Shown here: positions 1-64,000 of the stretch, one piece after another
Position numbering within the stretch: the first letter of the stretch is position 1
Layout: every line of letters begins with the position of its first letter
Translations under genes and position numbers: made by a program
Assembly (NCBI RefSeq): GCF_023150065.1
Contig: NZ_JAKLLN010000007.1
Location: forward strand, 143,410-207,409
DNA length: 64,000 nt
Direction of reading: 5' to 3'
From: Zoogloea sp.
Lineage (GTDB): Bacteria; Pseudomonadota; Gammaproteobacteria; Burkholderiales; Rhodocyclaceae
Notes under the pieces: generated by a model
What the model saw: the letters and a program-made list of their open reading frames with translations, nothing else
Databases searched by the model: none
Told to the model about the DNA's origin: nothing

Positions 1-69
1 TGGTAGACGCGCTAGTTTCAGGTACTAGTGCCGCGAGGCGTGGAGGTTCGAGTCCTCTTCTGGGCACCA
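1..69 (+). tRNA. tRNA-Leu(CAG), 5' end cut by window edge
   Basis: The 69 bases match positions 220-288 of the complete tRNA-Leu downstream without a difference. The anticodon loop TTCAGGT gives anticodon CAG (reads CUG), and the 3' CCA is encoded. The first ~16 bases (acceptor strand and start of the D arm) lie outside the window. Confidence 0.95.
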
Positions 70-82
70 AGACACATCAGAA

Positions 83-116
83 TGGCCGGTCACTCACGAC
101 CGGCCATTTTGTTTTT
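83..116 (+). terminator. Rho-independent terminator of first tRNA-Leu
   Basis: A perfect stem (TGGCCGGTC / GACCGGCCA) with a 6-base loop is followed by TTTTGTTTTT. It sits 14 bases after the tRNA CCA end, so each tRNA copy has its own terminator. Confidence 0.85.
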
Positions 117-163
117 CAGCTCCCGGCAATTCTGGCCTCAAAACCATCTTCTTAAAATATCTC

Positions 164-191
164 TTGCCATCTAGCGAATAGCATCTATAAT
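164..191 (+). promoter_or_regulatory. Sigma-70 promoter of second tRNA-Leu
   Basis: TTGCCA (-35, 5 of 6) lies 16 bases before a perfect TATAAT (-10 at 186-191). The tRNA begins 12 bases after the -10, so the primary transcript would have a 5' leader of only a few bases. The second copy can therefore be transcribed independently of the first. Confidence 0.75.
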
Positions 192-203
192 GGCGCCTTC
201 GTT

Positions 204-288
204 GCCCAGATGGCGAAATTGGTAGACGCGCTAGTTTCAGGTACTAGTGCCGCGAGGCGTGGAGGTTCGAGTCCTCTTCTGGGCACCA
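204..288 (+). tRNA. tRNA-Leu(CAG)
   Basis: An 85-nt class II tRNA. The acceptor stem GCCCAGA pairs with TCTGGGC and the CCA tail is encoded. The anticodon stem CTAGT/ACTAG encloses loop TTCAGGT, anticodon CAG. A long variable arm and the T loop GTTCGAGTC are present. It decodes CUG, the major leucine codon in GC-rich genomes. Confidence 0.98.
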
Positions 289-300
289 AGACACATCGGA

Positions 301-333
301 AAGGCCGGTCATTTGACCGGCCTTTTTGTTTTT
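301..333 (+). terminator. Rho-independent terminator of second tRNA-Leu
   Basis: The stem AAGGCCGGTC / GACCGGCCTT with loop ATTT is followed by TTTGTTTTT. It lies 12 bases after the tRNA. Confidence 0.9.
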
Positions 334-395
334 CCTGCCGCTTGTTCCACGTCAGCGGCAATCCCTCTGCTTCGCCCCTTCGGCAGTTCTGTCGT

Positions 396-449
396 AGAAA
401 AGCACAAAGCCCCGGATGCCGGCGTGATGTCCGCCTGCACCCGGGGCTT
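396..449 (-). terminator. Terminator at the end of the purA transcript
   Basis: On the minus strand a 9-bp stem AAGCCCCGG / CCGGGGCTT (441-449 with 407-415) closes a 25-base loop that has its own small GGCG/CGCC stem. It is followed by TGTGCTTTTC. It lies 15 bases past the purA stop and would end the long hfq-to-purA transcript. Confidence 0.7.
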
Positions 450-464
450 CGACAGAAACTAGAC

Positions 465-2938
<2,474 letters not shown>

Positions 2939-2950
2939 GGGTAGAGCGCC

Positions 2951-3136
2951 TCAGGAAAAGACAATCAGAATGGCGAGGCCGAGAACCATCGAACCCAGAC
3001 CGACAAAACGGATTTGCCCGTCCGCCAGACGGATAAGGCGGGCAAAAGTCTCCCGCCACGTGGCGGGAGCAACAAAAGGAATAATGCCTTCCAGCACCAG
3101 CATCAGTGCAAAAGCGATGATCAGGGTACGCCCCAT
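2951..3136 (-). CDS. YjeT-like small inner-membrane protein (DUF2065)
   Basis: A 61-aa protein with two hydrophobic segments (residues ~5-24 and ~43-60), separated by a short loop with the conserved TWRETFARL. This is the pattern of the DUF2065/YjeT family, which almost always sits beside hflKC. The start codon overlaps the hflC stop by one base (TAATG), so translation is coupled. Its function is unknown. Confidence 0.85.
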   Translation of the reverse strand: MGRTLIIAFALMLVLEGIIPFVAPATWRETFARLIRLADGQIRFVGLGSMVLGLAILIVFS

Positions 3137-4041
3137 TACTTCCCGCTCTTGCCCGAATCAGAACCACCGGAGCGACTGCCGGAGCCTTTCAGGTACTTGA
3201 AGAACTCGGAGTTCGGCTCGACGACCATCACGTCAGACTTGCTCTTGAAGCTGCTGCGGTAGGCCTCAAGACTGCGGTAGAACGCGTAGAACTCGGGGCT
3301 TTGACCAAAGGCCTGGGCATAGATGGCCGAGGCCTTGGCATCCCCTTCACCCTTGACCATCTGGGCAGTCCGGTAAGCCTCGGCAATGATCACTTCGCGC
3401 TGCTTGTCGGCATCTGCCTTGATCTTCTCGGCCTCTGCGCCCCCTTCGGAGCGCAACTCGTTGGCCACCCGCTTGCGCTCGGCCTCCATGCGGCGATACA
3501 CCGACTCGGAGACCTCCGCCGGCAGATCCACCCGCTTGAGGCGTACATCGACAATCTGGACACCGATCTTGCGGGAGTCCAGATCGGCCTTCACACGCAT
3601 GTCGTCCATGATCTTGTTCCGCTCACCGGACACAACATCATGCACGGTCCGCTTGCCGAACTCTTCACGCAGACCGGCATTCACCGTCTGTTCGAGACGC
3701 GTCCTCGCCCGGGCCTCATCACCACCGACGGAGATGTAATAGAGCTTCGGATCGACGATGCGCCATTTGACGAAGAGATCCACCAGCACGTTCTTCTTCT
3801 CGGACGTGATGAAGCGCTCGGGCTCCGTCGTATCGAGGGTGAGGATGCGGCTGTCGAAATAGCGCACATTCTGGATCAGCGGGATCTTCATGTGCAGACC
3901 GGGCTCACTGATCTGCTCCTTGACCTCACCCAACTGGAAGACCAGGGCATGTTGACGCTGATCCACGGTAAACAGGGACATGGACAGCACGGCGACAACG
4001 AACAGCCCGACGCCGACAAAAAGTGACAGGCGCTCTCTCAT
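3136..4041 (-). CDS. hflC: FtsH modulator HflC
   Basis: HflC is an SPFH/band-7 protein. It forms with HflK a large periplasmic-facing assembly around the FtsH protease and limits its attack on membrane proteins. The 301-aa protein has one N-terminal membrane anchor (residues ~6-24), the SPFH domain starting at VDQRQHALVFQLGEV, and an alanine-rich helical region with the repeated RxAxxxxAEGxA pattern. I chose the ATG at 4041, which overlaps the hflK stop (TGATG), over a TTG one codon upstream. Confidence 0.95.
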   Translation of the reverse strand: MRERLSLFVGVGLFVVAVLSMSLFTVDQRQHALVFQLGEVKEQISEPGLHMKIPLIQNVRYFDSRILTLDTTEPERFITSEKKNVLVDLFVKWRIVDPKLYYISVGGDEARARTRLEQTVNAGLREEFGKRTVHDVVSGERNKIMDDMRVKADLDSRKIGVQIVDVRLKRVDLPAEVSESVYRRMEAERKRVANELRSEGGAEAEKIKADADKQREVIIAEAYRTAQMVKGEGDAKASAIYAQAFGQSPEFYAFYRSLEAYRSSFKSKSDVMVVEPNSEFFKYLKGSGSRSGGSDSGKSGK

Positions 4042-5309
4042 CAACGTTCTCCCCGATCGCGATTGCGTGTGGCTTCCCGGGTTCTGGCCTCACCCGACAG
4101 GGCATCCGCACGCGGCGGTGTAATGGTGCTCTCGACCACCGGCGCAGTGGCCGGGCGGGCCGTCTGGGCCGGATCGGCCGCCACTGCGGTACCTGCAGCC
4201 GCCGTGGCCTGCATCAGCTTGTCGAGGGGGAGATAGAGCAGGTTGCCACTGCCCTTCGCATCTACCATGATCTTCGAGGTACTGGACAAAACCTGCTGCA
4301 TGGTGTCGATATACATGCGCTGCCGGGTCACTTCCGGCGCCTTGGCGTATTCCGTCAGGATCTGCTTGAAGCGCGACGCATCACCCTCGGCCTGCGCCAC
4401 CACCCTGCCCTTGTAGGCATCGGCTTCCTCGAGCAGACGCGAGGCCGCACCCCTGGCGCGGGGAATGACATCGTTCGCGTAAGCCTGGCCTTCGTTCTTC
4501 TGGCGTTCACGATCCTGACCGGCCTTCACGGCATCATCGAACGCCGCCTGGACCTGCTCGGGAGGCTGGGCGTTCTGCATCGTCACCTTGCTCACCTGGA
4601 TACCCGTCGCGTAGCGATCAAGAATCTCCTGGGTCAACTTCTGGGCATTTGCAGCCACCTGCTCGCGCCCTTCGTACAGAACGAAGTCCATCTTGCTCTT
4701 GCCCACGATCTCGCGCACGGCAGTTTCCGCCGCCTGGATCACAGAATCGTCGGCACCGCGGTTGTTGAACAGGTAATGCTGCGGATCCTTGAGGATGTAC
4801 TGCACCGCAAACTGGATGTTCACAATGTTCTCGTCGTCGGTGAGCATCAGGGCTTCCTTGAGCACCTTGTTGCGCTCGGAGCCCCGATAACCGATCTCCA
4901 CCGTCCGCACACCGGTCAGATTCACCAGCTCGTGGGTCTGGAAGGGATAAGGCAGGCGCCAGCGCAGGCCCGGCTCGGTCGCCTCCTGGAAACGGCCGAA
5001 CTGCAGGACGATACCCCGCTGGCTTGCGTCCACGATGTAGAAGCCACTGGCCAGCCAGACCACGGCACCAAAGGCTGCAATCAACCCGATCCCGCCGCCA
5101 AACTGGCGAAAATTGAACTCGGGCAGACGGTTGCCACCGTCACCTCCGCCCGAACCACCGCTGCGCCCGGGCTCGCGGCCGAACATGCCTGACAGGCGAC
5201 GATTGAAATCGCGCCACAACTCTTCTAGGTCAGGGGGCCCCTGATTGTCTCCGCCGCCGCGATTGTCGCCGCCACCACGGTTGCCCCATTTGGGATCATT
5301 GAGGGACAT
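4041..5309 (-). CDS. hflK: FtsH modulator HflK
   Basis: HflK is the partner of HflC in the FtsH holoenzyme. The protein begins SLNDPKWGN, a conserved N-terminus. A glycine/asparagine-rich cytoplasmic stretch with the near-repeat RGGGDN follows, then a second Gly/Ser-rich patch, one membrane helix (~residues 75-95) and the SPFH domain (from DASQRGIVLQFGRF). The C-terminal tail is rich in alanine, threonine and proline. A GTG six codons upstream (5327) is also open, but the conserved N-terminus favours the ATG at 5309. It shares one base with hflC. Confidence 0.95.
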   Translation of the reverse strand: MSLNDPKWGNRGGGDNRGGGDNQGPPDLEELWRDFNRRLSGMFGREPGRSGGSGGGDGGNRLPEFNFRQFGGGIGLIAAFGAVVWLASGFYIVDASQRGIVLQFGRFQEATEPGLRWRLPYPFQTHELVNLTGVRTVEIGYRGSERNKVLKEALMLTDDENIVNIQFAVQYILKDPQHYLFNNRGADDSVIQAAETAVREIVGKSKMDFVLYEGREQVAANAQKLTQEILDRYATGIQVSKVTMQNAQPPEQVQAAFDDAVKAGQDRERQKNEGQAYANDVIPRARGAASRLLEEADAYKGRVVAQAEGDASRFKQILTEYAKAPEVTRQRMYIDTMQQVLSSTSKIMVDAKGSGNLLYLPLDKLMQATAAAGTAVAADPAQTARPATAPVVESTITPPRADALSGEARTREATRNRDRGER

Positions 5310-5367
5310 GAGAATGCCTGAGATCACGGTAAGTATCCGCTCCGGGAAGTGGGGTAACTGGAACGGG

Positions 5368-6504
5368 TCAGTATGACTCGTCCCGGGATTCCGAGATGGC
5401 TGCCAGCGAAGCCTTGTGTTTCAGCGCCACATCAGCAAGGACCTGACGCAGCAATACGAGCCCTTCGCCCGACCTGGCGCTGAGCAAAACGCGCGAGATG
5501 TTACCACAAGCGTCCTGCTGCACTTCCGCACTGGCCATGCTCGCATCGATCTTGTTCCAGACCTGAATCTGGGGGAGCATTCCGGCCCCGATCTCTTCGA
5601 GCACGCCATTGACAGCCGCAATCTGCCCTTCCCTGTCGTCACTGGATGAGTCGACGACATGCAGCAATAAATCGGCTGACACCGTCTCCTCAAGCGTCGC
5701 ATGAAAGGCTGCGACCAGGGAGTGAGGCAGATCTCGAATGAATCCGACCGTATCGGAGAGGACGATGTTCCCGGCCTCACCGAGAAAAAGACGGCGGGAA
5801 GTCGTATCCAGCGTGGCGAACAGCTGATCGGCCGCGTAGGCGCCGGCCTTGGTCAAGGCATTGAAGAGCGTCGATTTGCCCGCATTGGTATATCCCACCA
5901 GGGACACACTGAGCACGTCCCGCCGCTCCCGGGAACGCCTGCGCACGGCGCGCTGACGCTCGAGCACGGTGAGGCGGGCCTTCAGCATCTTGACGCGCTC
6001 GCCCAAAAGCCGGCGGTCAGTCTCGAGCTGCTTCTCGCCCGGCCCGCGCAGGCCGATACCCCCCTTTTGCCGCTCCAGGTGGGTCCAGCCTCTCACCAGA
6101 CGGGTGGAAAGGTGTTGCAGCTGGGCCAGCTCGACCTGCAGCTTGCCCTCGTGGCTCTTGGCCCGAAGGGCGAAGATGTCGAGAATCAGGGCTGATCTGT
6201 CCACCACCCGGCAATTGAGCTTGCGTTCAAGATTGCGCTGCTGGGCGGCGGTGATGTCGTGATTGAAGATGACCAGGTCCGCGTCATTCATCTGGGCGAC
6301 CTGGCCAATCTCCTCGGCCTTGCCTTTACCGACGTAAAGGGCCGGATCGGGCGCCTGGCGGCGGCCCTGGACGACACCCACCACGCTGGCCCCCGCGCTG
6401 CTGGCCAGGAGGCCGACTTCGGCAAGGCGCTCGTCGATGCCACCCTGCCCGAAATCGACCTGCACCAGAACGGCGCGGTTCCCCGCGGAGGGACGCTCAA
6501 ACAC
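5368..6504 (-). CDS. hflX: Ribosome-splitting GTPase HflX
   Basis: HflX splits 70S ribosomes, notably after heat stress. The 378-aa protein has the N-terminal HflX domain (with NHDITAAQQRNLE), the glycine-rich GGIGLRGPGEKQLETDRR signature, and a G domain with P-loop GYTNAGKST, switch DTVGF and NKID. It is shorter at the C-terminus than the E. coli protein. It starts with GTG, preceded by AAGGGGG. It follows hfq by 48 bases, as in the classic hfq-hflX-hflKC order. Confidence 0.96.
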   Translation of the reverse strand: MFERPSAGNRAVLVQVDFGQGGIDERLAEVGLLASSAGASVVGVVQGRRQAPDPALYVGKGKAEEIGQVAQMNDADLVIFNHDITAAQQRNLERKLNCRVVDRSALILDIFALRAKSHEGKLQVELAQLQHLSTRLVRGWTHLERQKGGIGLRGPGEKQLETDRRLLGERVKMLKARLTVLERQRAVRRRSRERRDVLSVSLVGYTNAGKSTLFNALTKAGAYAADQLFATLDTTSRRLFLGEAGNIVLSDTVGFIRDLPHSLVAAFHATLEETVSADLLLHVVDSSSDDREGQIAAVNGVLEEIGAGMLPQIQVWNKIDASMASAEVQQDACGNISRVLLSARSGEGLVLLRQVLADVALKHKASLAAISESRDESY

Positions 6505-6552
6505 GCGTCAGCCCCCTTGATCTGAAGCCGGCAAGCGGCCCTTGGAGGGGAC

Positions 6553-6795
6553 TCAGCTTGCTGCCTCGTTCTGTTCCTGCTGGATATTGACCGGCCGAGC
6601 GGGGACGACGGTCGAAATGGCGTGCTTGTAAACCATTTGGGTCACCGTGTTCTTCAGCAGAACAACGTACTGGTCGAAGGATTCGACCTGACCTTGCAAC
6701 TTGATGCCGTTCACGAGGTAAATGGAAACCGGCACGTGCTCGCGCCGCAACGCGTTGAGGAACGGATCTTGTAAGAGTTGCCCCTTGTTGCTCAT
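6553..6795 (-). CDS. hfq: RNA chaperone Hfq
   Basis: Hfq is a hexameric Sm-like protein that stabilises small RNAs and promotes their pairing with mRNAs. The 80-aa protein is nearly all Sm core: Sm1 includes [16 protein letters not shown], and Sm2 contains the YKHA motif. The C-terminal tail is short (~14 residues), typical of betaproteobacteria. It heads a transcript with hflX, hflK, hflC, yjeT, hisZ and purA. A candidate Hfq-class client RNA lies at 16033-16143 in this same window. Confidence 0.99.
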
Positions 6796-6826
6796 GGTAG
6801 AACCTCTATGGTTTTAGTTTGGAATA

Positions 6827-6856
6827 ATTATAGAGCCTTTTGCTGCACTGCCACAA
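6827..6856 (-). promoter_or_regulatory. Sigma-70 promoter of the hfq operon
   Basis: On the minus strand a perfect TATAAT (6827-6832) is preceded at 18 bases by TTGTGG (6851-6856). The -35 falls inside a small palindrome (CTGCCA-N5-TGGCAG, 6848-6864) that could be a binding site or a weak stem after der. The 100-base gap between der and hfq makes a new transcription start likely here. Confidence 0.6.
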
Positions 6857-6895
6857 AATGGCAGCAAGCCGCTCGATGGTGTGGAAAACGGTTCT

Positions 6896-8224
6896 TCAAT
6901 CCTTGTTGGCGTAAGGATTGTGGGACGACTTGAATTGTATCCGCAATGGCGTGCCCTGCAATTTGAACGCCTCCTGGAAGCTCCGCTCCAGGAACCGGAC
7001 ATATGACGGCGGCACATGATCGAGCGCACTGCCGTGAACGACAATCACCGGCGGGTTCATCCCACCCTGGTGGGCATAGCGCATCTTGGGGCGGAAGCCG
7101 CCGTGCCGCGGTGGCTGCTGGCGGGCGATCGTATCGAGAAGCAGACGGGTCAGCTTGGGCGTAGAAAGCTTGGTCATCGCCGCCTCATAGGCGCCGTCCA
7201 CAGCCTTCAACATGGGGACAATGCCCTGACCCTTCAAGGCCGAGACGTAAAGAAAGCGTGCAAAACCCAGGAAGGGCAGCTTGCGGGCAATATCTTCCTT
7301 GATGCGCTCACGACGATAGTCGTCCACGCTGTCCCATTTGTTCACGGCGACGACCAGCGCCCGGCCGGCTTCCACCGCAAAGCCCCCGATGTGGGCGTCC
7401 TGATCGGAGATCTCCTGGCTGGCATCAAGAACCAGGACAACGACATTGCACTGCTCGACCGCCTGCAGGGTCTTGATGACCGAGAATTTTTCGACCGCCT
7501 CGAAAACCTTGCCGCGCTTGCGCAGGCCGGCGGTATCGATGAGGGTGTAATGCCTGCCGTTGCGCTCGAAGGGCACCTCGATGGCGTCCCGCGTGGTTCC
7601 GGGCATGTCGAAGGCGATGACCCGCTCCTCGCCGATCAGGGTATTGACGAGGGTCGACTTACCCACATTCGGTCGTCCGACGATGGCCACGCGAGGGCCT
7701 TTCTCATCGGGGATATCGTCATCCTCATCCTCCGGGAAGGACTCCAGGATCAATTCCATCAGGGAATTGACGTTGTCACCGTGGGCAGAGGAAATGCACA
7801 GCGGATCACCAATCCCCAGGGCATGGAACTCGGCCGACACCATCGCCCGGTTCATGCCTTCGGCCTTGTTCACCACCAGAAAGGTTGGGCGACCGGCACG
7901 GCGCAGACGGCTGGCGATCTGCTCGTCGTGGGGGGTCAGCCCGGAACGGGCATCGACCATGAAGACCAGCGCATCGGCTTCGGCAATGGCCTGCTCCGCC
8001 TGCTTGGCCATTTCATGAACGATGCCATCCTTCGCGACAGGGTCGAAACCCGCCGTATCGACCACCAGGAATTCCCGTTCGAGCGCCCGCCCCATGCCGT
8101 AGCGACGATCCCGGGTCAGACCGGGAAAATCGGCAACCAGGGCATCACGCGTCTTGGTGAGGCGATTGAAGAGGGTCGATTTGCCCACATTGGGGCGTCC
8201 AACCAGGACCAGGGTGGGTTTCAC
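6896..8224 (-). CDS. der: Ribosome assembly GTPase Der (EngA)
   Basis: Der is an essential GTPase with two G domains in tandem that acts in 50S subunit maturation. Both domains are visible in the 442-aa protein: GRPNVGKST at residues ~9-17 and again near residue 184, each with DTAG and a VNK(A/W) motif. The KH-like C-terminal domain ends in [11 protein letters not shown]. An acidic linker ([12 protein letters not shown]) separates the G domains. It is preceded by bamB, the usual neighbour. Confidence 0.98.
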
Positions 8225-8239
8225 GCGTCGGCGACTCCG

Positions 8240-9376
8240 TTATTGAACGCCAAGGGCGTAAACACTTCCGTCCTGCGTCTGCACGACGATTCCGCCGCCA
8301 GTACGCTGGATATCTGCAAGGATCGGGCTGGAATCCGTGCGCTGCCGCCCGACGAGGCCACCATCATCCTTGCGAAGGATATGCACATAGCCCTCGACGT
8401 CACCCACGACGACGTAGTCGCCGACAACCCGAGGACGTCCCACACCACGACCGGCCAGCTGATCCTGCTTCCAGGCGCTCGCACCGGTGGACAGGTCGAG
8501 GGCATGCACCGCCCCCTTTTCGTCGGTGACGAAGACCTGGCGGCCATCCTGATCGAGCCCCCTGGAACTGGACATGTCCCGCGTCCACAAGGTGGAACCA
8601 TTGGCCAGATCAAAGCAGGCGATCCGCCCCTGGTAGGCCACGGCACAAGCCGCACGGGTACCCAGCACCGGAAGACTGGTGATGTCGGCGATCCGCTCGA
8701 GCTCGGTGGCACCGCGTGGAACGGCAACCGCGCCTTCCCACATCAGGCTGCCATTGACGGCACTGACGGCCACCAGCTTTCCGCCGGGAAAGCCGGCAAA
8801 GACCGCGTTGCCTTCGAGCACCACCCCGGCCGCATTGCGCAGGGAAAGGGCCGGCAAGGCGCGCTGATAGACCCAGCGCTGCTTGCCGTCGGCCGGATCA
8901 AGACCAAAAAGGCGGCTGTCGGCACTGCGCACGACCACCATGCCATCCGACAGCACGGGGGCGGCGAGAATCTCCGCATTGACCCGCACACGCCATTTGA
9001 TCTTGCCCGACTCCGCATCCAGGGCAATGACCTCACCCTTGGGCGACCCCACCACCACGAGCTGGGCATTGCTGCCGACGCCGCCTGAGATCGGCGTATC
9101 GACGGAGGTCTTCCAGACGCTACGCCCGGCCTGAAGACGGACGACAGTGCCGTCCGCCGCTGCGGCAAAAACCGAATCCCCGGAGACAGCGGGCTGGAAC
9201 ACGAAGCGCCCTGCTCCACCGACACGCCCCTTCCAGGTTTCTGTCGCATTCAGCGAACTGGTGAGCGGCTTGAGCGCCGGGATCTTGGAATTCGACGAGG
9301 CGAACGGATTCAGGGACGAGCAGGCCCCGAGCGTCAGGGCTCCCGCCACGACCAAGGCCAGACGGCGCGTCCTCAT
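8240..9376 (-). CDS. bamB: Outer-membrane assembly lipoprotein BamB
   Basis: BamB is part of the BAM machine that inserts beta-barrel proteins into the outer membrane. The 378-aa protein has a lipoprotein signal peptide ending in the lipobox LGAC, then an eight-bladed PQQ-like propeller with repeated (A/V)LDxxxGxxxW patterns. Its start overlaps the yfgM stop by four bases (ATGA). It is 15 bases from der. Confidence 0.96.
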   Translation of the reverse strand: MRTRRLALVVAGALTLGACSSLNPFASSNSKIPALKPLTSSLNATETWKGRVGGAGRFVFQPAVSGDSVFAAAADGTVVRLQAGRSVWKTSVDTPISGGVGSNAQLVVVGSPKGEVIALDAESGKIKWRVRVNAEILAAPVLSDGMVVVRSADSRLFGLDPADGKQRWVYQRALPALSLRNAAGVVLEGNAVFAGFPGGKLVAVSAVNGSLMWEGAVAVPRGATELERIADITSLPVLGTRAACAVAYQGRIACFDLANGSTLWTRDMSSSRGLDQDGRQVFVTDEKGAVHALDLSTGASAWKQDQLAGRGVGRPRVVGDYVVVGDVEGYVHILRKDDGGLVGRQRTDSSPILADIQRTGGGIVVQTQDGSVYALGVQ

Positions 9377-10026
9377 TGGGCACCCCCGACAGCATCCAGC
9401 TTGGCCTGGGCGATTTCACGCAGGGCCGACGCCTCCTGCTTCACGGCGGCACTCAACGCATCGACGGCGGCTTGATAGGCAGCCCGCGCTTCCGCCGGCT
9501 TGCCCTGGGCCACCAAGATGTCCCCCTTCAGATCGGCGAAGCGGGCTGCCAGATCGGCATCGGCGGGAGCCTGAAGCTGTGCGAGCGCCTCGTCATAGGC
9601 CTTCTCATCCAGCAGCACAGTGGCCAGACGCAGGCGCGCCAAGCTGCGCAGGGCTGGATCATTGGCCTTCTCCGCCGCCCAGGCGAGGGGCACGCGGGCA
9701 TTCTTCAGATCACCGGCCTCCGTCTGCACCTTTGCAGACAGCAGGGCCGCGAGATCGGCGTAGGGCGTGCCGCTGTACTTCTCGATGATGGCTCCGGCGG
9801 CTTCCCGCGCCTTCTGGGCATTGCGTTCGCCGGCGGCCTCCTGCACCGCGGCATAGAGGGCCGACGCCTCGGCGCCCTGCTTGCCCTTGTGCCAGTTCCA
9901 TCCCTGCCAGCCGACAGAAGCCAGGGCAGCCACCACCGCAACCACAGTCACTGCACTGCCATAGCTTTCCCACCAACCCTTGATCTGGGAAATCTGTTCC
10001 TGTTCTTCGAGGTCAAATGCTGCCAT
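9373..10026 (-). CDS. Periplasmic chaperone-like TPR protein YfgM
   Basis: The 217-aa protein has a cytoplasmic N-terminus ([20 protein letters not shown]), one membrane helix (~residues 24-42) and a periplasmic alanine-rich TPR region. This is the YfgM/ancillary SecYEG translocon factor architecture. I chose the ATG at 10026 because it begins the conserved [11 protein letters not shown] block. The frame is open further upstream, but that part lies inside hisS and has no similarity pattern. It overlaps hisS by 14 bases and bamB by four, so the three are one operon. Confidence 0.9.
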
Positions 10027-11308
10027 CGTCTTCTTCCGATTCGAGTAGGCGATCCGCCAGGGTTTCGGGGAGGGCGTCCATCGGGACGCGAATCTGTTCG
10101 CTGCCGTCACGCAGGGGCTTGAGGCTGACCTCTCCGGCTGCCGCCTCATCGTCGCCGATGACCACGGCAAAGGGCGCACCGGAGGCATCAGCCCGCTTCA
10201 TCTGGGACTTGAAACCGCCACCACCGCAGTGCAGGGTCACGGCAAAACCGGTACCGCGCAAGGCTTCTGCCACACGGAAGGCCGCCCGCTGGGCAGCCTC
10301 ACCCGCGTGGACCACGTAGACATCCGGTACAACGCGCTCAGCCTCGCCACCGCATTCCTGCCACAGGGCAAGCAGCCGCTCCACGCCCATGGCAAAGCCG
10401 GCTGCCGGCGCAGGCTTGCCGCCAAGCTGGGCCACCAGTCCATCGTAGCGGCCACCGGCGCAGATCGTGCCCTGGGCACCCAGGCGGGTCGTAACCCACT
10501 CGAAGACCGTGCGGTTGTAGTAGTCGAGGCCTCGTACCAGGCGATGATTGATCCGGTACGGCAGCCCGGCATCCTTGAGCAGGGTCTGCACCCCTTCAAA
10601 GTGCTTCAGGGACTCCTCGCCCAGAAAATCCGCAAGTCGCGGCGCCGCTTCAACAATGCCCTGCAGATCCGGGTTCTTGGTATCCAGGATACGCAGGGGG
10701 TTCGAATACAGACGGCGCTGACCATCCTCGTCGAGACGATCCTTGTGCTGCTCGAGATAGGTGATCAGTGCTGCCCGGTGCGCCGCACGCTCTTCGCTGC
10801 TGCCCAGGGAGTTGATCTCCAGGCGCACGTCATCGAGGCCCAGATCGTCCCACAGGCGGGCACACATCAGGATGTGCTCGGCATCGATATCCGGGCCGTC
10901 ATACCCCAGGGCCTCCACGCCCACCTGATGGAACTGGCGATAGCGCCCTTTCTGCGGACGCTCGTGGCGGAACATGGGGCCGTGGTAGTACAGCCGGCGA
11001 GGGTTGCCGAAAAGCAGATTGTGCTGGATGGCGGCCCGCACGCAGGACGCGGTGCCCTCGGGGCGCAGGGTCAGGTGCTCGCCGTTGAGGGCGTCCTCGA
11101 AGGAATACATCTCCTTCTCGACGATGTCGGTCACCTCACCGATGGCACGCTTGAACAGCGGTGTCGGCTCGACGATGGGCATGCGGATGGGGCGGTAACC
11201 GTAGCTGTGCAGCCAGTTGCGGACGATGTCCTCGAACTGCTCCCACACTTCGGCGTCGTCGGGCAGGATGTCGTTCATCCCGCGCACGGCCTGGAGGACT
11301 TTGCTCAT
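10013..11308 (-). CDS. hisS: Histidyl-tRNA synthetase
   Basis: HisS is a class II aminoacyl-tRNA synthetase that charges tRNA-His. The 431-aa protein carries motif 2 ([23 protein letters not shown]), the histidine-specific [15 protein letters not shown], and motif 3 ([10 protein letters not shown]). The C-terminal anticodon-binding domain covers residues ~330-425. It lies between ispG and yfgM, the standard order in gamma- and betaproteobacteria. Confidence 0.98.
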
Positions 11309-11344
11309 GATTTATTGTGTTCTTCGTGGGGGACACCCGGCCAC

Positions 11345-12595
11345 TCAGGCCGGAGCGCCCTTGCGGCTATAGGTACGTGCTACATACCTTTCAATGATGG
11401 TCTTGAATTCACTGGCGATGTTGTCGCCACGCAGGGTCAGGGTCTTCACCCCATCCTCGAAGACCGGTGCGGCCGGCGACTCACCGGTGCCCGGCAGGGA
11501 AATGCCAATGTTGGCATGCTTGCTCTCGCCCGGGCCGTTCACGATGCAGCCCATCACGGCAAGGGTCATGTTCTCGACACCATCGAACTGCTCACGCCAG
11601 ATCGGCATGTTGTCGCGAACATAGCTCTGCACATCGGAAGCCAGTTCCTGGAACAGGGTGCTGGTGGTGCGACCGCAGCCCGGGCAGGCCGTGACCATGG
11701 GCGTAAACGCCCGCAGACCCATGGTCTGGAGGATCTCCTGGGCAACGATGACCTCCTGGCTGCGGCTTCCGTTGGGTTCCGGCGTCAGGGACACGCGGAT
11801 GGTGTCGCCGATGCCCTCCTGCAGCAGCACGGCAAGTGCCGCAGTGGAGCCGACGATGCCCTTTGAGCCCATGCCAGCCTCGGTCAGCCCCAGGTGCAAC
11901 GGGTAGTCGCACTTCGCCGCCAGATCTCGATAGACGGCGATCAGGTCCTGCACGCTGCTGACCTTGGCCGACAGGATGATCTTGTCACCCCCCAGCCCGT
12001 ACTCCTCCGCCTTCGCTGCCGACTCGAGGGCCGAAGTGACCAGCGCTTCACGCATGACGGCACCGGCGTCCCGGGGAATCGCCCGGCGGGCGTTCTCGTC
12101 CATGATCCGCGCCAGCACGGACTGGTCGAGGCTGCCCCAATTGACACCGATGCGCACCGGCTTGTCGAAGCGGCAAGCCATCTCGACGATGGAGGCGAAC
12201 TGGGTGTCACGCTTGGCGCCCTGCCCCACGTTACCCGGATTGATGCGGAACTTGGCAAGGGCTTCGGCACAGGCCGGGTTGTCGGCCAGCAGCTTGTGCC
12301 CGTTGTAGTGAAAATCCCCTACCAGCGGAACATCCAGATTCATGGACAGGAGCTTGTCCCGGATTTTGGGTACGGCCTTTGCCGCTTCATCGTTATTGAC
12401 GGTGATGCGAACCAGCTCCGAACCCGCCCGGGCAAGCTGGGCCACTTGCATCGAAGTCGCGAAATCGTCGGCCGTGTCGGTGTTGGTCATGGACTGCACG
12501 ACAATCGGGCCGCCGGACCCCACCACCACCTGGCCAATCCGCACATCACGGGTAATACGACGAACGGCTGCCCGCCCGGAAAGAAGAAGATCCAT
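11345..12595 (-). CDS. ispG: 4-hydroxy-3-methylbut-2-enyl diphosphate synthase
   Basis: IspG converts MEcPP to HMBPP in the MEP isoprenoid pathway, using a [4Fe-4S] cluster. The 416-aa protein has the N-terminal barrel ([11 protein letters not shown]) and the C-terminal cluster domain with ligands in CPGCGR and [10 protein letters not shown]. Length and motifs are those of the short bacterial form. It is 11 bases downstream of rodZ and 36 bases upstream of hisS. Confidence 0.98.
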
Positions 12596-12606
12596 GGTTT
12601 CTGCCC

Positions 12607-13512
12607 TCAGTCCAGCTTGAGACGGGCAACCGTCACCTTGGTAGAAGCACTCAGATTGACCGGGGTACCGTTACGCTCGAGCTTCACGTAACGGGCATTA
12701 CCGACAACCAGTGAAAACGGGGCACGCGCTTCGACCTGCTCCCGGGAACCCGCCTTGCCGAGGCGGGAGAAAATGATCTTCCCGCCGGCGTCCTTGATCT
12801 CGACCCAGGCATCCTGGCTGAAATCGAACACCAGCCGGTCTACGCCATCGGCGGGCTTCGCTGCCTCAACGGCAGCCGGCGCAGCAACCGCTGCGGCTTG
12901 CGCGGCCACAACGGGCGCGGCCGGGGCTGCCTGCGGAGCCACGGCCACCTCAGCCGGGGTTGCGACGACCGGACCAAGTGGCACGGCAGTGACCGTCTCC
13001 CCCGATGGAGCAGGCTCGGACTGCGGCGCCGCTTCAACGGGAGCAGGAAGGCTGGCGGCGAGTTCTTCGGTCGGTTTCGACCGCAGGGTGTCGTAATACC
13101 AGCCCGCCACCACCACCCCGAGCAGCGCCAGGGCAGCGAGGATGCCGGGGATCACGGAACGACGGAAACGACCGCGGCCAATCTCGGGCATCTCCCCCTG
13201 GGCGTTGGAGCTGGGCGCCAGCTCCACGTCGGCATCGGCTTCCGGCGGCTCGAGCTGGGCCAGAAAGGGGGCCGGATCAATCTTGAGGAGGCGGGCGTAG
13301 TTGCGCAGGAAACCACGGGTGAAGGCAAAGCCCGGCAGCAGGTCGAAACGCCCCGCTTCGAGAGCTTCGATCTGACGCGGGTTGAGCTTCAGGGCATGTG
13401 CCACTTCGGAAATGCTGAGCCCTTGAGCCTCACGGGTACGGCGCAGGCCATCCCCGGCCCGAAATTCTTCGACCGGATTCGGGGAAGACGTCAAAGCTTG
13501 AGAATCTGTCAC
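12607..13512 (-). CDS. rodZ: Cell-shape protein RodZ
   Basis: RodZ links MreB filaments to the elongation machinery. The 301-aa protein has an N-terminal Cro-like helix-turn-helix (residues ~20-85, [26 protein letters not shown]), one membrane helix (~residues 117-136), a periplasmic Ala/Pro-rich linker, and a C-terminal DUF4115 beta domain ([21 protein letters not shown]). The start overlaps the pilF stop by four bases, so they are translationally coupled. Confidence 0.93.
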
Positions 13513-14300
13513 TGATACAACCCTTGCTGGAAAGCTTGATATTCAGGAGACGCAGGGAAGCGCCTGCGCAACTGCTGCACCAGGGCCGCTTCCGCCACCC
13601 TGTCACCGAGGCGGCGCTCGACGCGAACGCCGAGCCACAGACTTTCGGCGCTAGGCTCCCCACCCTCATGAAGGGCGGCAATATAACGCCGCGATGCCTC
13701 GTACGCCCCGCGTCGATAGGCAATGGCAGCCAGATGGTAGATGGCCTGGAGATTGGTCGCGTCCGTCTCGAGCGAACGGAGGAACTGCTCCTCGGCCGCC
13801 CGATCATTCTTCAGCCGCAGCTGACACAGCCCGGCATTGTTCAGGGCCCGGGCCGGGCTCTGGTAGTAAGGGTTGCGGGCGGCGGTGGTCAGGAGTTCGA
13901 GCCCCGCCCGCTCCTTGCCGACGGAGCACAGAAACCAGCCGTAGGAATTCATCACTTCCGGATCGCCCGGAGCAAGACGCATGGCGTGGGCAAAATTGGC
14001 CTCCGCAATCTCGTTCTCCTCGAGGAACATATGCACCTGCCCCATCAGCTGATAGACCGGGGCGTAGCCGGAGTCGTAGGCGGCGGCGACGCGGGCTTCG
14101 TCAAGGGCCACACCAAAGCGACCGGCCTGGAAATACGCCTGACCGAGTTCCACGTGCACCTTGGCCTTGCGCCTGCCGTCGCTCTGCACCGGCTGCTCGG
14201 AAACAGGGCGCTCCAGACGCGCCACACCGCCCGGAATCTGCGGCCCCGCACAGGCAGACAGCAACAGCGGAGCAGAAAGAAGCAGCACAAGGCGTTTCAC
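13509..14300 (-). CDS. pilF: Type IV pilus pilotin lipoprotein PilF/PilW
   Basis: PilF helps the PilQ secretin assemble in the outer membrane. The 263-aa protein has a lipoprotein signal peptide with lipobox LSAC (Cys ~17) and TPR repeats over residues ~45-250, including AHAMRLAPGDPEVMNSYGWFLC, a sequence typical of this family. It sits two bases after rlmN and overlaps rodZ. The order rlmN-pilF-rodZ is conserved across beta- and gammaproteobacteria. Confidence 0.92.
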   Translation of the reverse strand: MKRLVLLLSAPLLLSACAGPQIPGGVARLERPVSEQPVQSDGRRKAKVHVELGQAYFQAGRFGVALDEARVAAAYDSGYAPVYQLMGQVHMFLEENEIAEANFAHAMRLAPGDPEVMNSYGWFLCSVGKERAGLELLTTAARNPYYQSPARALNNAGLCQLRLKNDRAAEEQFLRSLETDATNLQAIYHLAAIAYRRGAYEASRRYIAALHEGGEPSAESLWLGVRVERRLGDRVAEAALVQQLRRRFPASPEYQAFQQGLYQ

Positions 14301-14302
14301 GC

Positions 14303-15397
14303 TCAGGCCTCCTGGATCGGCACGATGCGCGTCGTGCGACGGGTCTTGTCCTGCACCTGGCCGGCCAGCTGCCCGCAGGCCGCATCCACGTCGTCACCGC
14401 GGGTCTTGCGGGTGGTGGTCACAATGCCTGCATCAATGAGGATCTCGGCGAAACGCCTGATCCGCGGTGCCGGCGAACGCTCGAAGCCGGAGCCCGGGAA
14501 GGGATTGAACGGGATGAGGTTGAACTTGCAGGGTACATCCCGCACGAGGGCAACCAGCTCCCGGGCATGGGCATCGGAATCGTTGATGCCGTCCAGCATC
14601 ACATATTCGAAGGTGATGAAATCCCGCGGCGCCTTCTCGAGGTAGCGCCGGCAGGCAGCCATCAGCTCGCGCAGGGGGTACTTCTGATTGATCGGCACCA
14701 GCTTGTCCCGCAGGGCGTCATTGGACGCGTGCAGGGACACGGCGAGGGCCGTGGGGCAGGCGTCGCGCAGACGATCCATGGCGGGCACGATGCCTGACGT
14801 GGATACGGTGACGCGCCGCCGGGACAAACCGTAGGCGTTGTCGTCGAGCATCAGCTTCAGGGCTGACACGACGTTGTCAAAGTTGGCAAGGGGCTCGCCC
14901 ATGCCCATCATCACCACATTGCTGATGACCCGCTCACCGTCGCCATTGGCGCCCAGCATGCGATTGGCCAGCCACAGCTGGCCGATGATCTCGGCAGCAC
15001 TCAGGTTTCGGTTGAAACCCTGCTTGCCGGTCGAACAGAAGGCGCAATCGAGGGCACAACCAGCCTGGGAGGAGATGCACAGGGTGCCGCGGTTGGTTTC
15101 GGGAATGAACACCGTTTCAACCGCATTGGCATTGCCCACGTCCAGCAGCCACTTGCGCGTGCCGTCCGTGGAGACGCTGTCACGCACCGGCACCGGCGGC
15201 GTGATGCAGGCCGTCCCTGCGAGCTTGGCCCGCAGGGACTTGGCCACGTCGGTCATCTGATCGAAATCGGTGGCGCCAAATCGGTGCACCCAACGGAGCA
15301 CCTGCTTGGCACGGAATGGTTTCTCACCCTGCTGGACAAACCAGTCGGTGAGGGCTTCGGCATCGAAATCGAGGAGATTGACCACGGGTAGTTCCAT
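14303..15397 (-). CDS. rlmN: 23S rRNA/tRNA (adenine-C2) methyltransferase
   Basis: RlmN is a radical SAM enzyme that methylates C2 of A2503 in 23S rRNA and A37 of some tRNAs. The 364-aa protein holds the cluster motif CALDCAFC, the SAM-binding [12 protein letters not shown], and a C-terminal catalytic cysteine in AACGQLAG. It is the second gene of the run, 45 bases after ndk. Confidence 0.98.
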
Positions 15398-15442
15398 CCT
15401 TGGCAGCGGGAAGAAGGGTTTTCATCCCGCAACCAGAGATCA

Positions 15443-15868
15443 TCAACGGCTGTAAACGTTCATGCCGGGGAAGAAGAAAGCAACTTCCACAGCAGCGGTT
15501 TCGGGGGCATCGGAGCCATGCACAGCGTTGGCGTCGATGGATTCGGCGAAGTCGGCGCGAATGGTGCCCTTGTCGGCCTTCTTCGGGTCGGTGGCGCCCA
15601 TCAGCTCACGGTTCTTGGCGATGGCGTTCTCGCCTTCCAGAGCCTGAATCATCACCGGGCCGGAAGTCATGAAGGAGACCAGATCCTTGAAGAAGGGGCG
15701 CTCCTTGTGCACGGCGTAGAACTCACCGGCTTCGCGCTCGGAGAGGTGCACAAGCTTGGCGGCGATGATCTTGAGGCCGGCGTTTTCGAAACGGGCGTAG
15801 ATCTGGCCGATCACGTTCTTGGCGACGGCGTCGGGTTTGATGATGGACAGGGTGCGTTCAATGGCCAT
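15443..15868 (-). CDS. ndk: Nucleoside diphosphate kinase
   Basis: Ndk transfers the gamma phosphate between nucleoside triphosphates and diphosphates. The 141-aa protein starts [14 protein letters not shown] and has the active-site histidine in [10 protein letters not shown], both family signatures. The start at 15868 is set by that conserved N-terminus and a GGAG ribosome site; the upstream open frame is not coding. It is the first gene of the long housekeeping run. Confidence 0.98.
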
Positions 15869-15917
15869 GAGGCAGACTCCAGTGAGACAAAGGATGATCG
15901 AAAAACTCAAGAGCGGA

Positions 15918-15926
15918 ATTTTAGCA
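15918..15926 (-). promoter_or_regulatory. Probable extended -10 promoter of ndk
   Basis: On the minus strand TGCTAAAAT (TG-N-TAAAAT) lies about 50 bases before the ndk start. No good -35 is visible, as is usual for extended -10 promoters. The call rests on the motif and position alone. Confidence 0.45.
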
Positions 15927-16032
15927 GGTTGGCGCTGCAGAACGGCGCTTTTCAACGCACGAGGCTCAACGCAACCCGATCAAAGGGGCTGGAAGGCGCT
16001 GGCGTGACGACCCCGGGGGCGGGGCGAGGACG

Positions 16033-16059
16033 AAAAAAAAGGGTGCGCATCGCGCACCC
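16033..16059 (-). terminator. Strong Rho-independent terminator
   Basis: On the minus strand GGGTGCGC-GAT-GCGCACCC is followed by eight T residues. The stem has eight G/C-rich pairs. It would end the candidate small RNA and any read-through from ccoS. The opposite strand has no T tract. Confidence 0.85.
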
Positions 16060-16143
16060 CCAACCCCAACAGAGAGACTTCAGTCTTGGCGCTATCGCAC
16101 CAGGAAAACGCATTTTGTTGCTCGTGTTTGCGTCTTCAACCTG
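16033..16143 (-). ncRNA. Candidate Fnr-activated small RNA (~110 nt)
   Basis: No gene occupies this stretch. A transcript starting near 16143 from the Fnr-type promoter at 16150-16191 would end at a strong terminator at 16033-16059. It could form two small hairpins (GGUGC-GAUA-GCGCC and AGAC-UGAA-GUCU), then a single-stranded U/G-rich stretch, then the terminator stem with U8, a layout suited to Hfq binding. Length, Fnr control and leaderless start resemble E. coli FnrS in design. Homology is not claimed. No open frame of note lies within it. Confidence 0.55.
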
Positions 16144-16149
16144 AAGCGA

Positions 16150-16191
16150 AGTATGCGCATCTCCCTGCCTGGGCGTCTTGATTTGGGTCAA
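16150..16191 (-). promoter_or_regulatory. Class II Fnr/Anr-type promoter
   Basis: TTGAT-TTGG-GTCAA in plus-strand reading (16178-16191) matches nine of the ten fixed bases of the Fnr consensus TTGAT-N4-ATCAA. On the minus strand exactly 22 bases separate it from CATACT (16150-16155), a 4-of-6 match to TATAAT. This is the spacing of an Fnr box centred at -41.5. The predicted start is near 16143. No protein gene follows within 270 bases. Confidence 0.65.
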
Positions 16192-16226
16192 AAACCCTGC
16201 AGATAGCGTGGTGAATTTTCACCCCG

Positions 16227-16421
16227 TCAGCGCGGTGCTGCATCCTCCCCGTCCTTGGCTGCGGGCTTCACCACCGGCGGCGCATCGTCATCGACGACGA
16301 CCCGGTAGCCCGGCCCCTCGAGGTCATCAAACTGACCGCTCCGCACCGACCACCAGAATACGACCCCGATCACGAAGACCAGCACGACTGAAAGGGGGAT
16401 CAGCAGGTAAAGACTTTCCAT
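16227..16421 (-). CDS. ccoS: Cytochrome cbb3 oxidase maturation protein CcoS
   Basis: A 64-aa protein with one N-terminal membrane helix (residues ~5-25), followed by the SGQFDDLEGPGYRVV block that defines the CcoS/FixS family. It is needed to insert heme and copper into the catalytic subunit of the high-affinity cbb3 oxidase. It starts 7 bases after ccoI, so the pair is one unit. Confidence 0.95.
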   Translation of the reverse strand: MESLYLLIPLSVVLVFVIGVVFWWSVRSGQFDDLEGPGYRVVVDDDAPPVVKPAAKDGEDAAPR

Positions 16422-16428
16422 GGGGCCC

Positions 16429-18915
16429 TCAGCGGGGAAGCCTGCGCTGCAGGCGCAGGGCGTTCAAAACAACGAAGAGCGAACTCGCCGACATGCCGAT
16501 ACCGGCCATCCAGGGCGTGACAAGCCCGAACATGGCAAGGGGCACGGCGGTGAAATTATAGGCAAACGACCACCACAGATTCTGCCGGATGATGGTCAGC
16601 GCCCGACGGGACAGGGTCACGCCCTCCGCAAGGGAAGCAAGATGACCGCTCAGCAGGACGATATCCGCCTGGTTGCGGGCAAGATCGGTGCCCCCGCCCA
16701 TGGCCACCGAGACCTGCGCCTGAGCCAGGACCGGCGCGTCATTCACCCCATCGCCCACCATGGCGATCACGGCATCACCCTTCTGCAAGGCAAGCAGGCC
16801 GCGGTGCTTGTCTTCGGGGGTCATGGCACCAAGCGCCTGGGCAACCCCCAGGCGTCGCCCAAGTTCCTCCACTGTCGAAGGCGTGTCGCCGCTGAAGATG
16901 GACAGCGCGATACCCTTGCCGCGCAAGGAATCGAACGCCGCAGGACAATCGTCCCGCAGGCCATCCGACAGGGTGAAACCCGCGAGCCAGCCTTGCGCCG
17001 AGCCGAGCGCAATGACCGTCCGTCCGGAACGCTCATCTTCGAGCAGGACGTCCGGCACCGGCACACCGGTCAGATCGGCCACGAAGGTCGGCCTGCCGAT
17101 GCGATAGCCCACCCCGTCAAGCGAGCCCGACACACCCTGCCCTGTCGTCGCCGCCAGCCCGCTGATTGCCGGCAAGCCCACTGCTCCGGCACGCAGGCGC
17201 AGGGCCGCGGCGATGGCATGCTCCGACCCCTGCTCAAGCGCAGCCGCCAGGGCCAGCACGGCGGCTTCGTCGGCACCGCCCAACAGGCGGATCTGCTCGA
17301 CACGCATCTCTCCGTAGGTGAGCGTGCCCGTCTTGTCGAACACAAAATGGCTGGCCCGGGCCAGTGCCTCGATGGCATGCCCACGGGTCACCAGCACACC
17401 CATCCGCGCCAGGGCGTCGGTGGCCACCGTAAGGGCCACTGGAGTGGCCAGGGAAAGTGCGCAGGGGCAGCTCACCACCAGTACCGAAACGAACACCCAC
17501 AAAGCCCGGTCCGGGTCGGTCCACCACCACCAGGCAGCGGTCACCACCGAGAGCACCAGCAGGGCCACGATGAAATAAGCCGCTACACGATCGGCCTGCT
17601 GGACCACCCGGGGCTTTTCGGCGGAGGCCCGCTCCATGAGGTGCCGGATCGCCGCCAAACGGGTGTTCTCACCGGTGCGACTGACACTCACCACCAGCGG
17701 GCTGCCGCTATTGACGCTGCCCCCCGTGACGTCGGCACCCGGCCCCTTGGCCACGGGCCGGCTCTCGCCCGTCAGCAGTGCCTCGTTGGCCTCACTGTGC
17801 CCTTCAATGACGACCCCATCCACCGGCATCGTCTCCCCTGGCTTAACCCGGATGACGTCCCCGGGGCTCAGCTGCGACACCGGCACCCGTTCACCGTCGG
17901 GCAAGGGATAGGCCGCCAGGCGCTCGGCGAAGGCCGGGATCACCTTGCCCAGCTCCTCCACCCCGCGCACGGCCTTCTGGCGCGCCAGCATCTCCACATA
18001 GCGCCCGCACAGCAGAAAGAAGACGAACATCGTCACCGAGTCGAAATAGACCTCCCCCTTGCCGGTGAAGGTGGCCCAGCAACTCGCCACGAAGGCTGCC
18101 CCCACACCGAGGGCGACGGGCACGTCCATGCCCAAGCGGCGCAGGCGTACATCGCGCAGGGCGTGACTGAAGAAAGGGGCAGCGGAATACAGCACCACCG
18201 GTGCGGTGAGGATCAGGCTGGCCCAGCGCATCAGCAGTTCGATGTCGGCAGTCATGTCGCCCGGGTCGGCCACGTACACCGGGAAGGCGTACATCATCAC
18301 CTGCATCATGCCAAAGCCGGCCACGAACAGGCGCCACAGGGCCGAGCGGCGCTCGCGCTGGGAGATCTGTTCGGAGCGGGCGGCATCGTAAGGATAGGCC
18401 CGGTATCCGATGGCCTGGATGGCACCCAGGATGTCGGAGAGCTTTATCTTCCGCTCGTCCCAGCGCACCCTTGCACGCCGGGTGGCGTAGTTGATATCGA
18501 CAGCGATCACCCCCGGCTGATGCGCCACATGCTGCTCGTTCAGCCAGATGCAGGCCGCACAGGTGATGCCCTCCAGGATCAGGTCCGCTTCCCGGTCGTG
18601 CTCGCCGATAGGCTTGACAAAGCCTTTCTGGAAATCCGGATGATCAAAGAGGCCAAGCTCCTTGAGCTCGTCCGGCATGGCCTCGCGGGCCTGCTCGGGC
18701 AGGGTGTCGCGGCGCTTGTAGTAGTCCACCAGCCCGCTGCTCACGATGGACTGGGCAACGGCCTGACAGCCGGTACAACACATCTGATGGGGCGTGCCGT
18801 CGATCTCCACCGGGAGATCCACCTCGGCGGGGATGGGCAAGCCGCAGTGATAACAGTCGTGCTCGGACGACGGGAGGGATTCGGACAACGCAGGCCTCAC
18901 AGACGACACACGCAA
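16429..18915 (-). CDS. ccoI: Cu+-exporting P1B ATPase for cbb3 oxidase assembly (CcoI/FixI)
   Basis: CcoI moves copper out of the cytosol to supply the CuB centre of cbb3 oxidase. The 828-aa protein has N-terminal metal-binding cysteines (CYHCGLPIP, CCTGCQ), an HMA-like domain with CAACIWLNEQH, and eight expected membrane helices including the copper-path motif SCPCALSLATP. The phosphorylation site DKTGTLT, TGES and GDGVNDAP are present. It apparently starts at TTG (18915); GTG codons at 18909 and 18900 are alternatives. No ccoNOQP or ccoGH genes are adjacent, since the preceding genes are a TRAP operon closed by a terminator. Confidence 0.94.
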   Translation of the reverse strand: MRVSSVRPALSESLPSSEHDCYHCGLPIPAEVDLPVEIDGTPHQMCCTGCQAVAQSIVSSGLVDYYKRRDTLPEQAREAMPDELKELGLFDHPDFQKGFVKPIGEHDREADLILEGITCAACIWLNEQHVAHQPGVIAVDINYATRRARVRWDERKIKLSDILGAIQAIGYRAYPYDAARSEQISQRERRSALWRLFVAGFGMMQVMMYAFPVYVADPGDMTADIELLMRWASLILTAPVVLYSAAPFFSHALRDVRLRRLGMDVPVALGVGAAFVASCWATFTGKGEVYFDSVTMFVFFLLCGRYVEMLARQKAVRGVEELGKVIPAFAERLAAYPLPDGERVPVSQLSPGDVIRVKPGETMPVDGVVIEGHSEANEALLTGESRPVAKGPGADVTGGSVNSGSPLVVSVSRTGENTRLAAIRHLMERASAEKPRVVQQADRVAAYFIVALLVLSVVTAAWWWWTDPDRALWVFVSVLVVSCPCALSLATPVALTVATDALARMGVLVTRGHAIEALARASHFVFDKTGTLTYGEMRVEQIRLLGGADEAAVLALAAALEQGSEHAIAAALRLRAGAVGLPAISGLAATTGQGVSGSLDGVGYRIGRPTFVADLTGVPVPDVLLEDERSGRTVIALGSAQGWLAGFTLSDGLRDDCPAAFDSLRGKGIALSIFSGDTPSTVEELGRRLGVAQALGAMTPEDKHRGLLALQKGDAVIAMVGDGVNDAPVLAQAQVSVAMGGGTDLARNQADIVLLSGHLASLAEGVTLSRRALTIIRQNLWWSFAYNFTAVPLAMFGLVTPWMAGIGMSASSLFVVLNALRLQRRLPR

Positions 18916-18984
18916 CCGGACGGCCGCGGTAAACGCGCTCTTTTATCACAAAGCGCAGGCCTGGCAAAACCTGCCCCAGGGCCC

Positions 18985-19021
18985 AAAAAACCGAAAGCGC
19001 GCCACCAGGGCGCGCTTTCGG
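18985..19021 (-). terminator. Terminator of the dctPQM operon
   Basis: On the minus strand a 12-13 bp stem (CCGAAAGCGCGCC with its complement, 5-base loop) is followed by TTTTTT. It lies 77 bases past the dctM stop and separates it from ccoI. Confidence 0.9.
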
Positions 19022-19097
19022 ACGTTTGGCCGGAAGAAATCAGATCATCGGGAGCCTGCTCGGAACACGGGCTTCCTGACTGATCGACCCATGCCCG

Positions 19098-20384
19098 TCA
19101 GGAGATCATCCCGAGCATGCGCGGGAACGACAGGGACAGATCAGGCCAGTAAGTCACGACGCCCAGGAAGACCAGCATCGACAGCAGCCACGGCCACACG
19201 GCCACGGTCAGCTCGGTGATGCCCATCTTGGTGATGCCCGAGGCCACGTACAGGTTCAGGCCCACCGGCGGGTGACACATGCCCACCTCCATGTTCACCA
19301 CCATGATGATGCCGAAGTGCACCGGGTCGATCCCCAGCTTCATCGCCACCGGGAACAGGATCGGCGCGAAGATCAGCACGATGGACGAGGGCTCCATGAA
19401 GTTGCCCGCCAGGAGCAGCAGCACGTTCACCGCCAGCAGGAAGGCGATCACGCCCAGGCCGTTGCCCAGCATCCACTCGGCCAGGGCCTGGGGGATGTTC
19501 TCGTTGGTCATGATGAAGCTGAACAACACGGCGTTGGTGATGATGTAGAGCAGCATCGCCGACATGTTGGCCGAGTTGAGCAGCACCTTGGGCACGTCCT
19601 TCAGGGGCATGTCCCGGTAGATGAACACGGCCACGAAGAAGGCGTACATGGCGCTCATGGCGGCCGCTTCGGTGGGGGTGAACATGCCGGTGTAGATCCC
19701 GCCCATCACCACCACGATCAACAGCAGCCCCCACACGGACTCCTTGAAGGCCTTCATCCGCTCGGCCGCACTGGCCTTGGGCTGGCGCGGGTAATCGAAC
19801 TTCTTCGCCCGGTACCAGGTCACGCCCCCGAGCACCGCTGCCAGGGCCAGGCCCGGCACCACGCCGGCCATGAACAGGGCGCCCACCGAGGTGTTGGTGG
19901 CCACCGAATACATCACCATGACGATGGAGGGCGGGATGAGGATGCCCAGCGCACCCGCGGTAGTGATGATGCCGGCCCCGAACTTGTTGGGGAACCCAGC
20001 CCGCACCATGGCCGGCAGCAGGATGGAGCCGATGGCCACCACGGTGGCCGGGCTGGAGCCGGACACGGCGGCAAACAGGGCACAGGCCAGCACGCCGGCC
20101 AGGCCCAGACCGCCGTACCAGTGGCCCACCATGGAGGTGGCGAAGTTGATCATCCGCTTGGCCACCCCGCCGTGAGTGAGGAAGTTGCCGGCCAGGATGA
20201 AGAACGGAATGGCCATGATCTCGAACTTCTCGATGCCGGTGAACAGCTTGAGCGCCACCGACTCCAGGGGGACCTGGGTCATCGTGAAGAGGAAGGACAG
20301 CACCGTGAGGCCGAGGGAAATGGAGATCGGCATCCCGGTCAACATCAGGGCCAGGAGCAGGCCAAAGATGATTGCGGCGTTCAT
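19098..20384 (-). CDS. dctM: TRAP transporter large permease DctM
   Basis: DctM is the 12-helix ion-coupled subunit of a tripartite TRAP importer. The 428-aa protein is hydrophobic throughout and has family signatures such as AIPFFILAGNFLTHGG and GCALF-like SGSSPATVVAIGSILLPAM. The start overlaps the dctQ stop by four bases. The likely substrates are C4-dicarboxylates such as succinate, fumarate and malate, judged from the full DctP/Q/M set and its two-component neighbours. Confidence 0.95.
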   Translation of the reverse strand: MNAAIIFGLLLALMLTGMPISISLGLTVLSFLFTMTQVPLESVALKLFTGIEKFEIMAIPFFILAGNFLTHGGVAKRMINFATSMVGHWYGGLGLAGVLACALFAAVSGSSPATVVAIGSILLPAMVRAGFPNKFGAGIITTAGALGILIPPSIVMVMYSVATNTSVGALFMAGVVPGLALAAVLGGVTWYRAKKFDYPRQPKASAAERMKAFKESVWGLLLIVVVMGGIYTGMFTPTEAAAMSAMYAFFVAVFIYRDMPLKDVPKVLLNSANMSAMLLYIITNAVLFSFIMTNENIPQALAEWMLGNGLGVIAFLLAVNVLLLLAGNFMEPSSIVLIFAPILFPVAMKLGIDPVHFGIIMVVNMEVGMCHPPVGLNLYVASGITKMGITELTVAVWPWLLSMLVFLGVVTYWPDLSLSFPRMLGMIS

Positions 20385-21070
20385 TTGCGGTCTCCTTCAC
20401 GATCACCCAGGGGGGTGTGCTTGAGGTCGTGGGCGTGGAGGTTGTCGTCCAGGGAGTAGGGGTTGGCGTTCACCGACGGGGCTTCGTCCTCCAGGCCGTC
20501 CACATGGCCGTGATCGTGATGGGGCAGCTCGCCGGTCTTGAGGAAACCCCAGGTCACCTGCAGGAAACGGAAGCACATCAGGCTGGAGCCCAGTGGGATG
20601 GCGCTATAGACGATCCAGGTGGGCCACTCCAGGTCGGGGGTGGTCGGGCCTTCGGGGATGTCGCCGATCTCGGCGCCGGTCATGTGCAGGAAGGCGTAGT
20701 GGGCGCCGTTCTCCCACACGAAGTGCCCCCCCAGGGTGGCAACGACGCCGGTGAAGAGCGCGCCGGCGAGCAGGCCGAAGATGATGAACTTGGCCCGGTT
20801 GCTGTCAGACAGGCGGTTGATCAGCACGTCGACGCCCACGTGGATGCCGGTGCGCACGCCATAGGCGGCGCCAAACTTGGCCATCCACACGAACATGATG
20901 ATGCACAGCTCCTGGGCCCAGCTGAAGTTGATGGACAGCAGCCAGTCCTGCAGTCCAGGAATGCTCTGGCTGGCCAGATAGCGGTGAACCACGGACAGAA
21001 AGATGATGGCCGTGGCCCCGCCCATCAGGAAGGTGATGATCCACTCTTCCAGGCGATCGAGTATTTTCAT
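20381..21070 (-). CDS. dctQ: TRAP transporter small permease DctQ
   Basis: The 229-aa protein has four predicted membrane helices. It begins KILDRLEEWIITFLMGGAT, the usual DctQ N-terminus, and contains the SWAQELCIIMFVWMAKFGAAYGVR segment of the family. It is longer than most DctQ proteins because of a ~60-residue hydrophilic loop and a charged C-terminal tail (HDHGHVDGLEDE...), a form seen in betaproteobacteria. The ATG at 21070 fits the family start. Confidence 0.92.
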   Translation of the reverse strand: MKILDRLEEWIITFLMGGATAIIFLSVVHRYLASQSIPGLQDWLLSINFSWAQELCIIMFVWMAKFGAAYGVRTGIHVGVDVLINRLSDSNRAKFIIFGLLAGALFTGVVATLGGHFVWENGAHYAFLHMTGAEIGDIPEGPTTPDLEWPTWIVYSAIPLGSSLMCFRFLQVTWGFLKTGELPHHDHGHVDGLEDEAPSVNANPYSLDDNLHAHDLKHTPLGDREGDRK

Positions 21071-21100
21071 GATGAATCCTCGCAGAGAAGTGCGATTGGA

Positions 21101-21149
21101 GGCCCGGAAAGGAATCCGGGCCGGAGCCCCGCGCGGCTGCGAGGGGCTC
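21101..21149 (-). promoter_or_regulatory. Two tandem stem-loops between dctP and dctQ
   Basis: GGCCCGG/CCGGGCC (21101-21122) and GAGCCCC/GGGGCTC (21124-21149) form back-to-back hairpins without a T tract, just past the dctP stop. Such structures commonly protect the binding-protein mRNA from 3' decay and reduce expression of the permease genes downstream. That role is inferred from position. Confidence 0.55.
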
Positions 21150-21174
21150 ATTCAGACGTGATGCAGGGTGCCGC

Positions 21175-22179
21175 TTACAGCTTCGCCGGGTCGAAGCCGG
21201 TTTCCTTGTAGATGGACTGGATCAGGTCCTTGCCGATGCGCCCTTCCATCTTCTGATGCACCGGGACCATGGCCTTCTTGAAGGCCAGCTTCTCTTCCTT
21301 GGTCGGCACGTAGACCTGGGTCTTGCCGCTCTTCTTGATCCCCTCGAGCGACTTGTCGTTCTCTTCCTGGGCGATCTTGTTGGCGTAAACGGTGGATTCC
21401 TTCATCGCCGTTTCCAACTGGCCGCGAATGTCGGCAGGCAGGCCGTCCCAGAACTTCTTGTTGGCGATGACCGCGTAGCCCAGGTAGCCGTGATCGGTCA
21501 CGGTCAGGTGCTTTTGCACCTCATGCATCTTCTGGGTGAACATGTTGGAGTGCGGGTTCTCGGTGCCATCCACCACGCCGGTCTGCAGGGCCTGATAGAC
21601 CTCGGAGAAGGCCATCACCTGGGGCAGGCCGCCCACCGTGCGGATCTCCTCTTCAAGCACCTTGGAGGACTGGATGCGCAGCTTCTTGCCCTTCAGATCG
21701 GCCGGCGTGCGGATCGGGGTGTTGGCGGAGAAGGACTTGAAGCCATTGTCCCAGTAAGCCAGGCCGACGATGCCCTTGGGCTCCAGCTTCTTCAGGATGC
21801 TGGCGCCGACGGGGCCCTGGGTGATGCGGTGCAGCTCGGTGTAGTCGTCGAAGATGTAGGGCAGGTCGAAAACCTCGAACTCCTTCACGCCCAGGGGGCC
21901 GAACTTAGCGAGGGACGGCGCCAGCATCTGCACGGCACCCAGCTGCAGGGCTTCCAGTTCTTCCTTGTCCTTGTACAGTGCACTATTGGCGTACACCTCC
22001 ACCTTCACCTTGCCCTTGGTCAGCTCCTCTGCACGCTTCTTGAAGAATTCAGAGGCCTTGCCCTTGGGGGTGTCGGTTGCCACCACGTGGCTGAACTTGA
22101 TCACGATCGGAGCCTGGGCAGACGCCGAAGCACAGAAACCCAGTGCAGCGAGGCTGAAGATCACAGTGCGCAGTTTCAT
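21175..22179 (-). CDS. dctP: TRAP dicarboxylate-binding protein DctP
   Basis: DctP is the periplasmic solute receptor of the TRAP importer. The 334-aa protein has a signal peptide cleaved after ASASAQA (residue ~22). The mature start IVIKFSHVVATDTPKGKASEFFKKRAEELTKGKV is classic DctP, and the substrate-carboxylate arginine region (LRIQSSKVLEEE) is present. The start at 22179 has a GGAGA site. The gene lies divergent from the sensor kinase, with 173 bases between them. Confidence 0.95.
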   Translation of the reverse strand: MKLRTVIFSLAALGFCASASAQAPIVIKFSHVVATDTPKGKASEFFKKRAEELTKGKVKVEVYANSALYKDKEELEALQLGAVQMLAPSLAKFGPLGVKEFEVFDLPYIFDDYTELHRITQGPVGASILKKLEPKGIVGLAYWDNGFKSFSANTPIRTPADLKGKKLRIQSSKVLEEEIRTVGGLPQVMAFSEVYQALQTGVVDGTENPHSNMFTQKMHEVQKHLTVTDHGYLGYAVIANKKFWDGLPADIRGQLETAMKESTVYANKIAQEENDKSLEGIKKSGKTQVYVPTKEEKLAFKKAMVPVHQKMEGRIGKDLIQSIYKETGFDPAKL

Positions 22180-22352
22180 TTTTTGTCTCCGTAATTGGAA
22201 CTTGTACTTGGTAAGAGCTGCCGAGGTAACGGCAGGCTGCCTGTGTACTATCGACAAGCCCAGAACCCGCATCAATTGTGGTCATCCCCAGTGTGGAAAG
22301 TTCCGATGGCCTTCCCAACCCATCCCGGCGATAACGTGACTCCAGCCAATCC

Positions 22353-24326
22353 GTGATTCTCAATCCCTTGCCCCCCACCCCCACCTCCCCGCCTCCAAGC
22401 TGGTACTGGAGCCTGCCTTACGCTGCCGTCGCCCTGTTCGTCGCCACCATGGCGGCACTGCTGTGGCTGACCCACCGGCAGGACAGCGAGGAACAGCGCG
22501 CCACGCTGATCAACGATGTGTTGTGGATGGAGCAGAACCTCGGCTTCCAGTTCGAGCGCAACAACAACCACCTCACCCAGTTGGGCCCTGATCTGCTCAA
22601 GGGCGGCCCCCTTTCGGCCACCACGCAGGCCCGGCTGCGTCAGGCGCTCGATCCGGAAAGCGGCCTGATCCGCATTCTCTGGCTGCACACCAACGGTGAG
22701 GTCCGAGGCGCCCAGCCGCCCTACACCGACAGCCACCTGGTGGGCGAGACAGGAGGAACCTTTCCCTCCAACTCAGCCTACCGCCTGTCCCGCTCCATGG
22801 GCCAGCCGGTGTATAGCGATGCCTACGCGGTGATCGAGAACCAGACCCAGTTCGAGGTGCATGTGCCGATCTTCGACGGCGGGCGCTACCTGGGCTCGGT
22901 GGTCGGTGTGTACTCCCTCAACAACATGGTCTCCCAGCAGGTTCCGTGGTGGTTCTCGGAGCGCTACCGGGTATCGGTGGCCAACAATCTGGGCGTCGAG
23001 ATCGCCGCCAAGTCGCGGGTGTCGCCCCTGTCCAGCCTGGCTTACGAAATTCCCTTCGAGCCTCCTGGTCATGGCCTCACCCTCAACGTCACCGCCTACA
23101 AGAGTGAAGTACGCTGGATTCCGCTGCTCCTCATGGGCTCCCTGGGTGTTCTGGCTGCGGCCATCGTATGGAGCCTGTGGCAACTGCGCCGTCACATGCA
23201 GCGCCGGCAAGCCGCCGAGCAGGCCCTGCGCGCCGAACACGCCTTCCGCAAGGCCATGGAAGACTCCCTCAACACCGGCATGCGCGCCCGCGACCTCAAG
23301 GGTCGGATCACCTACGTCAACCCGGCCTTCTGCCGCATGGTCGGCTGGAGCGCCGAGGAGCTGGTCGGCCTGCTCCCTCCCATGCCCTACTGGGCACCGG
23401 AGGCGCTGGAGCGGACCCTGGCCGTCCACGAAATGGTCCTCGGTGGCAACGCCCCCCCCCAGGGCATCGAGATCCGGCTGATGCGCCGGAACGGCGAGCG
23501 CTTCGACGCCCTGCTGATCGAAGCGCCGCTGATCGACTCGGAGGGCCGGCATATCGGCTGGATGGGCTCGATGGTGGACGTCACCGAACAGAAGCACGCC
23601 CAGGAACTCTACCGGCAGCAGCAGGAACGCCTGCAGGCCACCGCCCGCCTGGTCACCATGGGGGAGATGGCCTCTACCCTGGCCCATGAGCTCAACCAGC
23701 CCCTGGCGGCGATCTCGAGCTACAACACTGGCTGCATCAACATGATTGGCAAGGGAGACATGTCCCCCGGTGAGCTCAGCGGCATCCTCGAAAAAATCGG
23801 CAAGCAGGCCCAGCGGGCGGGGCAGATCATCCGGCGGGTGCACGCCTTCGTCAGGCGCAGCGAACCGAAATGCGAACCGGTGGACCTCAACGCCATCCTG
23901 CGCGAGGCCGTCGGCCTGGTGGAACCCGACGCCGAGCGGCGTGGGGTGAACATCCAGCAGGATCTGGCCGACGCCCTGCCCGAAATCGCCGCCGACCCGG
24001 TGATGATCGAGCAGGTGGCCATCAACCTGATCCGCAACGGGATGGATGCCATGGCCGATGCGCCCCGCCCCCAGCGCAACCTCACCCTCACCACCCGCCT
24101 GCAGGACGGCATGCTGATCCTGAGCGTTGCCGACCGGGGCAAGGGCATCCCCCCCGAGGTGGCCGAGAAGCTCTTCGCCCCCTTCTTCACCACCAAGGAG
24201 GAAGGCATGGGCATGGGGCTCAACATCTGCCGCTCCATCGCCGAGCTGCACCGGGGCCGCCTGAGCTTCGAGGGTAACCCCGGCGGTGGTACGATTTTCC
24301 ACTTCTCCCTTCCCGTCCAGCCATGA
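22353..24326 (+). CDS. Membrane sensor histidine kinase of DctS/DctB type
   Basis: The 657-aa protein has two membrane helices (~residues 19-39 and 256-277) around a periplasmic sensory domain of ~215 residues. A cytoplasmic PAS domain follows (~295-415), then HisKA with phospho-acceptor H445 in STLAHELNQP, and an ATPase domain with DRGKGIP and GMGMGLNICRS. It starts with GTG. The gene order beside dctP and the FixJ-type regulator matches DctS-DctR of Rhodobacter rather than DctB-DctD. It probably senses dicarboxylates and switches on dctPQM. Confidence 0.88.
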   Translation: MILNPLPPTPTSPPPSWYWSLPYAAVALFVATMAALLWLTHRQDSEEQRATLINDVLWMEQNLGFQFERNNNHLTQLGPDLLKGGPLSATTQARLRQALDPESGLIRILWLHTNGEVRGAQPPYTDSHLVGETGGTFPSNSAYRLSRSMGQPVYSDAYAVIENQTQFEVHVPIFDGGRYLGSVVGVYSLNNMVSQQVPWWFSERYRVSVANNLGVEIAAKSRVSPLSSLAYEIPFEPPGHGLTLNVTAYKSEVRWIPLLLMGSLGVLAAAIVWSLWQLRRHMQRRQAAEQALRAEHAFRKAMEDSLNTGMRARDLKGRITYVNPAFCRMVGWSAEELVGLLPPMPYWAPEALERTLAVHEMVLGGNAPPQGIEIRLMRRNGERFDALLIEAPLIDSEGRHIGWMGSMVDVTEQKHAQELYRQQQERLQATARLVTMGEMASTLAHELNQPLAAISSYNTGCINMIGKGDMSPGELSGILEKIGKQAQRAGQIIRRVHAFVRRSEPKCEPVDLNAILREAVGLVEPDAERRGVNIQQDLADALPEIAADPVMIEQVAINLIRNGMDAMADAPRPQRNLTLTTRLQDGMLILSVADRGKGIPPEVAEKLFAPFFTTKEEGMGMGLNICRSIAELHRGRLSFEGNPGGGTIFHFSLPVQP

Positions 24327-24928
24327 CCGCCCCCCTCGCCCACATCGTCGACGACGACGAAGCCATTCGCGACGCCCTCACCTGGCTGCTGCGCACCCGC
24401 AATGTCTCGGCCCGCACCTGGTCTTCGGCCGAGGAGTTCCTCGCCGGCTGGCAGCCGGACTTCAACGGCTGCATCGTGCTGGACATCCGGATGCGCGAGA
24501 TGAGCGGCCTCGAGTGTTTCGATGCCCTGCTCGAACGCCGCAACCCGATGCCGGTGATCTTCCTCACGGGGCATGGCGACGTACCCATGGCCGTCGGTAC
24601 CCTCAAGAAGGGCGCCTTCGATTTTCTTGAAAAACCCTTCGACGACAATGCCCTGGTGGATGTCGTCATCCGGGCCATGGAGAGTGATGCCCGCCGCCTT
24701 GCCAGCCAGGAAACCCAGGCGACCGTCAGCGGCCGCCTGGCCCAGCTCACCCCCCGCGAGCAGGAGGTGATGCACCTGGTCCTGGCGGGCAAGTTCAACA
24801 AGGTCATTGCGGACGAGCTGAACATTTCCATGCGCACCGTGGAGGTGCACCGCTCCCGCGTCTTCGAAAAAATGGGCGTGCGCTCAGCGGTGGAGCTGGC
24901 CCAGTTGCTGGCCCCCGGGCGCGACTGA
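24323..24928 (+). CDS. dctR: FixJ/NarL-type response regulator (DctR-like)
   Basis: The 201-aa protein has a receiver domain with acidic pocket DDDE (residues 10-13), phospho-acceptor D54 and FLEKPFDD, then a LuxR-type helix-turn-helix (LTPREQEVMHLV...RTVEVHRSRVFEKMGV). It overlaps the kinase by four bases. It lacks an AAA+ domain, so control of dctPQM should not need sigma-54. Its last 45 bases overlap the 3' end of the convergent tilS. Confidence 0.88.
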   Translation: MTAPLAHIVDDDEAIRDALTWLLRTRNVSARTWSSAEEFLAGWQPDFNGCIVLDIRMREMSGLECFDALLERRNPMPVIFLTGHGDVPMAVGTLKKGAFDFLEKPFDDNALVDVVIRAMESDARRLASQETQATVSGRLAQLTPREQEVMHLVLAGKFNKVIADELNISMRTVEVHRSRVFEKMGVRSAVELAQLLAPGRD

Positions 24929-26263
24929 AGAGCCCGCGCTACCCGACCAGCCGGGCACCACACCGGGCTGCCCCGGCGGGCAGCGAAACTCGGCAGCGAC
25001 CCCCACCCCAGCCACCCAGGCCAGGCGCCCATCCACCCACAGCAGGGGCAACAAGGGGCGATACCAGGGCGGAACAGCCGCCTCCTGCAACAGATTCTTG
25101 AGGCTTCGACCGGGGCCATCGAGCCTGAGACGCAAGCGCTCACCGCCCATCCGCCCGCGCAGCTCACAATGCGCGCCTGCCAGGGCCGAGGCCGCAAGCC
25201 CGTGCCCTACCGCCGGAACAAGCCTGACCAGGCCCCCCGCCCAATCCACGGCAGGCTCGCCCTTCCACACCAGCGCAGCAGGAACGGACGGCGGGTCGGC
25301 CCGCTCAATCCACCAGTCGTCGCGATACACACAGAGGGCGTGCGTCCCGAGCACCAGCCGCCAGCCGGCCGCAGCCGTACCAAGGCGCAGCTGCCGCTCC
25401 GCCTCGCACAGACGGTCCTCATCGGGCATCAGGACCCCGACCCGATCCAGGGCACGGCGCATCACGTTGCGCAGGCGGGACGGTGCCAGACTCAAGGCGG
25501 CCGTGTGGTTGAAGCGCCCCGCCACCCCGCCCGCCATGGCCGCAAGGTCCAGGTCGGCCAGATCGTCGAGCAGATCCGCCGCTTCTGCACACAGACGCCC
25601 TGTTCGGGCCAGTGCTGCGGCAGCCCCCGGCTGACGCTCCTCGATGCGGGGCAGTACTTCCAGACGGAGAAAATTGCGTGAGAAACGCCGATCCTGGTTG
25701 CTCGGATCTTCAACCCAATCCAAGGCATGCGCCTTGGCGTAGGCCTCCAGAGCCCGACGCGGCAACGCCAGCAAGGGGCGCCATATGCCCGGCCCACCCG
25801 CCCGGGCATCGAACACCCGCATTCCCCCCGCGCCCCGTACCCCCGCCCCCCGGAGGGTGCGAAAAAGTACCGTCTCGGCCTGATCGTCCCGGTGATGGGC
25901 CAGAACCAGCAGCGCGCCCCCGGCATCCTCCTTCAGGGCGGCATGGCGGGCCTCCCGCGCCGCAGCCTCGAGCCCGCCCGGGTGATCACGTCGCACCACA
26001 ACTTCGCGCACCACAAAAGGAACGCCCAGGCGGGCGCAGAGCCGGGCACATGGCTGCGCCCATTCCGCCGAACCGGGAATCAACCCGTGGCTGACATGGA
26101 TCGCGGTAAGTTCAAAGCCGAGGGTCTCGCGCAGAGCGGCGAGAACATGCAGAAGGACAGTGGAATCAAGCCCGCCGCTCAGGCCGACCCGGAGCCGGGC
26201 CGGTGCGACGGAAAGCTGCCGCCACTGACGGGCGACAGCGGAGACGGGATCAGTCGACGGCAA
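24884..26263 (-). CDS. tilS: tRNA-Ile lysidine synthetase
   Basis: TilS converts C34 of tRNA-Ile(CAU) to lysidine so that it reads AUA; it is essential. The 459-aa protein carries the PP-loop SGGLDST (residues ~30-36), [17 protein letters not shown], and the C-terminal TilS domains ([28 protein letters not shown]). It appears to start with TTG inside the accA 3' end (14-base overlap). The final ~15 codons overlap dctR in the opposite direction. Confidence 0.94.
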
Positions 26264-27218
26264 TTTCCTTGAACTTGCCGTAACTCATCAGACGCTCGAA
26301 ACGCCGCTCGAGCAATTCGGAGGGGGACAGCTCGGAAACCTGGCGCAGGGCATCCTGGAGCGCCCGCTTGAGGCTCTGGGACATGGCCCGATGATCCCGA
26401 TGGGCGCCGCCCACCGGCTCATTCACCACCTTGTCGATCAGGCCCAGGGACTTGAGCCGGGACGCGGTGATACCCATGGTCTCGGCCGCATCAGGGGCAC
26501 GCTCGGCGCTCTTCCACAGAATGGATGCACACCCCTCCGGCGAAATCACCGAGTAGGTGGAGTACTGCAGCATCAGCAACTGGTCGCCGACGGCGATCGC
26601 CAGCGCCCCGCCGGAGCCGCCCTCACCGATGATGGTGCAGATCAGCGGCACCTTCAGCTCGGCCATCACGAACAGGTTGTGGCCGATGGCTTCGGACTGG
26701 CCCCGTTCTTCGGCATCGATGCCGGGATAGGCGCCCGGCGTATCCACAAAGGTGAACACTGGCAGGTTGAATTTTTCGGCCAGCTTCATCAGCCGCATGG
26801 CCTTGCGATAGCCCTCCGGCCGGGGCATGCCGAAATTGCGATGGATCTTCTCTTTGGTGTCACGCCCCTTCTGGTGACCGATGATCATGCAGGACTGGCC
26901 GTTGAAGCGGGCCAGACCACCCACGATGGCCTTGTCGTCGGCAAAGCTGCGATCGCCGTGGAGCTCTTCGAAATCGGTGAAGATGTGCTGAACGTAGTCG
27001 AGGGTATAGGGGCGCTGGGGGTGGCGCGCCACCAGGGCACACTGCCACGGCGTCAGCTTGCCGTAGATGTCCTTGGTCAGGCCGTAGTTCTTCTGCTCCA
27101 GGCGGCCGATCTCCTCGGAGATATCCACCGCCGAATCATCCTGCACAAAGCGTAGTTCTTCGATCTTTGCCTCGAGTTCCGCAATAGGCTGTTCAAAATC
27201 TAGGAACGTGGTTTTCAT
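26250..27218 (-). CDS. accA: Acetyl-CoA carboxylase carboxyltransferase subunit alpha
   Basis: AccA pairs with AccD to transfer carboxyl from biotin to acetyl-CoA, the first step of fatty-acid synthesis. The 322-aa protein has the usual N-terminal helical segment ([15 protein letters not shown]) and the oxyanion/crotonase-type core with GGARFNG-like [26 protein letters not shown] and [11 protein letters not shown]. It precedes tilS with a 14-base overlap, a common betaproteobacterial pairing. Confidence 0.98.
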
Positions 27219-27379
27219 CAGGTCGAGCTCACAAAAATTTTTGCCATTTTACCCCATCGCCCCCCGCGACGGGCGCCACGGCCATGCCAAACGCCGCCAA
27301 ACGCGGAAAATCGCATTGCTGCAGGGCGCCATAAGCCGCTAACATCGACCCTCTTTGCCCTCGCAACACCCCCGATTCC

Positions 27380-28924
27380 ATGGCCTCGATGAATCTCCTC
27401 CGCGCCCTCGCCACGGTCAGCGGCATGACCCTGCTTTCGCGCATCCTGGGGTTCGTCCGCGACTTCGTGCAGGCCCGGGCCTTTGGCGCCGGCATCGAGA
27501 TGGATGCTTTCGTGGTGGCCTTCCGGCTGCCCAACCTGCTGCGCCGGATGTTCGCCGAGGGGGCCTTCTCCCAGGCTTTCGTGCCCATCCTCGCCGAATA
27601 CAAGAACAAGCGCGGCGACGCGGAGACCCACCGCCTCATCAATCACGTGGCCAGCGCCCTCGGGCTGGTGGTGCTGATCGTCTCCATCCTCGGCGCCCTG
27701 GCCGCCCCCGCCATCATCTACGCCACCGCGCCGGGCTTTTCGGACGACATCAGGAAGTTCGAGCTGACCGTCGAGCTGACCCGCATCACCTTCCCCTACA
27801 TCTTCTTCATGGCCCTGGTGGCCTTGGCAGGTGGCGTGCTCAACACCTGGAGCCGCTTTGCCATCCCCGCCTTCACGCCGGTACTGCTCAACCTGAGCTT
27901 CATCGGCATGGCCCTGTTCGCCGCGCCCTACTTCGACCCGCCCATCCTCGTCCTGGGCTGGGCGGTGTTCATCGGCGGGCTGGCCCAGGTGCTGCTGCAA
28001 CTGCGCCCCCTAGCGCAGATCGGCATGCTGCCGCGCTTCTCCCTCAACTTCTCCGACCCGGGCGTGCGGCGCATCCTCAAGCTGATGGGCCCGGCCATGC
28101 TGGGGGTTTCGGTGAGCCAGATATCCCTGCTCATCAACACCGTGTTCGCGTCCTTCCTGCCCAGCGGCAGCGTGTCCTGGCTGTATTACGCCGACCGCCT
28201 GATGGAGTTCCCGGCCGGCATGCTGGGCGTCGCGCTGGGCACCATCCTGCTGCCGAGTCTTTCCAAGATGCACGCCGACGAGAAGCCCGCCGAGTTCTCG
28301 GCACTCCTCGACTGGGGCCTGCGCCTGACCCTGATGCTGACCCTGCCCGCCTCCCTCGGCCTGGCCCTGCTGGCGGTTCCGCTCATCAGCACCCTGTTCC
28401 ACCACGGGGCCTTCAGTGCCAACGACGTACTGCAGACCCGCACGGCCCTGATCGCCTACAGCATCGGCCTGACCGGCCTGATCCTGGTGAAGGTACTGGC
28501 GCCCGCCTTCTACTCCCGCCAGGACGTGCGCACCCCAGTGCGCATCGGCATCTTCTCGCTGGTCATCACCCAGCTGATGAACCTCGTCTTCATCGGCCCC
28601 TTCCAGCACGCCGGCCTGGCCCTGTCCATCGGCCTGGCCTCCTGCGTCAATGCCGGCCTGCTCTACCATGGCCTGCGCAAACGGCAGGTCTACACACCGC
28701 TCCCCGGCTGGAGCAAATTCGCAGCCAAGCTGCTGGTGGCCCTCGTCGCGCTCGGGCTGTCGGTGCACTTTGCCGCTGGCAGCAACGCCCTGTGGCTGAG
28801 CGCGTCCGGGCTCGAGCGGGTGCTGCGCCTGGTAGCCCTGGTGATCGGCGGCATGGCCGTCTACTTCGCGGTCCTGTTTGCCCTCGGCTTCCGGGTCAGG
28901 GACTTCCGCCGCCGCAGCGCATGA
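27380..28924 (+). CDS. murJ: Lipid II flippase MurJ
   Basis: MurJ flips lipid II across the inner membrane for peptidoglycan synthesis. The 514-aa protein has about 14 membrane helices. It has the family N-terminus (LATVSGMTLLSRILGFVRDF) with conserved arginines and FAEGAFSQAFVP. It is divergent from accA across a 161-base gap that must hold both promoters; I could not place them with confidence. Confidence 0.97.
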   Translation: MASMNLLRALATVSGMTLLSRILGFVRDFVQARAFGAGIEMDAFVVAFRLPNLLRRMFAEGAFSQAFVPILAEYKNKRGDAETHRLINHVASALGLVVLIVSILGALAAPAIIYATAPGFSDDIRKFELTVELTRITFPYIFFMALVALAGGVLNTWSRFAIPAFTPVLLNLSFIGMALFAAPYFDPPILVLGWAVFIGGLAQVLLQLRPLAQIGMLPRFSLNFSDPGVRRILKLMGPAMLGVSVSQISLLINTVFASFLPSGSVSWLYYADRLMEFPAGMLGVALGTILLPSLSKMHADEKPAEFSALLDWGLRLTLMLTLPASLGLALLAVPLISTLFHHGAFSANDVLQTRTALIAYSIGLTGLILVKVLAPAFYSRQDVRTPVRIGIFSLVITQLMNLVFIGPFQHAGLALSIGLASCVNAGLLYHGLRKRQVYTPLPGWSKFAAKLLVALVALGLSVHFAAGSNALWLSASGLERVLRLVALVIGGMAVYFAVLFALGFRVRDFRRRSA

Positions 28925-28984
28925 GCGGCAACTCGCCGGGCAAACTTGGCTAGAATCCCCTGACTTCAAGGGGAGAACACAACA

Positions 28985-29614
28985 ATGCAAGTGAGCAGCC
29001 AGAGCTTTGCCGACGGTGCCGTGATTCCCGGCGCCTTCACCTTCTGCATTCCCGCCGCCGAGGGGCACGTCTGCCTGGGCAGCAATCACAATCCGCACCT
29101 GGGCTGGAGCGGCGCGCCGGCGGGCACCCGCAGCTTCGCCGTGATCTGCCACGACCCCGACGTGCCCAGCCGCGGGGATGACGTAAACCAGGAGGGCCGC
29201 CAGGTTCCTGCCGAACTGCCGCGGGTGGACTTCTTCCACTGGGTGCTGATCGACCTGCCGGAAACCACCACGAGCATTGCCGAGGGCGAGCATTCCCGCG
29301 AGGTGACGCCCAACGGCAAGCCCGGCCCCGATCTGCCCGACGGCAGCCGTCACGGCCTCAATGATTACACCGGCTGGTTTGCCGGCGATGAGCAGATGAA
29401 GGGCAATTACTTCGGCTACGACGGCCCCTGCCCGCCGTGGAACGATTCGATCCGCCACCGCTACGTGTTCACGGTGTATGCCCTTGATGTGCCCACGCTC
29501 TCAGTGGCCGGCGCGTTTGACGGCCAGCAGGTGCGCAATGCCATGGTCGGCCACATCCTGGCCAAGGCCAGCCTCACCGTCACCTACAGCCTCAATCCGG
29601 CGGTTCCAGCCTGA
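28985..29614 (+). CDS. PEBP/YbhB-like phosphatidylethanolamine-binding family protein
   Basis: The 209-aa protein has the PEBP fold signatures: NPHLGWSG, SFAVICHDPDVPS (ligand-pocket DPD), FFHWVLIDLP, and the glycine-rich GYDGPCPPWNDSIRHRYVFTVYALD. It has no signal peptide. It starts 60 bases after murJ with a GGGGAG site. Bacterial homologues have no settled role; it resembles the larger form rather than the E. coli 158-aa YbhB. Confidence 0.85.
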   Translation: MQVSSQSFADGAVIPGAFTFCIPAAEGHVCLGSNHNPHLGWSGAPAGTRSFAVICHDPDVPSRGDDVNQEGRQVPAELPRVDFFHWVLIDLPETTTSIAEGEHSREVTPNGKPGPDLPDGSRHGLNDYTGWFAGDEQMKGNYFGYDGPCPPWNDSIRHRYVFTVYALDVPTLSVAGAFDGQQVRNAMVGHILAKASLTVTYSLNPAVPA

Positions 29615-29660
29615 CGCACCTCCCGTCCGCCCCCCGTGCCCTCGCACGGGGTATCAGCGC

Positions 29661-30911
29661 TCAGGGTTCGTAATCGGCCAGCCTGCGCTCCAGCAAGGGC
29701 AACTGCAGATGCAGATAGTCCGGCAGGCCATCCACGAAACGCGGCAGATCCTCGCCCGCGATCAACGGCCGGCACCAGTTGCGAAAATCATCGGTGACGC
29801 CCAGACCGTCCGGCGCAATGAAGTCGAGCGGGAGCACGCGCTCCAGGTTGGCCACCTTCTCGAAGGCCTGCTGGGTGGTCCGCCAGCGATAGGGCTGGCC
29901 GGACAGGCGCTTGAGGCCGATCACCCCATGGCTGCCCGCCAGCGCCCGGCGTACCGCCGCCTTGCCTACCGCAAAGGCCTGGGCCGTATCCGTCTTTGAA
30001 GCCAGATGGCGCGCGGCGCGCTGCAGGTAGTCCGCCACCGCGTAGTGCACCTTGTAGCCCAGCGCCGAATGGATGCGGTCGGCGATGGCTTCCCCCGCAC
30101 CACCCAGTTGCACGTAGCCCTTGGGGTGCTGCGCCTGCATGGACAGGATCTGCCCGTCCTGCCCGCGCAAACCTTCGGCCACCACGATGGCGCAGGACCC
30201 GAGCCGTTCCACCGTATCCCGCACCCGCGCCAGAAACGGCACCTCGTCGAAGGGCACCTCGGGCAGCAGGATGATATGCGGTGCGCAGTCCGGTCTATCG
30301 GCAGCCAGCGCGCAAGCCGCCGCCAGCCACCCGGCATTGCGCCCCATCACTTCCAGCACGAAGGCCCGTCCGCCCGTGGTGGTCATGGCGCGCAGATCCA
30401 GCCCCACCTCCCGGACCGAGGTGGCCAGGTACTTCGCCGCCGAGCCGAAGCCCGGACAGCAGTCGGTATGAACGATGTCGTTGTCGATGGTCTTGGGCAC
30501 CCCCACCACCGTCAGGGGGTAGCCGCGAGCCTGGGCCGCAGCCTGGATCTGCCGGCAGGTCTCCATCGAGCCGTTGCCGCCGTTGTAGAGGAAGTAGCCA
30601 ATCTGGTGGGCCGCAAACACGTCGAAAAGACGATCATACTGGGTCGGGTTGTCCGCCTCCGCATCGAGATCGAAACGGCAGGAGCCGAAGGCGCCCCCGG
30701 GCGTACAGCGCAGGCGCACCAGGTCGTCGGCCGGGATGGCGGCCGTATCCACCAGGGTCTCGCGCAGCACCCCGAGAATGCCGTTGCGGGCCGCCAGCAC
30801 CCTGCCAATGCGCTCGCCGGCCTCACGGGCGGTCGTGATAACCCCCGCCGCCGAGGCATTGATCACCGCCGTCACCCCGCCCGACTGGGCGTACAGAAGA
30901 TTCCTGCTCAT
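29661..30911 (-). CDS. 6-phosphofructokinase, probably PPi-dependent
   Basis: The 416-aa protein phosphorylates fructose 6-phosphate. It has PKTIDNDIVHTDCCPGFGSA, EVMGRNAGW and the N-terminal GGVTAVINASAAG loop. The lysine in PKTIDND (position 124 of E. coli PfkA) marks pyrophosphate-using enzymes. The phosphate-donor loop reads GGNGS, with glycine at the position (104) that is usually aspartate in PPi enzymes, so donor use is not certain. I prefer the ATG at 30911 (SRNLLYAQSGG) over one 12 codons upstream. Confidence 0.88.
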   Translation of the reverse strand: MSRNLLYAQSGGVTAVINASAAGVITTAREAGERIGRVLAARNGILGVLRETLVDTAAIPADDLVRLRCTPGGAFGSCRFDLDAEADNPTQYDRLFDVFAAHQIGYFLYNGGNGSMETCRQIQAAAQARGYPLTVVGVPKTIDNDIVHTDCCPGFGSAAKYLATSVREVGLDLRAMTTTGGRAFVLEVMGRNAGWLAAACALAADRPDCAPHIILLPEVPFDEVPFLARVRDTVERLGSCAIVVAEGLRGQDGQILSMQAQHPKGYVQLGGAGEAIADRIHSALGYKVHYAVADYLQRAARHLASKTDTAQAFAVGKAAVRRALAGSHGVIGLKRLSGQPYRWRTTQQAFEKVANLERVLPLDFIAPDGLGVTDDFRNWCRPLIAGEDLPRFVDGLPDYLHLQLPLLERRLADYEP

Positions 30912-30936
30912 CGCTCGATCCCCCAAACAGGGCTCC

Positions 30937-30971
30937 TGAAAAGACAAGGGCCGACCTGTAAGGCCGGCCCT
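30937..30971 (-). terminator. Probable terminator after adk
   Basis: On the minus strand AGGGCCGGCC-TTACA-GGTCGGCCCT (one G-T pair) is followed by TGTCTTTTC. It lies about 20 bases past the adk stop and just before the phosphofructokinase start. Confidence 0.6.
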
Positions 30972-30991
30972 CGATACCTGGCGGTCGGAGC

Positions 30992-31663
<672 letters not shown>

Positions 31664-31692
31664 TTATTGTCAATCGACATGGGATTGCGAAA

Positions 31693-32466
31693 CTATCGCG
31701 AAACTTCCGCTAGGTCAAACGCCCGGCGGACACGTTCCAGATCTTCAGCGGTATCCACTCCGGCCGGCGGTGCGTGATCCAGCACCATCACCCGGATGGG
31801 GAAACCATGAGCCATGGCCCGCAACTGTTCAAGGGCCTCCCACTGCTCGAGCGGCGACGCCGCGAGACTGGAGTAGCGCTTGAGAAAACCGGCCCGGTAG
31901 GCGTAGAGGCCGATGTGACGGTAGGCCGGCAGCCCTGCCGGCAGCACGCTGCGGTCGGCGGCAAAGGCGTCACGCGCCCAGGGGATCGGAGCCCGGGAAA
32001 AATACAGCGCCCGCCCCCGCGCATCGAGCACCAGCTTGACCACGTTGGGATTGAAGAACTCCTCGGCGGACGTCAGGGGGTGGCAGGCGGTGGCGATGGC
32101 CGCCTCGCTGTCATCTGCAAGGGCAGCCGCCGCATCACCGATCAGCCCGGGCGGGATCAAGGGCTCATCGCCCTGAACATTGACCACCACGGTATCGTCG
32201 GACCACCCCAGGCGGGTGGCCACTTCGGCCAGACGATCGGTACCCGACGGATGCTCGGCGCCCGTCAGGATCACCTGCCCTCCCGCGGCCTCCACCACCT
32301 CGGCAATGCCCTGGTGATCGGTGGCCACCCACACCTCCTCCGCCCTGGCCTCACGAGCCCGGTCGAGGACGCGCAGGATCATGGGCTTGCCGAGGATGTC
32401 CAGCAAGGGCTTGCCGGGCAGGCGAGTCGACGCGTGACGCGCCGGGATCACGATCTTGAAGCTCAT
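31693..32466 (-). CDS. kdsB: CMP-KDO synthetase
   Basis: KdsB activates 3-deoxy-manno-octulosonate with CTP for lipopolysaccharide core synthesis. The 257-aa protein has the nucleotide site [14 protein letters not shown], the NVQGDEP metal motif and [10 protein letters not shown]. It follows the Trm112-like gene by one base and is part of the exbBD-lpxK-kdsB-adk cluster. Confidence 0.98.
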
Positions 32467-32467
32467 C

Positions 32468-32656
32468 TCAGCGGGCCTGGGCCAGCTCTTCCTCGGTCAG
32501 CGGACGGGCTTCGTCCTCGAGCATCACGGGGATGCCGTCGCGGATCGGGTAGGCCAGCCGGGCGCTGACGCTCCACAGCTCCTGCTTATCCTTACGGAAG
32601 TCGAGCGGCCCCTTGGTGATCGGGCAAACCAGGATTTCAAGCAGTCGGGGATCCAT
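32468..32656 (-). CDS. Trm112-like small protein (YcaR family)
   Basis: A 62-aa protein with [17 protein letters not shown] and [19 protein letters not shown], the signature of the YcaR/Trm112 family. Only one of the usual zinc cysteines is visible. The start at 32656 lies within the 3' end of lpxK (20-base overlap), and the stop is adjacent to kdsB, so it is translated from the same mRNA. Its role in bacteria is unsettled; the conserved lpxK-ycaR-kdsB order hints at envelope biogenesis. Confidence 0.9.
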
Positions 32657-33647
32657 CGAGCTTCTCCACAATCAGTTCTACCGCGCCCGGCGCAACCTGC
32701 GCCCGGACCGGCCACACCCAGCTGTCTGCCGGGGCGAAAGGCCGGCATTTTACCGCATCCTTCTCGGTCATCAGCAGGACATCGCCCTCTTTGATGGCCA
32801 CATCGGCCGCGGTGTAGCTGTGATGGTCTGGAAACGGACGCCGTTCAAGGGTCAGGCCCATGGCCTCGAGCTGTCCGAAAAAGCGCTCGGGCCGGCCGAT
32901 GCCAGCCATGGCGCACACGCGCCGGCCGCGAAAAGCCGCCGGCTCACGGCGCTCCAGGCGGTTCGTCAGCCGCTCGAAGGCATCGCCCGCCAGGGAAAAC
33001 GCGAACACCGGGGTTTTGCCCAGCTTGCCCAAGAGGCCGGCGGAAAGGGCGCCGTGGGCCATCACCAGCGTACTGCCGGCTATCCGCCCGACCCCTTCCC
33101 GCAGCGGGCCGGCAGGCAGGCGCAGGCCATTGCCGAGGGTCGCTTCATCCACCACCACCAGCTCAACGTCCCGGGCCAGCCGGTAATGCTGCAGGCCGTC
33201 GTCAGTGATGAGCACATCCACCGCCGGATAGGCCGCCAGCAGGGCACGTCCGGCCGCCGGCCGATCACGCCCGACGAACACCGGGCAGCCCGAGACAGTA
33301 GCCATCAGCACCGGCTCGTCTCCGAAGTGGCCCGGATCACCGCCCGGCACCACCTCGGCCACGCCTTCCACATCTCCGCCATAGCCTCGGCTGATGATGC
33401 CGGGGGTATGGCCGTTCGCCTTGAGTTCGGCCGCCAGCCACAGGGCCACCGGCGTCTTGCCGCTGCCACCCACGGCGATATTGCCCACCACGATCACCGG
33501 TACGGGCAAGCGCTCGACGCGCAGCACACCGGCTCGGTAGAGCCAGCGCCGCGCACCGGACAACAGGGCAAAAAGCAGGGAGAGGGGAAACAGGGCAAGG
33601 GCGGGCAGGCCCCGGTGCCGCCAGAAATCCGGGGCGCTGCGTGGCAT
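32637..33647 (-). CDS. lpxK: Tetraacyldisaccharide 4'-kinase
   Basis: LpxK phosphorylates the lipid A disaccharide at the 4' position on the inner face of the inner membrane. The 336-aa protein has one N-terminal membrane-associated helix and the P-loop [13 protein letters not shown]. Conserved SRGYGG and TDDGLQHY motifs are present. It starts 11 bases after exbD. No msbA is adjacent. Confidence 0.97.
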
Positions 33648-33658
33648 GCCCGACAGCG

Positions 33659-34081
33659 TCAGCGCTGGGCCGCCTGGGTGGCGAAGGAAATATGCACCAG
33701 CCCGGCCTGCTGGGCTGCCTGCATCACGTCGATGACGCGCTGGTGGGCAGCCTTGGCGTCGGCGTTGATGATGACCACCGGGTCCTTGGCATCGGGCGGC
33801 ACCACCGCCTGCATGGCCGCGACAATGGCCTGCAGGCCCGAGCCATTCACCGGGCGCTTGTTGATGACCACATCCCCCGCCGCAGTGACAGCCACATTGA
33901 CCTCGACGGTCTTCTCGTTGCTGGCCTGGGCATCGGCCGTGGGCAGGTTGATCTCCAGCCCGGCAAAACGCGAATAGGTGGTGGTCAGCATCAGGAAGAT
34001 GATGATCACCAGCAGCACATCGATCAGCGGGATCAGGTTGATCTCCGGCTCCTCGCGGGAGCGGCCACGACCAAAGTTCAT
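33659..34081 (-). CDS. exbD: Biopolymer transport protein ExbD/TolR family
   Basis: The 140-aa protein has one membrane helix (residues ~16-36) with the proton-path aspartate in LIPLIDVLLV, then a periplasmic domain. With ExbB it forms a proton-driven motor that energises TonB-like or Tol-like proteins. No tonB, tolA or tolB gene is near. The betaproteobacterial order exbB-exbD-lpxK suggests an envelope role rather than a dedicated iron-uptake locus. Confidence 0.9.
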   Translation of the reverse strand: MNFGRGRSREEPEINLIPLIDVLLVIIIFLMLTTTYSRFAGLEINLPTADAQASNEKTVEVNVAVTAAGDVVINKRPVNGSGLQAIVAAMQAVVPPDAKDPVVIINADAKAAHQRVIDVMQAAQQAGLVHISFATQAAQR

Positions 34082-34090
34082 GTCAGGTCC

Positions 34091-34696
34091 TCAGCGGCGC
34101 TCGCCGTGGATCATCTCGACCAGGCGGATGGCCTGCTGTTCCATGTCGATGACCAGGCTATCCACGGTCGCACGGAAATGACGCCAGAAGATCATGCTCG
34201 GGATGGCAATGACCAGACCGAAGCCGGTGTTGTAGAGGGCGATGGAGATGCCCTGGGCCAGCTGCTGGGGGTTGGAACCGCCCGGTGCCTGGGAACCGAA
34301 GATCTCGATCATGCCGACGATGGTGCCGAACAGGCCCATCAGCGGGCTGATGGAAGCAATGGTGCCGAGGGTGGTCAGGAAGCGTTCCAGATCGTGGGTC
34401 ACGGCACGGCCGGTCTCCTCTATGGACTCCTTCATCACCTCCCTGGTGCTGCGCACATTGCGCAGGCCGGCGGCAAAGACCCGGCCAAGGGGGGAGCTGA
34501 GGGCAACCCGGTTGATCATCTCGGGGGTGGCGCCGCCCTGGCGCAATTCGACGACAACCTTTTCAAGAAGCCCGTCCGGCAGGATCTTGCTGCGGCGCAG
34601 GGTGATGAGCCGCTCGATGATCAGGGCCACGGCCACGATGGAAGCAAACAACAAGGGCCAGATTGGCCAGCCTGCAGCCTGGATGATGGCGAACAC
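34091..34696 (-). CDS. exbB: MotA/TolQ/ExbB proton channel family protein
   Basis: The 201-aa protein has three membrane helices: residues ~8-28, then a pair in the last half containing GTIASISPLMGLFGTIVGMIEIF and the C-terminal TGFGLVIAIPSMIFW. Start chosen is GTG at 34696, preceded by AGGAGT at a good distance; the open frame upstream has no family match. It is 9 bases before exbD and partners it. Confidence 0.9.
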   Translation of the reverse strand: MFAIIQAAGWPIWPLLFASIVAVALIIERLITLRRSKILPDGLLEKVVVELRQGGATPEMINRVALSSPLGRVFAAGLRNVRSTREVMKESIEETGRAVTHDLERFLTTLGTIASISPLMGLFGTIVGMIEIFGSQAPGGSNPQQLAQGISIALYNTGFGLVIAIPSMIFWRHFRATVDSLVIDMEQQAIRLVEMIHGERR

Positions 34697-34777
34697 TCGA
34701 GCACTCCTGGGAATCCAATCAAGCTCGTGAATGTAACCCGGCAAACATCCCCTAGGCAACACAGTTGCACCCCGAGA

Positions 34778-34812
34778 CAATCCACAAAATCTGTGGATAA
34801 CTTTGTGGATTG
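34778..34812. promoter_or_regulatory. Symmetric cluster of DnaA boxes
   Basis: TGTGGATAA (34792-34800) is a perfect DnaA box (complement of TTATCCACA). It is flanked by 7-of-9 matches at 34778-34786 and 34804-34812. The outer boxes are arms of a perfect 10-bp inverted repeat, AATCCACAAA (34779-34788) and TTTGTGGATT (34802-34811). A further partial box (TGTGGATTC) lies at 34970. The site sits between divergent exbB and xseA, in the only long gap of this area (299 bases). Confidence 0.6.
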
Positions 34813-34995
34813 ATGCCCGACGATGCCTCTAAACCCGCAGTCCATAAGGCTTTTTAGTCCTCGGGTCAAAAAATGAGCAACAACAACAGTTGTTTAAAAT
34901 CAATAACTTATGTATTTCCCGGCAAGTCAAGCCCGATCGCGGGATTTTTTTTCACAGATCTGGCGTAGATGTGGATTCCGGTAGAATCCGGCCCC

Positions 34996-36348
34996 ATGAA
35001 TCCCCCCTCGACAAGCCTCCGCAACGGCGCAACCGACGTCGTTTCCGTGTCCTGGCTCAACCGCGCGGCCCGGGAGGCACTGGAAGGCAGCTTTCCCCTG
35101 ATGTGGATCGCCGGAGAAGTCTCCACTCTCACCCGCGCCGCCTCCGGGCACCTCTATTTCACCCTCAAGGACGACCAGGCCCAGGTGCGCTGCACCATGT
35201 GGCGCAACCGCGCCCAGTCCCTGTCCTTCCGGCTCGAGCACGGGATGCGGGTAGAGGTGCGCGCCCTGGTCACCCTGTTCGAGCCCCGGGGGGATTACCA
35301 GCTCAGCGTGGAGAACGTGCGCCAGGCCGGGGTCGGCAATCTGTATGAGGCCTTCCTGCGCCTCAAGGCCCGGCTCGAGGCCGAGGGTTTGTTCGACCCG
35401 GCCCACAAGCGCCCCCTGCCCCGCTTTCCCCGCGGCATCGCCGTGGTCACCTCGCCCCAGGCCGCCGCCTGGCGGGACGTGACCGCAGCCCTGGCCCGGC
35501 GGGCACCCCAGGTGCCGGTCTGCCTCTACCCCACGCCCGTGCAGGGCGACACCGCCCCGGCCCAGATCGCCGCCGCCATCCAGCGCGCCGGCGCACGGGC
35601 CGCCCTGGACGGCAACGACGTGCTGCTGGTGGTGCGCGGTGGTGGCAGTCTCGAGGACCTGGCCGCCTTCAACGACGAGCGCGTGGCCCGGGCCATCCGC
35701 GCCTGCCCGCTGCCGGTCGTCGTGGGCGTGGGCCACGAAACCGACTTCAGCATTGCCGACTTCAGCGCCGACCTGCGCGCCGCCACCCCCACGGCCGCCG
35801 CCGAGCTCGCCAGCGCGGCCTATATGGAATTGCGTGAAGGGCTGGAACAGCTGGCCGCCCGGCTGCGGCGGAGCATGGAACGCCGCATCGACGCCGCCGC
35901 CCAGCGCCTGGACCGGGCTGCCGCGCGGCTCACGCACCCGCGCCAGCGCCTGGAACGCAGCCAGCTGCGCCTGACCATCCTGGACCAGGGTCTGCGTGCC
36001 AGCATGGCCCGCCACCTGGCCAGCCGGCAGGCCCGCGTTGCCGGCCTGGGCCTGCGCCTCAAGGCCCAACGCCCGGACCCCGCCCAGAAGCGCGCACACC
36101 TGGATGCCCTGGGCCAGCGCCTGCAGCGCGCCACCCACGGCCTTCTGGCCCGCCATCAGGCCAGGCTGGACGCCCTGCAGCAGCACCTCGCCCACCTCGA
36201 CCCACGCGCCGTGCTGGCCCGGGGCTACAGCATCACCCGCCACGCGGACGGCAGGATCGTGCGCAGCGCCGCCGGCCTGACCCAAGGCACTCGCGTGCGC
36301 ATCGAAATGAGCGACGGCTCGGTCGGCGCCACCGTGAACGAGGACTGA
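34996..36348 (+). CDS. xseA: Exodeoxyribonuclease VII large subunit
   Basis: XseA with XseB degrades single-stranded DNA from both ends. The 450-aa protein has the N-terminal OB fold (LWIAGEVS-like MWIAGEVSTLTRAASGHLYFTLKD), the catalytic core with VVRGGGSLEDLAAFNDE and GHETDFSIADFSADLRAATPTAAAE, a long coiled-coil middle (residues ~275-400) and the RGYSIT C-terminus. The start at 34996 is chosen from the family N-terminus. xseB is not adjacent. Confidence 0.97.
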   Translation: MNPPSTSLRNGATDVVSVSWLNRAAREALEGSFPLMWIAGEVSTLTRAASGHLYFTLKDDQAQVRCTMWRNRAQSLSFRLEHGMRVEVRALVTLFEPRGDYQLSVENVRQAGVGNLYEAFLRLKARLEAEGLFDPAHKRPLPRFPRGIAVVTSPQAAAWRDVTAALARRAPQVPVCLYPTPVQGDTAPAQIAAAIQRAGARAALDGNDVLLVVRGGGSLEDLAAFNDERVARAIRACPLPVVVGVGHETDFSIADFSADLRAATPTAAAELASAAYMELREGLEQLAARLRRSMERRIDAAAQRLDRAAARLTHPRQRLERSQLRLTILDQGLRASMARHLASRQARVAGLGLRLKAQRPDPAQKRAHLDALGQRLQRATHGLLARHQARLDALQQHLAHLDPRAVLARGYSITRHADGRIVRSAAGLTQGTRVRIEMSDGSVGATVNED

Positions 36349-36392
36349 CGGGGACCCGCGCCGCACGGGCGCTTCTCCAATATCCTTACTGA

Positions 36393-36429
36393 TTGTGCAG
36401 GAAACCCAATCCCGACTAGAATAGTCGGG
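36393..36429 (+). promoter_or_regulatory. sodB promoter with an IscR-type palindrome over the -10
   Basis: CCCGACTA-GAA-TAGTCGGG (36411-36429) is a perfect inverted repeat with 8-bp arms. Its centre contains TAGAAT (36417-36422), a 5-of-6 -10 element, with TTGTGC 18 bases upstream. The sequence resembles type 1 IscR operators as I remember them (core CCGACT...AGTCGG). A repressor bound here would block RNA polymerase. It lies 30 bases before sodB. Confidence 0.6.
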
Positions 36430-36458
36430 CAATTTCCAAACCCCCCGGAGAAAATCAC

Positions 36459-37046
36459 ATGGCTCACACCCTGCCCGAACTGCCCTACGCCAAGAACGCC
36501 CTGGCCCCCCACCTGTCCGAAGAGACCTTCGACTACCACTACGCCAAGCACCACAATGCTTACGTGGTCAACCTCAACAACCTTATCCCCGGCACCGAGT
36601 ACGAGAACCTCTCCATCGAAGAGACCTTCCTCAAGGCCCCCGCCGGCGGCATCTACAACAACGCCGCCCAGGTGTGGAACCACACCTTCTTCTGGAGCAG
36701 CATGAAGCCGAACGGCGGCGGTGCGCCCACCGGCGCCCTGGCTGACGCCATCAACGCCAAGTGGGGTTCCTTCGACGAGTTCAAGAAGGCCTTCCAGGCC
36801 TCCGCCGTGGGCAACTTCGGCTCCGGCTGGACCTGGCTGGTCAAGAAGGCCGACGGCACCGTCGACATCGCCAACACCGGCGCTGCCGGCAACCCGCTGA
36901 AGACCGGCGAAGGCAAGCCCCTGCTGACCATTGACGTGTGGGAACACGCCTACTACATCGACTACCGCAACCTGCGCCCGAAGTTCGTCGAGACCTTCCT
37001 GGCCAGCCTTGCCAACTGGGACTTCGCGTCCGCCAACTTCGCCTGA
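36459..37046 (+). CDS. sodB: Superoxide dismutase [Fe]
   Basis: SodB dismutates superoxide in the cytosol. The 195-aa protein has metal ligands in the usual places: H in LSEETFDYHYAKHH, H in AAQVWNHTFFW, and D/H in DVWEHAYYIDYRN. GGGAPTGALADAI and GSGWTWLV point to the iron or cambialistic class. A CGGAG site precedes the ATG, and a terminator follows. Confidence 0.97.
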   Translation: MAHTLPELPYAKNALAPHLSEETFDYHYAKHHNAYVVNLNNLIPGTEYENLSIEETFLKAPAGGIYNNAAQVWNHTFFWSSMKPNGGGAPTGALADAINAKWGSFDEFKKAFQASAVGNFGSGWTWLVKKADGTVDIANTGAAGNPLKTGEGKPLLTIDVWEHAYYIDYRNLRPKFVETFLASLANWDFASANFA

Positions 37047-37089
37047 AGCCGGCTGCCTCGACCCGGAATTCCGGGCTGAGGCCCAGTCA

Positions 37090-37121
37090 GAAGGGAGCCC
37101 TCGCGGCTCCCTTTCTCATTT
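37090..37121 (+). terminator. Terminator of sodB
   Basis: The stem AAGGGAGCC / GGCTCCCTT with a 5-base loop is followed by TCTCATTTT. It lies 44 bases after the sodB stop and before the next start. Confidence 0.75.
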
Positions 37122-37150
37122 TCCGCCGCCCCCACGCCAAGGAGACCCCA

Positions 37151-38842
37151 ATGCCTGAATGGCGCCCCCGGGCAGGCCTCGCCCGCACACACCTGGGCAA
37201 GCTGCTCGCCCTCGCCGGCCTGGCCCTGCTGCTGCCGGCACGCGCAGCCGAGATTCCCCTCCCCGCCGACGTGAAGGCCGAAGCCCGCATCGACCAGCGT
37301 GACCGGGACGGGCTGTGGGAGAAGACGCTGGTCGTCCGCTTCCCCGAAGCGAGGCGCACCCTGTCCACCAGCGACGGGCTCGTGGACAGCCGCGCCACCA
37401 TCAACCACGGCGCCCACCCGGAACTCTGGAAGCGGGTATCGACGCGTTTCAACGGCCAGGACGGCCGCGGTGGCAAGGCCTACACCGAACATGTGCTCCA
37501 GAGCACGGCGGAAGGGCTCGGGCTGACCAAAGCGGAGGTCACCCACATGGCCACCGCCGCCGACCTGGACAACCTCGCTGTCGTCACCCGCAGCCACGGC
37601 CCGCTCACCGTCACCGTGCTGGCCACCGCGGGAGCCAAGAGCAATGCCATCCGCACCGGCGTCGATGAAGGCCGCTACATCGAAGGCGCCGAACCGGCCG
37701 GCACCATCAACATCCTGGTCCTCAGCAACATCCGCCTGACCGACGCCGCCATGGCGAGGGCGCTGATCACCGTCACCGAGGGCAAGACCGCCGCTCTGGA
37801 AGACCTCCAGGTGGCCAGCACCTACACGCCCGGCGTGCAGGCCACCGGCACAGGCACCGACAGCATCATCGTCGTCTCCGGCACCGGCGCACCGACCGCC
37901 AGCTACACCGGCGGCCACAGCCGCATCGGCGAGCTGATCGGCAAGGCCACCTACAGCGCCGTGGTCGAATCCCTGGGCAAGCAGAACGGCTTCTTCCTGC
38001 CCGGCACCCGGCGCTTTCCGGAAGCGCTGTCGGCCCTCCCCAAGCCCGCCGGCCACCTGCGCCTGGCCCTGCTCCACCTGGACCCGACGCCGGGTGAGAT
38101 CGCCGCCAACCGGGCGCAGATCGAAGCCGGCATCCGCGAGGCCGTCCGTCAGGGCGCCGACTGGGTCCTCACGCCCGAGCTGGCGGAAACCGGCTACAAC
38201 TTTGCCAAGCGCATCGGCACAGGCTGGATCGCCCCCTTCCCCGACACCTGGATGAGCACCCTGGCTGCCATTGCCCGGGACAACAAGGTGGCCCTGTTCA
38301 TCGGCTTTGCCGAGCGGGATGCACGCCACCACACCCTGCACAACAGCGTCGCAGTGATCGACCGGAGCGGGAAGATCCTCGGCGCCTACCGCAAGCAGCG
38401 CGTCCATGGCGGCGCCGAAAGCTGGTCCACGGCCGGCGCGGGCGGCCCGCCTTTCGTGGTCGATGGTGTGCCCGTCGGGGTGCTGATCTGTGCCGACACC
38501 TATGCGCCGGAGCCCGCCGCCCGCCAGCGCGAGCAGGGCGCCGCCCTCCTCCTCGTGCCAGCCAACTGGCCCCCCGTGGACGGCATGGGGCCGGGGGATG
38601 TGTGGGAGCGCCGATCCACGGAGACGGGCATTCCCCTTGTCGTCAACAACCGCACGGGCAAGGAGCCGGAGCTGGACTTCACCCACGGCGAGAGCGCCAT
38701 CTCGGTGGCCGGCCGGCGGAAGTTCAGCTTCAGCACCCCCGCCGGGCGCATGCTGCTGGTGGACTGGAACCGGGCAGACGGCTTCAACCCCCTCACCGAC
38801 GCAATCACCTCCATCCCCGGGGCAAGGCCGAGCGGGCTTTGA
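37151..38842 (+). CDS. Exported fusion of CbiZ-like amidohydrolase and nitrilase-family hydrolase
   Basis: The 563-aa protein has an N-terminal signal peptide (hydrophobic ~17-28, likely cleavage after ARAAE region ~33). A CbiZ domain covers ~60-280, with TRSHGPLTVTVLATAGAKSNA, SNIRLTDAAM, VQATGTGTDSI and GGHSRIGELIGKA. A carbon-nitrogen hydrolase domain covers ~303-545, with a complete catalytic triad E343, K415, C447. CbiZ proteins cleave the aminopropanol amide of adenosylcobinamide in the cytosol for salvage; here the export signal and the second amidase domain are unusual. The substrate is unknown. Start ATG at 37151 follows AAGGAGA. Confidence 0.8.
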   Translation: MPEWRPRAGLARTHLGKLLALAGLALLLPARAAEIPLPADVKAEARIDQRDRDGLWEKTLVVRFPEARRTLSTSDGLVDSRATINHGAHPELWKRVSTRFNGQDGRGGKAYTEHVLQSTAEGLGLTKAEVTHMATAADLDNLAVVTRSHGPLTVTVLATAGAKSNAIRTGVDEGRYIEGAEPAGTINILVLSNIRLTDAAMARALITVTEGKTAALEDLQVASTYTPGVQATGTGTDSIIVVSGTGAPTASYTGGHSRIGELIGKATYSAVVESLGKQNGFFLPGTRRFPEALSALPKPAGHLRLALLHLDPTPGEIAANRAQIEAGIREAVRQGADWVLTPELAETGYNFAKRIGTGWIAPFPDTWMSTLAAIARDNKVALFIGFAERDARHHTLHNSVAVIDRSGKILGAYRKQRVHGGAESWSTAGAGGPPFVVDGVPVGVLICADTYAPEPAARQREQGAALLLVPANWPPVDGMGPGDVWERRSTETGIPLVVNNRTGKEPELDFTHGESAISVAGRRKFSFSTPAGRMLLVDWNRADGFNPLTDAITSIPGARPSGL

Positions 38843-38891
38843 AGATGCCAAGGGGAAAGCTGCGCTGGCCGTTGATCACCGGCCCTTGCGC

Positions 38892-39761
38892 TCAGCCCGT
38901 CAGGAAAGCCTCCAGCGCCCGCGCCACCTGCACGGGCTGGTCGTGCTGGAGGTTGTGGCCCGAATCCGTGATGGTCACCACCTGACGGTTGCGGAAGCAG
39001 CTGATGCGCCGCTCGAACTCCACCGGGTCGTCCCCCATCCGGTCATCGACAAAACCTGCATCGGCAATCAGCAGTAGCACCGGCGCCTCGATCTTGCGCC
39101 AGGCGGCCAGGGAATCCTCGATGTGATAAAGCGACGGCCCGTGCACCCGGTGCCAGGGGTCGCAGGCCATCTCGATCTGCCCATCCGGCCGGGGCCGGCT
39201 CACCGCACGGGACAGGAAATCGGCCTGCTCGGGCGTGAGCCGCGGGTTGACCATGCGCAGGCGTCGCGCCAGGGCAGTGGCATCCGCATACGGACGCACC
39301 TGCGGCCCCGCCGCAACGGCATCCATCCACTGCACCAGCTGCATGGGAGCATCAACCTCGGGGGGCGGCCGCAGACCGAGGAAGTCCAGCATGGCCAGCC
39401 GCGCCACCCGCTGCGGGCGCACCGCCGCGTAGGTGGCGGCAATGTTGGCCCCCATGCTGTGGCCCACCAGCGTGGCCGGACGCTCCGCAGAGAAATGATC
39501 GAGCAGCACATCCAGATCGGCGTAGTAGTCGGGAAACCAGTATGGCCGCTCCAGCCATTCGCTGGCGCCATAGCCACGCCAGTCGGGTGCGATGATGTGC
39601 CAGGGCTGTTCGAGGGCCTCCACCAGAAACTGGAAGGTGGGCGACGAATCCATCCAGCCGTGGAGCAGGAAGAAAGTGGGCGCGTCCCGCGGGCCCCAAT
39701 GGCGCACATGGTGGCGCAGGCCGCGGATGTCGAGGTATTCGGAGGTGCCGGTATCACGCAT
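38892..39761 (-). CDS. Alpha/beta-fold hydrolase
   Basis: The 289-aa protein has the oxyanion loop HGWMDSS, nucleophile elbow GHSMGA (Ser), an acidic residue in the IADAGFVDD strand end, and catalytic histidine in DSGHNLQHDQP. No signal peptide is present. The substrate cannot be told. The start at 39761 fits the conserved N-terminal beta strand (LRHHVRHWG). It lies 10 bases after the dienelactone hydrolase-like gene and is probably co-transcribed with it. Confidence 0.82.
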   Translation of the reverse strand: MRDTGTSEYLDIRGLRHHVRHWGPRDAPTFFLLHGWMDSSPTFQFLVEALEQPWHIIAPDWRGYGASEWLERPYWFPDYYADLDVLLDHFSAERPATLVGHSMGANIAATYAAVRPQRVARLAMLDFLGLRPPPEVDAPMQLVQWMDAVAAGPQVRPYADATALARRLRMVNPRLTPEQADFLSRAVSRPRPDGQIEMACDPWHRVHGPSLYHIEDSLAAWRKIEAPVLLLIADAGFVDDRMGDDPVEFERRISCFRNRQVVTITDSGHNLQHDQPVQVARALEAFLTG

Positions 39762-39771
39762 CGGCCAGACT

Positions 39772-40449
39772 CTACAGATGCCGTTCCAGGAAGGCCAGGG
39801 TCCGGGACCAGGCCAGCTCCGCCTGGGCCGGGTCGTAAACCTGGGGCCGGGTGGCGTTGAAGAAACCGTGGGCAGCCTCGTAGTGATGGATCTCCGGCCG
39901 GGCGCCCGCGTCGGCCATGGCCTGCTCCAGCGCCCCGGCCGCCGCGGGGGTGCACCAGGTGTCCCGGGTGGCAAAGTGCCCCTGGAAGGGGATGCGGATC
40001 TGCGCCGGGTCGGCAAAATCCCGGGGCGGAATGCCGTAGAAGCACACCGCTGCCGCCACCTCGGGCAAATGCACGGCGCTGGCCACCGTGAGGGCACCGC
40101 CCATGCAGAAGCCCATCACCGCCACGGGTCCGCTGCCTGCCTTGTGCAGATGGGCCGCCGCCCCGCGGATGTCCTGGAAGGTGGCACCGGCAAAATCCAG
40201 CCCGTTCATCAAATGACTGGCCTCATCCGGGTCCTGGGTGACGCGGCCGTGGAAGAGATCCGGCGCCAGGGCATTGAAGCCGGCCGCGGCAAAGCGATCC
40301 ACGACACTGCAGATCTGCGGGTTGAGCCCCCACCACTCCTGCAGGACGACCACCCCGGGGCGGTCGGCGCCGGCAGGGGCGAAGTAACCCTGGCAGAGGC
40401 TGCCATCGGGGCGGGGGAAATCGATCAGTCCTGAACGGTCGGGGTGCAT
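39772..40449 (-). CDS. Dienelactone hydrolase family protein
   Basis: The 225-aa protein has the nucleophile motif GFCMGG, with cysteine as in true dienelactone hydrolases, VVLQEWWGLN and CFYGIPP. The catalytic Asp-His pair is expected near AHGFF at the C-terminus. Family members open dienelactones in chlorocatechol breakdown, but most are general carboxylesterases; no chlorocatechol genes are near. ATG at 40449 follows AAGGAG. Confidence 0.85.
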   Translation of the reverse strand: MHPDRSGLIDFPRPDGSLCQGYFAPAGADRPGVVVLQEWWGLNPQICSVVDRFAAAGFNALAPDLFHGRVTQDPDEASHLMNGLDFAGATFQDIRGAAAHLHKAGSGPVAVMGFCMGGALTVASAVHLPEVAAAVCFYGIPPRDFADPAQIRIPFQGHFATRDTWCTPAAAGALEQAMADAGARPEIHHYEAAHGFFNATRPQVYDPAQAELAWSRTLAFLERHL

Positions 40450-40499
40450 CAATCACTCCTTGAAAATCGCATATACCGGGCTCTGTGTCGGGGGCGACC

Positions 40500-40585
40500 G
40501 TAGGGGCGACTTCAGTCGCCCGCGGACTCCGATCAAGGGCATGCCGGTGATCGGCGCGGGGATGGGCGACTGAAGCCGCCCCTAC
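40500..40585. repeat. REP-type inverted pair (REPIN-like element)
   Basis: GTAGGGGCGACTTCAGTCGCCC (the left unit, 40500-40521) faces GGGCGACTGAAGCCGCCCCTAC (40564-40585) as an inverted pair, with one mismatch, around a 42-base spacer. Each unit can fold into its own GGGCGAC/GTCGCCC hairpin. The arrangement is that of REP doublets dispersed in many proteobacterial genomes. It lies in the gap between the hydrolase pair and the aromatic cluster. Confidence 0.75.
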
Positions 40586-40621
40586 ACGTCGACGCCACAG
40601 CGAGGGTTCTCGCGCCTCTAC

Positions 40622-41059
40622 CTACTTGTACTCGCTGGGCTTGCTGAGCACGGCGGCGGTCATGCGCGAGATGCACACCAGCTTGCCTTCCTCGTTGGTG
40701 ATGCGCACTTCCCACACGTGGGTGGTGCGCCCCAGATGCAGGGGGCGGGCTTCGCCGTAGACCCAGCCGCTGGTCACGGCGCGGACATGGTTGGCGTTGA
40801 TCTCCTGGCCGACGCAGTGGTACTTGGCCGGGTCGACCACGTGGGCGGCCGACCAGGACGCCAGGGTCTCGGCGAAGGCCACCGACACGCCACCATGCAG
40901 TGCCCCGGCGGGCTGGCGGGTGCGCGGGTCCACGGGCATGCGGCCGCGCAGGAAATCCTCGCCGATCTCGATCAGCTCCATGCCAAGGTGGCCGTTGGCG
41001 CAGGTGGCGCCCCGGGCATTGACTTCTTCCAGGGTGAAGGGGGCAAACCAGATACTCAT
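40622..41059 (-). CDS. Hotdog-fold acyl-CoA thioesterase (MenI/YdiI-like)
   Basis: The 145-aa protein has the hotdog signature LHGGVSVAFAETLAS with the catalytic glutamate, and INANHVRAVTSGWVYGEARPLHLGRTTHVWEV, typical of the aryl-CoA thioesterases YdiI/MenI/EntH. It would hydrolyse an aromatic or hydroxyaryl CoA ester. It is the last gene of the aromatic cluster, 43 bases after a second thioesterase. Confidence 0.85.
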   Translation of the reverse strand: MSIWFAPFTLEEVNARGATCANGHLGMELIEIGEDFLRGRMPVDPRTRQPAGALHGGVSVAFAETLASWSAAHVVDPAKYHCVGQEINANHVRAVTSGWVYGEARPLHLGRTTHVWEVRITNEEGKLVCISRMTAAVLSKPSEYK

Positions 41060-41102
41060 TGGGGCTACTCCGTATTGTTGTCGCCGACGCCTGGGGCGCC
41101 GG

Positions 41103-41522
41103 TCAAAGGATCATCTGGGTGCAACGGTACAGCACCAGCTGGCGGCCGGTGGCCTCGTCGGTGACCACCGCGTCCCACACCTGGGTCGTCCGCCCCAGGT
41201 GGGCCGCGGTGGCAACGCAGGCAATGGCGCCCTCGGTGAGGGTTCCCAGGTGGTTGCTCTTCAGTTCGATGGTGGCAAAGGAGCGGGCGCCGGCCGGCAG
41301 GTGCGCCATGGTCGCATGGCCGGTGGTGGTGTCGGCCAGGGCGATCAGGCTGGCCGCGTGCAGGCGCTGGTTGGGAGCCATGTGCATGGGGCGCAGGGGC
41401 ATGCGGCTGCTCGCCCGCCCCTGCTCCAGGCTCAAAAACTCCACCCCCAGCACGCCCGGCAGGCAGTCCGCCGCGTCCCGGTTGAGGCTGTCCACGCTGA
41501 GATCGGTGCGCAGGATGCTCAT
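41103..41522 (-). CDS. Hotdog-fold thioesterase (PaaI-like)
   Basis: The 139-aa protein has LHAASLIALADTTTG, where aspartate replaces the catalytic glutamate as in PaaI-type thioesterases, and the LKSNHLGTLTEG core. It is distinct in sequence from its neighbour. It starts one base after livF, so it is co-transcribed with the importer genes. Together with the CoA ligase it implies CoA-ester intermediates or a rescue of trapped CoA. Confidence 0.82.
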   Translation of the reverse strand: MSILRTDLSVDSLNRDAADCLPGVLGVEFLSLEQGRASSRMPLRPMHMAPNQRLHAASLIALADTTTGHATMAHLPAGARSFATIELKSNHLGTLTEGAIACVATAAHLGRTTQVWDAVVTDEATGRQLVLYRCTQMIL

Positions 41523-41523
41523 C

Positions 41524-42273
41524 TCAGTGCTTCGCCCCCAGGTAGGCCTCGATCACCCGGGGGTTCTGGGCCAGCTCGCTGGCCTTGCCCTCCAGGGTCA
41601 CATCGCCCACCTCCAGCACATAGCCGTAGTCCGACACCTTGAGCGCCGCACGGGAGTTCTGCTCGATCAGCAGGGTCGCCACGCCGGTATCGCGCAGGTG
41701 GGAGATCACCTGGAAGACCTCGGCCATCACCCGCGGCGCGAGCCCCAGGGAGGGCTCGTCGAGCATCAGCACCTTGGGGTCGCTCATCAGCGCCCGGCCG
41801 ATGGCCACCATCTGCCGCTCCCCGCCCGACATGGTGCCCGCCAGCTGGTTGCGGCGCTCCTTGAGGCGCGGAAAGACGGCATAGATGCCCTCCAGCCCGT
41901 CCCGATACGACCAGCCCGCCTTGCGGCGGCGGTAGGCGCCGAGCACCAGGTTGTCCTCCACGGTCATGGTGGTGAACAGCTCGCGCTTCTCGGGCACCAG
42001 GGCCAGGCCCTTGCCCAGGCGCAGCTCGATGGCGTGGTGGGACACCTCCTGCCCCATGTACAGCACCTCGCCCTCGGCCTGCCCTTCGCTGGGCAGCGCC
42101 CCCATGATGGCGTTGAGCAGGGACGACTTGCCCGCCCCGTTGGGGCCGATGACGGTGACGATCTCGCCGGCCCGCAGGCTGATCGAGGTGCCCCGCAGGG
42201 CCTCGACCTTGCCGTAGCGCACGCTCAGGTTGCGGGTCTCGAGGACGGGTTTGCTGTTGTTGTCGGCGCTCAT
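41524..42273 (-). CDS. livF: ABC transporter ATP-binding protein LivF
   Basis: The 249-aa ATPase has Walker [10 protein letters not shown], signature LSGGE-like MSGGERQMVAIGRALM and Walker B VLMLDEPSLGL. Length and C-terminus (VIEAYLGAKH) are those of LivF. Its start overlaps the LivM-LivG stop by four bases. In this context it would power uptake of an aromatic substrate rather than branched-chain amino acids. Confidence 0.93.
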   Translation of the reverse strand: MSADNNSKPVLETRNLSVRYGKVEALRGTSISLRAGEIVTVIGPNGAGKSSLLNAIMGALPSEGQAEGEVLYMGQEVSHHAIELRLGKGLALVPEKRELFTTMTVEDNLVLGAYRRRKAGWSYRDGLEGIYAVFPRLKERRNQLAGTMSGGERQMVAIGRALMSDPKVLMLDEPSLGLAPRVMAEVFQVISHLRDTGVATLLIEQNSRAALKVSDYGYVLEVGDVTLEGKASELAQNPRVIEAYLGAKH

Positions 42274-44063
42274 TCCACACCTCCCAGGTAGGCCGCCAGC
42301 ACGGCTTCATTGTTCTGGATCTCGGCGGGCAGGCCTTCGGCGATCTTGCTGCCGAACTCCATCACCACCAGCCGATCGGTCAGGCCCATCACGAAGTCCA
42401 TGTCGTGCTCCACCAGCAGCACCGACATGCCCTCGCCCTTGAGCTGGCGGATCAGGTCGGCCAGGGCCTCCTTCTCCTTCAGGCGCAGGCCGGCGGCGGG
42501 CTCGTCGAGGAGCAGCAGCGTCGGATCGGTGCACAGGGCCCGGGCGATCTCGAGGATGCGCTGCTGGCCCAATGCCAGGCTGCCCGCCGGGGTGTGCATG
42601 TACTCCCCCAGGCCCACCCGGCGGATCTGCTCGGCGGCAAGAAAGAGCAGCCGGGCTTCCTCGTGGCGGTCCAGGCGCAGGGCCGCCGCCAGGGGGCTGC
42701 TTCGACCGCGCAGGTGCGCCCCCATGGCCACGTTTTCCAGCACCGACAGCTGGGGGATGAGATGCACATGCTGGAAGCTGCGGCCGATGCCCATGCGCAC
42801 AATGTGCCGGGAATCCAGCTGGTCGATGCGCTCGCCGCAGAAGCGGATCTCGCCGCTGGTGGCGGGCAGCACCCCGGTCACCAGGTTGAACATGGTGGAT
42901 TTGCCCGCCCCGTTGGGGCCGATCAGGCCCACCACCTCGCCGGCGCGGATCTCGAAGGCCATGTCCTTCACCGCCACCAGGCCACCAAACTGCTTTCGGG
43001 CGTCGCTCACCTCGAGGATCAGCGCCCCGGCCTGGGGCCGGGCCCGGCGCGGCAGGTCGCTATAGCCATCGGGGGCGATGGCCGGCGCCACCACCTCCGG
43101 CTCGGGCGGATGGAACTTCGCCCACACGCTGGCCACCCAGGGCCACAGGCCGTCCCGCGACCACAGCAGGAGCAGCACGATCATCACCCCGAAGACCACG
43201 ATCTCGAAGTTGCCGTTGCTGCCGAGCAGGAGCGGCAGCAGATCCTGCAGCTGGCTCTTCAGGCCGGTCATCACCACCGCGCCGAGGATCGCTCCCCACA
43301 CGTGGCCGACGCCCCCCACCACCGCCATGAACAGGTACTCGATGCCCATGTGCAGGCCAAAGGGCGTGGCGCTCACCGAGCGCTGCAGGTGGGCATACAG
43401 CCAGCCCGACAGGCTCGCCATCAGCGCCGCCAGCACGAAGATCAGGATCTTGTACTGGGCGGTGTGGATGCCCATCGCCTCGGGCATGGTCTTGCCCTTG
43501 GCCAGGGCCCGGATGGCGCGGCCGGGGCGGGAGTTGAGCAGGTTGAGCACCAGCATCAGGCAGCCACCCAGGCACAACCAGATCACCCCGTACATCACCC
43601 GCGGTGACGACAGGTCGATACCGAACACGCTCAGGGCCGGGATACCCGACAGGCCGTCGTACTTGCCCAGGAACTCGATGGTGCCAAACAGGTAGTACAG
43701 GGACAGCCCCCAGGCGATGGTGGCCAGGGGCAGGAAGTGGCCCGACAGGCGCACCGTGACGCTACCGATCAGCGCCGCCGCCAGGCCCGAAACCACCAGC
43801 CCGGCCCCCAGTCCCACCCACGGCGACCAGCCCAGGGTGGTGCTGAGGTAGGCCGTGGTGTAGGCCCCCAGACCCACGAAGGCCGCCTGCCCGAAGGAGG
43901 TCAGGCCGCCAATGCCGGTGAGCAGCACCAGGCCGAGGGCGACGATGGAATACAGGCCGATGTAGTTGCCGATGGTGATCCAGTAGCCCGGCACGGGCAG
44001 AAACGGAAACACGAAAAACCAGCCGAACATCAGCCACTGGAGCTTCTTGGTGGACATCTTCAT
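42270..44063 (-). CDS. Fused ABC transporter permease/ATPase (LivM-LivG)
   Basis: The 597-aa protein joins a LivM permease (residues ~1-325, about eight membrane helices, [18 protein letters not shown]) to a LivG ATPase (~345-597) with Walker [10 protein letters not shown], a [15 protein letters not shown] signature and [10 protein letters not shown]. The signature LALGQQ departs from LSGGQ in the usual LivG manner. Start ATG 44063 overlaps livH by four bases. Such fusions occur in betaproteobacterial aromatic-uptake loci. Confidence 0.92.
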
Positions 44064-45109
44064 TCTTCGTCTCCATGGCCCGAAGTCAGCGAACGCCAGG
44101 CCAGCACCGGGATGATCAGGGTGAACACGATCACCTCCTTGTACGCACTGGCCCAGTAGGAGGAATAGCTCTCGAGCAGGCCGACCAGCAGGGCCCCGGC
44201 CGCCGCCAGCGGGTAGCTGGCCAGGCCGCCGACGATGGCCGCCACGAAGCCCTTCAGGGCCACCACGAAGCCGGTGTCGTAGCCCACGGTATTGAGGGGC
44301 GCGATGAGGGTGCCGGCCAGGGTGCCCAGGCCCGCAGCCAGGCCAAAGGCCATGCGCCCGGCCTGGCTGGTGCCGATGCCCACCAGCTGCGCGCCCTTGC
44401 GGTTCACCGCCGTGGCGCGCAGGGCCTTGCCGTACAGCGTGCGGTCGAAGAACAGGTAAAGCAGGCCGATCAGGCTGCCCGCCACCGCCATCACCACCAC
44501 GCTCTGCCCGGACACCGGCATCTCGCCCAGGGCCGTGCTCCAGTCGGTGAAGGGATGGGTGGTCGAGCCCTCCGGCCCGAAGATGAACAGCCCCATGCCC
44601 AGCAGGGCGAAATGCACCCCCACCGAGACGATCAGCAGCACCAGCACCGAGGCCTCGGCCATGGGCTGGAAGGCGACGCGGTAGATCATGATGCCCAGGG
44701 GCACGGTGATGGCGAGGGTGAACAGGATCTGCACCGCCATCGGCATGCCCTGCCAATCAAAGGTGTGGGCCAGCAGCCAGATGAACGAGGGGTAGATCAG
44801 GTTCTCGATGACGCTCCACATCAGCAGGCGCCGCGGCAGCGGCTTGTAGCGCCGCTGGCGCAGGGCCGAGCCCAGCTCCACCAGGAAAGTGAGCACACCG
44901 ATGCCGATGAGCAGCCAGATCAGCCGGGGAAACTGGCTGCTCTGCAGGGCCGCCACGGTGAGGGCACCGAAACCGATGAACTCCCCCTGGGGCAGAAAGA
45001 TGATGCGCGTCACTGAAAACACCAGCACCAGGGCCATGGCCAACAGCGCGTAGACCGCGCCGTTGGTCACCCCGTCCTGGGCCAGGACCGCGAAGATTCC
45101 GAAATCCAT
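44060..45109 (-). CDS. livH: ABC transporter permease LivH
   Basis: The 349-aa protein is hydrophobic, with the LivH N-terminus ([37 protein letters not shown]) and the EAA-like [21 protein letters not shown] segment. It is longer than E. coli LivH (308 aa) because of an insertion after the third helix. It begins 21 bases after the oxygenase reductase gene, within the same operon. Confidence 0.92.
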
Positions 45110-45130
45110 GAAAGTCTCCTCAGGCCCGGT

Positions 45131-46132
45131 TCAGTTATTGACGACGAAAGCGTCGGCCAGGAAGCGCGCCGCTGGCAGCCCCGCCGTGGCGGTGAAGCTG
45201 CTGCGCGCCGCGTCGATCATCAGCGGGTTGCCACAGGCATAGACCTCGTGGGCTGAAAGATCGGGCAGATCCTCCAGCACCGCCGCATGCACAAAGCCGC
45301 GCCGGCCGGTCCACTCCGCGCCGGCCTCGGACAGCACCGGCACCAGGCGGATGCCCGGGTGCTGCGCCTCCCAGGCGGCCACGCTGTCCACCGCGTACAG
45401 GTCGGCCCACTGGCGCCCGCCCCAGTACAGCACCGCCCCGCGGCGCGCCATCTCGGCGCCGTGGGTCTTGAGCAGCGCGGCGATGGGGGCGTAGCCCGTG
45501 CCCGAGGCCAGCAGCACGATGGGCACGTCGCCCGGCTGCAGCACAAAGTCGCCATACGGCCCTTCGATGCGCAGCAGGCCGCCGGCCTTGAGCTTGTCGT
45601 AGGCGTGGGTGGAGAAGCGCCCGCCCTCCATGCGGCGCACGTGCCACTCGATGACACCCGCCTCCGCCGGATCGTTGGCCATGCTGTAGCTGCGCTTCGC
45701 CCCGTCCTTGAGGATCACGCTGGCGTACTGGCCAGCCTTGAAAGTAAAGCCGGCGGCGGGCGGCACCTGCAGGCGGATCACCACCACGTCGTGGGACGGG
45801 CGGCTCACCTCCACCACCTTGGCGCCGGTTGTCACCACCCGCTGCCCCGGCTCGGCCGGCACCTTGGGCGCGTCAAGCAACAGGTTGCTGGTGGGCACGG
45901 CCTGGCAGGTGCGGCACTGGCCGGCAGGCACGTCGGTGCCATCCGGGCGGGTCGGGGCGTGGTCCACCGCCCCTTCCAGCAGGCCCAGGTGGCAGCTGTT
46001 GCAGGTGCCCGTGCGGCAGCTGTGGGGCAGCCAGTAGCCGGCGGCCAGGGCGGCGTCGAGCACCGTCTGGCCGGGGGCGCATTCAAAGCTGCCGCCGTTC
46101 GGCGACAGCCTGACGAGAAGGTTCGCAGTCAT
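45131..46132 (-). CDS. Oxygenase reductase: [2Fe-2S] ferredoxin + FAD/NAD(P)H
   Basis: The 333-aa protein has an N-terminal plant-type ferredoxin domain (CRTGTCNSC and a distant GQCRTCQA), then an FAD-binding barrel (KRSYSMAND) and a nucleotide domain (LLASGTGYAPIAALL). This is the architecture of class III (naphthalene dioxygenase-type) reductases. It should pass electrons from NAD(P)H to the Rieske ferredoxin at 55892-56236, although it is encoded about 10 kb away in the cluster. It lies 5 bases after mhpE. Confidence 0.9.
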   Translation of the reverse strand: MTANLLVRLSPNGGSFECAPGQTVLDAALAAGYWLPHSCRTGTCNSCHLGLLEGAVDHAPTRPDGTDVPAGQCRTCQAVPTSNLLLDAPKVPAEPGQRVVTTGAKVVEVSRPSHDVVVIRLQVPPAAGFTFKAGQYASVILKDGAKRSYSMANDPAEAGVIEWHVRRMEGGRFSTHAYDKLKAGGLLRIEGPYGDFVLQPGDVPIVLLASGTGYAPIAALLKTHGAEMARRGAVLYWGGRQWADLYAVDSVAAWEAQHPGIRLVPVLSEAGAEWTGRRGFVHAAVLEDLPDLSAHEVYACGNPLMIDAARSSFTATAGLPAARFLADAFVVNN

Positions 46133-46137
46133 GACGC

Positions 46138-47199
46138 TCAGCCCGCTTCGCTCATGGTCGGGATGGCATGCACGGCGTCGTGCTCATGGCCCTTCAGCAG
46201 GTCAAGGGCCACGTCCACGATCATGTCCTCCTGCCCGCCCACCATGCGGCGGCGGCCCAGCTCGACGAGGATGTCCACCGCCTTGAGGCCGTACTTCTTG
46301 GCCGCCACTTCGGAGTGGCGCAGGAAGCTGGAATACACACCGGCGTAGCCCAGGGCCAGGGTCTCCCGGTCCACCCGCACCGGGCGGTCCTGGAGGGGGC
46401 GCACGATGTCGTCGGCGGCATCCATCAGGGTGTACAGGTTGCAGCCGTGGTTCCAGCCCATGCGGTCGGCGGCGGCGATGAAGACTTCCAGCGGGGCATT
46501 GCCGGCCCCGGCGCCCATGCCGGACAGGCTGGCGTCCACCCGGTCACAGCCCTCCTCCACCGCGACGATGGAGTTGGCGACGCCCAGGCTCAGGTTGTGG
46601 TGGGCGTGGATGCCCGTCTCGGTCTCGGGCTTGAGCACGTCCTTGAAGGCGCGGAAGCGCTCGCGCACGTCGTTCATCGACAGGGCACCGCCCGAATCCA
46701 CCACGTAGCAGCAGGTGGCGCCGTAGCTCTCCATCAGCTTGGCCTGCTGGGCCAGGGCCTGGGGCGTGGTCATGTGGCTCATCATCAGAAAGCCCACCAC
46801 TTCCATGCCCAGCTCCCGGGCCACCTCGATGTGCTGGCGCGACACGTCGGCCTCGGTGCAGTGGGTGGCCACGCGCACGATGCGGGCGCCGGCGCTGTAG
46901 GCGGCCTTCAGGTCATGCACGGTGCCGATGCCGGGCAGCAGCAGGGTCGCCACCTTGGCGTGCTTCACCGTGTCGGCCACGGCCTCGATCCACTCCAGGT
47001 CGGTGTGGGCGCCAAAACCGTAGTTGAAGCTGGAGCCCTGCAGGCCGTCGCCGTGGGCCACCTCGATGGAATCCACCTTGGCCTTGTCCAGGGCGCGGGC
47101 GATCTGCACGGCCTGCTCCACGCTGTACTGGTGGCGGATGGCGTGGGAGCCGTCGCGCAGGGTCACGTCGGAGATGTAGATCTTCTTGTCGGGGTTCAT
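46138..47199 (-). CDS. mhpE: 4-hydroxy-2-oxovalerate aldolase
   Basis: It cleaves 4-hydroxy-2-oxovalerate to pyruvate and acetaldehyde and channels acetaldehyde to MhpF. The 353-aa protein has the barrel motif [13 protein letters not shown] with metal ligands, [13 protein letters not shown], and the C-terminal dimerisation domain ([15 protein letters not shown]). It starts 11 bases after mhpF. It is the final step of the meta-cleavage pathway. Confidence 0.96.
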
Positions 47200-47210
47200 G
47201 TGCGTTCTCC

Positions 47211-48167
47211 TCAGGCAGCGGTGACGGCGGTGGCCAGGATGCGGGCGGCCATGCGTTCGGCGGTGGTCTTGGCGGCGGAGGTCATGATGTCCAGGTTGCC
47301 GGCATAGGCCGGCAGGTAGTGGGCAGCGCCTTCCACTTCGAGGAACACGGAGGTCTTGAGGCCGCTCATGCGCGGGCCGACGCCGGGGATGTTGATGGGG
47401 CGCGAGGCCGGGATGACATCGAACTGCACCTTCTGCTTGAGGCGGTAGCCGGCCACGTACTTCTGCACATCGGCAGCCATGCGCTCCACCGAGGCGGCGA
47501 TCTCGTCCTCGTCGGCCATTTCCGACAGGCAGTACACCGTGTCGCGCATCATCAACGGCGGCTCGGCCGGGTTGAGGATGATGATGGCCTTGCCCTTGGC
47601 CGCCCCACCCACCACCTCGATGGCCTTGGACGTGGTCTCGGTGAACTCGTCGATATTGGCGCGGGTGCCGGGCCCGGCCGACTTGCTGGAGATGGAGGCG
47701 ATGATCTCGCCGTAATGCACCTTGGCCACGCGGCTCACCGCCGCCACCATGGGGATGGTGGCCTGGCCGCCGCAGGTGACCATGTTCACGTTGAGGGCGT
47801 CGTCATGCAGGGCGCCGTTGACCACCGGGATGCAGTAGGGGCCGATGGCGGCCGGGGTCAGGTCCACCATGCGGATGCCGGGCTTGAGGCTGCGCAGGAA
47901 GGCGTCGTTCTTCACGTGGGCACCGGCGCTGGTGGCGTCGAAGACGATGTCGATGTCGGCAAACACCGGCAGGCGGGTCAGCCCTTCCACCCCTTCGTGG
48001 GTGGTGGCGACGCCCATCCGGGCCGCGCGGGCCAGGCCATCCGAGCCCGGGTCGATGCCCACCATGGCACCCATTTCCAGGTGCTCGCCGTGGCGCAGGA
48101 TCTTGATCATCAGGTCGGTGCCGATGTTGCCGGAGCCGACGATGGCCACCTTCAGTTTCTTGTTCAT
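47211..48167 (-). CDS. mhpF: Acetaldehyde dehydrogenase (acylating)
   Basis: It oxidises acetaldehyde to acetyl-CoA with NAD+ and CoA, in complex with the aldolase. The 318-aa protein has the Rossmann loop [10 protein letters not shown] and the catalytic cysteine in [12 protein letters not shown]. The mhpF-mhpE order and spacing are standard. Confidence 0.97.
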
Positions 48168-48242
48168 GACTACCCTCGTTGGGAAATTCAGGCCGAGCGC
48201 GTCCCGGCCGGCTTCGGCCAGGGGCGCTGCGTCCTTGGGGAT

Positions 48243-50042
48243 TTATTTGAGGAAGACCACCCGGTCGAGCTTGGGCGAGGTGTGCAGGCTGAGGACTTCT
48301 TCGGCCCGGCGGGCCAGCACCGCCCGCTGGTTGATGTAGCCCTTGTCGGTGATCTCGCCGGCGTCCATGCTCGGCGGCTCATCGAGCAGCATGGCGCGGG
48401 TCGGGCTCTGGGACGATCCGCCGCCCCCCTCGGCCTTGAGCCTGCGCAGGCCCTCGCGGACGTGGGCGTGGAGCTGGTCGGTGGGCACGTCCCTGGCCGC
48501 CGGGGCCGGGAAGACCAGCAGGCCCACCTCGTCCCGGTCGTGGCCGGTCACCACCACGTCCTGGGCAAAGGGCGCGAGGGCCGTCACGGCGCGCACCCGC
48601 AGGGTGCCCACCGACACCCAGGTGCCGGTGGTGAGCTTGAAGTCCTCCGCCACCCGCCCGTTGAAGGCGATGCCCTTCTCCGGCCGTGCCGGGTCGATCA
48701 GCAGGCCCGCGTCGCCAATCTTGTAGTAGCCGTCCTCGTCGAAGGCCTCGGCGGTCTTCTCCGGGTTGTTGAGGTAGCCCGGGAACACCTGCGGCCCCTT
48801 GACGCGCATCTCCAGCTTGTCGCCGTTGGGCAGGAACTTGATGGAGGTGCCCGCCACCGGCAGGCCGATGCAGCCCGGCCCGTCGAGGCGCCAGTGCACA
48901 TTGGTGAGCAGCGGCGAGGCCTCGGTGGCCCCCCAGGCGGAGGTGAACCAGACCTTCTCGCCCAGCACCTTCTGGGCCGACTTTTCAAGGCGGTCCCAGG
49001 TGGACTGGGGCAAGGCCGCGGCGGCATAGAACACCGCCCGCAGGCGCCCGAAGAAATCCCGGGCGAAGGACTCGTCCTGCTCCAGGAAGGCGATCAGGGC
49101 GTCAAAACCCCGGGGCACGTTGAAGTACAGGTTGGGCTGCACCTCGCGCAGGTTGCGCACCGACTTCTCCATCAGGCCGGGCACCGGGCGCCCTTCGTCG
49201 ATGTAGAAGCTGCCGCCGTTGCACAGCACCAGGTTGAAGTTGTGGTTGGCGCCGAAGGTGTGGCTCCAGGGCAGCCAGGACACGATCACCGGCTTTTCTT
49301 CCTTGAGGAAGGGCCAGCTCTGCTGGATCTGCTTCTGGTTGGCGCAGAGCATGCGGTGGGTGTTGATGGCGATCTTCGGCCGCCCGGTGGAGCCCGAGGT
49401 GAGCAGATACTTGGCGTGGGTCTCGGGGGTGATCCTGGCGAACTCGGCCATCACCGCCGGGGTTTCCCGGGTGCGCATCAGCTCGGCCAGGGACAGGCTG
49501 CCGTCCAGCTGGTAGGCGTTGGTGCTCAGGATCACCGGGCAGGCCACGGCGCTGGCGCGGATCGCCGAGGCGTACACCGCGCCGTCGCCGGCATACACGG
49601 CACCGGGCGCCAGCTCCTGCAGGATGGTGGCGACCTTGCTGTAGTCCTTGGCCAGCCGCGAGTAGGCGCTGGACACGGTGGCGAAGGGCCGCCCGATGTG
49701 CATGGTGGCCAGGGTCAGCAAGGCCTGGTCGAGGCTGTTGTCGGACAGGCACACCACCGGTGCCGTGGGCCCGATGCCCAGGTCGAGCAGGCCCTGGGCC
49801 AGCTTGCCGACCTGTTCGCGGACCTGGGCGTAGGTCATGCGCACCCACTCGCCCTCCGCGTCCCGCTCGGCCAGGAACAGGGCGTTGGGGGTGCGGGCGG
49901 CCCAGTACTCCAGCCAGTCGCCGATGCAACGGGTGACCTCTTCCAGCGGGTCGGAGCAGGCCAGGATGAAGCCGCCCCGGGAGAGATCGATGCGGGTCAC
50001 CCTGGGCGGGGCCAGCATGCCGGGATTGTCAAAAAAGCTCAT
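48243..50042 (-). CDS. Acyl/aryl-CoA synthetase, feruloyl-CoA synthetase-like
   Basis: The 599-aa AMP-forming ligase has P-loop LTSGSTGRPK, YAAAALP, the adenylate motif SAWGATEASPL and GYYKIGDAG. Its size, the N-terminal segment (LEEVTRCIGDWLEYWAARTPNALFLAER) and the C-terminal GEITDKGYINQ match Fcs-like enzymes, which activate hydroxycinnamates. In this cluster it may activate the aromatic acid substrate or the acid released by the C-C hydrolase. Substrate is not settled by sequence. Confidence 0.85.
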   Translation of the reverse strand: MSFFDNPGMLAPPRVTRIDLSRGGFILACSDPLEEVTRCIGDWLEYWAARTPNALFLAERDAEGEWVRMTYAQVREQVGKLAQGLLDLGIGPTAPVVCLSDNSLDQALLTLATMHIGRPFATVSSAYSRLAKDYSKVATILQELAPGAVYAGDGAVYASAIRASAVACPVILSTNAYQLDGSLSLAELMRTRETPAVMAEFARITPETHAKYLLTSGSTGRPKIAINTHRMLCANQKQIQQSWPFLKEEKPVIVSWLPWSHTFGANHNFNLVLCNGGSFYIDEGRPVPGLMEKSVRNLREVQPNLYFNVPRGFDALIAFLEQDESFARDFFGRLRAVFYAAAALPQSTWDRLEKSAQKVLGEKVWFTSAWGATEASPLLTNVHWRLDGPGCIGLPVAGTSIKFLPNGDKLEMRVKGPQVFPGYLNNPEKTAEAFDEDGYYKIGDAGLLIDPARPEKGIAFNGRVAEDFKLTTGTWVSVGTLRVRAVTALAPFAQDVVVTGHDRDEVGLLVFPAPAARDVPTDQLHAHVREGLRRLKAEGGGGSSQSPTRAMLLDEPPSMDAGEITDKGYINQRAVLARRAEEVLSLHTSPKLDRVVFLK

Positions 50043-50054
50043 GGCGGCCTCCGC

Positions 50055-51200
50055 TTACTTCAACAGCTTCCAGTTGTTCTGCTCGATGGTGATCAGCACG
50101 CGGGCGCCCTCGCCCAGGCCGGAGTGGTCGGTGGCCGACATGCTGTTGATACCATGGGTCAGGGGCAGGTTGCTGGTCTTCTCGAGGGCGTCGCGCAGGG
50201 CGGCACGGAATTCCGGGGTGCCCGGCGCGGCCTTCTTGCCGACGCTGGCCACGGCCTTGTCGAGGAGCAGGTAGGCGTCCTGGGCGTAGGCGCCGAAGGG
50301 GTTGCGGGAGCCGGCACCGTGCTTGCCTTCGTAGGCCTTCAGGTAAGCCAGGGCGACCTTCTTGCTGGGGTTGCTGTCGGGCAGCTGCTCGGCCACCAGG
50401 ACCAGGCCGGTGGGCAGGATCAGGCCTTCATCGGTGTTGCCGGCGACCCGCAGGAAGTCGTTGTTGGCGGCGCCGTGAGTCTGGTAGAACTGGCCCTTGA
50501 AGCCCCGCTCGCGCAGGGCGCGCATGGGCAGCGCGGCCGGGGTGCCGCTGGCGGCGATGAAGATGGCGTCGGGCTTCTGGCCCACCAGCTTGAGGGCCTG
50601 GGCGGTCACCGACTGATCGGTGCGGGCGTAGCGCTCGACGGCCACCAGCTTGATGCCGCTGGCTTCGGCGCGCTTCTCCACGTCCTTCAGCCAGGCTTCG
50701 CCGTAGGCGTCGCTGAAGCCGATGAAGGCGATGGTCTTGGTGTCGCGCTTCTTCATCTCTTCAAACAGCGCGGCAGACATCACGCCCACGCCGTGGGGCA
50801 GCGGAAACACCCACTGGATCTGCTTGGGCGGGAACGGGGCCAGGGCGATCTGCGGGATCTTCGCCTCGCCGGCCACCTCGGCCACGGCCAGGGAGGTGGG
50901 CACGGTGGTGGAACCGATGATGGCGTCCACCTTGTCGGCGTCGGCAAAGCGGCGGGCGTTCTTGCCGGCGGCGGTGGGGTCGGAGGCGTCGTCGAGGACG
51001 ACGTAGTTCACCGGCAGGCCGCCCAGGGTCTTGGGCAGCAGCTCGATGGTGTTCTTCTGGGCGATGCCCAGGGAGGCGGCCGGGCCGGTGGAGCTGACGC
51101 TCACGCCGATGGTGACGGTCTGGGCCTGGGCGTGGCTGGCGCCACCGAAGGCAAGCATCAGGGCAGCGGACAGGCTGGCAAGAAAATGGCGGCGGTTCAT
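50055..51200 (-). CDS. ABC transporter substrate-binding protein (LivK/J family)
   Basis: The 381-aa periplasmic receptor has a signal peptide with a twin-arginine-like start (NRRHFLASLSAALML) cleaved after ASHAQAQ. The mature part starts TVTIGVSVSSTGPAASLG, followed by VVLDDASDPTAAGKNARRFADADKVDAIIGSTT. Members of this branch bind aromatic acids as well as amino acids. It completes the importer with LivH, LivM-LivG and LivF but is encoded apart from them, after the hydratase. Confidence 0.92.
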   Translation of the reverse strand: MNRRHFLASLSAALMLAFGGASHAQAQTVTIGVSVSSTGPAASLGIAQKNTIELLPKTLGGLPVNYVVLDDASDPTAAGKNARRFADADKVDAIIGSTTVPTSLAVAEVAGEAKIPQIALAPFPPKQIQWVFPLPHGVGVMSAALFEEMKKRDTKTIAFIGFSDAYGEAWLKDVEKRAEASGIKLVAVERYARTDQSVTAQALKLVGQKPDAIFIAASGTPAALPMRALRERGFKGQFYQTHGAANNDFLRVAGNTDEGLILPTGLVLVAEQLPDSNPSKKVALAYLKAYEGKHGAGSRNPFGAYAQDAYLLLDKAVASVGKKAAPGTPEFRAALRDALEKTSNLPLTHGINSMSATDHSGLGEGARVLITIEQNNWKLLK

Positions 51201-51269
51201 GGTGTTCGTCTCCTCAGGGTTGGTCTTGTTAAGTTGTCAAAGCGGTGTCAAAAGGGGCCGGGGTGGCGC

Positions 51270-52052
51270 TCAGGCGGTACGGCAGCTGACGCTGCCCAGA
51301 CCGGCAATGGACAGGTGCAGGTGGTCGCCGGCGACGAAGGGGAACATCGGCCCCAGGGCGCCGGAGAGGATCACGTCACCGGCCCTGAGGGGGTCGCCCA
51401 GCTGCTGCATGGTGCGGGCCAGCCAGTAGGCGGCGAGCAGCGGGTTGCCCAGGCAGGCGACGCCGCTGCCCACCGACACGGTGTGGCCGTTCTTGCGGAA
51501 GTCCATGCCGGCCAGGGCGAAATCCACGCTGCCGATGGCGCGGGGCTCGAGGCCCAGCACGTAAAGCCCGCAGGACGCGTTGTCGGCCACCGTATCCACC
51601 AGGGTCAGCTTCCAGTCCTGGATGGCGCTGTCGACGATCTCGATGGCCGGCAGGGCGTATTCGAGGCCATGCAGGAAGCGCCCCCAGCTGAGGCTCTCAC
51701 CGTCCAGGTCGCGGCCTACCACGAAGGCGATCTCGCCCTCGGCCTTGGGCTGGATCAGGCGGCTGGCCGGCACTTCGCTGCCCGACAGGAACTCCATGTC
51801 GGCAAACAGCACGCCGTAGTCGGGTTGGTCCACGCCCAGCTGCTGCTGCACGGCCTGGGAGGTGAGGCCGATCTTCTTGCCCACCACGCGGCGGCCTTCG
51901 GCGATGTCGCGCAGGCTGTTGCAGCGGGCGACGGCATAGGCTTCGTCGGCACCGTGGATGCCGAACTGCTCGGAGATGCGAGGAATGGCGGTGCGCGTGG
52001 CGCGGGCCTGCCGCAGGGCCGCGGCGGCGGCCTGGATCTTGTCCTGATTCAT
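51270..52052 (-). CDS. mhpD: 2-oxopent-4-enoate (2-hydroxypentadienoate) hydratase
   Basis: The 260-aa protein belongs to the fumarylacetoacetate-hydrolase-like hydratases: GKKIGLTSQAVQQQLGVDQPDYG, QPKAEGEIAFVVGRDL with metal ligands, and EIVDSAIQDWKLTLVDTVADNASCGLYVLG. It adds water to 2-hydroxypenta-2,4-dienoate, giving the MhpE substrate. The gene symbol is by function; sequence alone does not separate MhpD, BphH and XylJ orthologues. Confidence 0.92.
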   Translation of the reverse strand: MNQDKIQAAAAALRQARATRTAIPRISEQFGIHGADEAYAVARCNSLRDIAEGRRVVGKKIGLTSQAVQQQLGVDQPDYGVLFADMEFLSGSEVPASRLIQPKAEGEIAFVVGRDLDGESLSWGRFLHGLEYALPAIEIVDSAIQDWKLTLVDTVADNASCGLYVLGLEPRAIGSVDFALAGMDFRKNGHTVSVGSGVACLGNPLLAAYWLARTMQQLGDPLRAGDVILSGALGPMFPFVAGDHLHLSIAGLGSVSCRTA

Positions 52053-52079
52053 GATGTACTCCGGAGAGGATGTCGGGCT

Positions 52080-53084
52080 TTACAGGGCCGGGTAGCGCTG
52101 GCGCAGCCGGGTCAGGCCGGCCAGCTCGTCGTCGAGGCAGGCGGCGTATTCCCGGTACAGCTGGCGGACGATGGCGTCGGTGCTGGCAACGGCCTCGATG
52201 CCACCTACGCCGTGGCCGGCGGACCACACGCTCTTCCAGGCCTTGGGGGCGTCGACGATGTCGCCGGAGAAGTCGATCTTCTTCTCCTCGCGCAGCTGCT
52301 CGGGGGTGAAGCCGGCCTTGTCGAGGGTGGGCTTGAGCCAGTTGGCCAGCACGCCGGACACCGCCTTGGTGGCCACCAGGTCTTCCAGGCCGCTGCTGAC
52401 GATGAGATCCCGGTAGGCGGGCTCGGCCAGGCTCTCGGGGGTGGCGATGAAGCGCGTGCCGGCGAGCACGAAGTCGGCGCCCAGCAGCTGGGCGGCGCGG
52501 ATGTCGGTGCCGGTGGTGATGGCGCCGGCCAGGCCGAGGGGGCCGGACCAGAACTTGCGCACCTCGGCAATCAGCGCGAAGGGGTGGTAGTGGCCGGTGT
52601 GGCCCCCTGCCCCCTGGGTCACCAGCACCAGCACGTCGGCGCCGGCGTCGGCGGCCTTGCGGGCCAGGGCCGGATTGATCACGTCGGCCATCACGATGCC
52701 GCCGTAGCCATGCACGGTGTCGAGCACCCGGCGCGGGCTGCCCAGGGCGGTGGACACGATCTTCGGCTGGAACTCCTGCACCAGGGCCAGCTCCGCGTCG
52801 AAGCGGTCGTAGCTGCTGTGCACGATCATGTTGAGGGACCACGGGGCGCCGGGGCGGTCGGCCTGGATGGCGTCGCGGGTGTGGGCCATCCATTCCCGCA
52901 GGGTGTCCACGTTGCGGGCGTTGGCCGCGGGGTAGGAGCCGATGATGCCGGCCCGGGCACAAGCAATCACCAGCTCGGGCCCCGAGACCAGAAACATCGG
53001 TGCGGCCATCAGCGGCAGGGTGCTGCGCTGGATGATGTCGACAAAATCCTGCTGCGGCGCAGTCAGGCTACGCGTGAAGCTCAT
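52080..53084 (-). CDS. Nitronate monooxygenase family FMN enzyme
   Basis: The 334-aa protein is a 2-nitropropane-dioxygenase-like TIM barrel: LPLMAAPMFLVSGPELVIACARAGIIGSYPAANAR, VTQGAGGHTGHYHPFALI with the family's histidine, and AGAITTGTDIRAAQLLGADFVLAGTRF for FMN phosphate. Such enzymes oxidise nitronates, but many recruited to catabolic clusters have no known substrate. Its place between the dihydrodiol dehydrogenase and the hydratase is odd for a plain meta-cleavage pathway. Confidence 0.85.
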   Translation of the reverse strand: MSFTRSLTAPQQDFVDIIQRSTLPLMAAPMFLVSGPELVIACARAGIIGSYPAANARNVDTLREWMAHTRDAIQADRPGAPWSLNMIVHSSYDRFDAELALVQEFQPKIVSTALGSPRRVLDTVHGYGGIVMADVINPALARKAADAGADVLVLVTQGAGGHTGHYHPFALIAEVRKFWSGPLGLAGAITTGTDIRAAQLLGADFVLAGTRFIATPESLAEPAYRDLIVSSGLEDLVATKAVSGVLANWLKPTLDKAGFTPEQLREEKKIDFSGDIVDAPKAWKSVWSAGHGVGGIEAVASTDAIVRQLYREYAACLDDELAGLTRLRQRYPAL

Positions 53085-53150
53085 CTCTTCCTCCGTTGGG
53101 TGCTCTTTGCTGCGTCGTTTCTTATGTTTTTTGGCGCGGGCGGGGCGGGT

Positions 53151-53951
53151 TCATCGCATCGGGCGTATCTCCCATCCGCCGTCGCTCTGGATCACCGTGG
53201 CGGTGGTGGCCCGGCTGTTGTCCCGGGAGGCCAGCAGCACGTAATGGCCGGCGTGGTCTTCGGGCTGGGCGATCATCTTCAGGGGCATCGAGTTGGCGAC
53301 GTTCTCCTGGAAGTTGGGGATCTCCGACAGGCGGCGCTCGCCCTTGCCCAGGCTTTCGGGGCCACGCAGGGGTGTGACCGTGCCGCCGGGCGCCACGCCG
53401 TTCACCCGCACGTCGGGGGCGAACTCGTAGGCCAGCTGCTTGATCAGCCCCAGGCCGGCGTGCTTCGAAGCCACGTACAGGGGGCCACCGCCGCCGGCGT
53501 AGAAGGCCGAGTTGGACAGGGTGAAGATCATGCTGCCCCTGCTCTCGCGCAGAGCCTCGGCGGCGGCGCGGGCGGCCAGCACGTAGCCCTTCACGTTGAC
53601 CCCGAAGATCTCGTCGAAGCTCTTGTCCAGCTCGTCGAGGCTCATCTTCTCGAGCCGGGTGAAGAAGTCCCACACACCGGCGTTGCCCACCAGGGTGTCG
53701 AGCTTGCCGAAGCGCCGCAGCGTGGCGTCCACCGCCTTCTGGTTGTCGGCGCCGGAGCGCACGTCACCGAGGCTGGTGACCACCTGGTCGCCAAACTCGG
53801 CGACCAGGCTGTCGGCCTGCTCCTGGCTGCGCACCATCACGCCCACCCCCGTGCATCCTTCAGCGATGTAGCGCTTGACGACGGCGCGGCCGATCCCCGA
53901 TCCGCCTCCCGTCACCAGCGCCACGTAGCCATTGAGCCAGCCCATGGTCAT
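53151..53951 (-). CDS. cis-dihydrodiol dehydrogenase (SDR family, BphB/HcaB-like)
   Basis: The 266-aa short-chain dehydrogenase has GGGSGIGRAVVKRY for NAD+, NAGVWDF, catalytic Ser in TLSNSAFYAGGGG, and YVASK. The segment VRVNGVAPGGTVTPLRGPESLG is typical of aromatic cis-dihydrodiol dehydrogenases. It would rearomatise the dioxygenase product to a catechol. It starts at 53951, 3 bases after the beta-subunit stop (an in-frame ATG two codons later is possible). Confidence 0.9.
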   Translation of the reverse strand: MTMGWLNGYVALVTGGGSGIGRAVVKRYIAEGCTGVGVMVRSQEQADSLVAEFGDQVVTSLGDVRSGADNQKAVDATLRRFGKLDTLVGNAGVWDFFTRLEKMSLDELDKSFDEIFGVNVKGYVLAARAAAEALRESRGSMIFTLSNSAFYAGGGGPLYVASKHAGLGLIKQLAYEFAPDVRVNGVAPGGTVTPLRGPESLGKGERRLSEIPNFQENVANSMPLKMIAQPEDHAGHYVLLASRDNSRATTATVIQSDGGWEIRPMR

Positions 53952-53954
53952 GCC

Positions 53955-54491
53955 TCAGAGGAAGGTGTTGAGGTTTTTGGCCATCAGCACCGACTGGGTG
54001 ATGATGATCTTGCGCCGGGCCAGCCTGAAGCTGTCGTCATCGGCACGCAGCACGTCCTCGCGGCGCCCCACCAGCAGGTCGTTGTCCTTCTCGACCCGGC
54101 TGCGGTAGTTGACGAAGGTGCTGTGCACGATGAACTCGCCGGGGGCCTCGCCCTGGTACACCTCGATGCCCGCCACCACGTGGGCATGCCGGGTGGCCGG
54201 GTCTTCGGCCCAGGCGGTGGGCTGCTTGAAGCGGGTGACGCGACGGGTCAGGTCCACCAGGTTGTCGTTGTAGAGGGCGCCCCGGTCCACCGCGTAGCTG
54301 CCGTTCTTGTCGGCGCGGCGGCGGTTTTCCATGGTCGGCATCCAGTAGTGGATGTCCTCGGCCATCAGGGCCAGCCAGTCGTCCCAGCGCTCGTTGTCGA
54401 GCAGGCGGGCCTCCCGGTACAGAAACTGTTCGACCCGGCGCTGGGTTTCGGCGTCCACGCCGATCTCGGGCAAGGCGGTCTTGGCGTTCAT
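53955..54491 (-). CDS. Ring-hydroxylating dioxygenase beta subunit
   Basis: The 178-aa protein is the structural small subunit of an alpha3beta3 Rieske oxygenase. It has the SnoaL-like fold pattern (VEQFLYREARLLDNERWDDWLALMAEDIHYWMP) and ends ARRKIIITQSVLMAKNLNTFL, the usual C-terminus. The start overlaps the alpha-subunit stop by four bases. Confidence 0.94.
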   Translation of the reverse strand: MNAKTALPEIGVDAETQRRVEQFLYREARLLDNERWDDWLALMAEDIHYWMPTMENRRRADKNGSYAVDRGALYNDNLVDLTRRVTRFKQPTAWAEDPATRHAHVVAGIEVYQGEAPGEFIVHSTFVNYRSRVEKDNDLLVGRREDVLRADDDSFRLARRKIIITQSVLMAKNLNTFL

Positions 54492-55861
54492 ACACCCTCC
54501 TTCATCTTCGGCACGTCGCGTTGGGGAACGTTTTTCCAGCTCTCGGACTTCATCAGATCGAGCCAGCGCTGGTAGAAGGCGCGCTGGTTGGCCTCGTTGA
54601 TCTGGCCCTGGAAGACGTTGCCGGGCAGGTCGGTGCCCTCGACGCGGGTGTCGTGGCCCAGGCCCAGATACAGGTCCTGCTGGCGGGTGACGAAGCCGGC
54701 GTTACTGCGGGTGGAGTATTCCCAGTTCTCGCCGTCGTCCATCTCGAAGACGCCGGAGGGGCTGAAGGTCATCATGGTGCCCTTGCGCCACTTGTCCTTG
54801 ATCTCCTGGGGGGCCTTCTTGTTGACGAAGGTCCAGGTGTGCAGCTCGATCTGGCCCGGGCCGCGGGGGTGCCAGGTGCGGAAGGTGTTCTGCCCCGGCA
54901 GGAAGGAGGTGTTGGGGAACAGGGTGCAGGATGAGATGGCGCCGATCATCTTCGAGCGCAGCTCACCCAGGCGCTCGGCCACCTTGGGCTGTAGCACGTA
55001 CAGGTACTTGAGCAGTTCCTTCTCGCCCAGGGTGGCGCAGTTGCCGACGATGTCCTGGTTGAACTCCCAGCCGTGGCCGTTGAAGTTGACGTGGTAGGAC
55101 TGCTCGGGGGTCTTGTGCACCTCGGCCACCGGGCCGCCGACCATGGCCTTGGCGCCGGAGTCGTGGGTCCAGCCGGCGTGCAGGATGTCGCCGACGAAGT
55201 TCTCGGAGGCGTACTTCCAGTTGCACTGGATCACCGACTTGACGCAGCCGCCGATAAACTCGGTGCCGCCCTCGTCCATGTCGAAGATGGCGTCCAGGTA
55301 GTAGCGCATGTCGCCCAGGTACTCGGCGAGGCTCGGCGCCTCGGGGTCGAGGGTGGCGAAGATCAGGCCGCGGTAGCTGTCCACATGGGCCACCGGGTGC
55401 AGGCCGTGCTCGGTCTTGTCCATGCCGGCGGCCTCGTAGGTCTCGGAGGCGTGCATGCCCTTCAGGCCGCCGTCGATGCCGAAGGCCCAGCCGTGGTAGT
55501 TGCACACGAACTGGCGGGCGTTGCCCAGGTCGGCGAAGCACACCTTGTTGCCCCGGTGCGGGCAGGTGTTGAGGAAGCCCTTCACGCTGCCATCCTTCTG
55601 GCGGACGATCAGCACGTTGTCCTCGCCCATGTAGGTGGTGACGTAGTCGCCCGCCTTGGGGATCTGGGATTCGTGGGCCACGAACAGCCAGCAGCGGGCA
55701 AAGATGCGCTCCAGCTCCTGCTCGTAGATGTCCTGGTCCCAGAACAGGTCGCGGGACATGCGGCCCTTCTCCAGGTTCATCAGCTGATCCAGGTTCTCGA
55801 TGGACTGGGCGATGGGCCGGCGCTTGAGGCGGATCGGCGTGGCGCCTTGGGTTGTGCACAT
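54488..55861 (-). CDS. Ring-hydroxylating dioxygenase alpha subunit
   Basis: The 457-aa catalytic subunit has a Rieske centre with ligands C100, H102, C120 and H123 (TCPHRGN ... CNYHGW). The mononuclear iron site has H228 and H233 in ENFVGDILHAGWTH, with D225 as the bridging acid to the neighbouring Rieske centre. Together with the separate ferredoxin and [2Fe-2S]/FAD reductase this is a three-component dioxygenase. The presence of a beta subunit rules out CarAa-type homotrimers. The ring substrate is unknown. Confidence 0.95.
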   Translation of the reverse strand: MCTTQGATPIRLKRRPIAQSIENLDQLMNLEKGRMSRDLFWDQDIYEQELERIFARCWLFVAHESQIPKAGDYVTTYMGEDNVLIVRQKDGSVKGFLNTCPHRGNKVCFADLGNARQFVCNYHGWAFGIDGGLKGMHASETYEAAGMDKTEHGLHPVAHVDSYRGLIFATLDPEAPSLAEYLGDMRYYLDAIFDMDEGGTEFIGGCVKSVIQCNWKYASENFVGDILHAGWTHDSGAKAMVGGPVAEVHKTPEQSYHVNFNGHGWEFNQDIVGNCATLGEKELLKYLYVLQPKVAERLGELRSKMIGAISSCTLFPNTSFLPGQNTFRTWHPRGPGQIELHTWTFVNKKAPQEIKDKWRKGTMMTFSPSGVFEMDDGENWEYSTRSNAGFVTRQQDLYLGLGHDTRVEGTDLPGNVFQGQINEANQRAFYQRWLDLMKSESWKNVPQRDVPKMKEGV

Positions 55862-55891
55862 GGTCGTGTGTCTCCTCGCTATGTGTTGTTG

Positions 55892-56236
55892 TCAGACGGC
55901 GTCGGCCGCTTCGTCGGATTCCTGGTCCAGATCCACCAGCAGCTCATCACCTTCATCAATCACCTTGAAGGTGCGGATGGGGTGCTCGCAGGGAAAGCTC
56001 ATGGGCTGGCCGGTGGGGATGTGGAAAGTGCCGTCATGCACCGGGCAGGCGATGCAGTCGTCGTCCACGATGTCGCCTTCGGAGAGCGACGCGGTGGCGT
56101 GGGTGCAGCCGTCCTGGGTGGCGTAGAAGGTGCCGTTGAGGTTATAGACGGCGAGCATCTGGCCGCCGACCTCGCACTTGCGCACCTTGCCGGGTTCGAG
56201 ATCGCCGCGCTTGAGCAGCAGAATCGGTTGGGACAT
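55892..56236 (-). CDS. Rieske-type ferredoxin of the dioxygenase
   Basis: The 114-aa protein carries a Rieske motif, CTHATASLSEG and CPVHDGTFHIPTG, with the C-x-H...C-x2-H pattern. It shuttles electrons from the reductase to the alpha subunit. The C-terminus is unusually acidic (EGDELLVDLDQESDEAAD). It lies between the extradiol dioxygenase and the alpha subunit. Confidence 0.94.
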   Translation of the reverse strand: MSQPILLLKRGDLEPGKVRKCEVGGQMLAVYNLNGTFYATQDGCTHATASLSEGDIVDDDCIACPVHDGTFHIPTGQPMSFPCEHPIRTFKVIDEGDELLVDLDQESDEAADAV

Positions 56237-56245
56237 GGGTGTTCC

Positions 56246-57082
56246 TCAGGCAAACAGTTGCACGAAGCCCAGGCCGGTGACCCATTCACGGACCGGGGCG
56301 TAATCGATGATTTCTCCCCGGGCGCCGGGCATGGCGCCCATGGCCACCGCCCACTGGCGGATCTCCATGCCGCCGTTGCCGCCGTGCTCGAGGATGTAGT
56401 CGTCGGACAGGCCGCCAATCGCCGCCAGGTTGCCGGTGCAGGCGTAGTCCATGATTTCCCGGTCGAAGGCCTCATTGACCTTGCCCATCTCGGGGGTGCC
56501 GACCCAGTGGCTGATGCCGCCGCTGCCGATCACCACCACACGTTCGTCGTCGGGCATGGCCTCGACCGCCGCCTTGATGGCGCCGCCCAGCTCGATGGCC
56601 CGCTTCATCCGGATGAAGGGATCGACGCCGGCCGCGATATACACCGGCACGGTGCCGATGGACTGGCCCCGGGCCCGCACCGGGTCGATGATCAGGCGGT
56701 CGGGGATGGCCACGGCATGGTCCACCGTGAAGGCCCGCGCCACCGCCCAGTCGAAGCCGTTGGCGTGGCCGTGCTCGGCGATGAAGCCGGCCAGCTTTTC
56801 GCTGGCGGGGATGATCTGCCGCTTGAGGCCCGGCAGCACATCCAGCGGGCCGTCCACGTCACCGGTGCCGATGAGGTACTGGGGCAGGCAACCGGTGCCG
56901 AAGTTGAAGTAGTGATCGGCGCCGATGATCACCGCGCTGGTGGCGTCGAGCGCAGCCAGCCGGTCGGCACAGGTGTCGTAGGCACCCCACATGCGCTTGC
57001 GGATGTCTTCCGCCGGCGCCTCGGGGGCGACGAACATCACCGGGTCATGCGGCACCAGAAAGCCGCCAACGATTTTTCCCAC
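56246..57082 (-). CDS. Class III extradiol dioxygenase, catalytic subunit (LigB/CarBb-like)
   Basis: The 278-aa protein opens a catechol-type ring with O2 at a non-heme Fe(II). Likely ligands are H12 (LVPHDP) and H57 (GADHYFNF), with a C-terminal glutamate. The second-sphere region FTVDHAVAIPDRL and GSGGISHWVGTPEMG match the LigB family. Start is GTG at 57082, preceded by AGGAGT; the longer open frame covers the LigA-like gene and is not coding. It pairs with the small subunit 17 bases upstream. Confidence 0.9.
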   Translation of the reverse strand: MGKIVGGFLVPHDPVMFVAPEAPAEDIRKRMWGAYDTCADRLAALDATSAVIIGADHYFNFGTGCLPQYLIGTGDVDGPLDVLPGLKRQIIPASEKLAGFIAEHGHANGFDWAVARAFTVDHAVAIPDRLIIDPVRARGQSIGTVPVYIAAGVDPFIRMKRAIELGGAIKAAVEAMPDDERVVVIGSGGISHWVGTPEMGKVNEAFDREIMDYACTGNLAAIGGLSDDYILEHGGNGGMEIRQWAVAMGAMPGARGEIIDYAPVREWVTGLGFVQLFA

Positions 57083-57099
57083 GGGAAACTCCTGAGTTC

Positions 57100-57396
57100 T
57101 TATTGCTTGAGGCCGGCCGAAAACACCTGGCCTTCGGCGACGGCACCACGCAAGGCCTTCATGTAGGCGGCGGGGTGGCGGTTGGGGGCGTTCTCTGTCC
57201 AGAAGCCGAGGGTCAGCATCGGGTTGACGCCGTGCTTCTGCATGCCGGCCACGTCGAAGCCGGTGACCATGGCGCGCTCCTCGTCGCTGAGGGCGTAGCG
57301 GGCCAGCAGGCCTTCCGGGTCTTCCTTGAAGCGCTGCTTCACGGCCCGGTCGACGCACAGCTGGTGCATCAGTTTTTCCAGCACATTGCGGCTCAT
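57100..57396 (-). CDS. Extradiol dioxygenase small subunit (LigA/CarBa-like)
   Basis: The 98-aa protein has the LigA-superfamily pattern: LCVDRAVKQRFKEDPEGLLARYALSDEERAMVTGFDVAGMQKHGVNPMLTLGFW. In LigAB and CarBaBb this alpha-helical subunit caps the active site of the catalytic subunit. It lies 13 bases after the hydrolase. It is missed if only long reading frames are considered, because a longer frame starts upstream within the hydrolase gene. Confidence 0.88.
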   Translation of the reverse strand: MSRNVLEKLMHQLCVDRAVKQRFKEDPEGLLARYALSDEERAMVTGFDVAGMQKHGVNPMLTLGFWTENAPNRHPAAYMKALRGAVAEGQVFSAGLKQ

Positions 57397-57409
57397 CGCG
57401 GCCTCCGGA

Positions 57410-58231
57410 TCAGGCGCAGAAGTCGCGCACGAGCTGCAGGAAGCGGGTGCGGTGCTCGGTCTGCACCCAGTGGCCACACTGGCCGAAGAGGTGCAGCTCG
57501 GCCTTGGGAATCGCCCGGGCCAGCAGGAAGCCGCACTCCGGCGGCACCACGCCGTCTTCACGGCCGTGCAGCACCAGGGTGGGCGCTTCGATCTTGGCCA
57601 CCGAGGCTTCGGGGAAGCCCTTGACCAGGGTCGGACCTTCGGCGTTGGGCTTGGGGATCAGCTTGCGCAGGGCATCCTGGGCACCGGGGCGGGCGCTGGC
57701 CTCGAAGCGGGTGCGGATCATCTCCTCGGTGATGATGTCCTGGTTGAACGGGAACAGACGCATGGTCTTTTCCATGTTCTCCATGGACGGCTCGTACTCC
57801 CAGGCCGAGCGCAGGCCCGGGGTCTGCACGAACTCGCCGGCCGGCGTGCCCAGCAGCACCAGCTTGTCCACCCGCTGGGGGGCAAACAGGGCCAGCCCGA
57901 TGGAGAGCGCACCGCCAAAGGAGTTGCCGACGAAGGAAGCCTTCTCGATGCCCAGCTCATCCATGATCCCGGTGAGGTGGCGCACCCACAGCTTGATGTC
58001 GTACTTGCTGTCGGACTTGAACTCAGTGAAACCAAAACCGGCGATATCCGGGGCGATGACCCGGAAGTGCGGCGCCAGGTCGGGCATGACCTTGCCCCAG
58101 TTGGTCCAGGCCGAAACGCCGGGGCCGGAACCGTGCAGCAGGAACAGGGGCTTGCCACTGCCCTCCTCCAGGTAGTTGGTCTGATGCTCTGCGGCAAGAA
58201 GGGTCTTGCCAATGCCGGGGTGCTTGTCCAT
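57410..58231 (-). CDS. Meta-cleavage product (C-C bond) hydrolase, MhpC/BphD/CarC-like
   Basis: The 273-aa alpha/beta hydrolase has the oxyanion loop LLHGSGPGVSAWTNW, nucleophile in VGNSFGGALS, aspartate in HGREDGVVP, and histidine in GQCGHWVQTEHR, all hallmarks of meta-cleavage product hydrolases. It splits the ring-opened diketo acid to 2-hydroxypentadienoate plus a carboxylic acid. It is the first gene of the cluster. ATG at 58231 follows GGAGA, and an operator lies 17 bases upstream. Confidence 0.93.
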   Translation of the reverse strand: MDKHPGIGKTLLAAEHQTNYLEEGSGKPLFLLHGSGPGVSAWTNWGKVMPDLAPHFRVIAPDIAGFGFTEFKSDSKYDIKLWVRHLTGIMDELGIEKASFVGNSFGGALSIGLALFAPQRVDKLVLLGTPAGEFVQTPGLRSAWEYEPSMENMEKTMRLFPFNQDIITEEMIRTRFEASARPGAQDALRKLIPKPNAEGPTLVKGFPEASVAKIEAPTLVLHGREDGVVPPECGFLLARAIPKAELHLFGQCGHWVQTEHRTRFLQLVRDFCA

Positions 58232-58247
58232 TTTGTCTCCGTGTTCA

Positions 58248-58261
58248 ATACACATGTGTAT
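58248..58261. promoter_or_regulatory. Operator 1 of the TetR-type regulator (ATACA-CATG-TGTAT)
   Basis: A perfect 14-bp palindrome lies over the predicted start of the cluster promoter. The promoter on the minus strand is TTGCCA (58288-58293), 16 bases, then TACCAT (58266-58271). A bound repressor would block initiation. The same half-sites with the same spacing recur at 58418-58431. Confidence 0.7.
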
Positions 58262-58299
58262 GTGTATGGTACGGATATTTTCCTGCATGGCAAGCGTTT

Positions 58300-58313
58300 T
58301 TGATCCAGATCAA
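58300..58313. promoter_or_regulatory. Perfect Fnr/Anr box upstream of the aromatic cluster
   Basis: TTGAT-CCAG-ATCAA matches all ten fixed bases of the Fnr consensus. It is about 47 bases from the start predicted for TTGCCA-N16-TACCAT. The exact class II spacing of 22 bases on the minus strand lands on TATCCG, a weaker -10. It could activate, repress or tune the cluster by oxygen. Confidence 0.7.
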
Positions 58314-58417
58314 GAGCCAGAAACACCCAATTTCTATTTTTATTATTAATTTTCAGTAACTTGCACCCATAAACAACATTTACCCTTTCATAGACAAACT
58401 CGAGCAGATAATTTTCC

Positions 58418-58431
58418 ATACACTAATGTAT
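58418..58431. promoter_or_regulatory. Operator 2 of the TetR-type regulator (ATACA-CTAA-TGTAT)
   Basis: Arms and spacing are identical to operator 1; only the 4-base centre differs. On the plus strand GATAAT (58407-58412, 5 of 6 to TATAAT) lies just upstream, so the operator covers the expected start of the tetR gene transcript, implying autorepression. The leader from there to the ATG at 58556 is about 137 bases. Confidence 0.7.
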
Positions 58432-58555
58432 GTTTATAAACACCAAGAATCGACGCCTTGCAGCCCCCTCCGGACAGCACCGGCCCGCCCGGCGCCAGGC
58501 CGGAAATGCACAGGGAAGCTGATACAATCCGCCATCCGCTGTCCCCCCTTTCCCC

Positions 58556-59167
58556 ATGTCTGCAACCGACTCTCCCGCCCCGCCCGCTGCCCCCTCTACT
58601 ACGTCTGGAAAAGTGCAGCTCACCCCGGCCGACTGGATCAAGGCCGCCACTGAGGTTCTGGTGGACAAGAGCATCGACGCCGTGCGCGTCGACGTGCTGG
58701 CCAAGGGCCTCAAGGTCACCCGTGGCAGCTTCTACTGGCACTTCCAGGATCGGGACGACCTGCTCAAGCAGTTGCTCAGATCCTGGCGCGACGCCGCCAC
58801 CGAACAGATCATCAGCCGCTTCGAACGCAGCGGCGCCGACCCCGAGGCCCTGGTGCGGGAGCTCGCCTCCCTGCCCTTCCGGGGCACGGCCGCCTTCAAC
58901 TCGGCATCCATCGAGCTGGCCATCCGCGCCTGGGCACGCCGTGACGACATGGCCCGCCAGGTGGTGGACGAGGTGGACGCCAAGCGCCTCTCCTATGTAT
59001 CCCAGTGCTTCGTGGCCCTGGGCTTCAACTTCCAGGAGGCGGGCATGCGCGCCTTCGTGCTTTACAGCTACATGATCAGTGAATCCCTGATGCGCGGTCA
59101 GGGCACCGAAACCCAGCGCCAGCAACGCCGGGAGTTCGTCGAGAAGTTCCTGCTGCAAAAACCCTGA
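58556..59167 (+). CDS. TetR-family transcriptional regulator
   Basis: The 203-aa protein has a disordered Pro/Ser/Thr-rich N-terminus (~20 residues), then a TetR helix-turn-helix (DWIKAATEVLVDKSIDAVRVDVLAKGLKVTRGSFYWHFQDRDDLLKQLL, residues ~24-72) and an all-helical ligand domain. It is divergent from the aromatic cluster, with two matching palindromes in the shared 324-base gap. It is the likely repressor of the cluster, released by substrate, intermediate or a CoA ester. Confidence 0.9.
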   Translation: MSATDSPAPPAAPSTTSGKVQLTPADWIKAATEVLVDKSIDAVRVDVLAKGLKVTRGSFYWHFQDRDDLLKQLLRSWRDAATEQIISRFERSGADPEALVRELASLPFRGTAAFNSASIELAIRAWARRDDMARQVVDEVDAKRLSYVSQCFVALGFNFQEAGMRAFVLYSYMISESLMRGQGTETQRQQRREFVEKFLLQKP

Positions 59168-59251
59168 CCCGCGGCCCGGCCCGGAACTCAAGCCTCCCGG
59201 GCGAGTCTGGAACGGAGCACCCCTGCCCCGCCCTACCCCCAGGAGCCCTGC

Positions 59252-60511
59252 GTGACCGCAACCCCCATCCAGATCATCGGCGCGGCCCTCTTTGCCATCG
59301 CCATCCTGCACACCTTCGCCACCAAGTTCTTCGAGAAGCTGGCCCACGCCGGCCCACGCCATGCCGGACTGTGGCATCTGCTCGGCGAGATCGAGGTGGT
59401 GTTCGGCTTCTGGGCGATGGTGCTGATGGTGGCCATGTTCGCCCTGCTCGGCTCGGCGCCGGCCATCGACTACATCGAATCACGCAACTTCACCGAGCCC
59501 ATGTTCGTCTTCGCGATCATGGTGATCGCCGGCACGCGGCCCATCCTGCAGGCGGCCTCCGCTCTGGTCGCCCTGATCGCCCGGGCCCTCCCCCTGCCCG
59601 GTTCGGCCGCGGCCTACTTCACGGTGCTGCTCCTGGTGCCCCTGCTCGGCTCCTTCATCACCGAGCCCGCGGCCATGACCCTCGCCGCCCTCATCCTGCG
59701 CGACCAGTTCTTCACCCGGGGCATCTCGCCCCGGCTGATGTACGCCACCCTGAGCGTGCTCTTCGTCAATATTTCCATCGGCGGCACCCTCACCCCCTTC
59801 GCTGCGCCGCCGGTGCTCATGGTGGCCGGCCCCTGGGGCTGGGACATCCACTTCATGCTCAGCCAGTTCGGCTGGAAGGCGGCCATCGCAGTAAGCATCA
59901 ATGCCCTCGGCGCCACCCTGCTCTTCTACCGTGAGCTCGCCGCCCTGGCCCCCGCCCCGCGGGATGGAACCATCCCCCGCGTGCCCCTCGTCCTGACCCT
60001 GGTGCACGTCCTCTTCCTGTGCGGTGTGGTGGTCTTTGCCCATCACCCGGCCATCTTCATGGGCCTGTTCCTGTTCTTTCTGGGGGTCGCCCACGCCTAC
60101 ATCCGCCACCAGGACCGCCTGATCCTCAAGGAAGGCCTGCTGGTGGCCTTCTTTCTGGCCGGGCTGGTGGTGCTGGGTGGCCAGCAGCAATGGTGGCTGC
60201 AGCCCCTGCTGATGAGCATGAGCAGCGACGCCGTCTTCATCGGTGCCACCGCCCTCACCGCCTTCACCGACAACGCCGCCCTGACCTACCTGGGCTCCCT
60301 GGTCGAAGGCCTCTCCGACGACTTCAAGTACGCTCTGGTGGCCGGCGCGGTGACCGGCGGCGGCCTCACCATCATCGCCAACGCCCCCAACCCGGCCGGC
60401 GTGTCCATCCTCAAGGGCAGCTTCAGCGACGAGGCGGTGAACCCGCTGGGGCTGCTCGCCGCGGCCATTGCCCCGACGCTGGTGGCGGGGGTGGCGTTTC
60501 GGTTGTTGTAG
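59252..60511 (+). CDS. Putative Na+/H+ antiporter family membrane protein
   Basis: The 419-aa protein has about 11 membrane helices and resembles the putative Na+/H+ antiporter family PF07399: FATKFFEKLAH, HLLGEIEVVFGFWA, a FITEPAAMTLAALILRDQFF block, and FTDNAALTYLGSLV. Start GTG at 59252 follows AGGAG. It lies 84 bases after the TetR gene and may or may not be part of its transcript. Transport of another ion or an acid is not excluded. Confidence 0.75.
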   Translation: MTATPIQIIGAALFAIAILHTFATKFFEKLAHAGPRHAGLWHLLGEIEVVFGFWAMVLMVAMFALLGSAPAIDYIESRNFTEPMFVFAIMVIAGTRPILQAASALVALIARALPLPGSAAAYFTVLLLVPLLGSFITEPAAMTLAALILRDQFFTRGISPRLMYATLSVLFVNISIGGTLTPFAAPPVLMVAGPWGWDIHFMLSQFGWKAAIAVSINALGATLLFYRELAALAPAPRDGTIPRVPLVLTLVHVLFLCGVVVFAHHPAIFMGLFLFFLGVAHAYIRHQDRLILKEGLLVAFFLAGLVVLGGQQQWWLQPLLMSMSSDAVFIGATALTAFTDNAALTYLGSLVEGLSDDFKYALVAGAVTGGGLTIIANAPNPAGVSILKGSFSDEAVNPLGLLAAAIAPTLVAGVAFRLL

Positions 60512-60546
60512 GCGGTCCTGGCAATAGCAGGGGCGGGATGGGGCGC

Positions 60547-63174
60547 TTATTTCAAGCTCGTGCCTTCTGCAAGTCCATGTCTGTCGCGGGGAAGCACAGG
60601 AGACAGGCGAGCAGCGCTCGCGGTATGTGCAGTCGTCGTCTGCGCGCTCGCCAGGGACAGATCGGGTCTCATGGCAAAGTGCCATGACGCTGCAAGCACC
60701 GCTTGAACGTTGAAGCGGAACGCACTGTTGTCGGCGTTGGGGAGAACATCGCAGCTCTTGTGATAGCAAGGATCGTAGGCCACACCGCTGGTTCCGCCCC
60801 AGAGTGCAGCCTGCTCTGCCGACTTGATGCCGTCGTGGCCTGAGAAGATGCCGCCAACGGGAATGCCTGCCGACACAAACGAAAGATGGTCGGTCGACAG
60901 CGTCAGACCCACGCTACGCGGCTGAACCCCGCGCCTGCGGTAGTAGTCTTCGAGAACGCTCTCGATCTCGCCGGAGCCCGACGGCCCGGCAAAGCCACTG
61001 CTCGATCCGTCGCCGTCATAGACAAAGAACCCTGCGTTGGGCGAGCCGATCATGTCAAAGTTCAAGTACAGCGCCAGGGCCTCCTTCTCTGCGGGCGAAA
61101 GCGCCCCGACGTAGAATTTCGATCCCAGGTCGCCCAGCTCTTCAGCCCCCCAGAGCGCGATACGGACGGAGTTGTGAGGCCTGGACTTGACCACGTGCGC
61201 TGCGGCCTCAAGCACTGCCGCCACACCGCTCCCGTTGTCGTTGATACCCGGCCCGGCATTCACCGAATCGAGATGCGCCCCCAGCATCACGACGCGCCCC
61301 GGGTTGGAGCCCGCGAACTCGGCGATCACATTGCTGGTGCGGATATTTCCGCGAACGGTCTGTGCCTCCAGCCGCATCCTGAGCCCGGCCGTTCGGGCCA
61401 GACGCTCGCCGTCCTCCTGCGAGGTCGAAACGACCGGGATGTTCGGAGTGAAGTCATCCAGCAGGTTGATCCTGAGCTCCCCCGCCACATTGTTGTAGAT
61501 CACGACTCCGCTCGCACCGGCAAGGAAGGCGTTCTGAGCCTTCACCGGGAAGGTACAGTCGCCACGTCTGACCAGGGCAATACTGCCCACGGGAAAGCCG
61601 TCAAAGGCCGTCGCCGTGCACCCGGTTACCGAAGACGGCTGAGCGACGGCGGCAGTCACGCTGCCGCTCCCGGAATACAGCGCAATAATGTTGGCAATGC
61701 TGCCGCTCGCAGCCGGCGCGACCTGCTCCAGGCGGCCCGGCGCAACCCAGAAGAACCCATCAAAGTCGAAATACTGCCGACTCACCGAAAACCCCAGGTT
61801 CCGTAGAACACGCTCGGCATAGGACGCCGACGCATCGAAGCCAGCCGATCCGGCGGCGCGGTGACCGCCGTTTATGTCGGCGATTACCTGCAGCGCGACC
61901 AGATGCTTGCGGGCCGCTTCCGCCGCCGTGTTTGTCAGATCCGCTCGAAGCACCGCGAAGCCGGCGCTGTCGGACAACTGGACGTGGCGGTATCGCCGTC
62001 GCCCCACAGAGATATACAGCGAGTTGTCCGGCCCCATCGCGAGGGCATCGGGCAACCTAAGGCGACCGGGCAGAGCGCCGGTCACCACCTTCCCGCCGAT
62101 GACATAAGGGTCGTCGTTGCTTACACCCGGATTCAGCGCGTTCTCGGGAAGCACACCGATCAACGTGCTGACAGTACCGTCGGGCCCGATCTTCCTGATT
62201 GCCTCGTTGAGCACATCGGACACATAGACATTCCCGACATCATCCACGACGATGCCTTCGGCGTAGTTGAAGCGTGCGCCATTGGCAGGTCCATCCACGG
62301 CACCCATCGTCCCGGTCGTCGTCGATCCTGCCAGAGTCGACGCATTGCCGGCCGCGTCGATCTTCAGCACTGAAGAACTGTCTCTCAACCCAAAGCATCG
62401 GTCGATGCACGCCACCATCCTGCCCGTCTTGACGGTAAGGTAGAGCGAGCCGACCGAGTCCACAGCCATCCGCCCCGGATTGGAATAGGCACCCAGAAGC
62501 CCACCGGCAACAGGCTTCACTTCTCCGCTGGTCAACAGCTTGCGCACTTGCCGACCAAGACCCGGGTCGGCTCCGAGGCTGTCCACGACAAAAACGTTCC
62601 CGCCGCGGTCAACCGCAAGCTCGCGGGGCGCCATCCAGCGTACCGAGTTGGCCGGGCCGTCGACCACAGCCGCCTGGCCCGCAACCCCGGATACGGTGGT
62701 GACATCTCCTGATGGACTCACCTTCCTGATGACCGCATTGCCCGTATCGCTCACGAGCAGGTTTCCATCCCCGTCCGATGCCACCCCGTAAATCCTGTTG
62801 AACCGGGCTGCCGAACCGCTGCCATCGCCGTAACCGCAGGTGCCACCCACAAAGCCCTGCACAAGCCCGTCGGAGCCGACACGCCTGATTGCACAGTCGT
62901 AGACCAGGTACAGCACGCCCGACGGAGCGACCGCCATCGTCGTGAAGTACTGGTCTTCAGGCTTTGACAACATCGGCCCCTGCTCGGACCCGGGATCACC
63001 CGTCACGACAGACATAAGGCTCTGGACCACCGGCGTCTCACCACCGCCAGTGCTCCCACCACTGCCTCCACTGCCGCCACTCCCCCCGCTACCGCCCCCG
63101 CCGCAAGAAGCCAGGAGGACGGCACCGATCAACGCAACGATCCGGGCAGCCCGTCTACTGTTCAACACATTCAT
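60547..63174 (-). CDS. Lipoprotein with NHL repeats, PA domain and M28 peptidase domain
   Basis: The 875-aa protein has a lipoprotein signal with lipobox LASC (C24) and a Gly/Ser linker (~25-46). NHL-type propeller repeats cover ~70-400 (pattern GVASDGDGNLLVSDTGNAVIRKV), a PA domain ~495-590, and an M28 metallopeptidase ~610-830. Zinc ligands H634, D646, E679, D707 and H763 and the catalytic E678 are all present. It is probably an outer-surface or periplasmic aminopeptidase. The propeller joined to PA-M28 is an uncommon layout. I chose ATG 63174 for the signal peptide. Confidence 0.85.
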   Translation of the reverse strand: MNVLNSRRAARIVALIGAVLLASCGGGGSGGSGGSGGSGGSTGGGETPVVQSLMSVVTGDPGSEQGPMLSKPEDQYFTTMAVAPSGVLYLVYDCAIRRVGSDGLVQGFVGGTCGYGDGSGSAARFNRIYGVASDGDGNLLVSDTGNAVIRKVSPSGDVTTVSGVAGQAAVVDGPANSVRWMAPRELAVDRGGNVFVVDSLGADPGLGRQVRKLLTSGEVKPVAGGLLGAYSNPGRMAVDSVGSLYLTVKTGRMVACIDRCFGLRDSSSVLKIDAAGNASTLAGSTTTGTMGAVDGPANGARFNYAEGIVVDDVGNVYVSDVLNEAIRKIGPDGTVSTLIGVLPENALNPGVSNDDPYVIGGKVVTGALPGRLRLPDALAMGPDNSLYISVGRRRYRHVQLSDSAGFAVLRADLTNTAAEAARKHLVALQVIADINGGHRAAGSAGFDASASYAERVLRNLGFSVSRQYFDFDGFFWVAPGRLEQVAPAASGSIANIIALYSGSGSVTAAVAQPSSVTGCTATAFDGFPVGSIALVRRGDCTFPVKAQNAFLAGASGVVIYNNVAGELRINLLDDFTPNIPVVSTSQEDGERLARTAGLRMRLEAQTVRGNIRTSNVIAEFAGSNPGRVVMLGAHLDSVNAGPGINDNGSGVAAVLEAAAHVVKSRPHNSVRIALWGAEELGDLGSKFYVGALSPAEKEALALYLNFDMIGSPNAGFFVYDGDGSSSGFAGPSGSGEIESVLEDYYRRRGVQPRSVGLTLSTDHLSFVSAGIPVGGIFSGHDGIKSAEQAALWGGTSGVAYDPCYHKSCDVLPNADNSAFRFNVQAVLAASWHFAMRPDLSLASAQTTTAHTASAARLSPVLPRDRHGLAEGTSLK

Positions 63175-63301
63175 TCTGGTCACTCTCTCAACAAGAACCG
63201 CCATCGCAATGCCGATGACGCCCGATACAAAAAGCGGACACGACGTAGAAGGTATACATAGGCAGCCCGCACCAATTCAGACTGTTCGTGCAGTGTGACG
63301 C

Positions 63302-63826
63302 CTATTTTTTGTCTCCATAAACCGATATCAGCCGCTCAGAAATCAATCCGTCGCTGGGGCAGAAAAAATAGCTCTCGTGGGCAGGAGATGGAAAGTCCCC
63401 GCCTCTCCTTGCGTATAGAACATTTTGCGCCAGAACTTTCCCATCACTCCTTCTTACATATTTAGAGACGCTTCTCCATACATAAGGTCGATGCGGAGAT
63501 ATTGTTTTTATTTCACTTCTCTCAAAAATAGGAATATCAAACCTCATATTTTCTTCAGATGGAATTGGAACTCCACGCACTCCATCCACCCCCCCCCATG
63601 CCAGAAACTCCTCATGCGAAATTGCGATGGACTCGAACAGATGCAACCCACCATCCTTCTTGCACATCTGCGTGACCCTGTAATCCCAGTAACGCTTGTT
63701 TATCTCGCAATAAAAAAAGAACAGAACAATCAAACCGATCAAGCCAAGAGCTATCCGGAAGAACACCACGACCATGGTCGCCAACAGTGAATTTTCTTCA
63801 GGCGGAAGACGAGACGTGTTGTTCAT
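63302..63826 (-). CDS. Hypothetical protein with one membrane helix
   Basis: The 174-aa protein is not recognised by function. A short cytoplasmic N-terminus is followed by one helix (residues ~15-36, VVVFFRIALGLIGLIVLFFF), then EINKRYWDYRVTQMCKKDGGLHLFESI, a block I recall in small unassigned proteobacterial proteins, and a polar C-terminal domain with no catalytic motif. GC content is visibly lower than in the neighbours. Its ATG overlaps the stop of the upstream gene (ATGA), so the two are coupled. An immunity-type role is one possibility. Confidence 0.7.
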   Translation of the reverse strand: MNNTSRLPPEENSLLATMVVVFFRIALGLIGLIVLFFFYCEINKRYWDYRVTQMCKKDGGLHLFESIAISHEEFLAWGGVDGVRGVPIPSEENMRFDIPIFERSEIKTISPHRPYVWRSVSKYVRRSDGKVLAQNVLYARRGGDFPSPAHESYFFCPSDGLISERLISVYGDKK

Positions 63827-63999
63827 GCCAGAAGTGCCCACGCATAGTCGTTGGCTGAAAGCACTGAACACTCCAAATAGACCTCGTTGGCACCCTGGAG
63901 AGCAAAGGGCGCGGGGTGGATGAGGACAAGGAACTGACCGAAGTCGGCGCGAGCGGCGTCGAAAATCTTGTCTAGCGAAACATCTTTTCCGATCGGGGT
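63823..63999 (-). CDS. C-terminus of an unrecognised protein, running off the window
   Basis: The last 58 codons of a minus-strand gene are open to the window edge and end in TGA overlapping the next start codon. The sequence includes FDAARADFGQFLVLIHPAPF and GANEVYLECSVLSANDYAWALLA. Codon use looks natural, and the four-base overlap supports a real gene. I do not recognise the family. The 5' part lies beyond base 64000. Confidence 0.65.
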   Translation of the reverse strand, partial: TPIGKDVSLDKIFDAARADFGQFLVLIHPAPFALQGANEVYLECSVLSANDYAWALLA

Positions 64000-64000
64000 A

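Follow-up and report, generated by a model that had tools for sequence, protein, structure and literature searches.

A TetR-linked gene cluster of Zoogloea pairing an alpha/beta Rieske dioxygenase with a LigAB-type ring-cleavage enzyme: a candidate island for aromatic acid degradation

In a 64,000-nucleotide stretch of Zoogloea DNA, hereafter the window, contiguous genes on the minus strand (40622-58231) are best explained as a TetR-controlled, self-sufficient aerobic island that would break down an aromatic acid with one ring and a short side chain. The acid is likely of the C6-C3 kind (3-phenylpropionate or cinnamate type) and its activation with CoA a regular part of the route, a reading that we put at about even odds. 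At the level of sequence, all enzyme classes with their conserved residues, the gene order and a shared operator-like site are established. Annotations, where seen, are piecemeal (hca, protocatechuate dioxygenase, nitronate monooxygenase), and would be put right by treating the gene set as a single named module that has a regulator and operator of its own. In wastewater, marine and animal-associated bacteria the module could also flag the use of aromatic acids, and it would turn extradiol cleavage on CoA thioesters into a directly testable question.

Enzymes encoded by the cluster

All named genes are present and supported by Pfam or NCBIfam profiles (Table 1). The gene content proposed in the original prediction is borne out: a three-component dioxygenase (alpha and beta, Rieske ferredoxin and BenC-type reductase are all encoded), a ring cleaver made of a LigA+LigB pair (PF07746 and PF02900 on adjacent ORFs), a CoA ligase, two thioesterases, an NMO-type flavoenzyme, a Liv importer and a complete route to pyruvate and acetyl-CoA, for which hydrolase, hydratase, aldolase and acetaldehyde dehydrogenase were all found. 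It had also held that the oxygenase is not CarA-type, and the alpha and beta subunits do belong to the biphenyl group. The top NCBIfam models for TE1 are MenI and EntH, both under cut-off, and the top model for the hydratase (NF008461) reaches 298 bits, under its cut-off of 350.

Table 1. Features of the cluster and its upstream region (positions in the window)
Feature	Position	Strand	Evidence
Hotdog thioesterase TE1 (MenI/EntH-like)	40622..41059	-	PF03061; TIGR00369 above cut-off
Hotdog thioesterase TE2	41103..41522	-	PF03061; TIGR00369 64.7 bits vs cut-off 36.6
LivF-type ABC ATPase	41524..42273	-	PF00005
LivM-LivG fusion, 597 aa counted from internal Met	42270..44063	-	PF02653+PF00005, single frame
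LivH permease	44060..45109	-	PF02653
BenC-type ferredoxin reductase (2Fe-2S, FAD, NAD)	45131..46132	-	PF00111, PF00970, PF00175
4-Hydroxy-2-oxovalerate aldolase, MhpE type	46138..47199	-	TIGR03217 above cut-off; 84% to E. coli MhpE
Acylating acetaldehyde dehydrogenase, MhpF type	47211..48167	-	TIGR03215 above cut-off; 78% to E. coli MhpF
CoA ligase, PRK12582 acyl-CoA synthetase kind	48243..50042	-	PF00501; NF009232 668 bits, below cut-off 777
Aromatic-acid-type Liv solute-binding protein (SBP)	50055..51200	-	PF13458
2-Hydroxypenta-2,4-dienoate hydratase, MhpD-like	51270..52052	-	PF01557; 48% to MhpD
NMO/FabK-family FMN enzyme	52080..53084	-	PF03060
cis-Dihydrodiol dehydrogenase, HcaB-like SDR	53151..53951	-	NF004849 394 bits vs cut-off 330; 49% to HcaB
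Rieske dioxygenase beta subunit	53955..54491	-	PF00866; NF007479 216 bits vs cut-off 145
Rieske dioxygenase alpha subunit	54488..55861	-	PF00355+PF00848
Rieske ferredoxin	55892..56236	-	PF00355
LigB catalytic subunit, GTG start	56246..57082	-	PF02900
LigA small subunit, separate 98-aa ORF	57100..57396	-	PF07746 37.2 bits vs cut-off 25.3
Meta-cleavage C-C hydrolase, CumD/XylF-type	57410..58231	-	257 bits to 2-hydroxy-6-oxo-7-methylocta-2,4-dienoate hydrolase
Operator-like palindrome, 1 mismatch to CATACA-N4-TGTATG	58247..58262	.	directly upstream of hydrolase gene
Sigma-70-like promoter match, 9/12	58266..58293	-	1 found vs 1.5 expected, no better than chance
Operator-like palindrome, perfect CATACA-N4-TGTATG	58417..58432	.	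sole perfect match in own genome
Divergent TetR-family regulator	58556..59167	+	PF00440; just beyond 40622-58231

The oxygenase has the features of the alpha3beta3 toluene/biphenyl group, namely a Rieske motif (C-x-H...C-x2-H), a 2-His-1-Asp iron site, a bridging Asp and a beta subunit. H228, H233, D376 and D225 are conserved in 76/76 sequences (75 alphas and that of the window), as is Gln324, and an alpha subunit with an invariant Gln324 is, on this alignment, new here. The alpha and hydrolase residue counts leave out four loci of the etb/PAH branch (L070, L072, L077, L079); the length filter took no alpha out of the tree. Among the named references the nearest alpha is EtbA (55.5%), with HcaE at 39.6%, and in a tree of 79 loci, the window and seven references the alpha lies far from HcaE, while the EtbA-type alphas form a separate branch (support 100/100) whose loci are without LigB. 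By fold the best match is HcaE (8k0a), with a small lead over biphenyl and toluene dioxygenases; ranked by sequence HcaE comes only fourth. The NCBIfam equivalogs for HcaE (399 of 830 bits), HcaF (138 of 230) and HcaC (88.5 of 150) all stay under cut-off. Pocket charge was dropped as proof of a carboxylate substrate, no Arg having been found at the aligned positions.

LigB is best read from the GTG start rather than as the entire 370-aa ORF. Numbered from one codon past the GTG, H11, H56, H121, H191 and E239 are kept in at least 97% of the 66 LigB sequences counted (231-329 aa). These conserved His and Glu positions look like an active site and would correspond to H12/H61/H195/E242 of LigB itself; the best solved relative of the window subunit is 1b4u_B. 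The pair is thus predicted to be a LigAB-type class III two-subunit extradiol dioxygenase that would cleave a catechol. In the C-C hydrolase the residues S104, D226 and H254 occur in 73/73 sequences, those outside 241-339 aa having been excluded. It scores best with CumD, of the alkyl type, and poorly with MhpC (130 bits). Basic lid residues, which were chosen only after the alignment was inspected, are found at R189 (69/73) and as K or R204 (72/73); they are missing from the XylF, NahN, EtbD and pIBU218 hydrolases, and MhpC has K at 189. Residue 141 of MhpC is alignment-dependent (L in one, K in another), and the lower negative charge than in most references is true of the whole hydrolase, not of the lid alone.

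The best solved relatives of the NMO-type enzyme are FMN enoyl-ACP reductases, and the positions of its GAGGHTG motif are conserved in at least 97% of 60 relatives of 281-379 aa. IpdC was rejected as its orthologue, identity being only 28% to the Nocardia protein that we assigned as IpdC from its ipdAB-like neighbours. We keep IpdC as a precedent, in that the passages of PMC5380842 concerned with it indicate that the NMO superfamily is able to act on CoA thioesters.

Recurrence, uptake and regulation

The cluster is not a chance assembly, since dozens of genomes share its gene order. LigA+LigB were found in 73 of the 79 fetched loci, which are the best of 276 alpha relatives. The same gene set, which the original prediction proposed to look for elsewhere, therefore exists in other genomes and is a common module. 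The original prediction had also taken the joint presence of an alpha/beta dioxygenase and a two-subunit cleaver to be out of the ordinary, but fluorene clusters already have both. Among the 73 LigAB loci, alpha and hydrolase are present in 73/73 and the SDR in 72/73, and those with full flanks have a CoA ligase in 41/42 (of two distantly related kinds), an NMO or LLM enzyme in 40/42 and a Liv or TRAP importer in 30/42. The NMO enzyme is missing from L012, L013 and L016. TE1 is also close to the cluster in L012, L013 and L015; most of the remaining fetched loci end before its position. These counts leave out the loci of the own genome (L001-L003). For the window genes they come from tblastn, because a script-based choice of ORFs had got some calls wrong (beta or LigA, for instance, absent in rows); ligases, TRAP, LLM and FAD-type reductases were counted by membership in the cluster.

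Carriers include Zoogloea, Pseudomonas, Marinobacterium, Burkholderiaceae, Rhizobiaceae, Roseobacteraceae, Actinomadura and Nocardia; the alpha of Zoogloea dura G-4-1-14 (L008) is 95% identical to that of the window. The cluster is nevertheless patchy, because in a 150-genome sample of the family only the own genome has a full-length alpha of >60% identity among the matches listed; in genome G024 an 85% match covers residues 219-457 but contains a stop. An orthologous cluster on pBcn842-1 is flanked by beta-oxidation-type genes, with sucCD beyond a chemoreceptor gene, and its protein annotated as feruloyl-CoA synthase is 58% identical to the window ligase. No orthologue of the cluster whose substrate has been proven came up in the literature searched; such a case would have overturned the original prediction. 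The pTTS12 'phenylpropionic acid' cluster, as it appears in part of PMC9537497, was rejected as such an orthologue: the pTTS12 relative is a remnant with TetR, LigA, LigB and an alpha matched over residues 19-246 only, followed by mer and Tn3-type genes, and the sole hydrolase match (37%) lies at 414 kb.

The importer consists of the SBP, LivH, the fused LivM-LivG and LivF. The SBP is 46.6% identical to one within the mhp cluster of the own genome. According to PMC3223731, p-coumarate, ferulate and cinnamate are ligands of the R. palustris SBP RPA1789, whose neighbours include a p-coumarate CoA ligase and an importer in which permease and ATPase are fused. For relatives of the window SBP no ligands are stated in the PDB names, and structure names gave none for the TRAP binding protein. 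A relative of the window TetR is found in 48/73 LigAB loci. The palindrome CATACA-N4-TGTATG, a putative operator that is new here, occurs in 39/50 upstream regions (that of the window and those of 49 loci that have a window-type TetR), compared with a mean of 0.53 and a maximum of 3 in shuffles. All six Pseudomonas loci examined that have a divergent liv operon carry two sites (<=2 mismatches) before it, an arrangement that would tie uptake to ring cleavage.

Substrate and the role of CoA

In the proposed route the Liv importer would bring the acid into the cell and the ligase would attach CoA, after which the NMO/FabK-type enzyme may reduce or oxidise a C=C in the side chain of the thioester. 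The Rieske system would form a 2,3-cis-dihydrodiol, the HcaB-like SDR would convert this to a catechol, and LigAB would cut the catechol beside the side chain. The CumD/XylF-type hydrolase would then give 2-hydroxypenta-2,4-dienoate and the side-chain acid (succinate or succinyl-CoA if the substrate is C6-C3), and the MhpD/E/F-type enzymes would take 2-hydroxypenta-2,4-dienoate to pyruvate and acetyl-CoA. The likeness of the SBP to that of the mhp cluster and the MhpE/MhpF-type enzymes together indicate a phenylpropanoid (C6-C3) acid. The arylalkanoic or cinnamic-type acid suggested earlier thus stands as the best reading of this evidence, with the substrate itself unproven. On the side of a C6-C3 acid we note the SBP and MhpE/MhpF identities, the HcaE fold match, the pBcn842-1 flanks and the basic hydrolase lid; on the other side are the CumD-like hydrolase, an alpha nearer EtbA than HcaE, the NMO-less loci and the mhpA, mhpB and mhpD homologues of the own genome, with which free 2,3-dihydroxyphenylpropionate would already have a cleaver.

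A free-acid route like that of E. coli hca+mhp, in which the Rieske enzyme acts on free 3-phenylpropionate or cinnamate and the ligase and NMO enzyme serve side reactions, such as preparing longer phenylalkanoates for beta-oxidation, is possible but on balance unlikely. It would account for the HcaB-, HcaF- and MhpD/E/F-like enzymes, for HcaE as best fold match and for the beta-oxidation-type genes adjoining the pBcn842-1 cluster. However, the near-constant ligase, in its two kinds, suggests that CoA is central. Furthermore, an MhpB homologue (at least 40% identity over most of the length) coexists with the cluster in 9/25 genomes searched, including the own genome.

A bolder form of the preferred, CoA-activated reading, which we regard as doubtful, is a hybrid meta-cleavage pathway. 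The CoA thioester would be kept through the Rieske, LigAB and C-C hydrolysis steps, succinyl-CoA or a related acyl-CoA would be released directly, the NMO/FabK-type enzyme would act on the thioester side chain and the MenI/EntH-like thioesterases would rescue stalled hydroxyaryl-CoA. The frequency of the ligase is no more than suggestive of ring oxygenation on a CoA thioester. Among the known hybrid routes (box, paa, salicyl-CoA, ibuprofen) we know of none with extradiol cleavage of a CoA-bound catechol. A thioesterase-free core was dropped as an argument for CoA-bound ring steps because the window thioesterases, >12 kb away from alpha, would fall outside the 10-kb flanks that were fetched.

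The same enzyme logic applied to another aromatic acid (aryl-acetate, phenyl-lactate, hydroxycinnamate-derived or N-containing) seems improbable; the substrate evidence is indirect and the transporter and ligase families are broad, but SBP relatedness favours C6-C3 acids. Phenylacetate is disfavoured as the main substrate, as PaaA/C-type genes over the family cut-off, giving it a route of its own, occur in 15/24 carrier genomes searched and the own genome, though not in the other nine, for which it stays a candidate. The absence of boxB, of the benzoate box route, from the own genome says nothing about the cluster. Least probable is an alkyl-aromatic route, in which a neutral alkylbenzene-like ring is attacked and the hydrolase releases a short fatty acid for activation by the ligase: the CumD/XylF-type hydrolase, the 55% identity of alpha to that of R. 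jostii RHA1 pRHL2, Gln324 and the Arg-free aligned pocket positions agree with it, but the operator-like sites that six Pseudomonas loci also have before their liv operons, the frequency of Liv or TRAP importers and the separate, LigB-less EtbA branch speak against it.

Comparison with known systems

The carbazole cluster of pCAR1, to whose features we assigned the car gene names, shares a two-subunit meta-cleavage enzyme (LigB 32%), a hydrolase (33%) and a hydratase. Its oxygenase genes encode single Rieske proteins, and the features shown include no gene for a beta subunit; the window oxygenase is not of the CarAa type. The fluorene cluster of Gordonia pGRS1, which we take to be dbf/fln, with proteins that we name DbfA1 and FlnE, shares alpha, beta, a C-C hydrolase, a class III extradiol enzyme with a small ORF and a ferredoxin, at identities of 36% (alpha), 29% (FlnD1) and 30% (FlnE). 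A table of PMC13117079 gives the name FlnD1 for the pGRS1 extradiol protein, WP_006897066.1. CoA ligase, NMO enzyme and importer are absent among the 11 features shown of pGRS1, an incomplete gene table.

R. jostii RHA1 pRHL2 shares the nearest alpha of the named references, presumably EtbA with a role in ethylbenzene degradation, as well as a hydrolase, hydratase, aldolase and LLM enzyme. It differs in its single-chain BphC-type cleaver and in the branch of its alpha, and ligase and importer are absent among the 17 features shown. The ibuprofen plasmid pIBU218, whose genes we take to be ipf with an ibuprofen role, shares an AMP-binding protein, an alpha/beta Rieske oxygenase, a substrate-binding protein and a hydrolase (46%). 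It differs in its single-chain BphC-type cleaver and in lipid-transfer and OB-fold proteins missing from the window cluster; no thiolase or OB-fold gene is among the window genes scanned, and the window alpha, at only 27%, is not an IpfA-like alpha with IpfD/IpfE partners.

E. coli hca+mhp differs in having the single-chain MhpB (23% to the window LigB) and MhpC (34% to the window hydrolase), neither of which forms part of the window cluster, whereas the window has a BenC-type reductase, TetR, CoA ligase, NMO enzyme and ABC importer. The two systems share an alpha/beta Rieske oxygenase with a separate ferredoxin and, at the identities given in Table 1, an SDR of the HcaB subfamily (351 of the 450 bits set for the HcaB equivalog NF042950) together with MhpD-like and MhpE/MhpF-type lower enzymes.

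A complete and widespread ring-cleavage module

The catabolic module encoded at 40622-58231 is real, complete and widespread. Every gene named for it in the original prediction was located on the minus strand (see table), in a Zoogloea-type host genome of 5.2 Mb whose closest alpha subunit relatives, among the best 80 of 276, are also from Zoogloea (up to 97%).

Features of the window, cluster genes in order of transcription
Feature	Position	Strand	Remark
C-C hydrolase	57410-58231	-	first transcribed
LigA	57100-57396	-	second
LigB	56246-57082	-	third
Rieske ferredoxin, alpha, beta, HcaB-like SDR, NMO-family enzyme, hydratase		-	follow LigB in this order
Liv solute-binding protein, CoA ligase, acetaldehyde dehydrogenase, aldolase, BenC-type reductase		-	follow hydratase in this order
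LivH, fused LivM-LivG, LivF, two thioesterases		-	follow reductase in this order
TetR gene	58556-59167		divergent from cluster
Operator-like palindrome	58247-58262		between hydrolase gene and TetR, upstream of both
Operator-like palindrome	58417-58432		between hydrolase gene and TetR, upstream of both
Single 634-aa ORF	36938-38842		CbiZ (adenosylcobinamide amidohydrolase) and carbon-nitrogen hydrolase domain
Large predicted protein	60547-63204		NHL-type repeats, PA domain, M28 peptidase domain

A search for the same gene set in other genomes had been proposed, and in our alpha search of genome contigs LigA and LigB both lie beside alpha in 73 of the 79 loci recovered (best 80 of 276 relatives retained). 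Four of the other six loci belong to the EtbA/PAH branch and one, L015, is at a contig edge. In the sixth, L014 from a MAG, about 140 bases (9493-9633) separate the hydrolase and ferredoxin genes with no cleaver between them, the result of either a deletion or a MAG assembly fault. Many of the 73 LigAB loci are truncated by contig ends or the 10-kb flank, and within this limit alpha is present in 73, the hydrolase in 73, the SDR in 72, NMO in 63, the hydratase in 57, the acetaldehyde dehydrogenase in 49 and the aldolase in 40. The 42 full-flank LigAB loci have a CoA ligase in 41 cases, an NMO or luciferase-like (LLM) enzyme in 40, and a Liv or TRAP importer, a hydratase and an aldolase in 30 each. 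The CoA ligases form two clusters, distantly related to each other (49/73 and 21/73 loci; the window ligase matches one ligase of the other cluster at 23% over part of its length), the importers are of two systems (Liv 31/73, TRAP 15/73), and the reductases in the fetched loci split into BenC-type and FAD-type proteins. Since these parts recur by separate recruitment, they are likely to be needed. Five actinobacterial loci (L056, L058, L059, L062 and L069) in which NMO was not detected carry an LLM enzyme cluster, and this enzyme may take over the NMO function. The distribution is patchy: when 150 genomes from the family of the host were searched, the matches listed included a full-length alpha of more than 60% identity for the host genome only. 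A Pseudomonas linyingensis locus (L027, ~3255-11329) has an apparent tandem duplicate of LigA-LigB-alpha-beta, with the hydrolase gene missing before the first copy. The P. putida S12 megaplasmid pTTS12 carries a module remnant (L087 11700-12846; W01:C1:359233-359916) of TetR, LigA, LigB and the front of alpha, which adjoins styrene genes and is followed by mer and Tn3-type genes.

Alpha subunit and substrate

The Rieske and iron ligands are kept in alpha. In its AlphaFold model (mean pLDDT 80) the top solved match is HcaE (41% identity), only narrowly above biphenyl and toluene dioxygenases; HcaE ranks fourth by sequence, and in the alpha tree HcaE and BphA are distant. EtbA, the pNL1 alpha and four loci without LigB form a separate branch (support 100/100), whose link to the LigAB alphas of alphaproteobacteria and actinobacteria is weakly supported (86/47), so that the tree does not demonstrate a single clade of all LigAB-linked alphas. 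Within the pocket region singled out earlier, residues 200-360, Gln324 and Ser311 are invariant in the 76 LigAB-group alphas compared. Position 324 is Ile in BphA, EtbA and pNL1 and Thr in HcaE, while position 311 is His in BphA and HcaE and Ser in EtbA and pNL1; from BphA/NDO structures we take both to be pocket-lining. This conservation suggests that the LigAB-group alphas serve one substrate class.

We put the probability that the substrate is a C6-C3 acid at about 0.5. In favour, the window solute-binding protein is 46.6% identical to that within the host's own mhpR-mhpA-mhpB-SBP-mhpD cluster (L124, G000:C183, 3794-9357, at a contig end), a member of the same family; the aldolase is MhpE-type (84%) and the dehydrogenase MhpF-type (78%); and the orthologous cluster on pBcn842-1 is adjoined by beta-oxidation-type genes, with sucCD beyond a chemoreceptor gene. 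In Rhodopseudomonas palustris, a solute-binding protein encoded close to a p-coumarate CoA ligase and to an importer whose permease and ATPase are fused binds p-coumarate, ferulate and cinnamate (PMC3223731). Against this, the hydrolase is of alkyl type, EtbA is the nearest named alpha, and the host also has an mhpB homologue (52%). Such a homologue, of at least 40%, coexists in 9 of 25 genomes, the host's included, which leaves room for a cluster catechol other than free 2,3-dihydroxyphenylpropionate, such as one that bears CoA. That the ring chemistry itself proceeds on a CoA thioester is unlikely.

By sequence comparison the hydrolase is CumD/XylF-type with an intact catalytic triad. Its lid, a region selected post hoc in a protein that shows the same charge shift as a whole, has a mean charge of -1.8 (SD 1.6, n=73), less negative than in alkyl/aryl-type relatives (XylF -6, NahN -4, CarC -5, EtbD -4, FlnE -5, pIBU218 -3; MhpC -1), and bears conserved basic residues. 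These features hint at an acidic side chain on the substrate. The plasmid gene names XylF, NahN, CarC, EtbA, EtbD, DbfA1 and FlnE are our presumed assignments, the records giving generic names. NMO retains the GGHxG motif, and its nearest solved proteins are FMN enoyl-ACP reductases. A Marinobacterium locus (L119, 2279-8119) has an NMO paralogue (44-45%) among acyl-CoA-dehydrogenase-, AMP-ligase- and enoyl-CoA-hydratase-like ORFs, these three neighbours being named by inspection of sequence. Together with IpdF, the FabK relative IpdC works on a CoA thioester derived from a steroid (PMC5380842).

Candidate operators

Of 50 sequences compared (the window and 49 loci that have the window-type TetR), 39 show CATACA-N4-TGTATG, with at most two mismatches, in the 330 bases that precede the hydrolase gene; the other 11 have no such site. 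Dimer-shuffled controls gave a mean of 0.53 and a maximum of 3, and the count of 39 is not fully independent because the consensus was derived from a few of the same loci and close relatives, such as six Zoogloea loci, were counted separately. At the same limit of two mismatches the whole window has three matches against 0.64 expected (at least three in 4 of 100 shuffles). At one mismatch or fewer the host genome has four places, two of them the cluster palindromes (reversed control, one place), and the regulator therefore looks dedicated to the cluster. A sigma-70-like promoter match at 58266-58293 is at chance level. Where a Pseudomonas locus has a liv operon upstream (six examined), two more sites lie between that operon and TetR; L027 has one ahead of livH, and L037 has four matches against 0.18 expected. 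Thus importer and ring-cleavage genes seem to share one regulator.

Comparison with known systems

An orthologous cluster with a proven substrate, which would have told against the original prediction, was not found in the literature searched; subscription journals were mostly outside it and absence is unproven. The pairing of an alpha/beta dioxygenase with a class III cleaver is not new: fluorene clusters already have it, together with a hydrolase and a small ORF that partners the cleaver. FlnD1 is named in a table of PMC13117079. Carbazole degradation uses a similar two-subunit cleaver but another oxygenase. On the plasmid pIBU218, which we take to serve in ibuprofen degradation, a CoA ligase accompanies an alpha/beta-type Rieske enzyme and a cleaver of the BphC type. 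The window module unites the fluorene-like cleaver pairing and the pIBU218-like CoA ligase, by different proteins.
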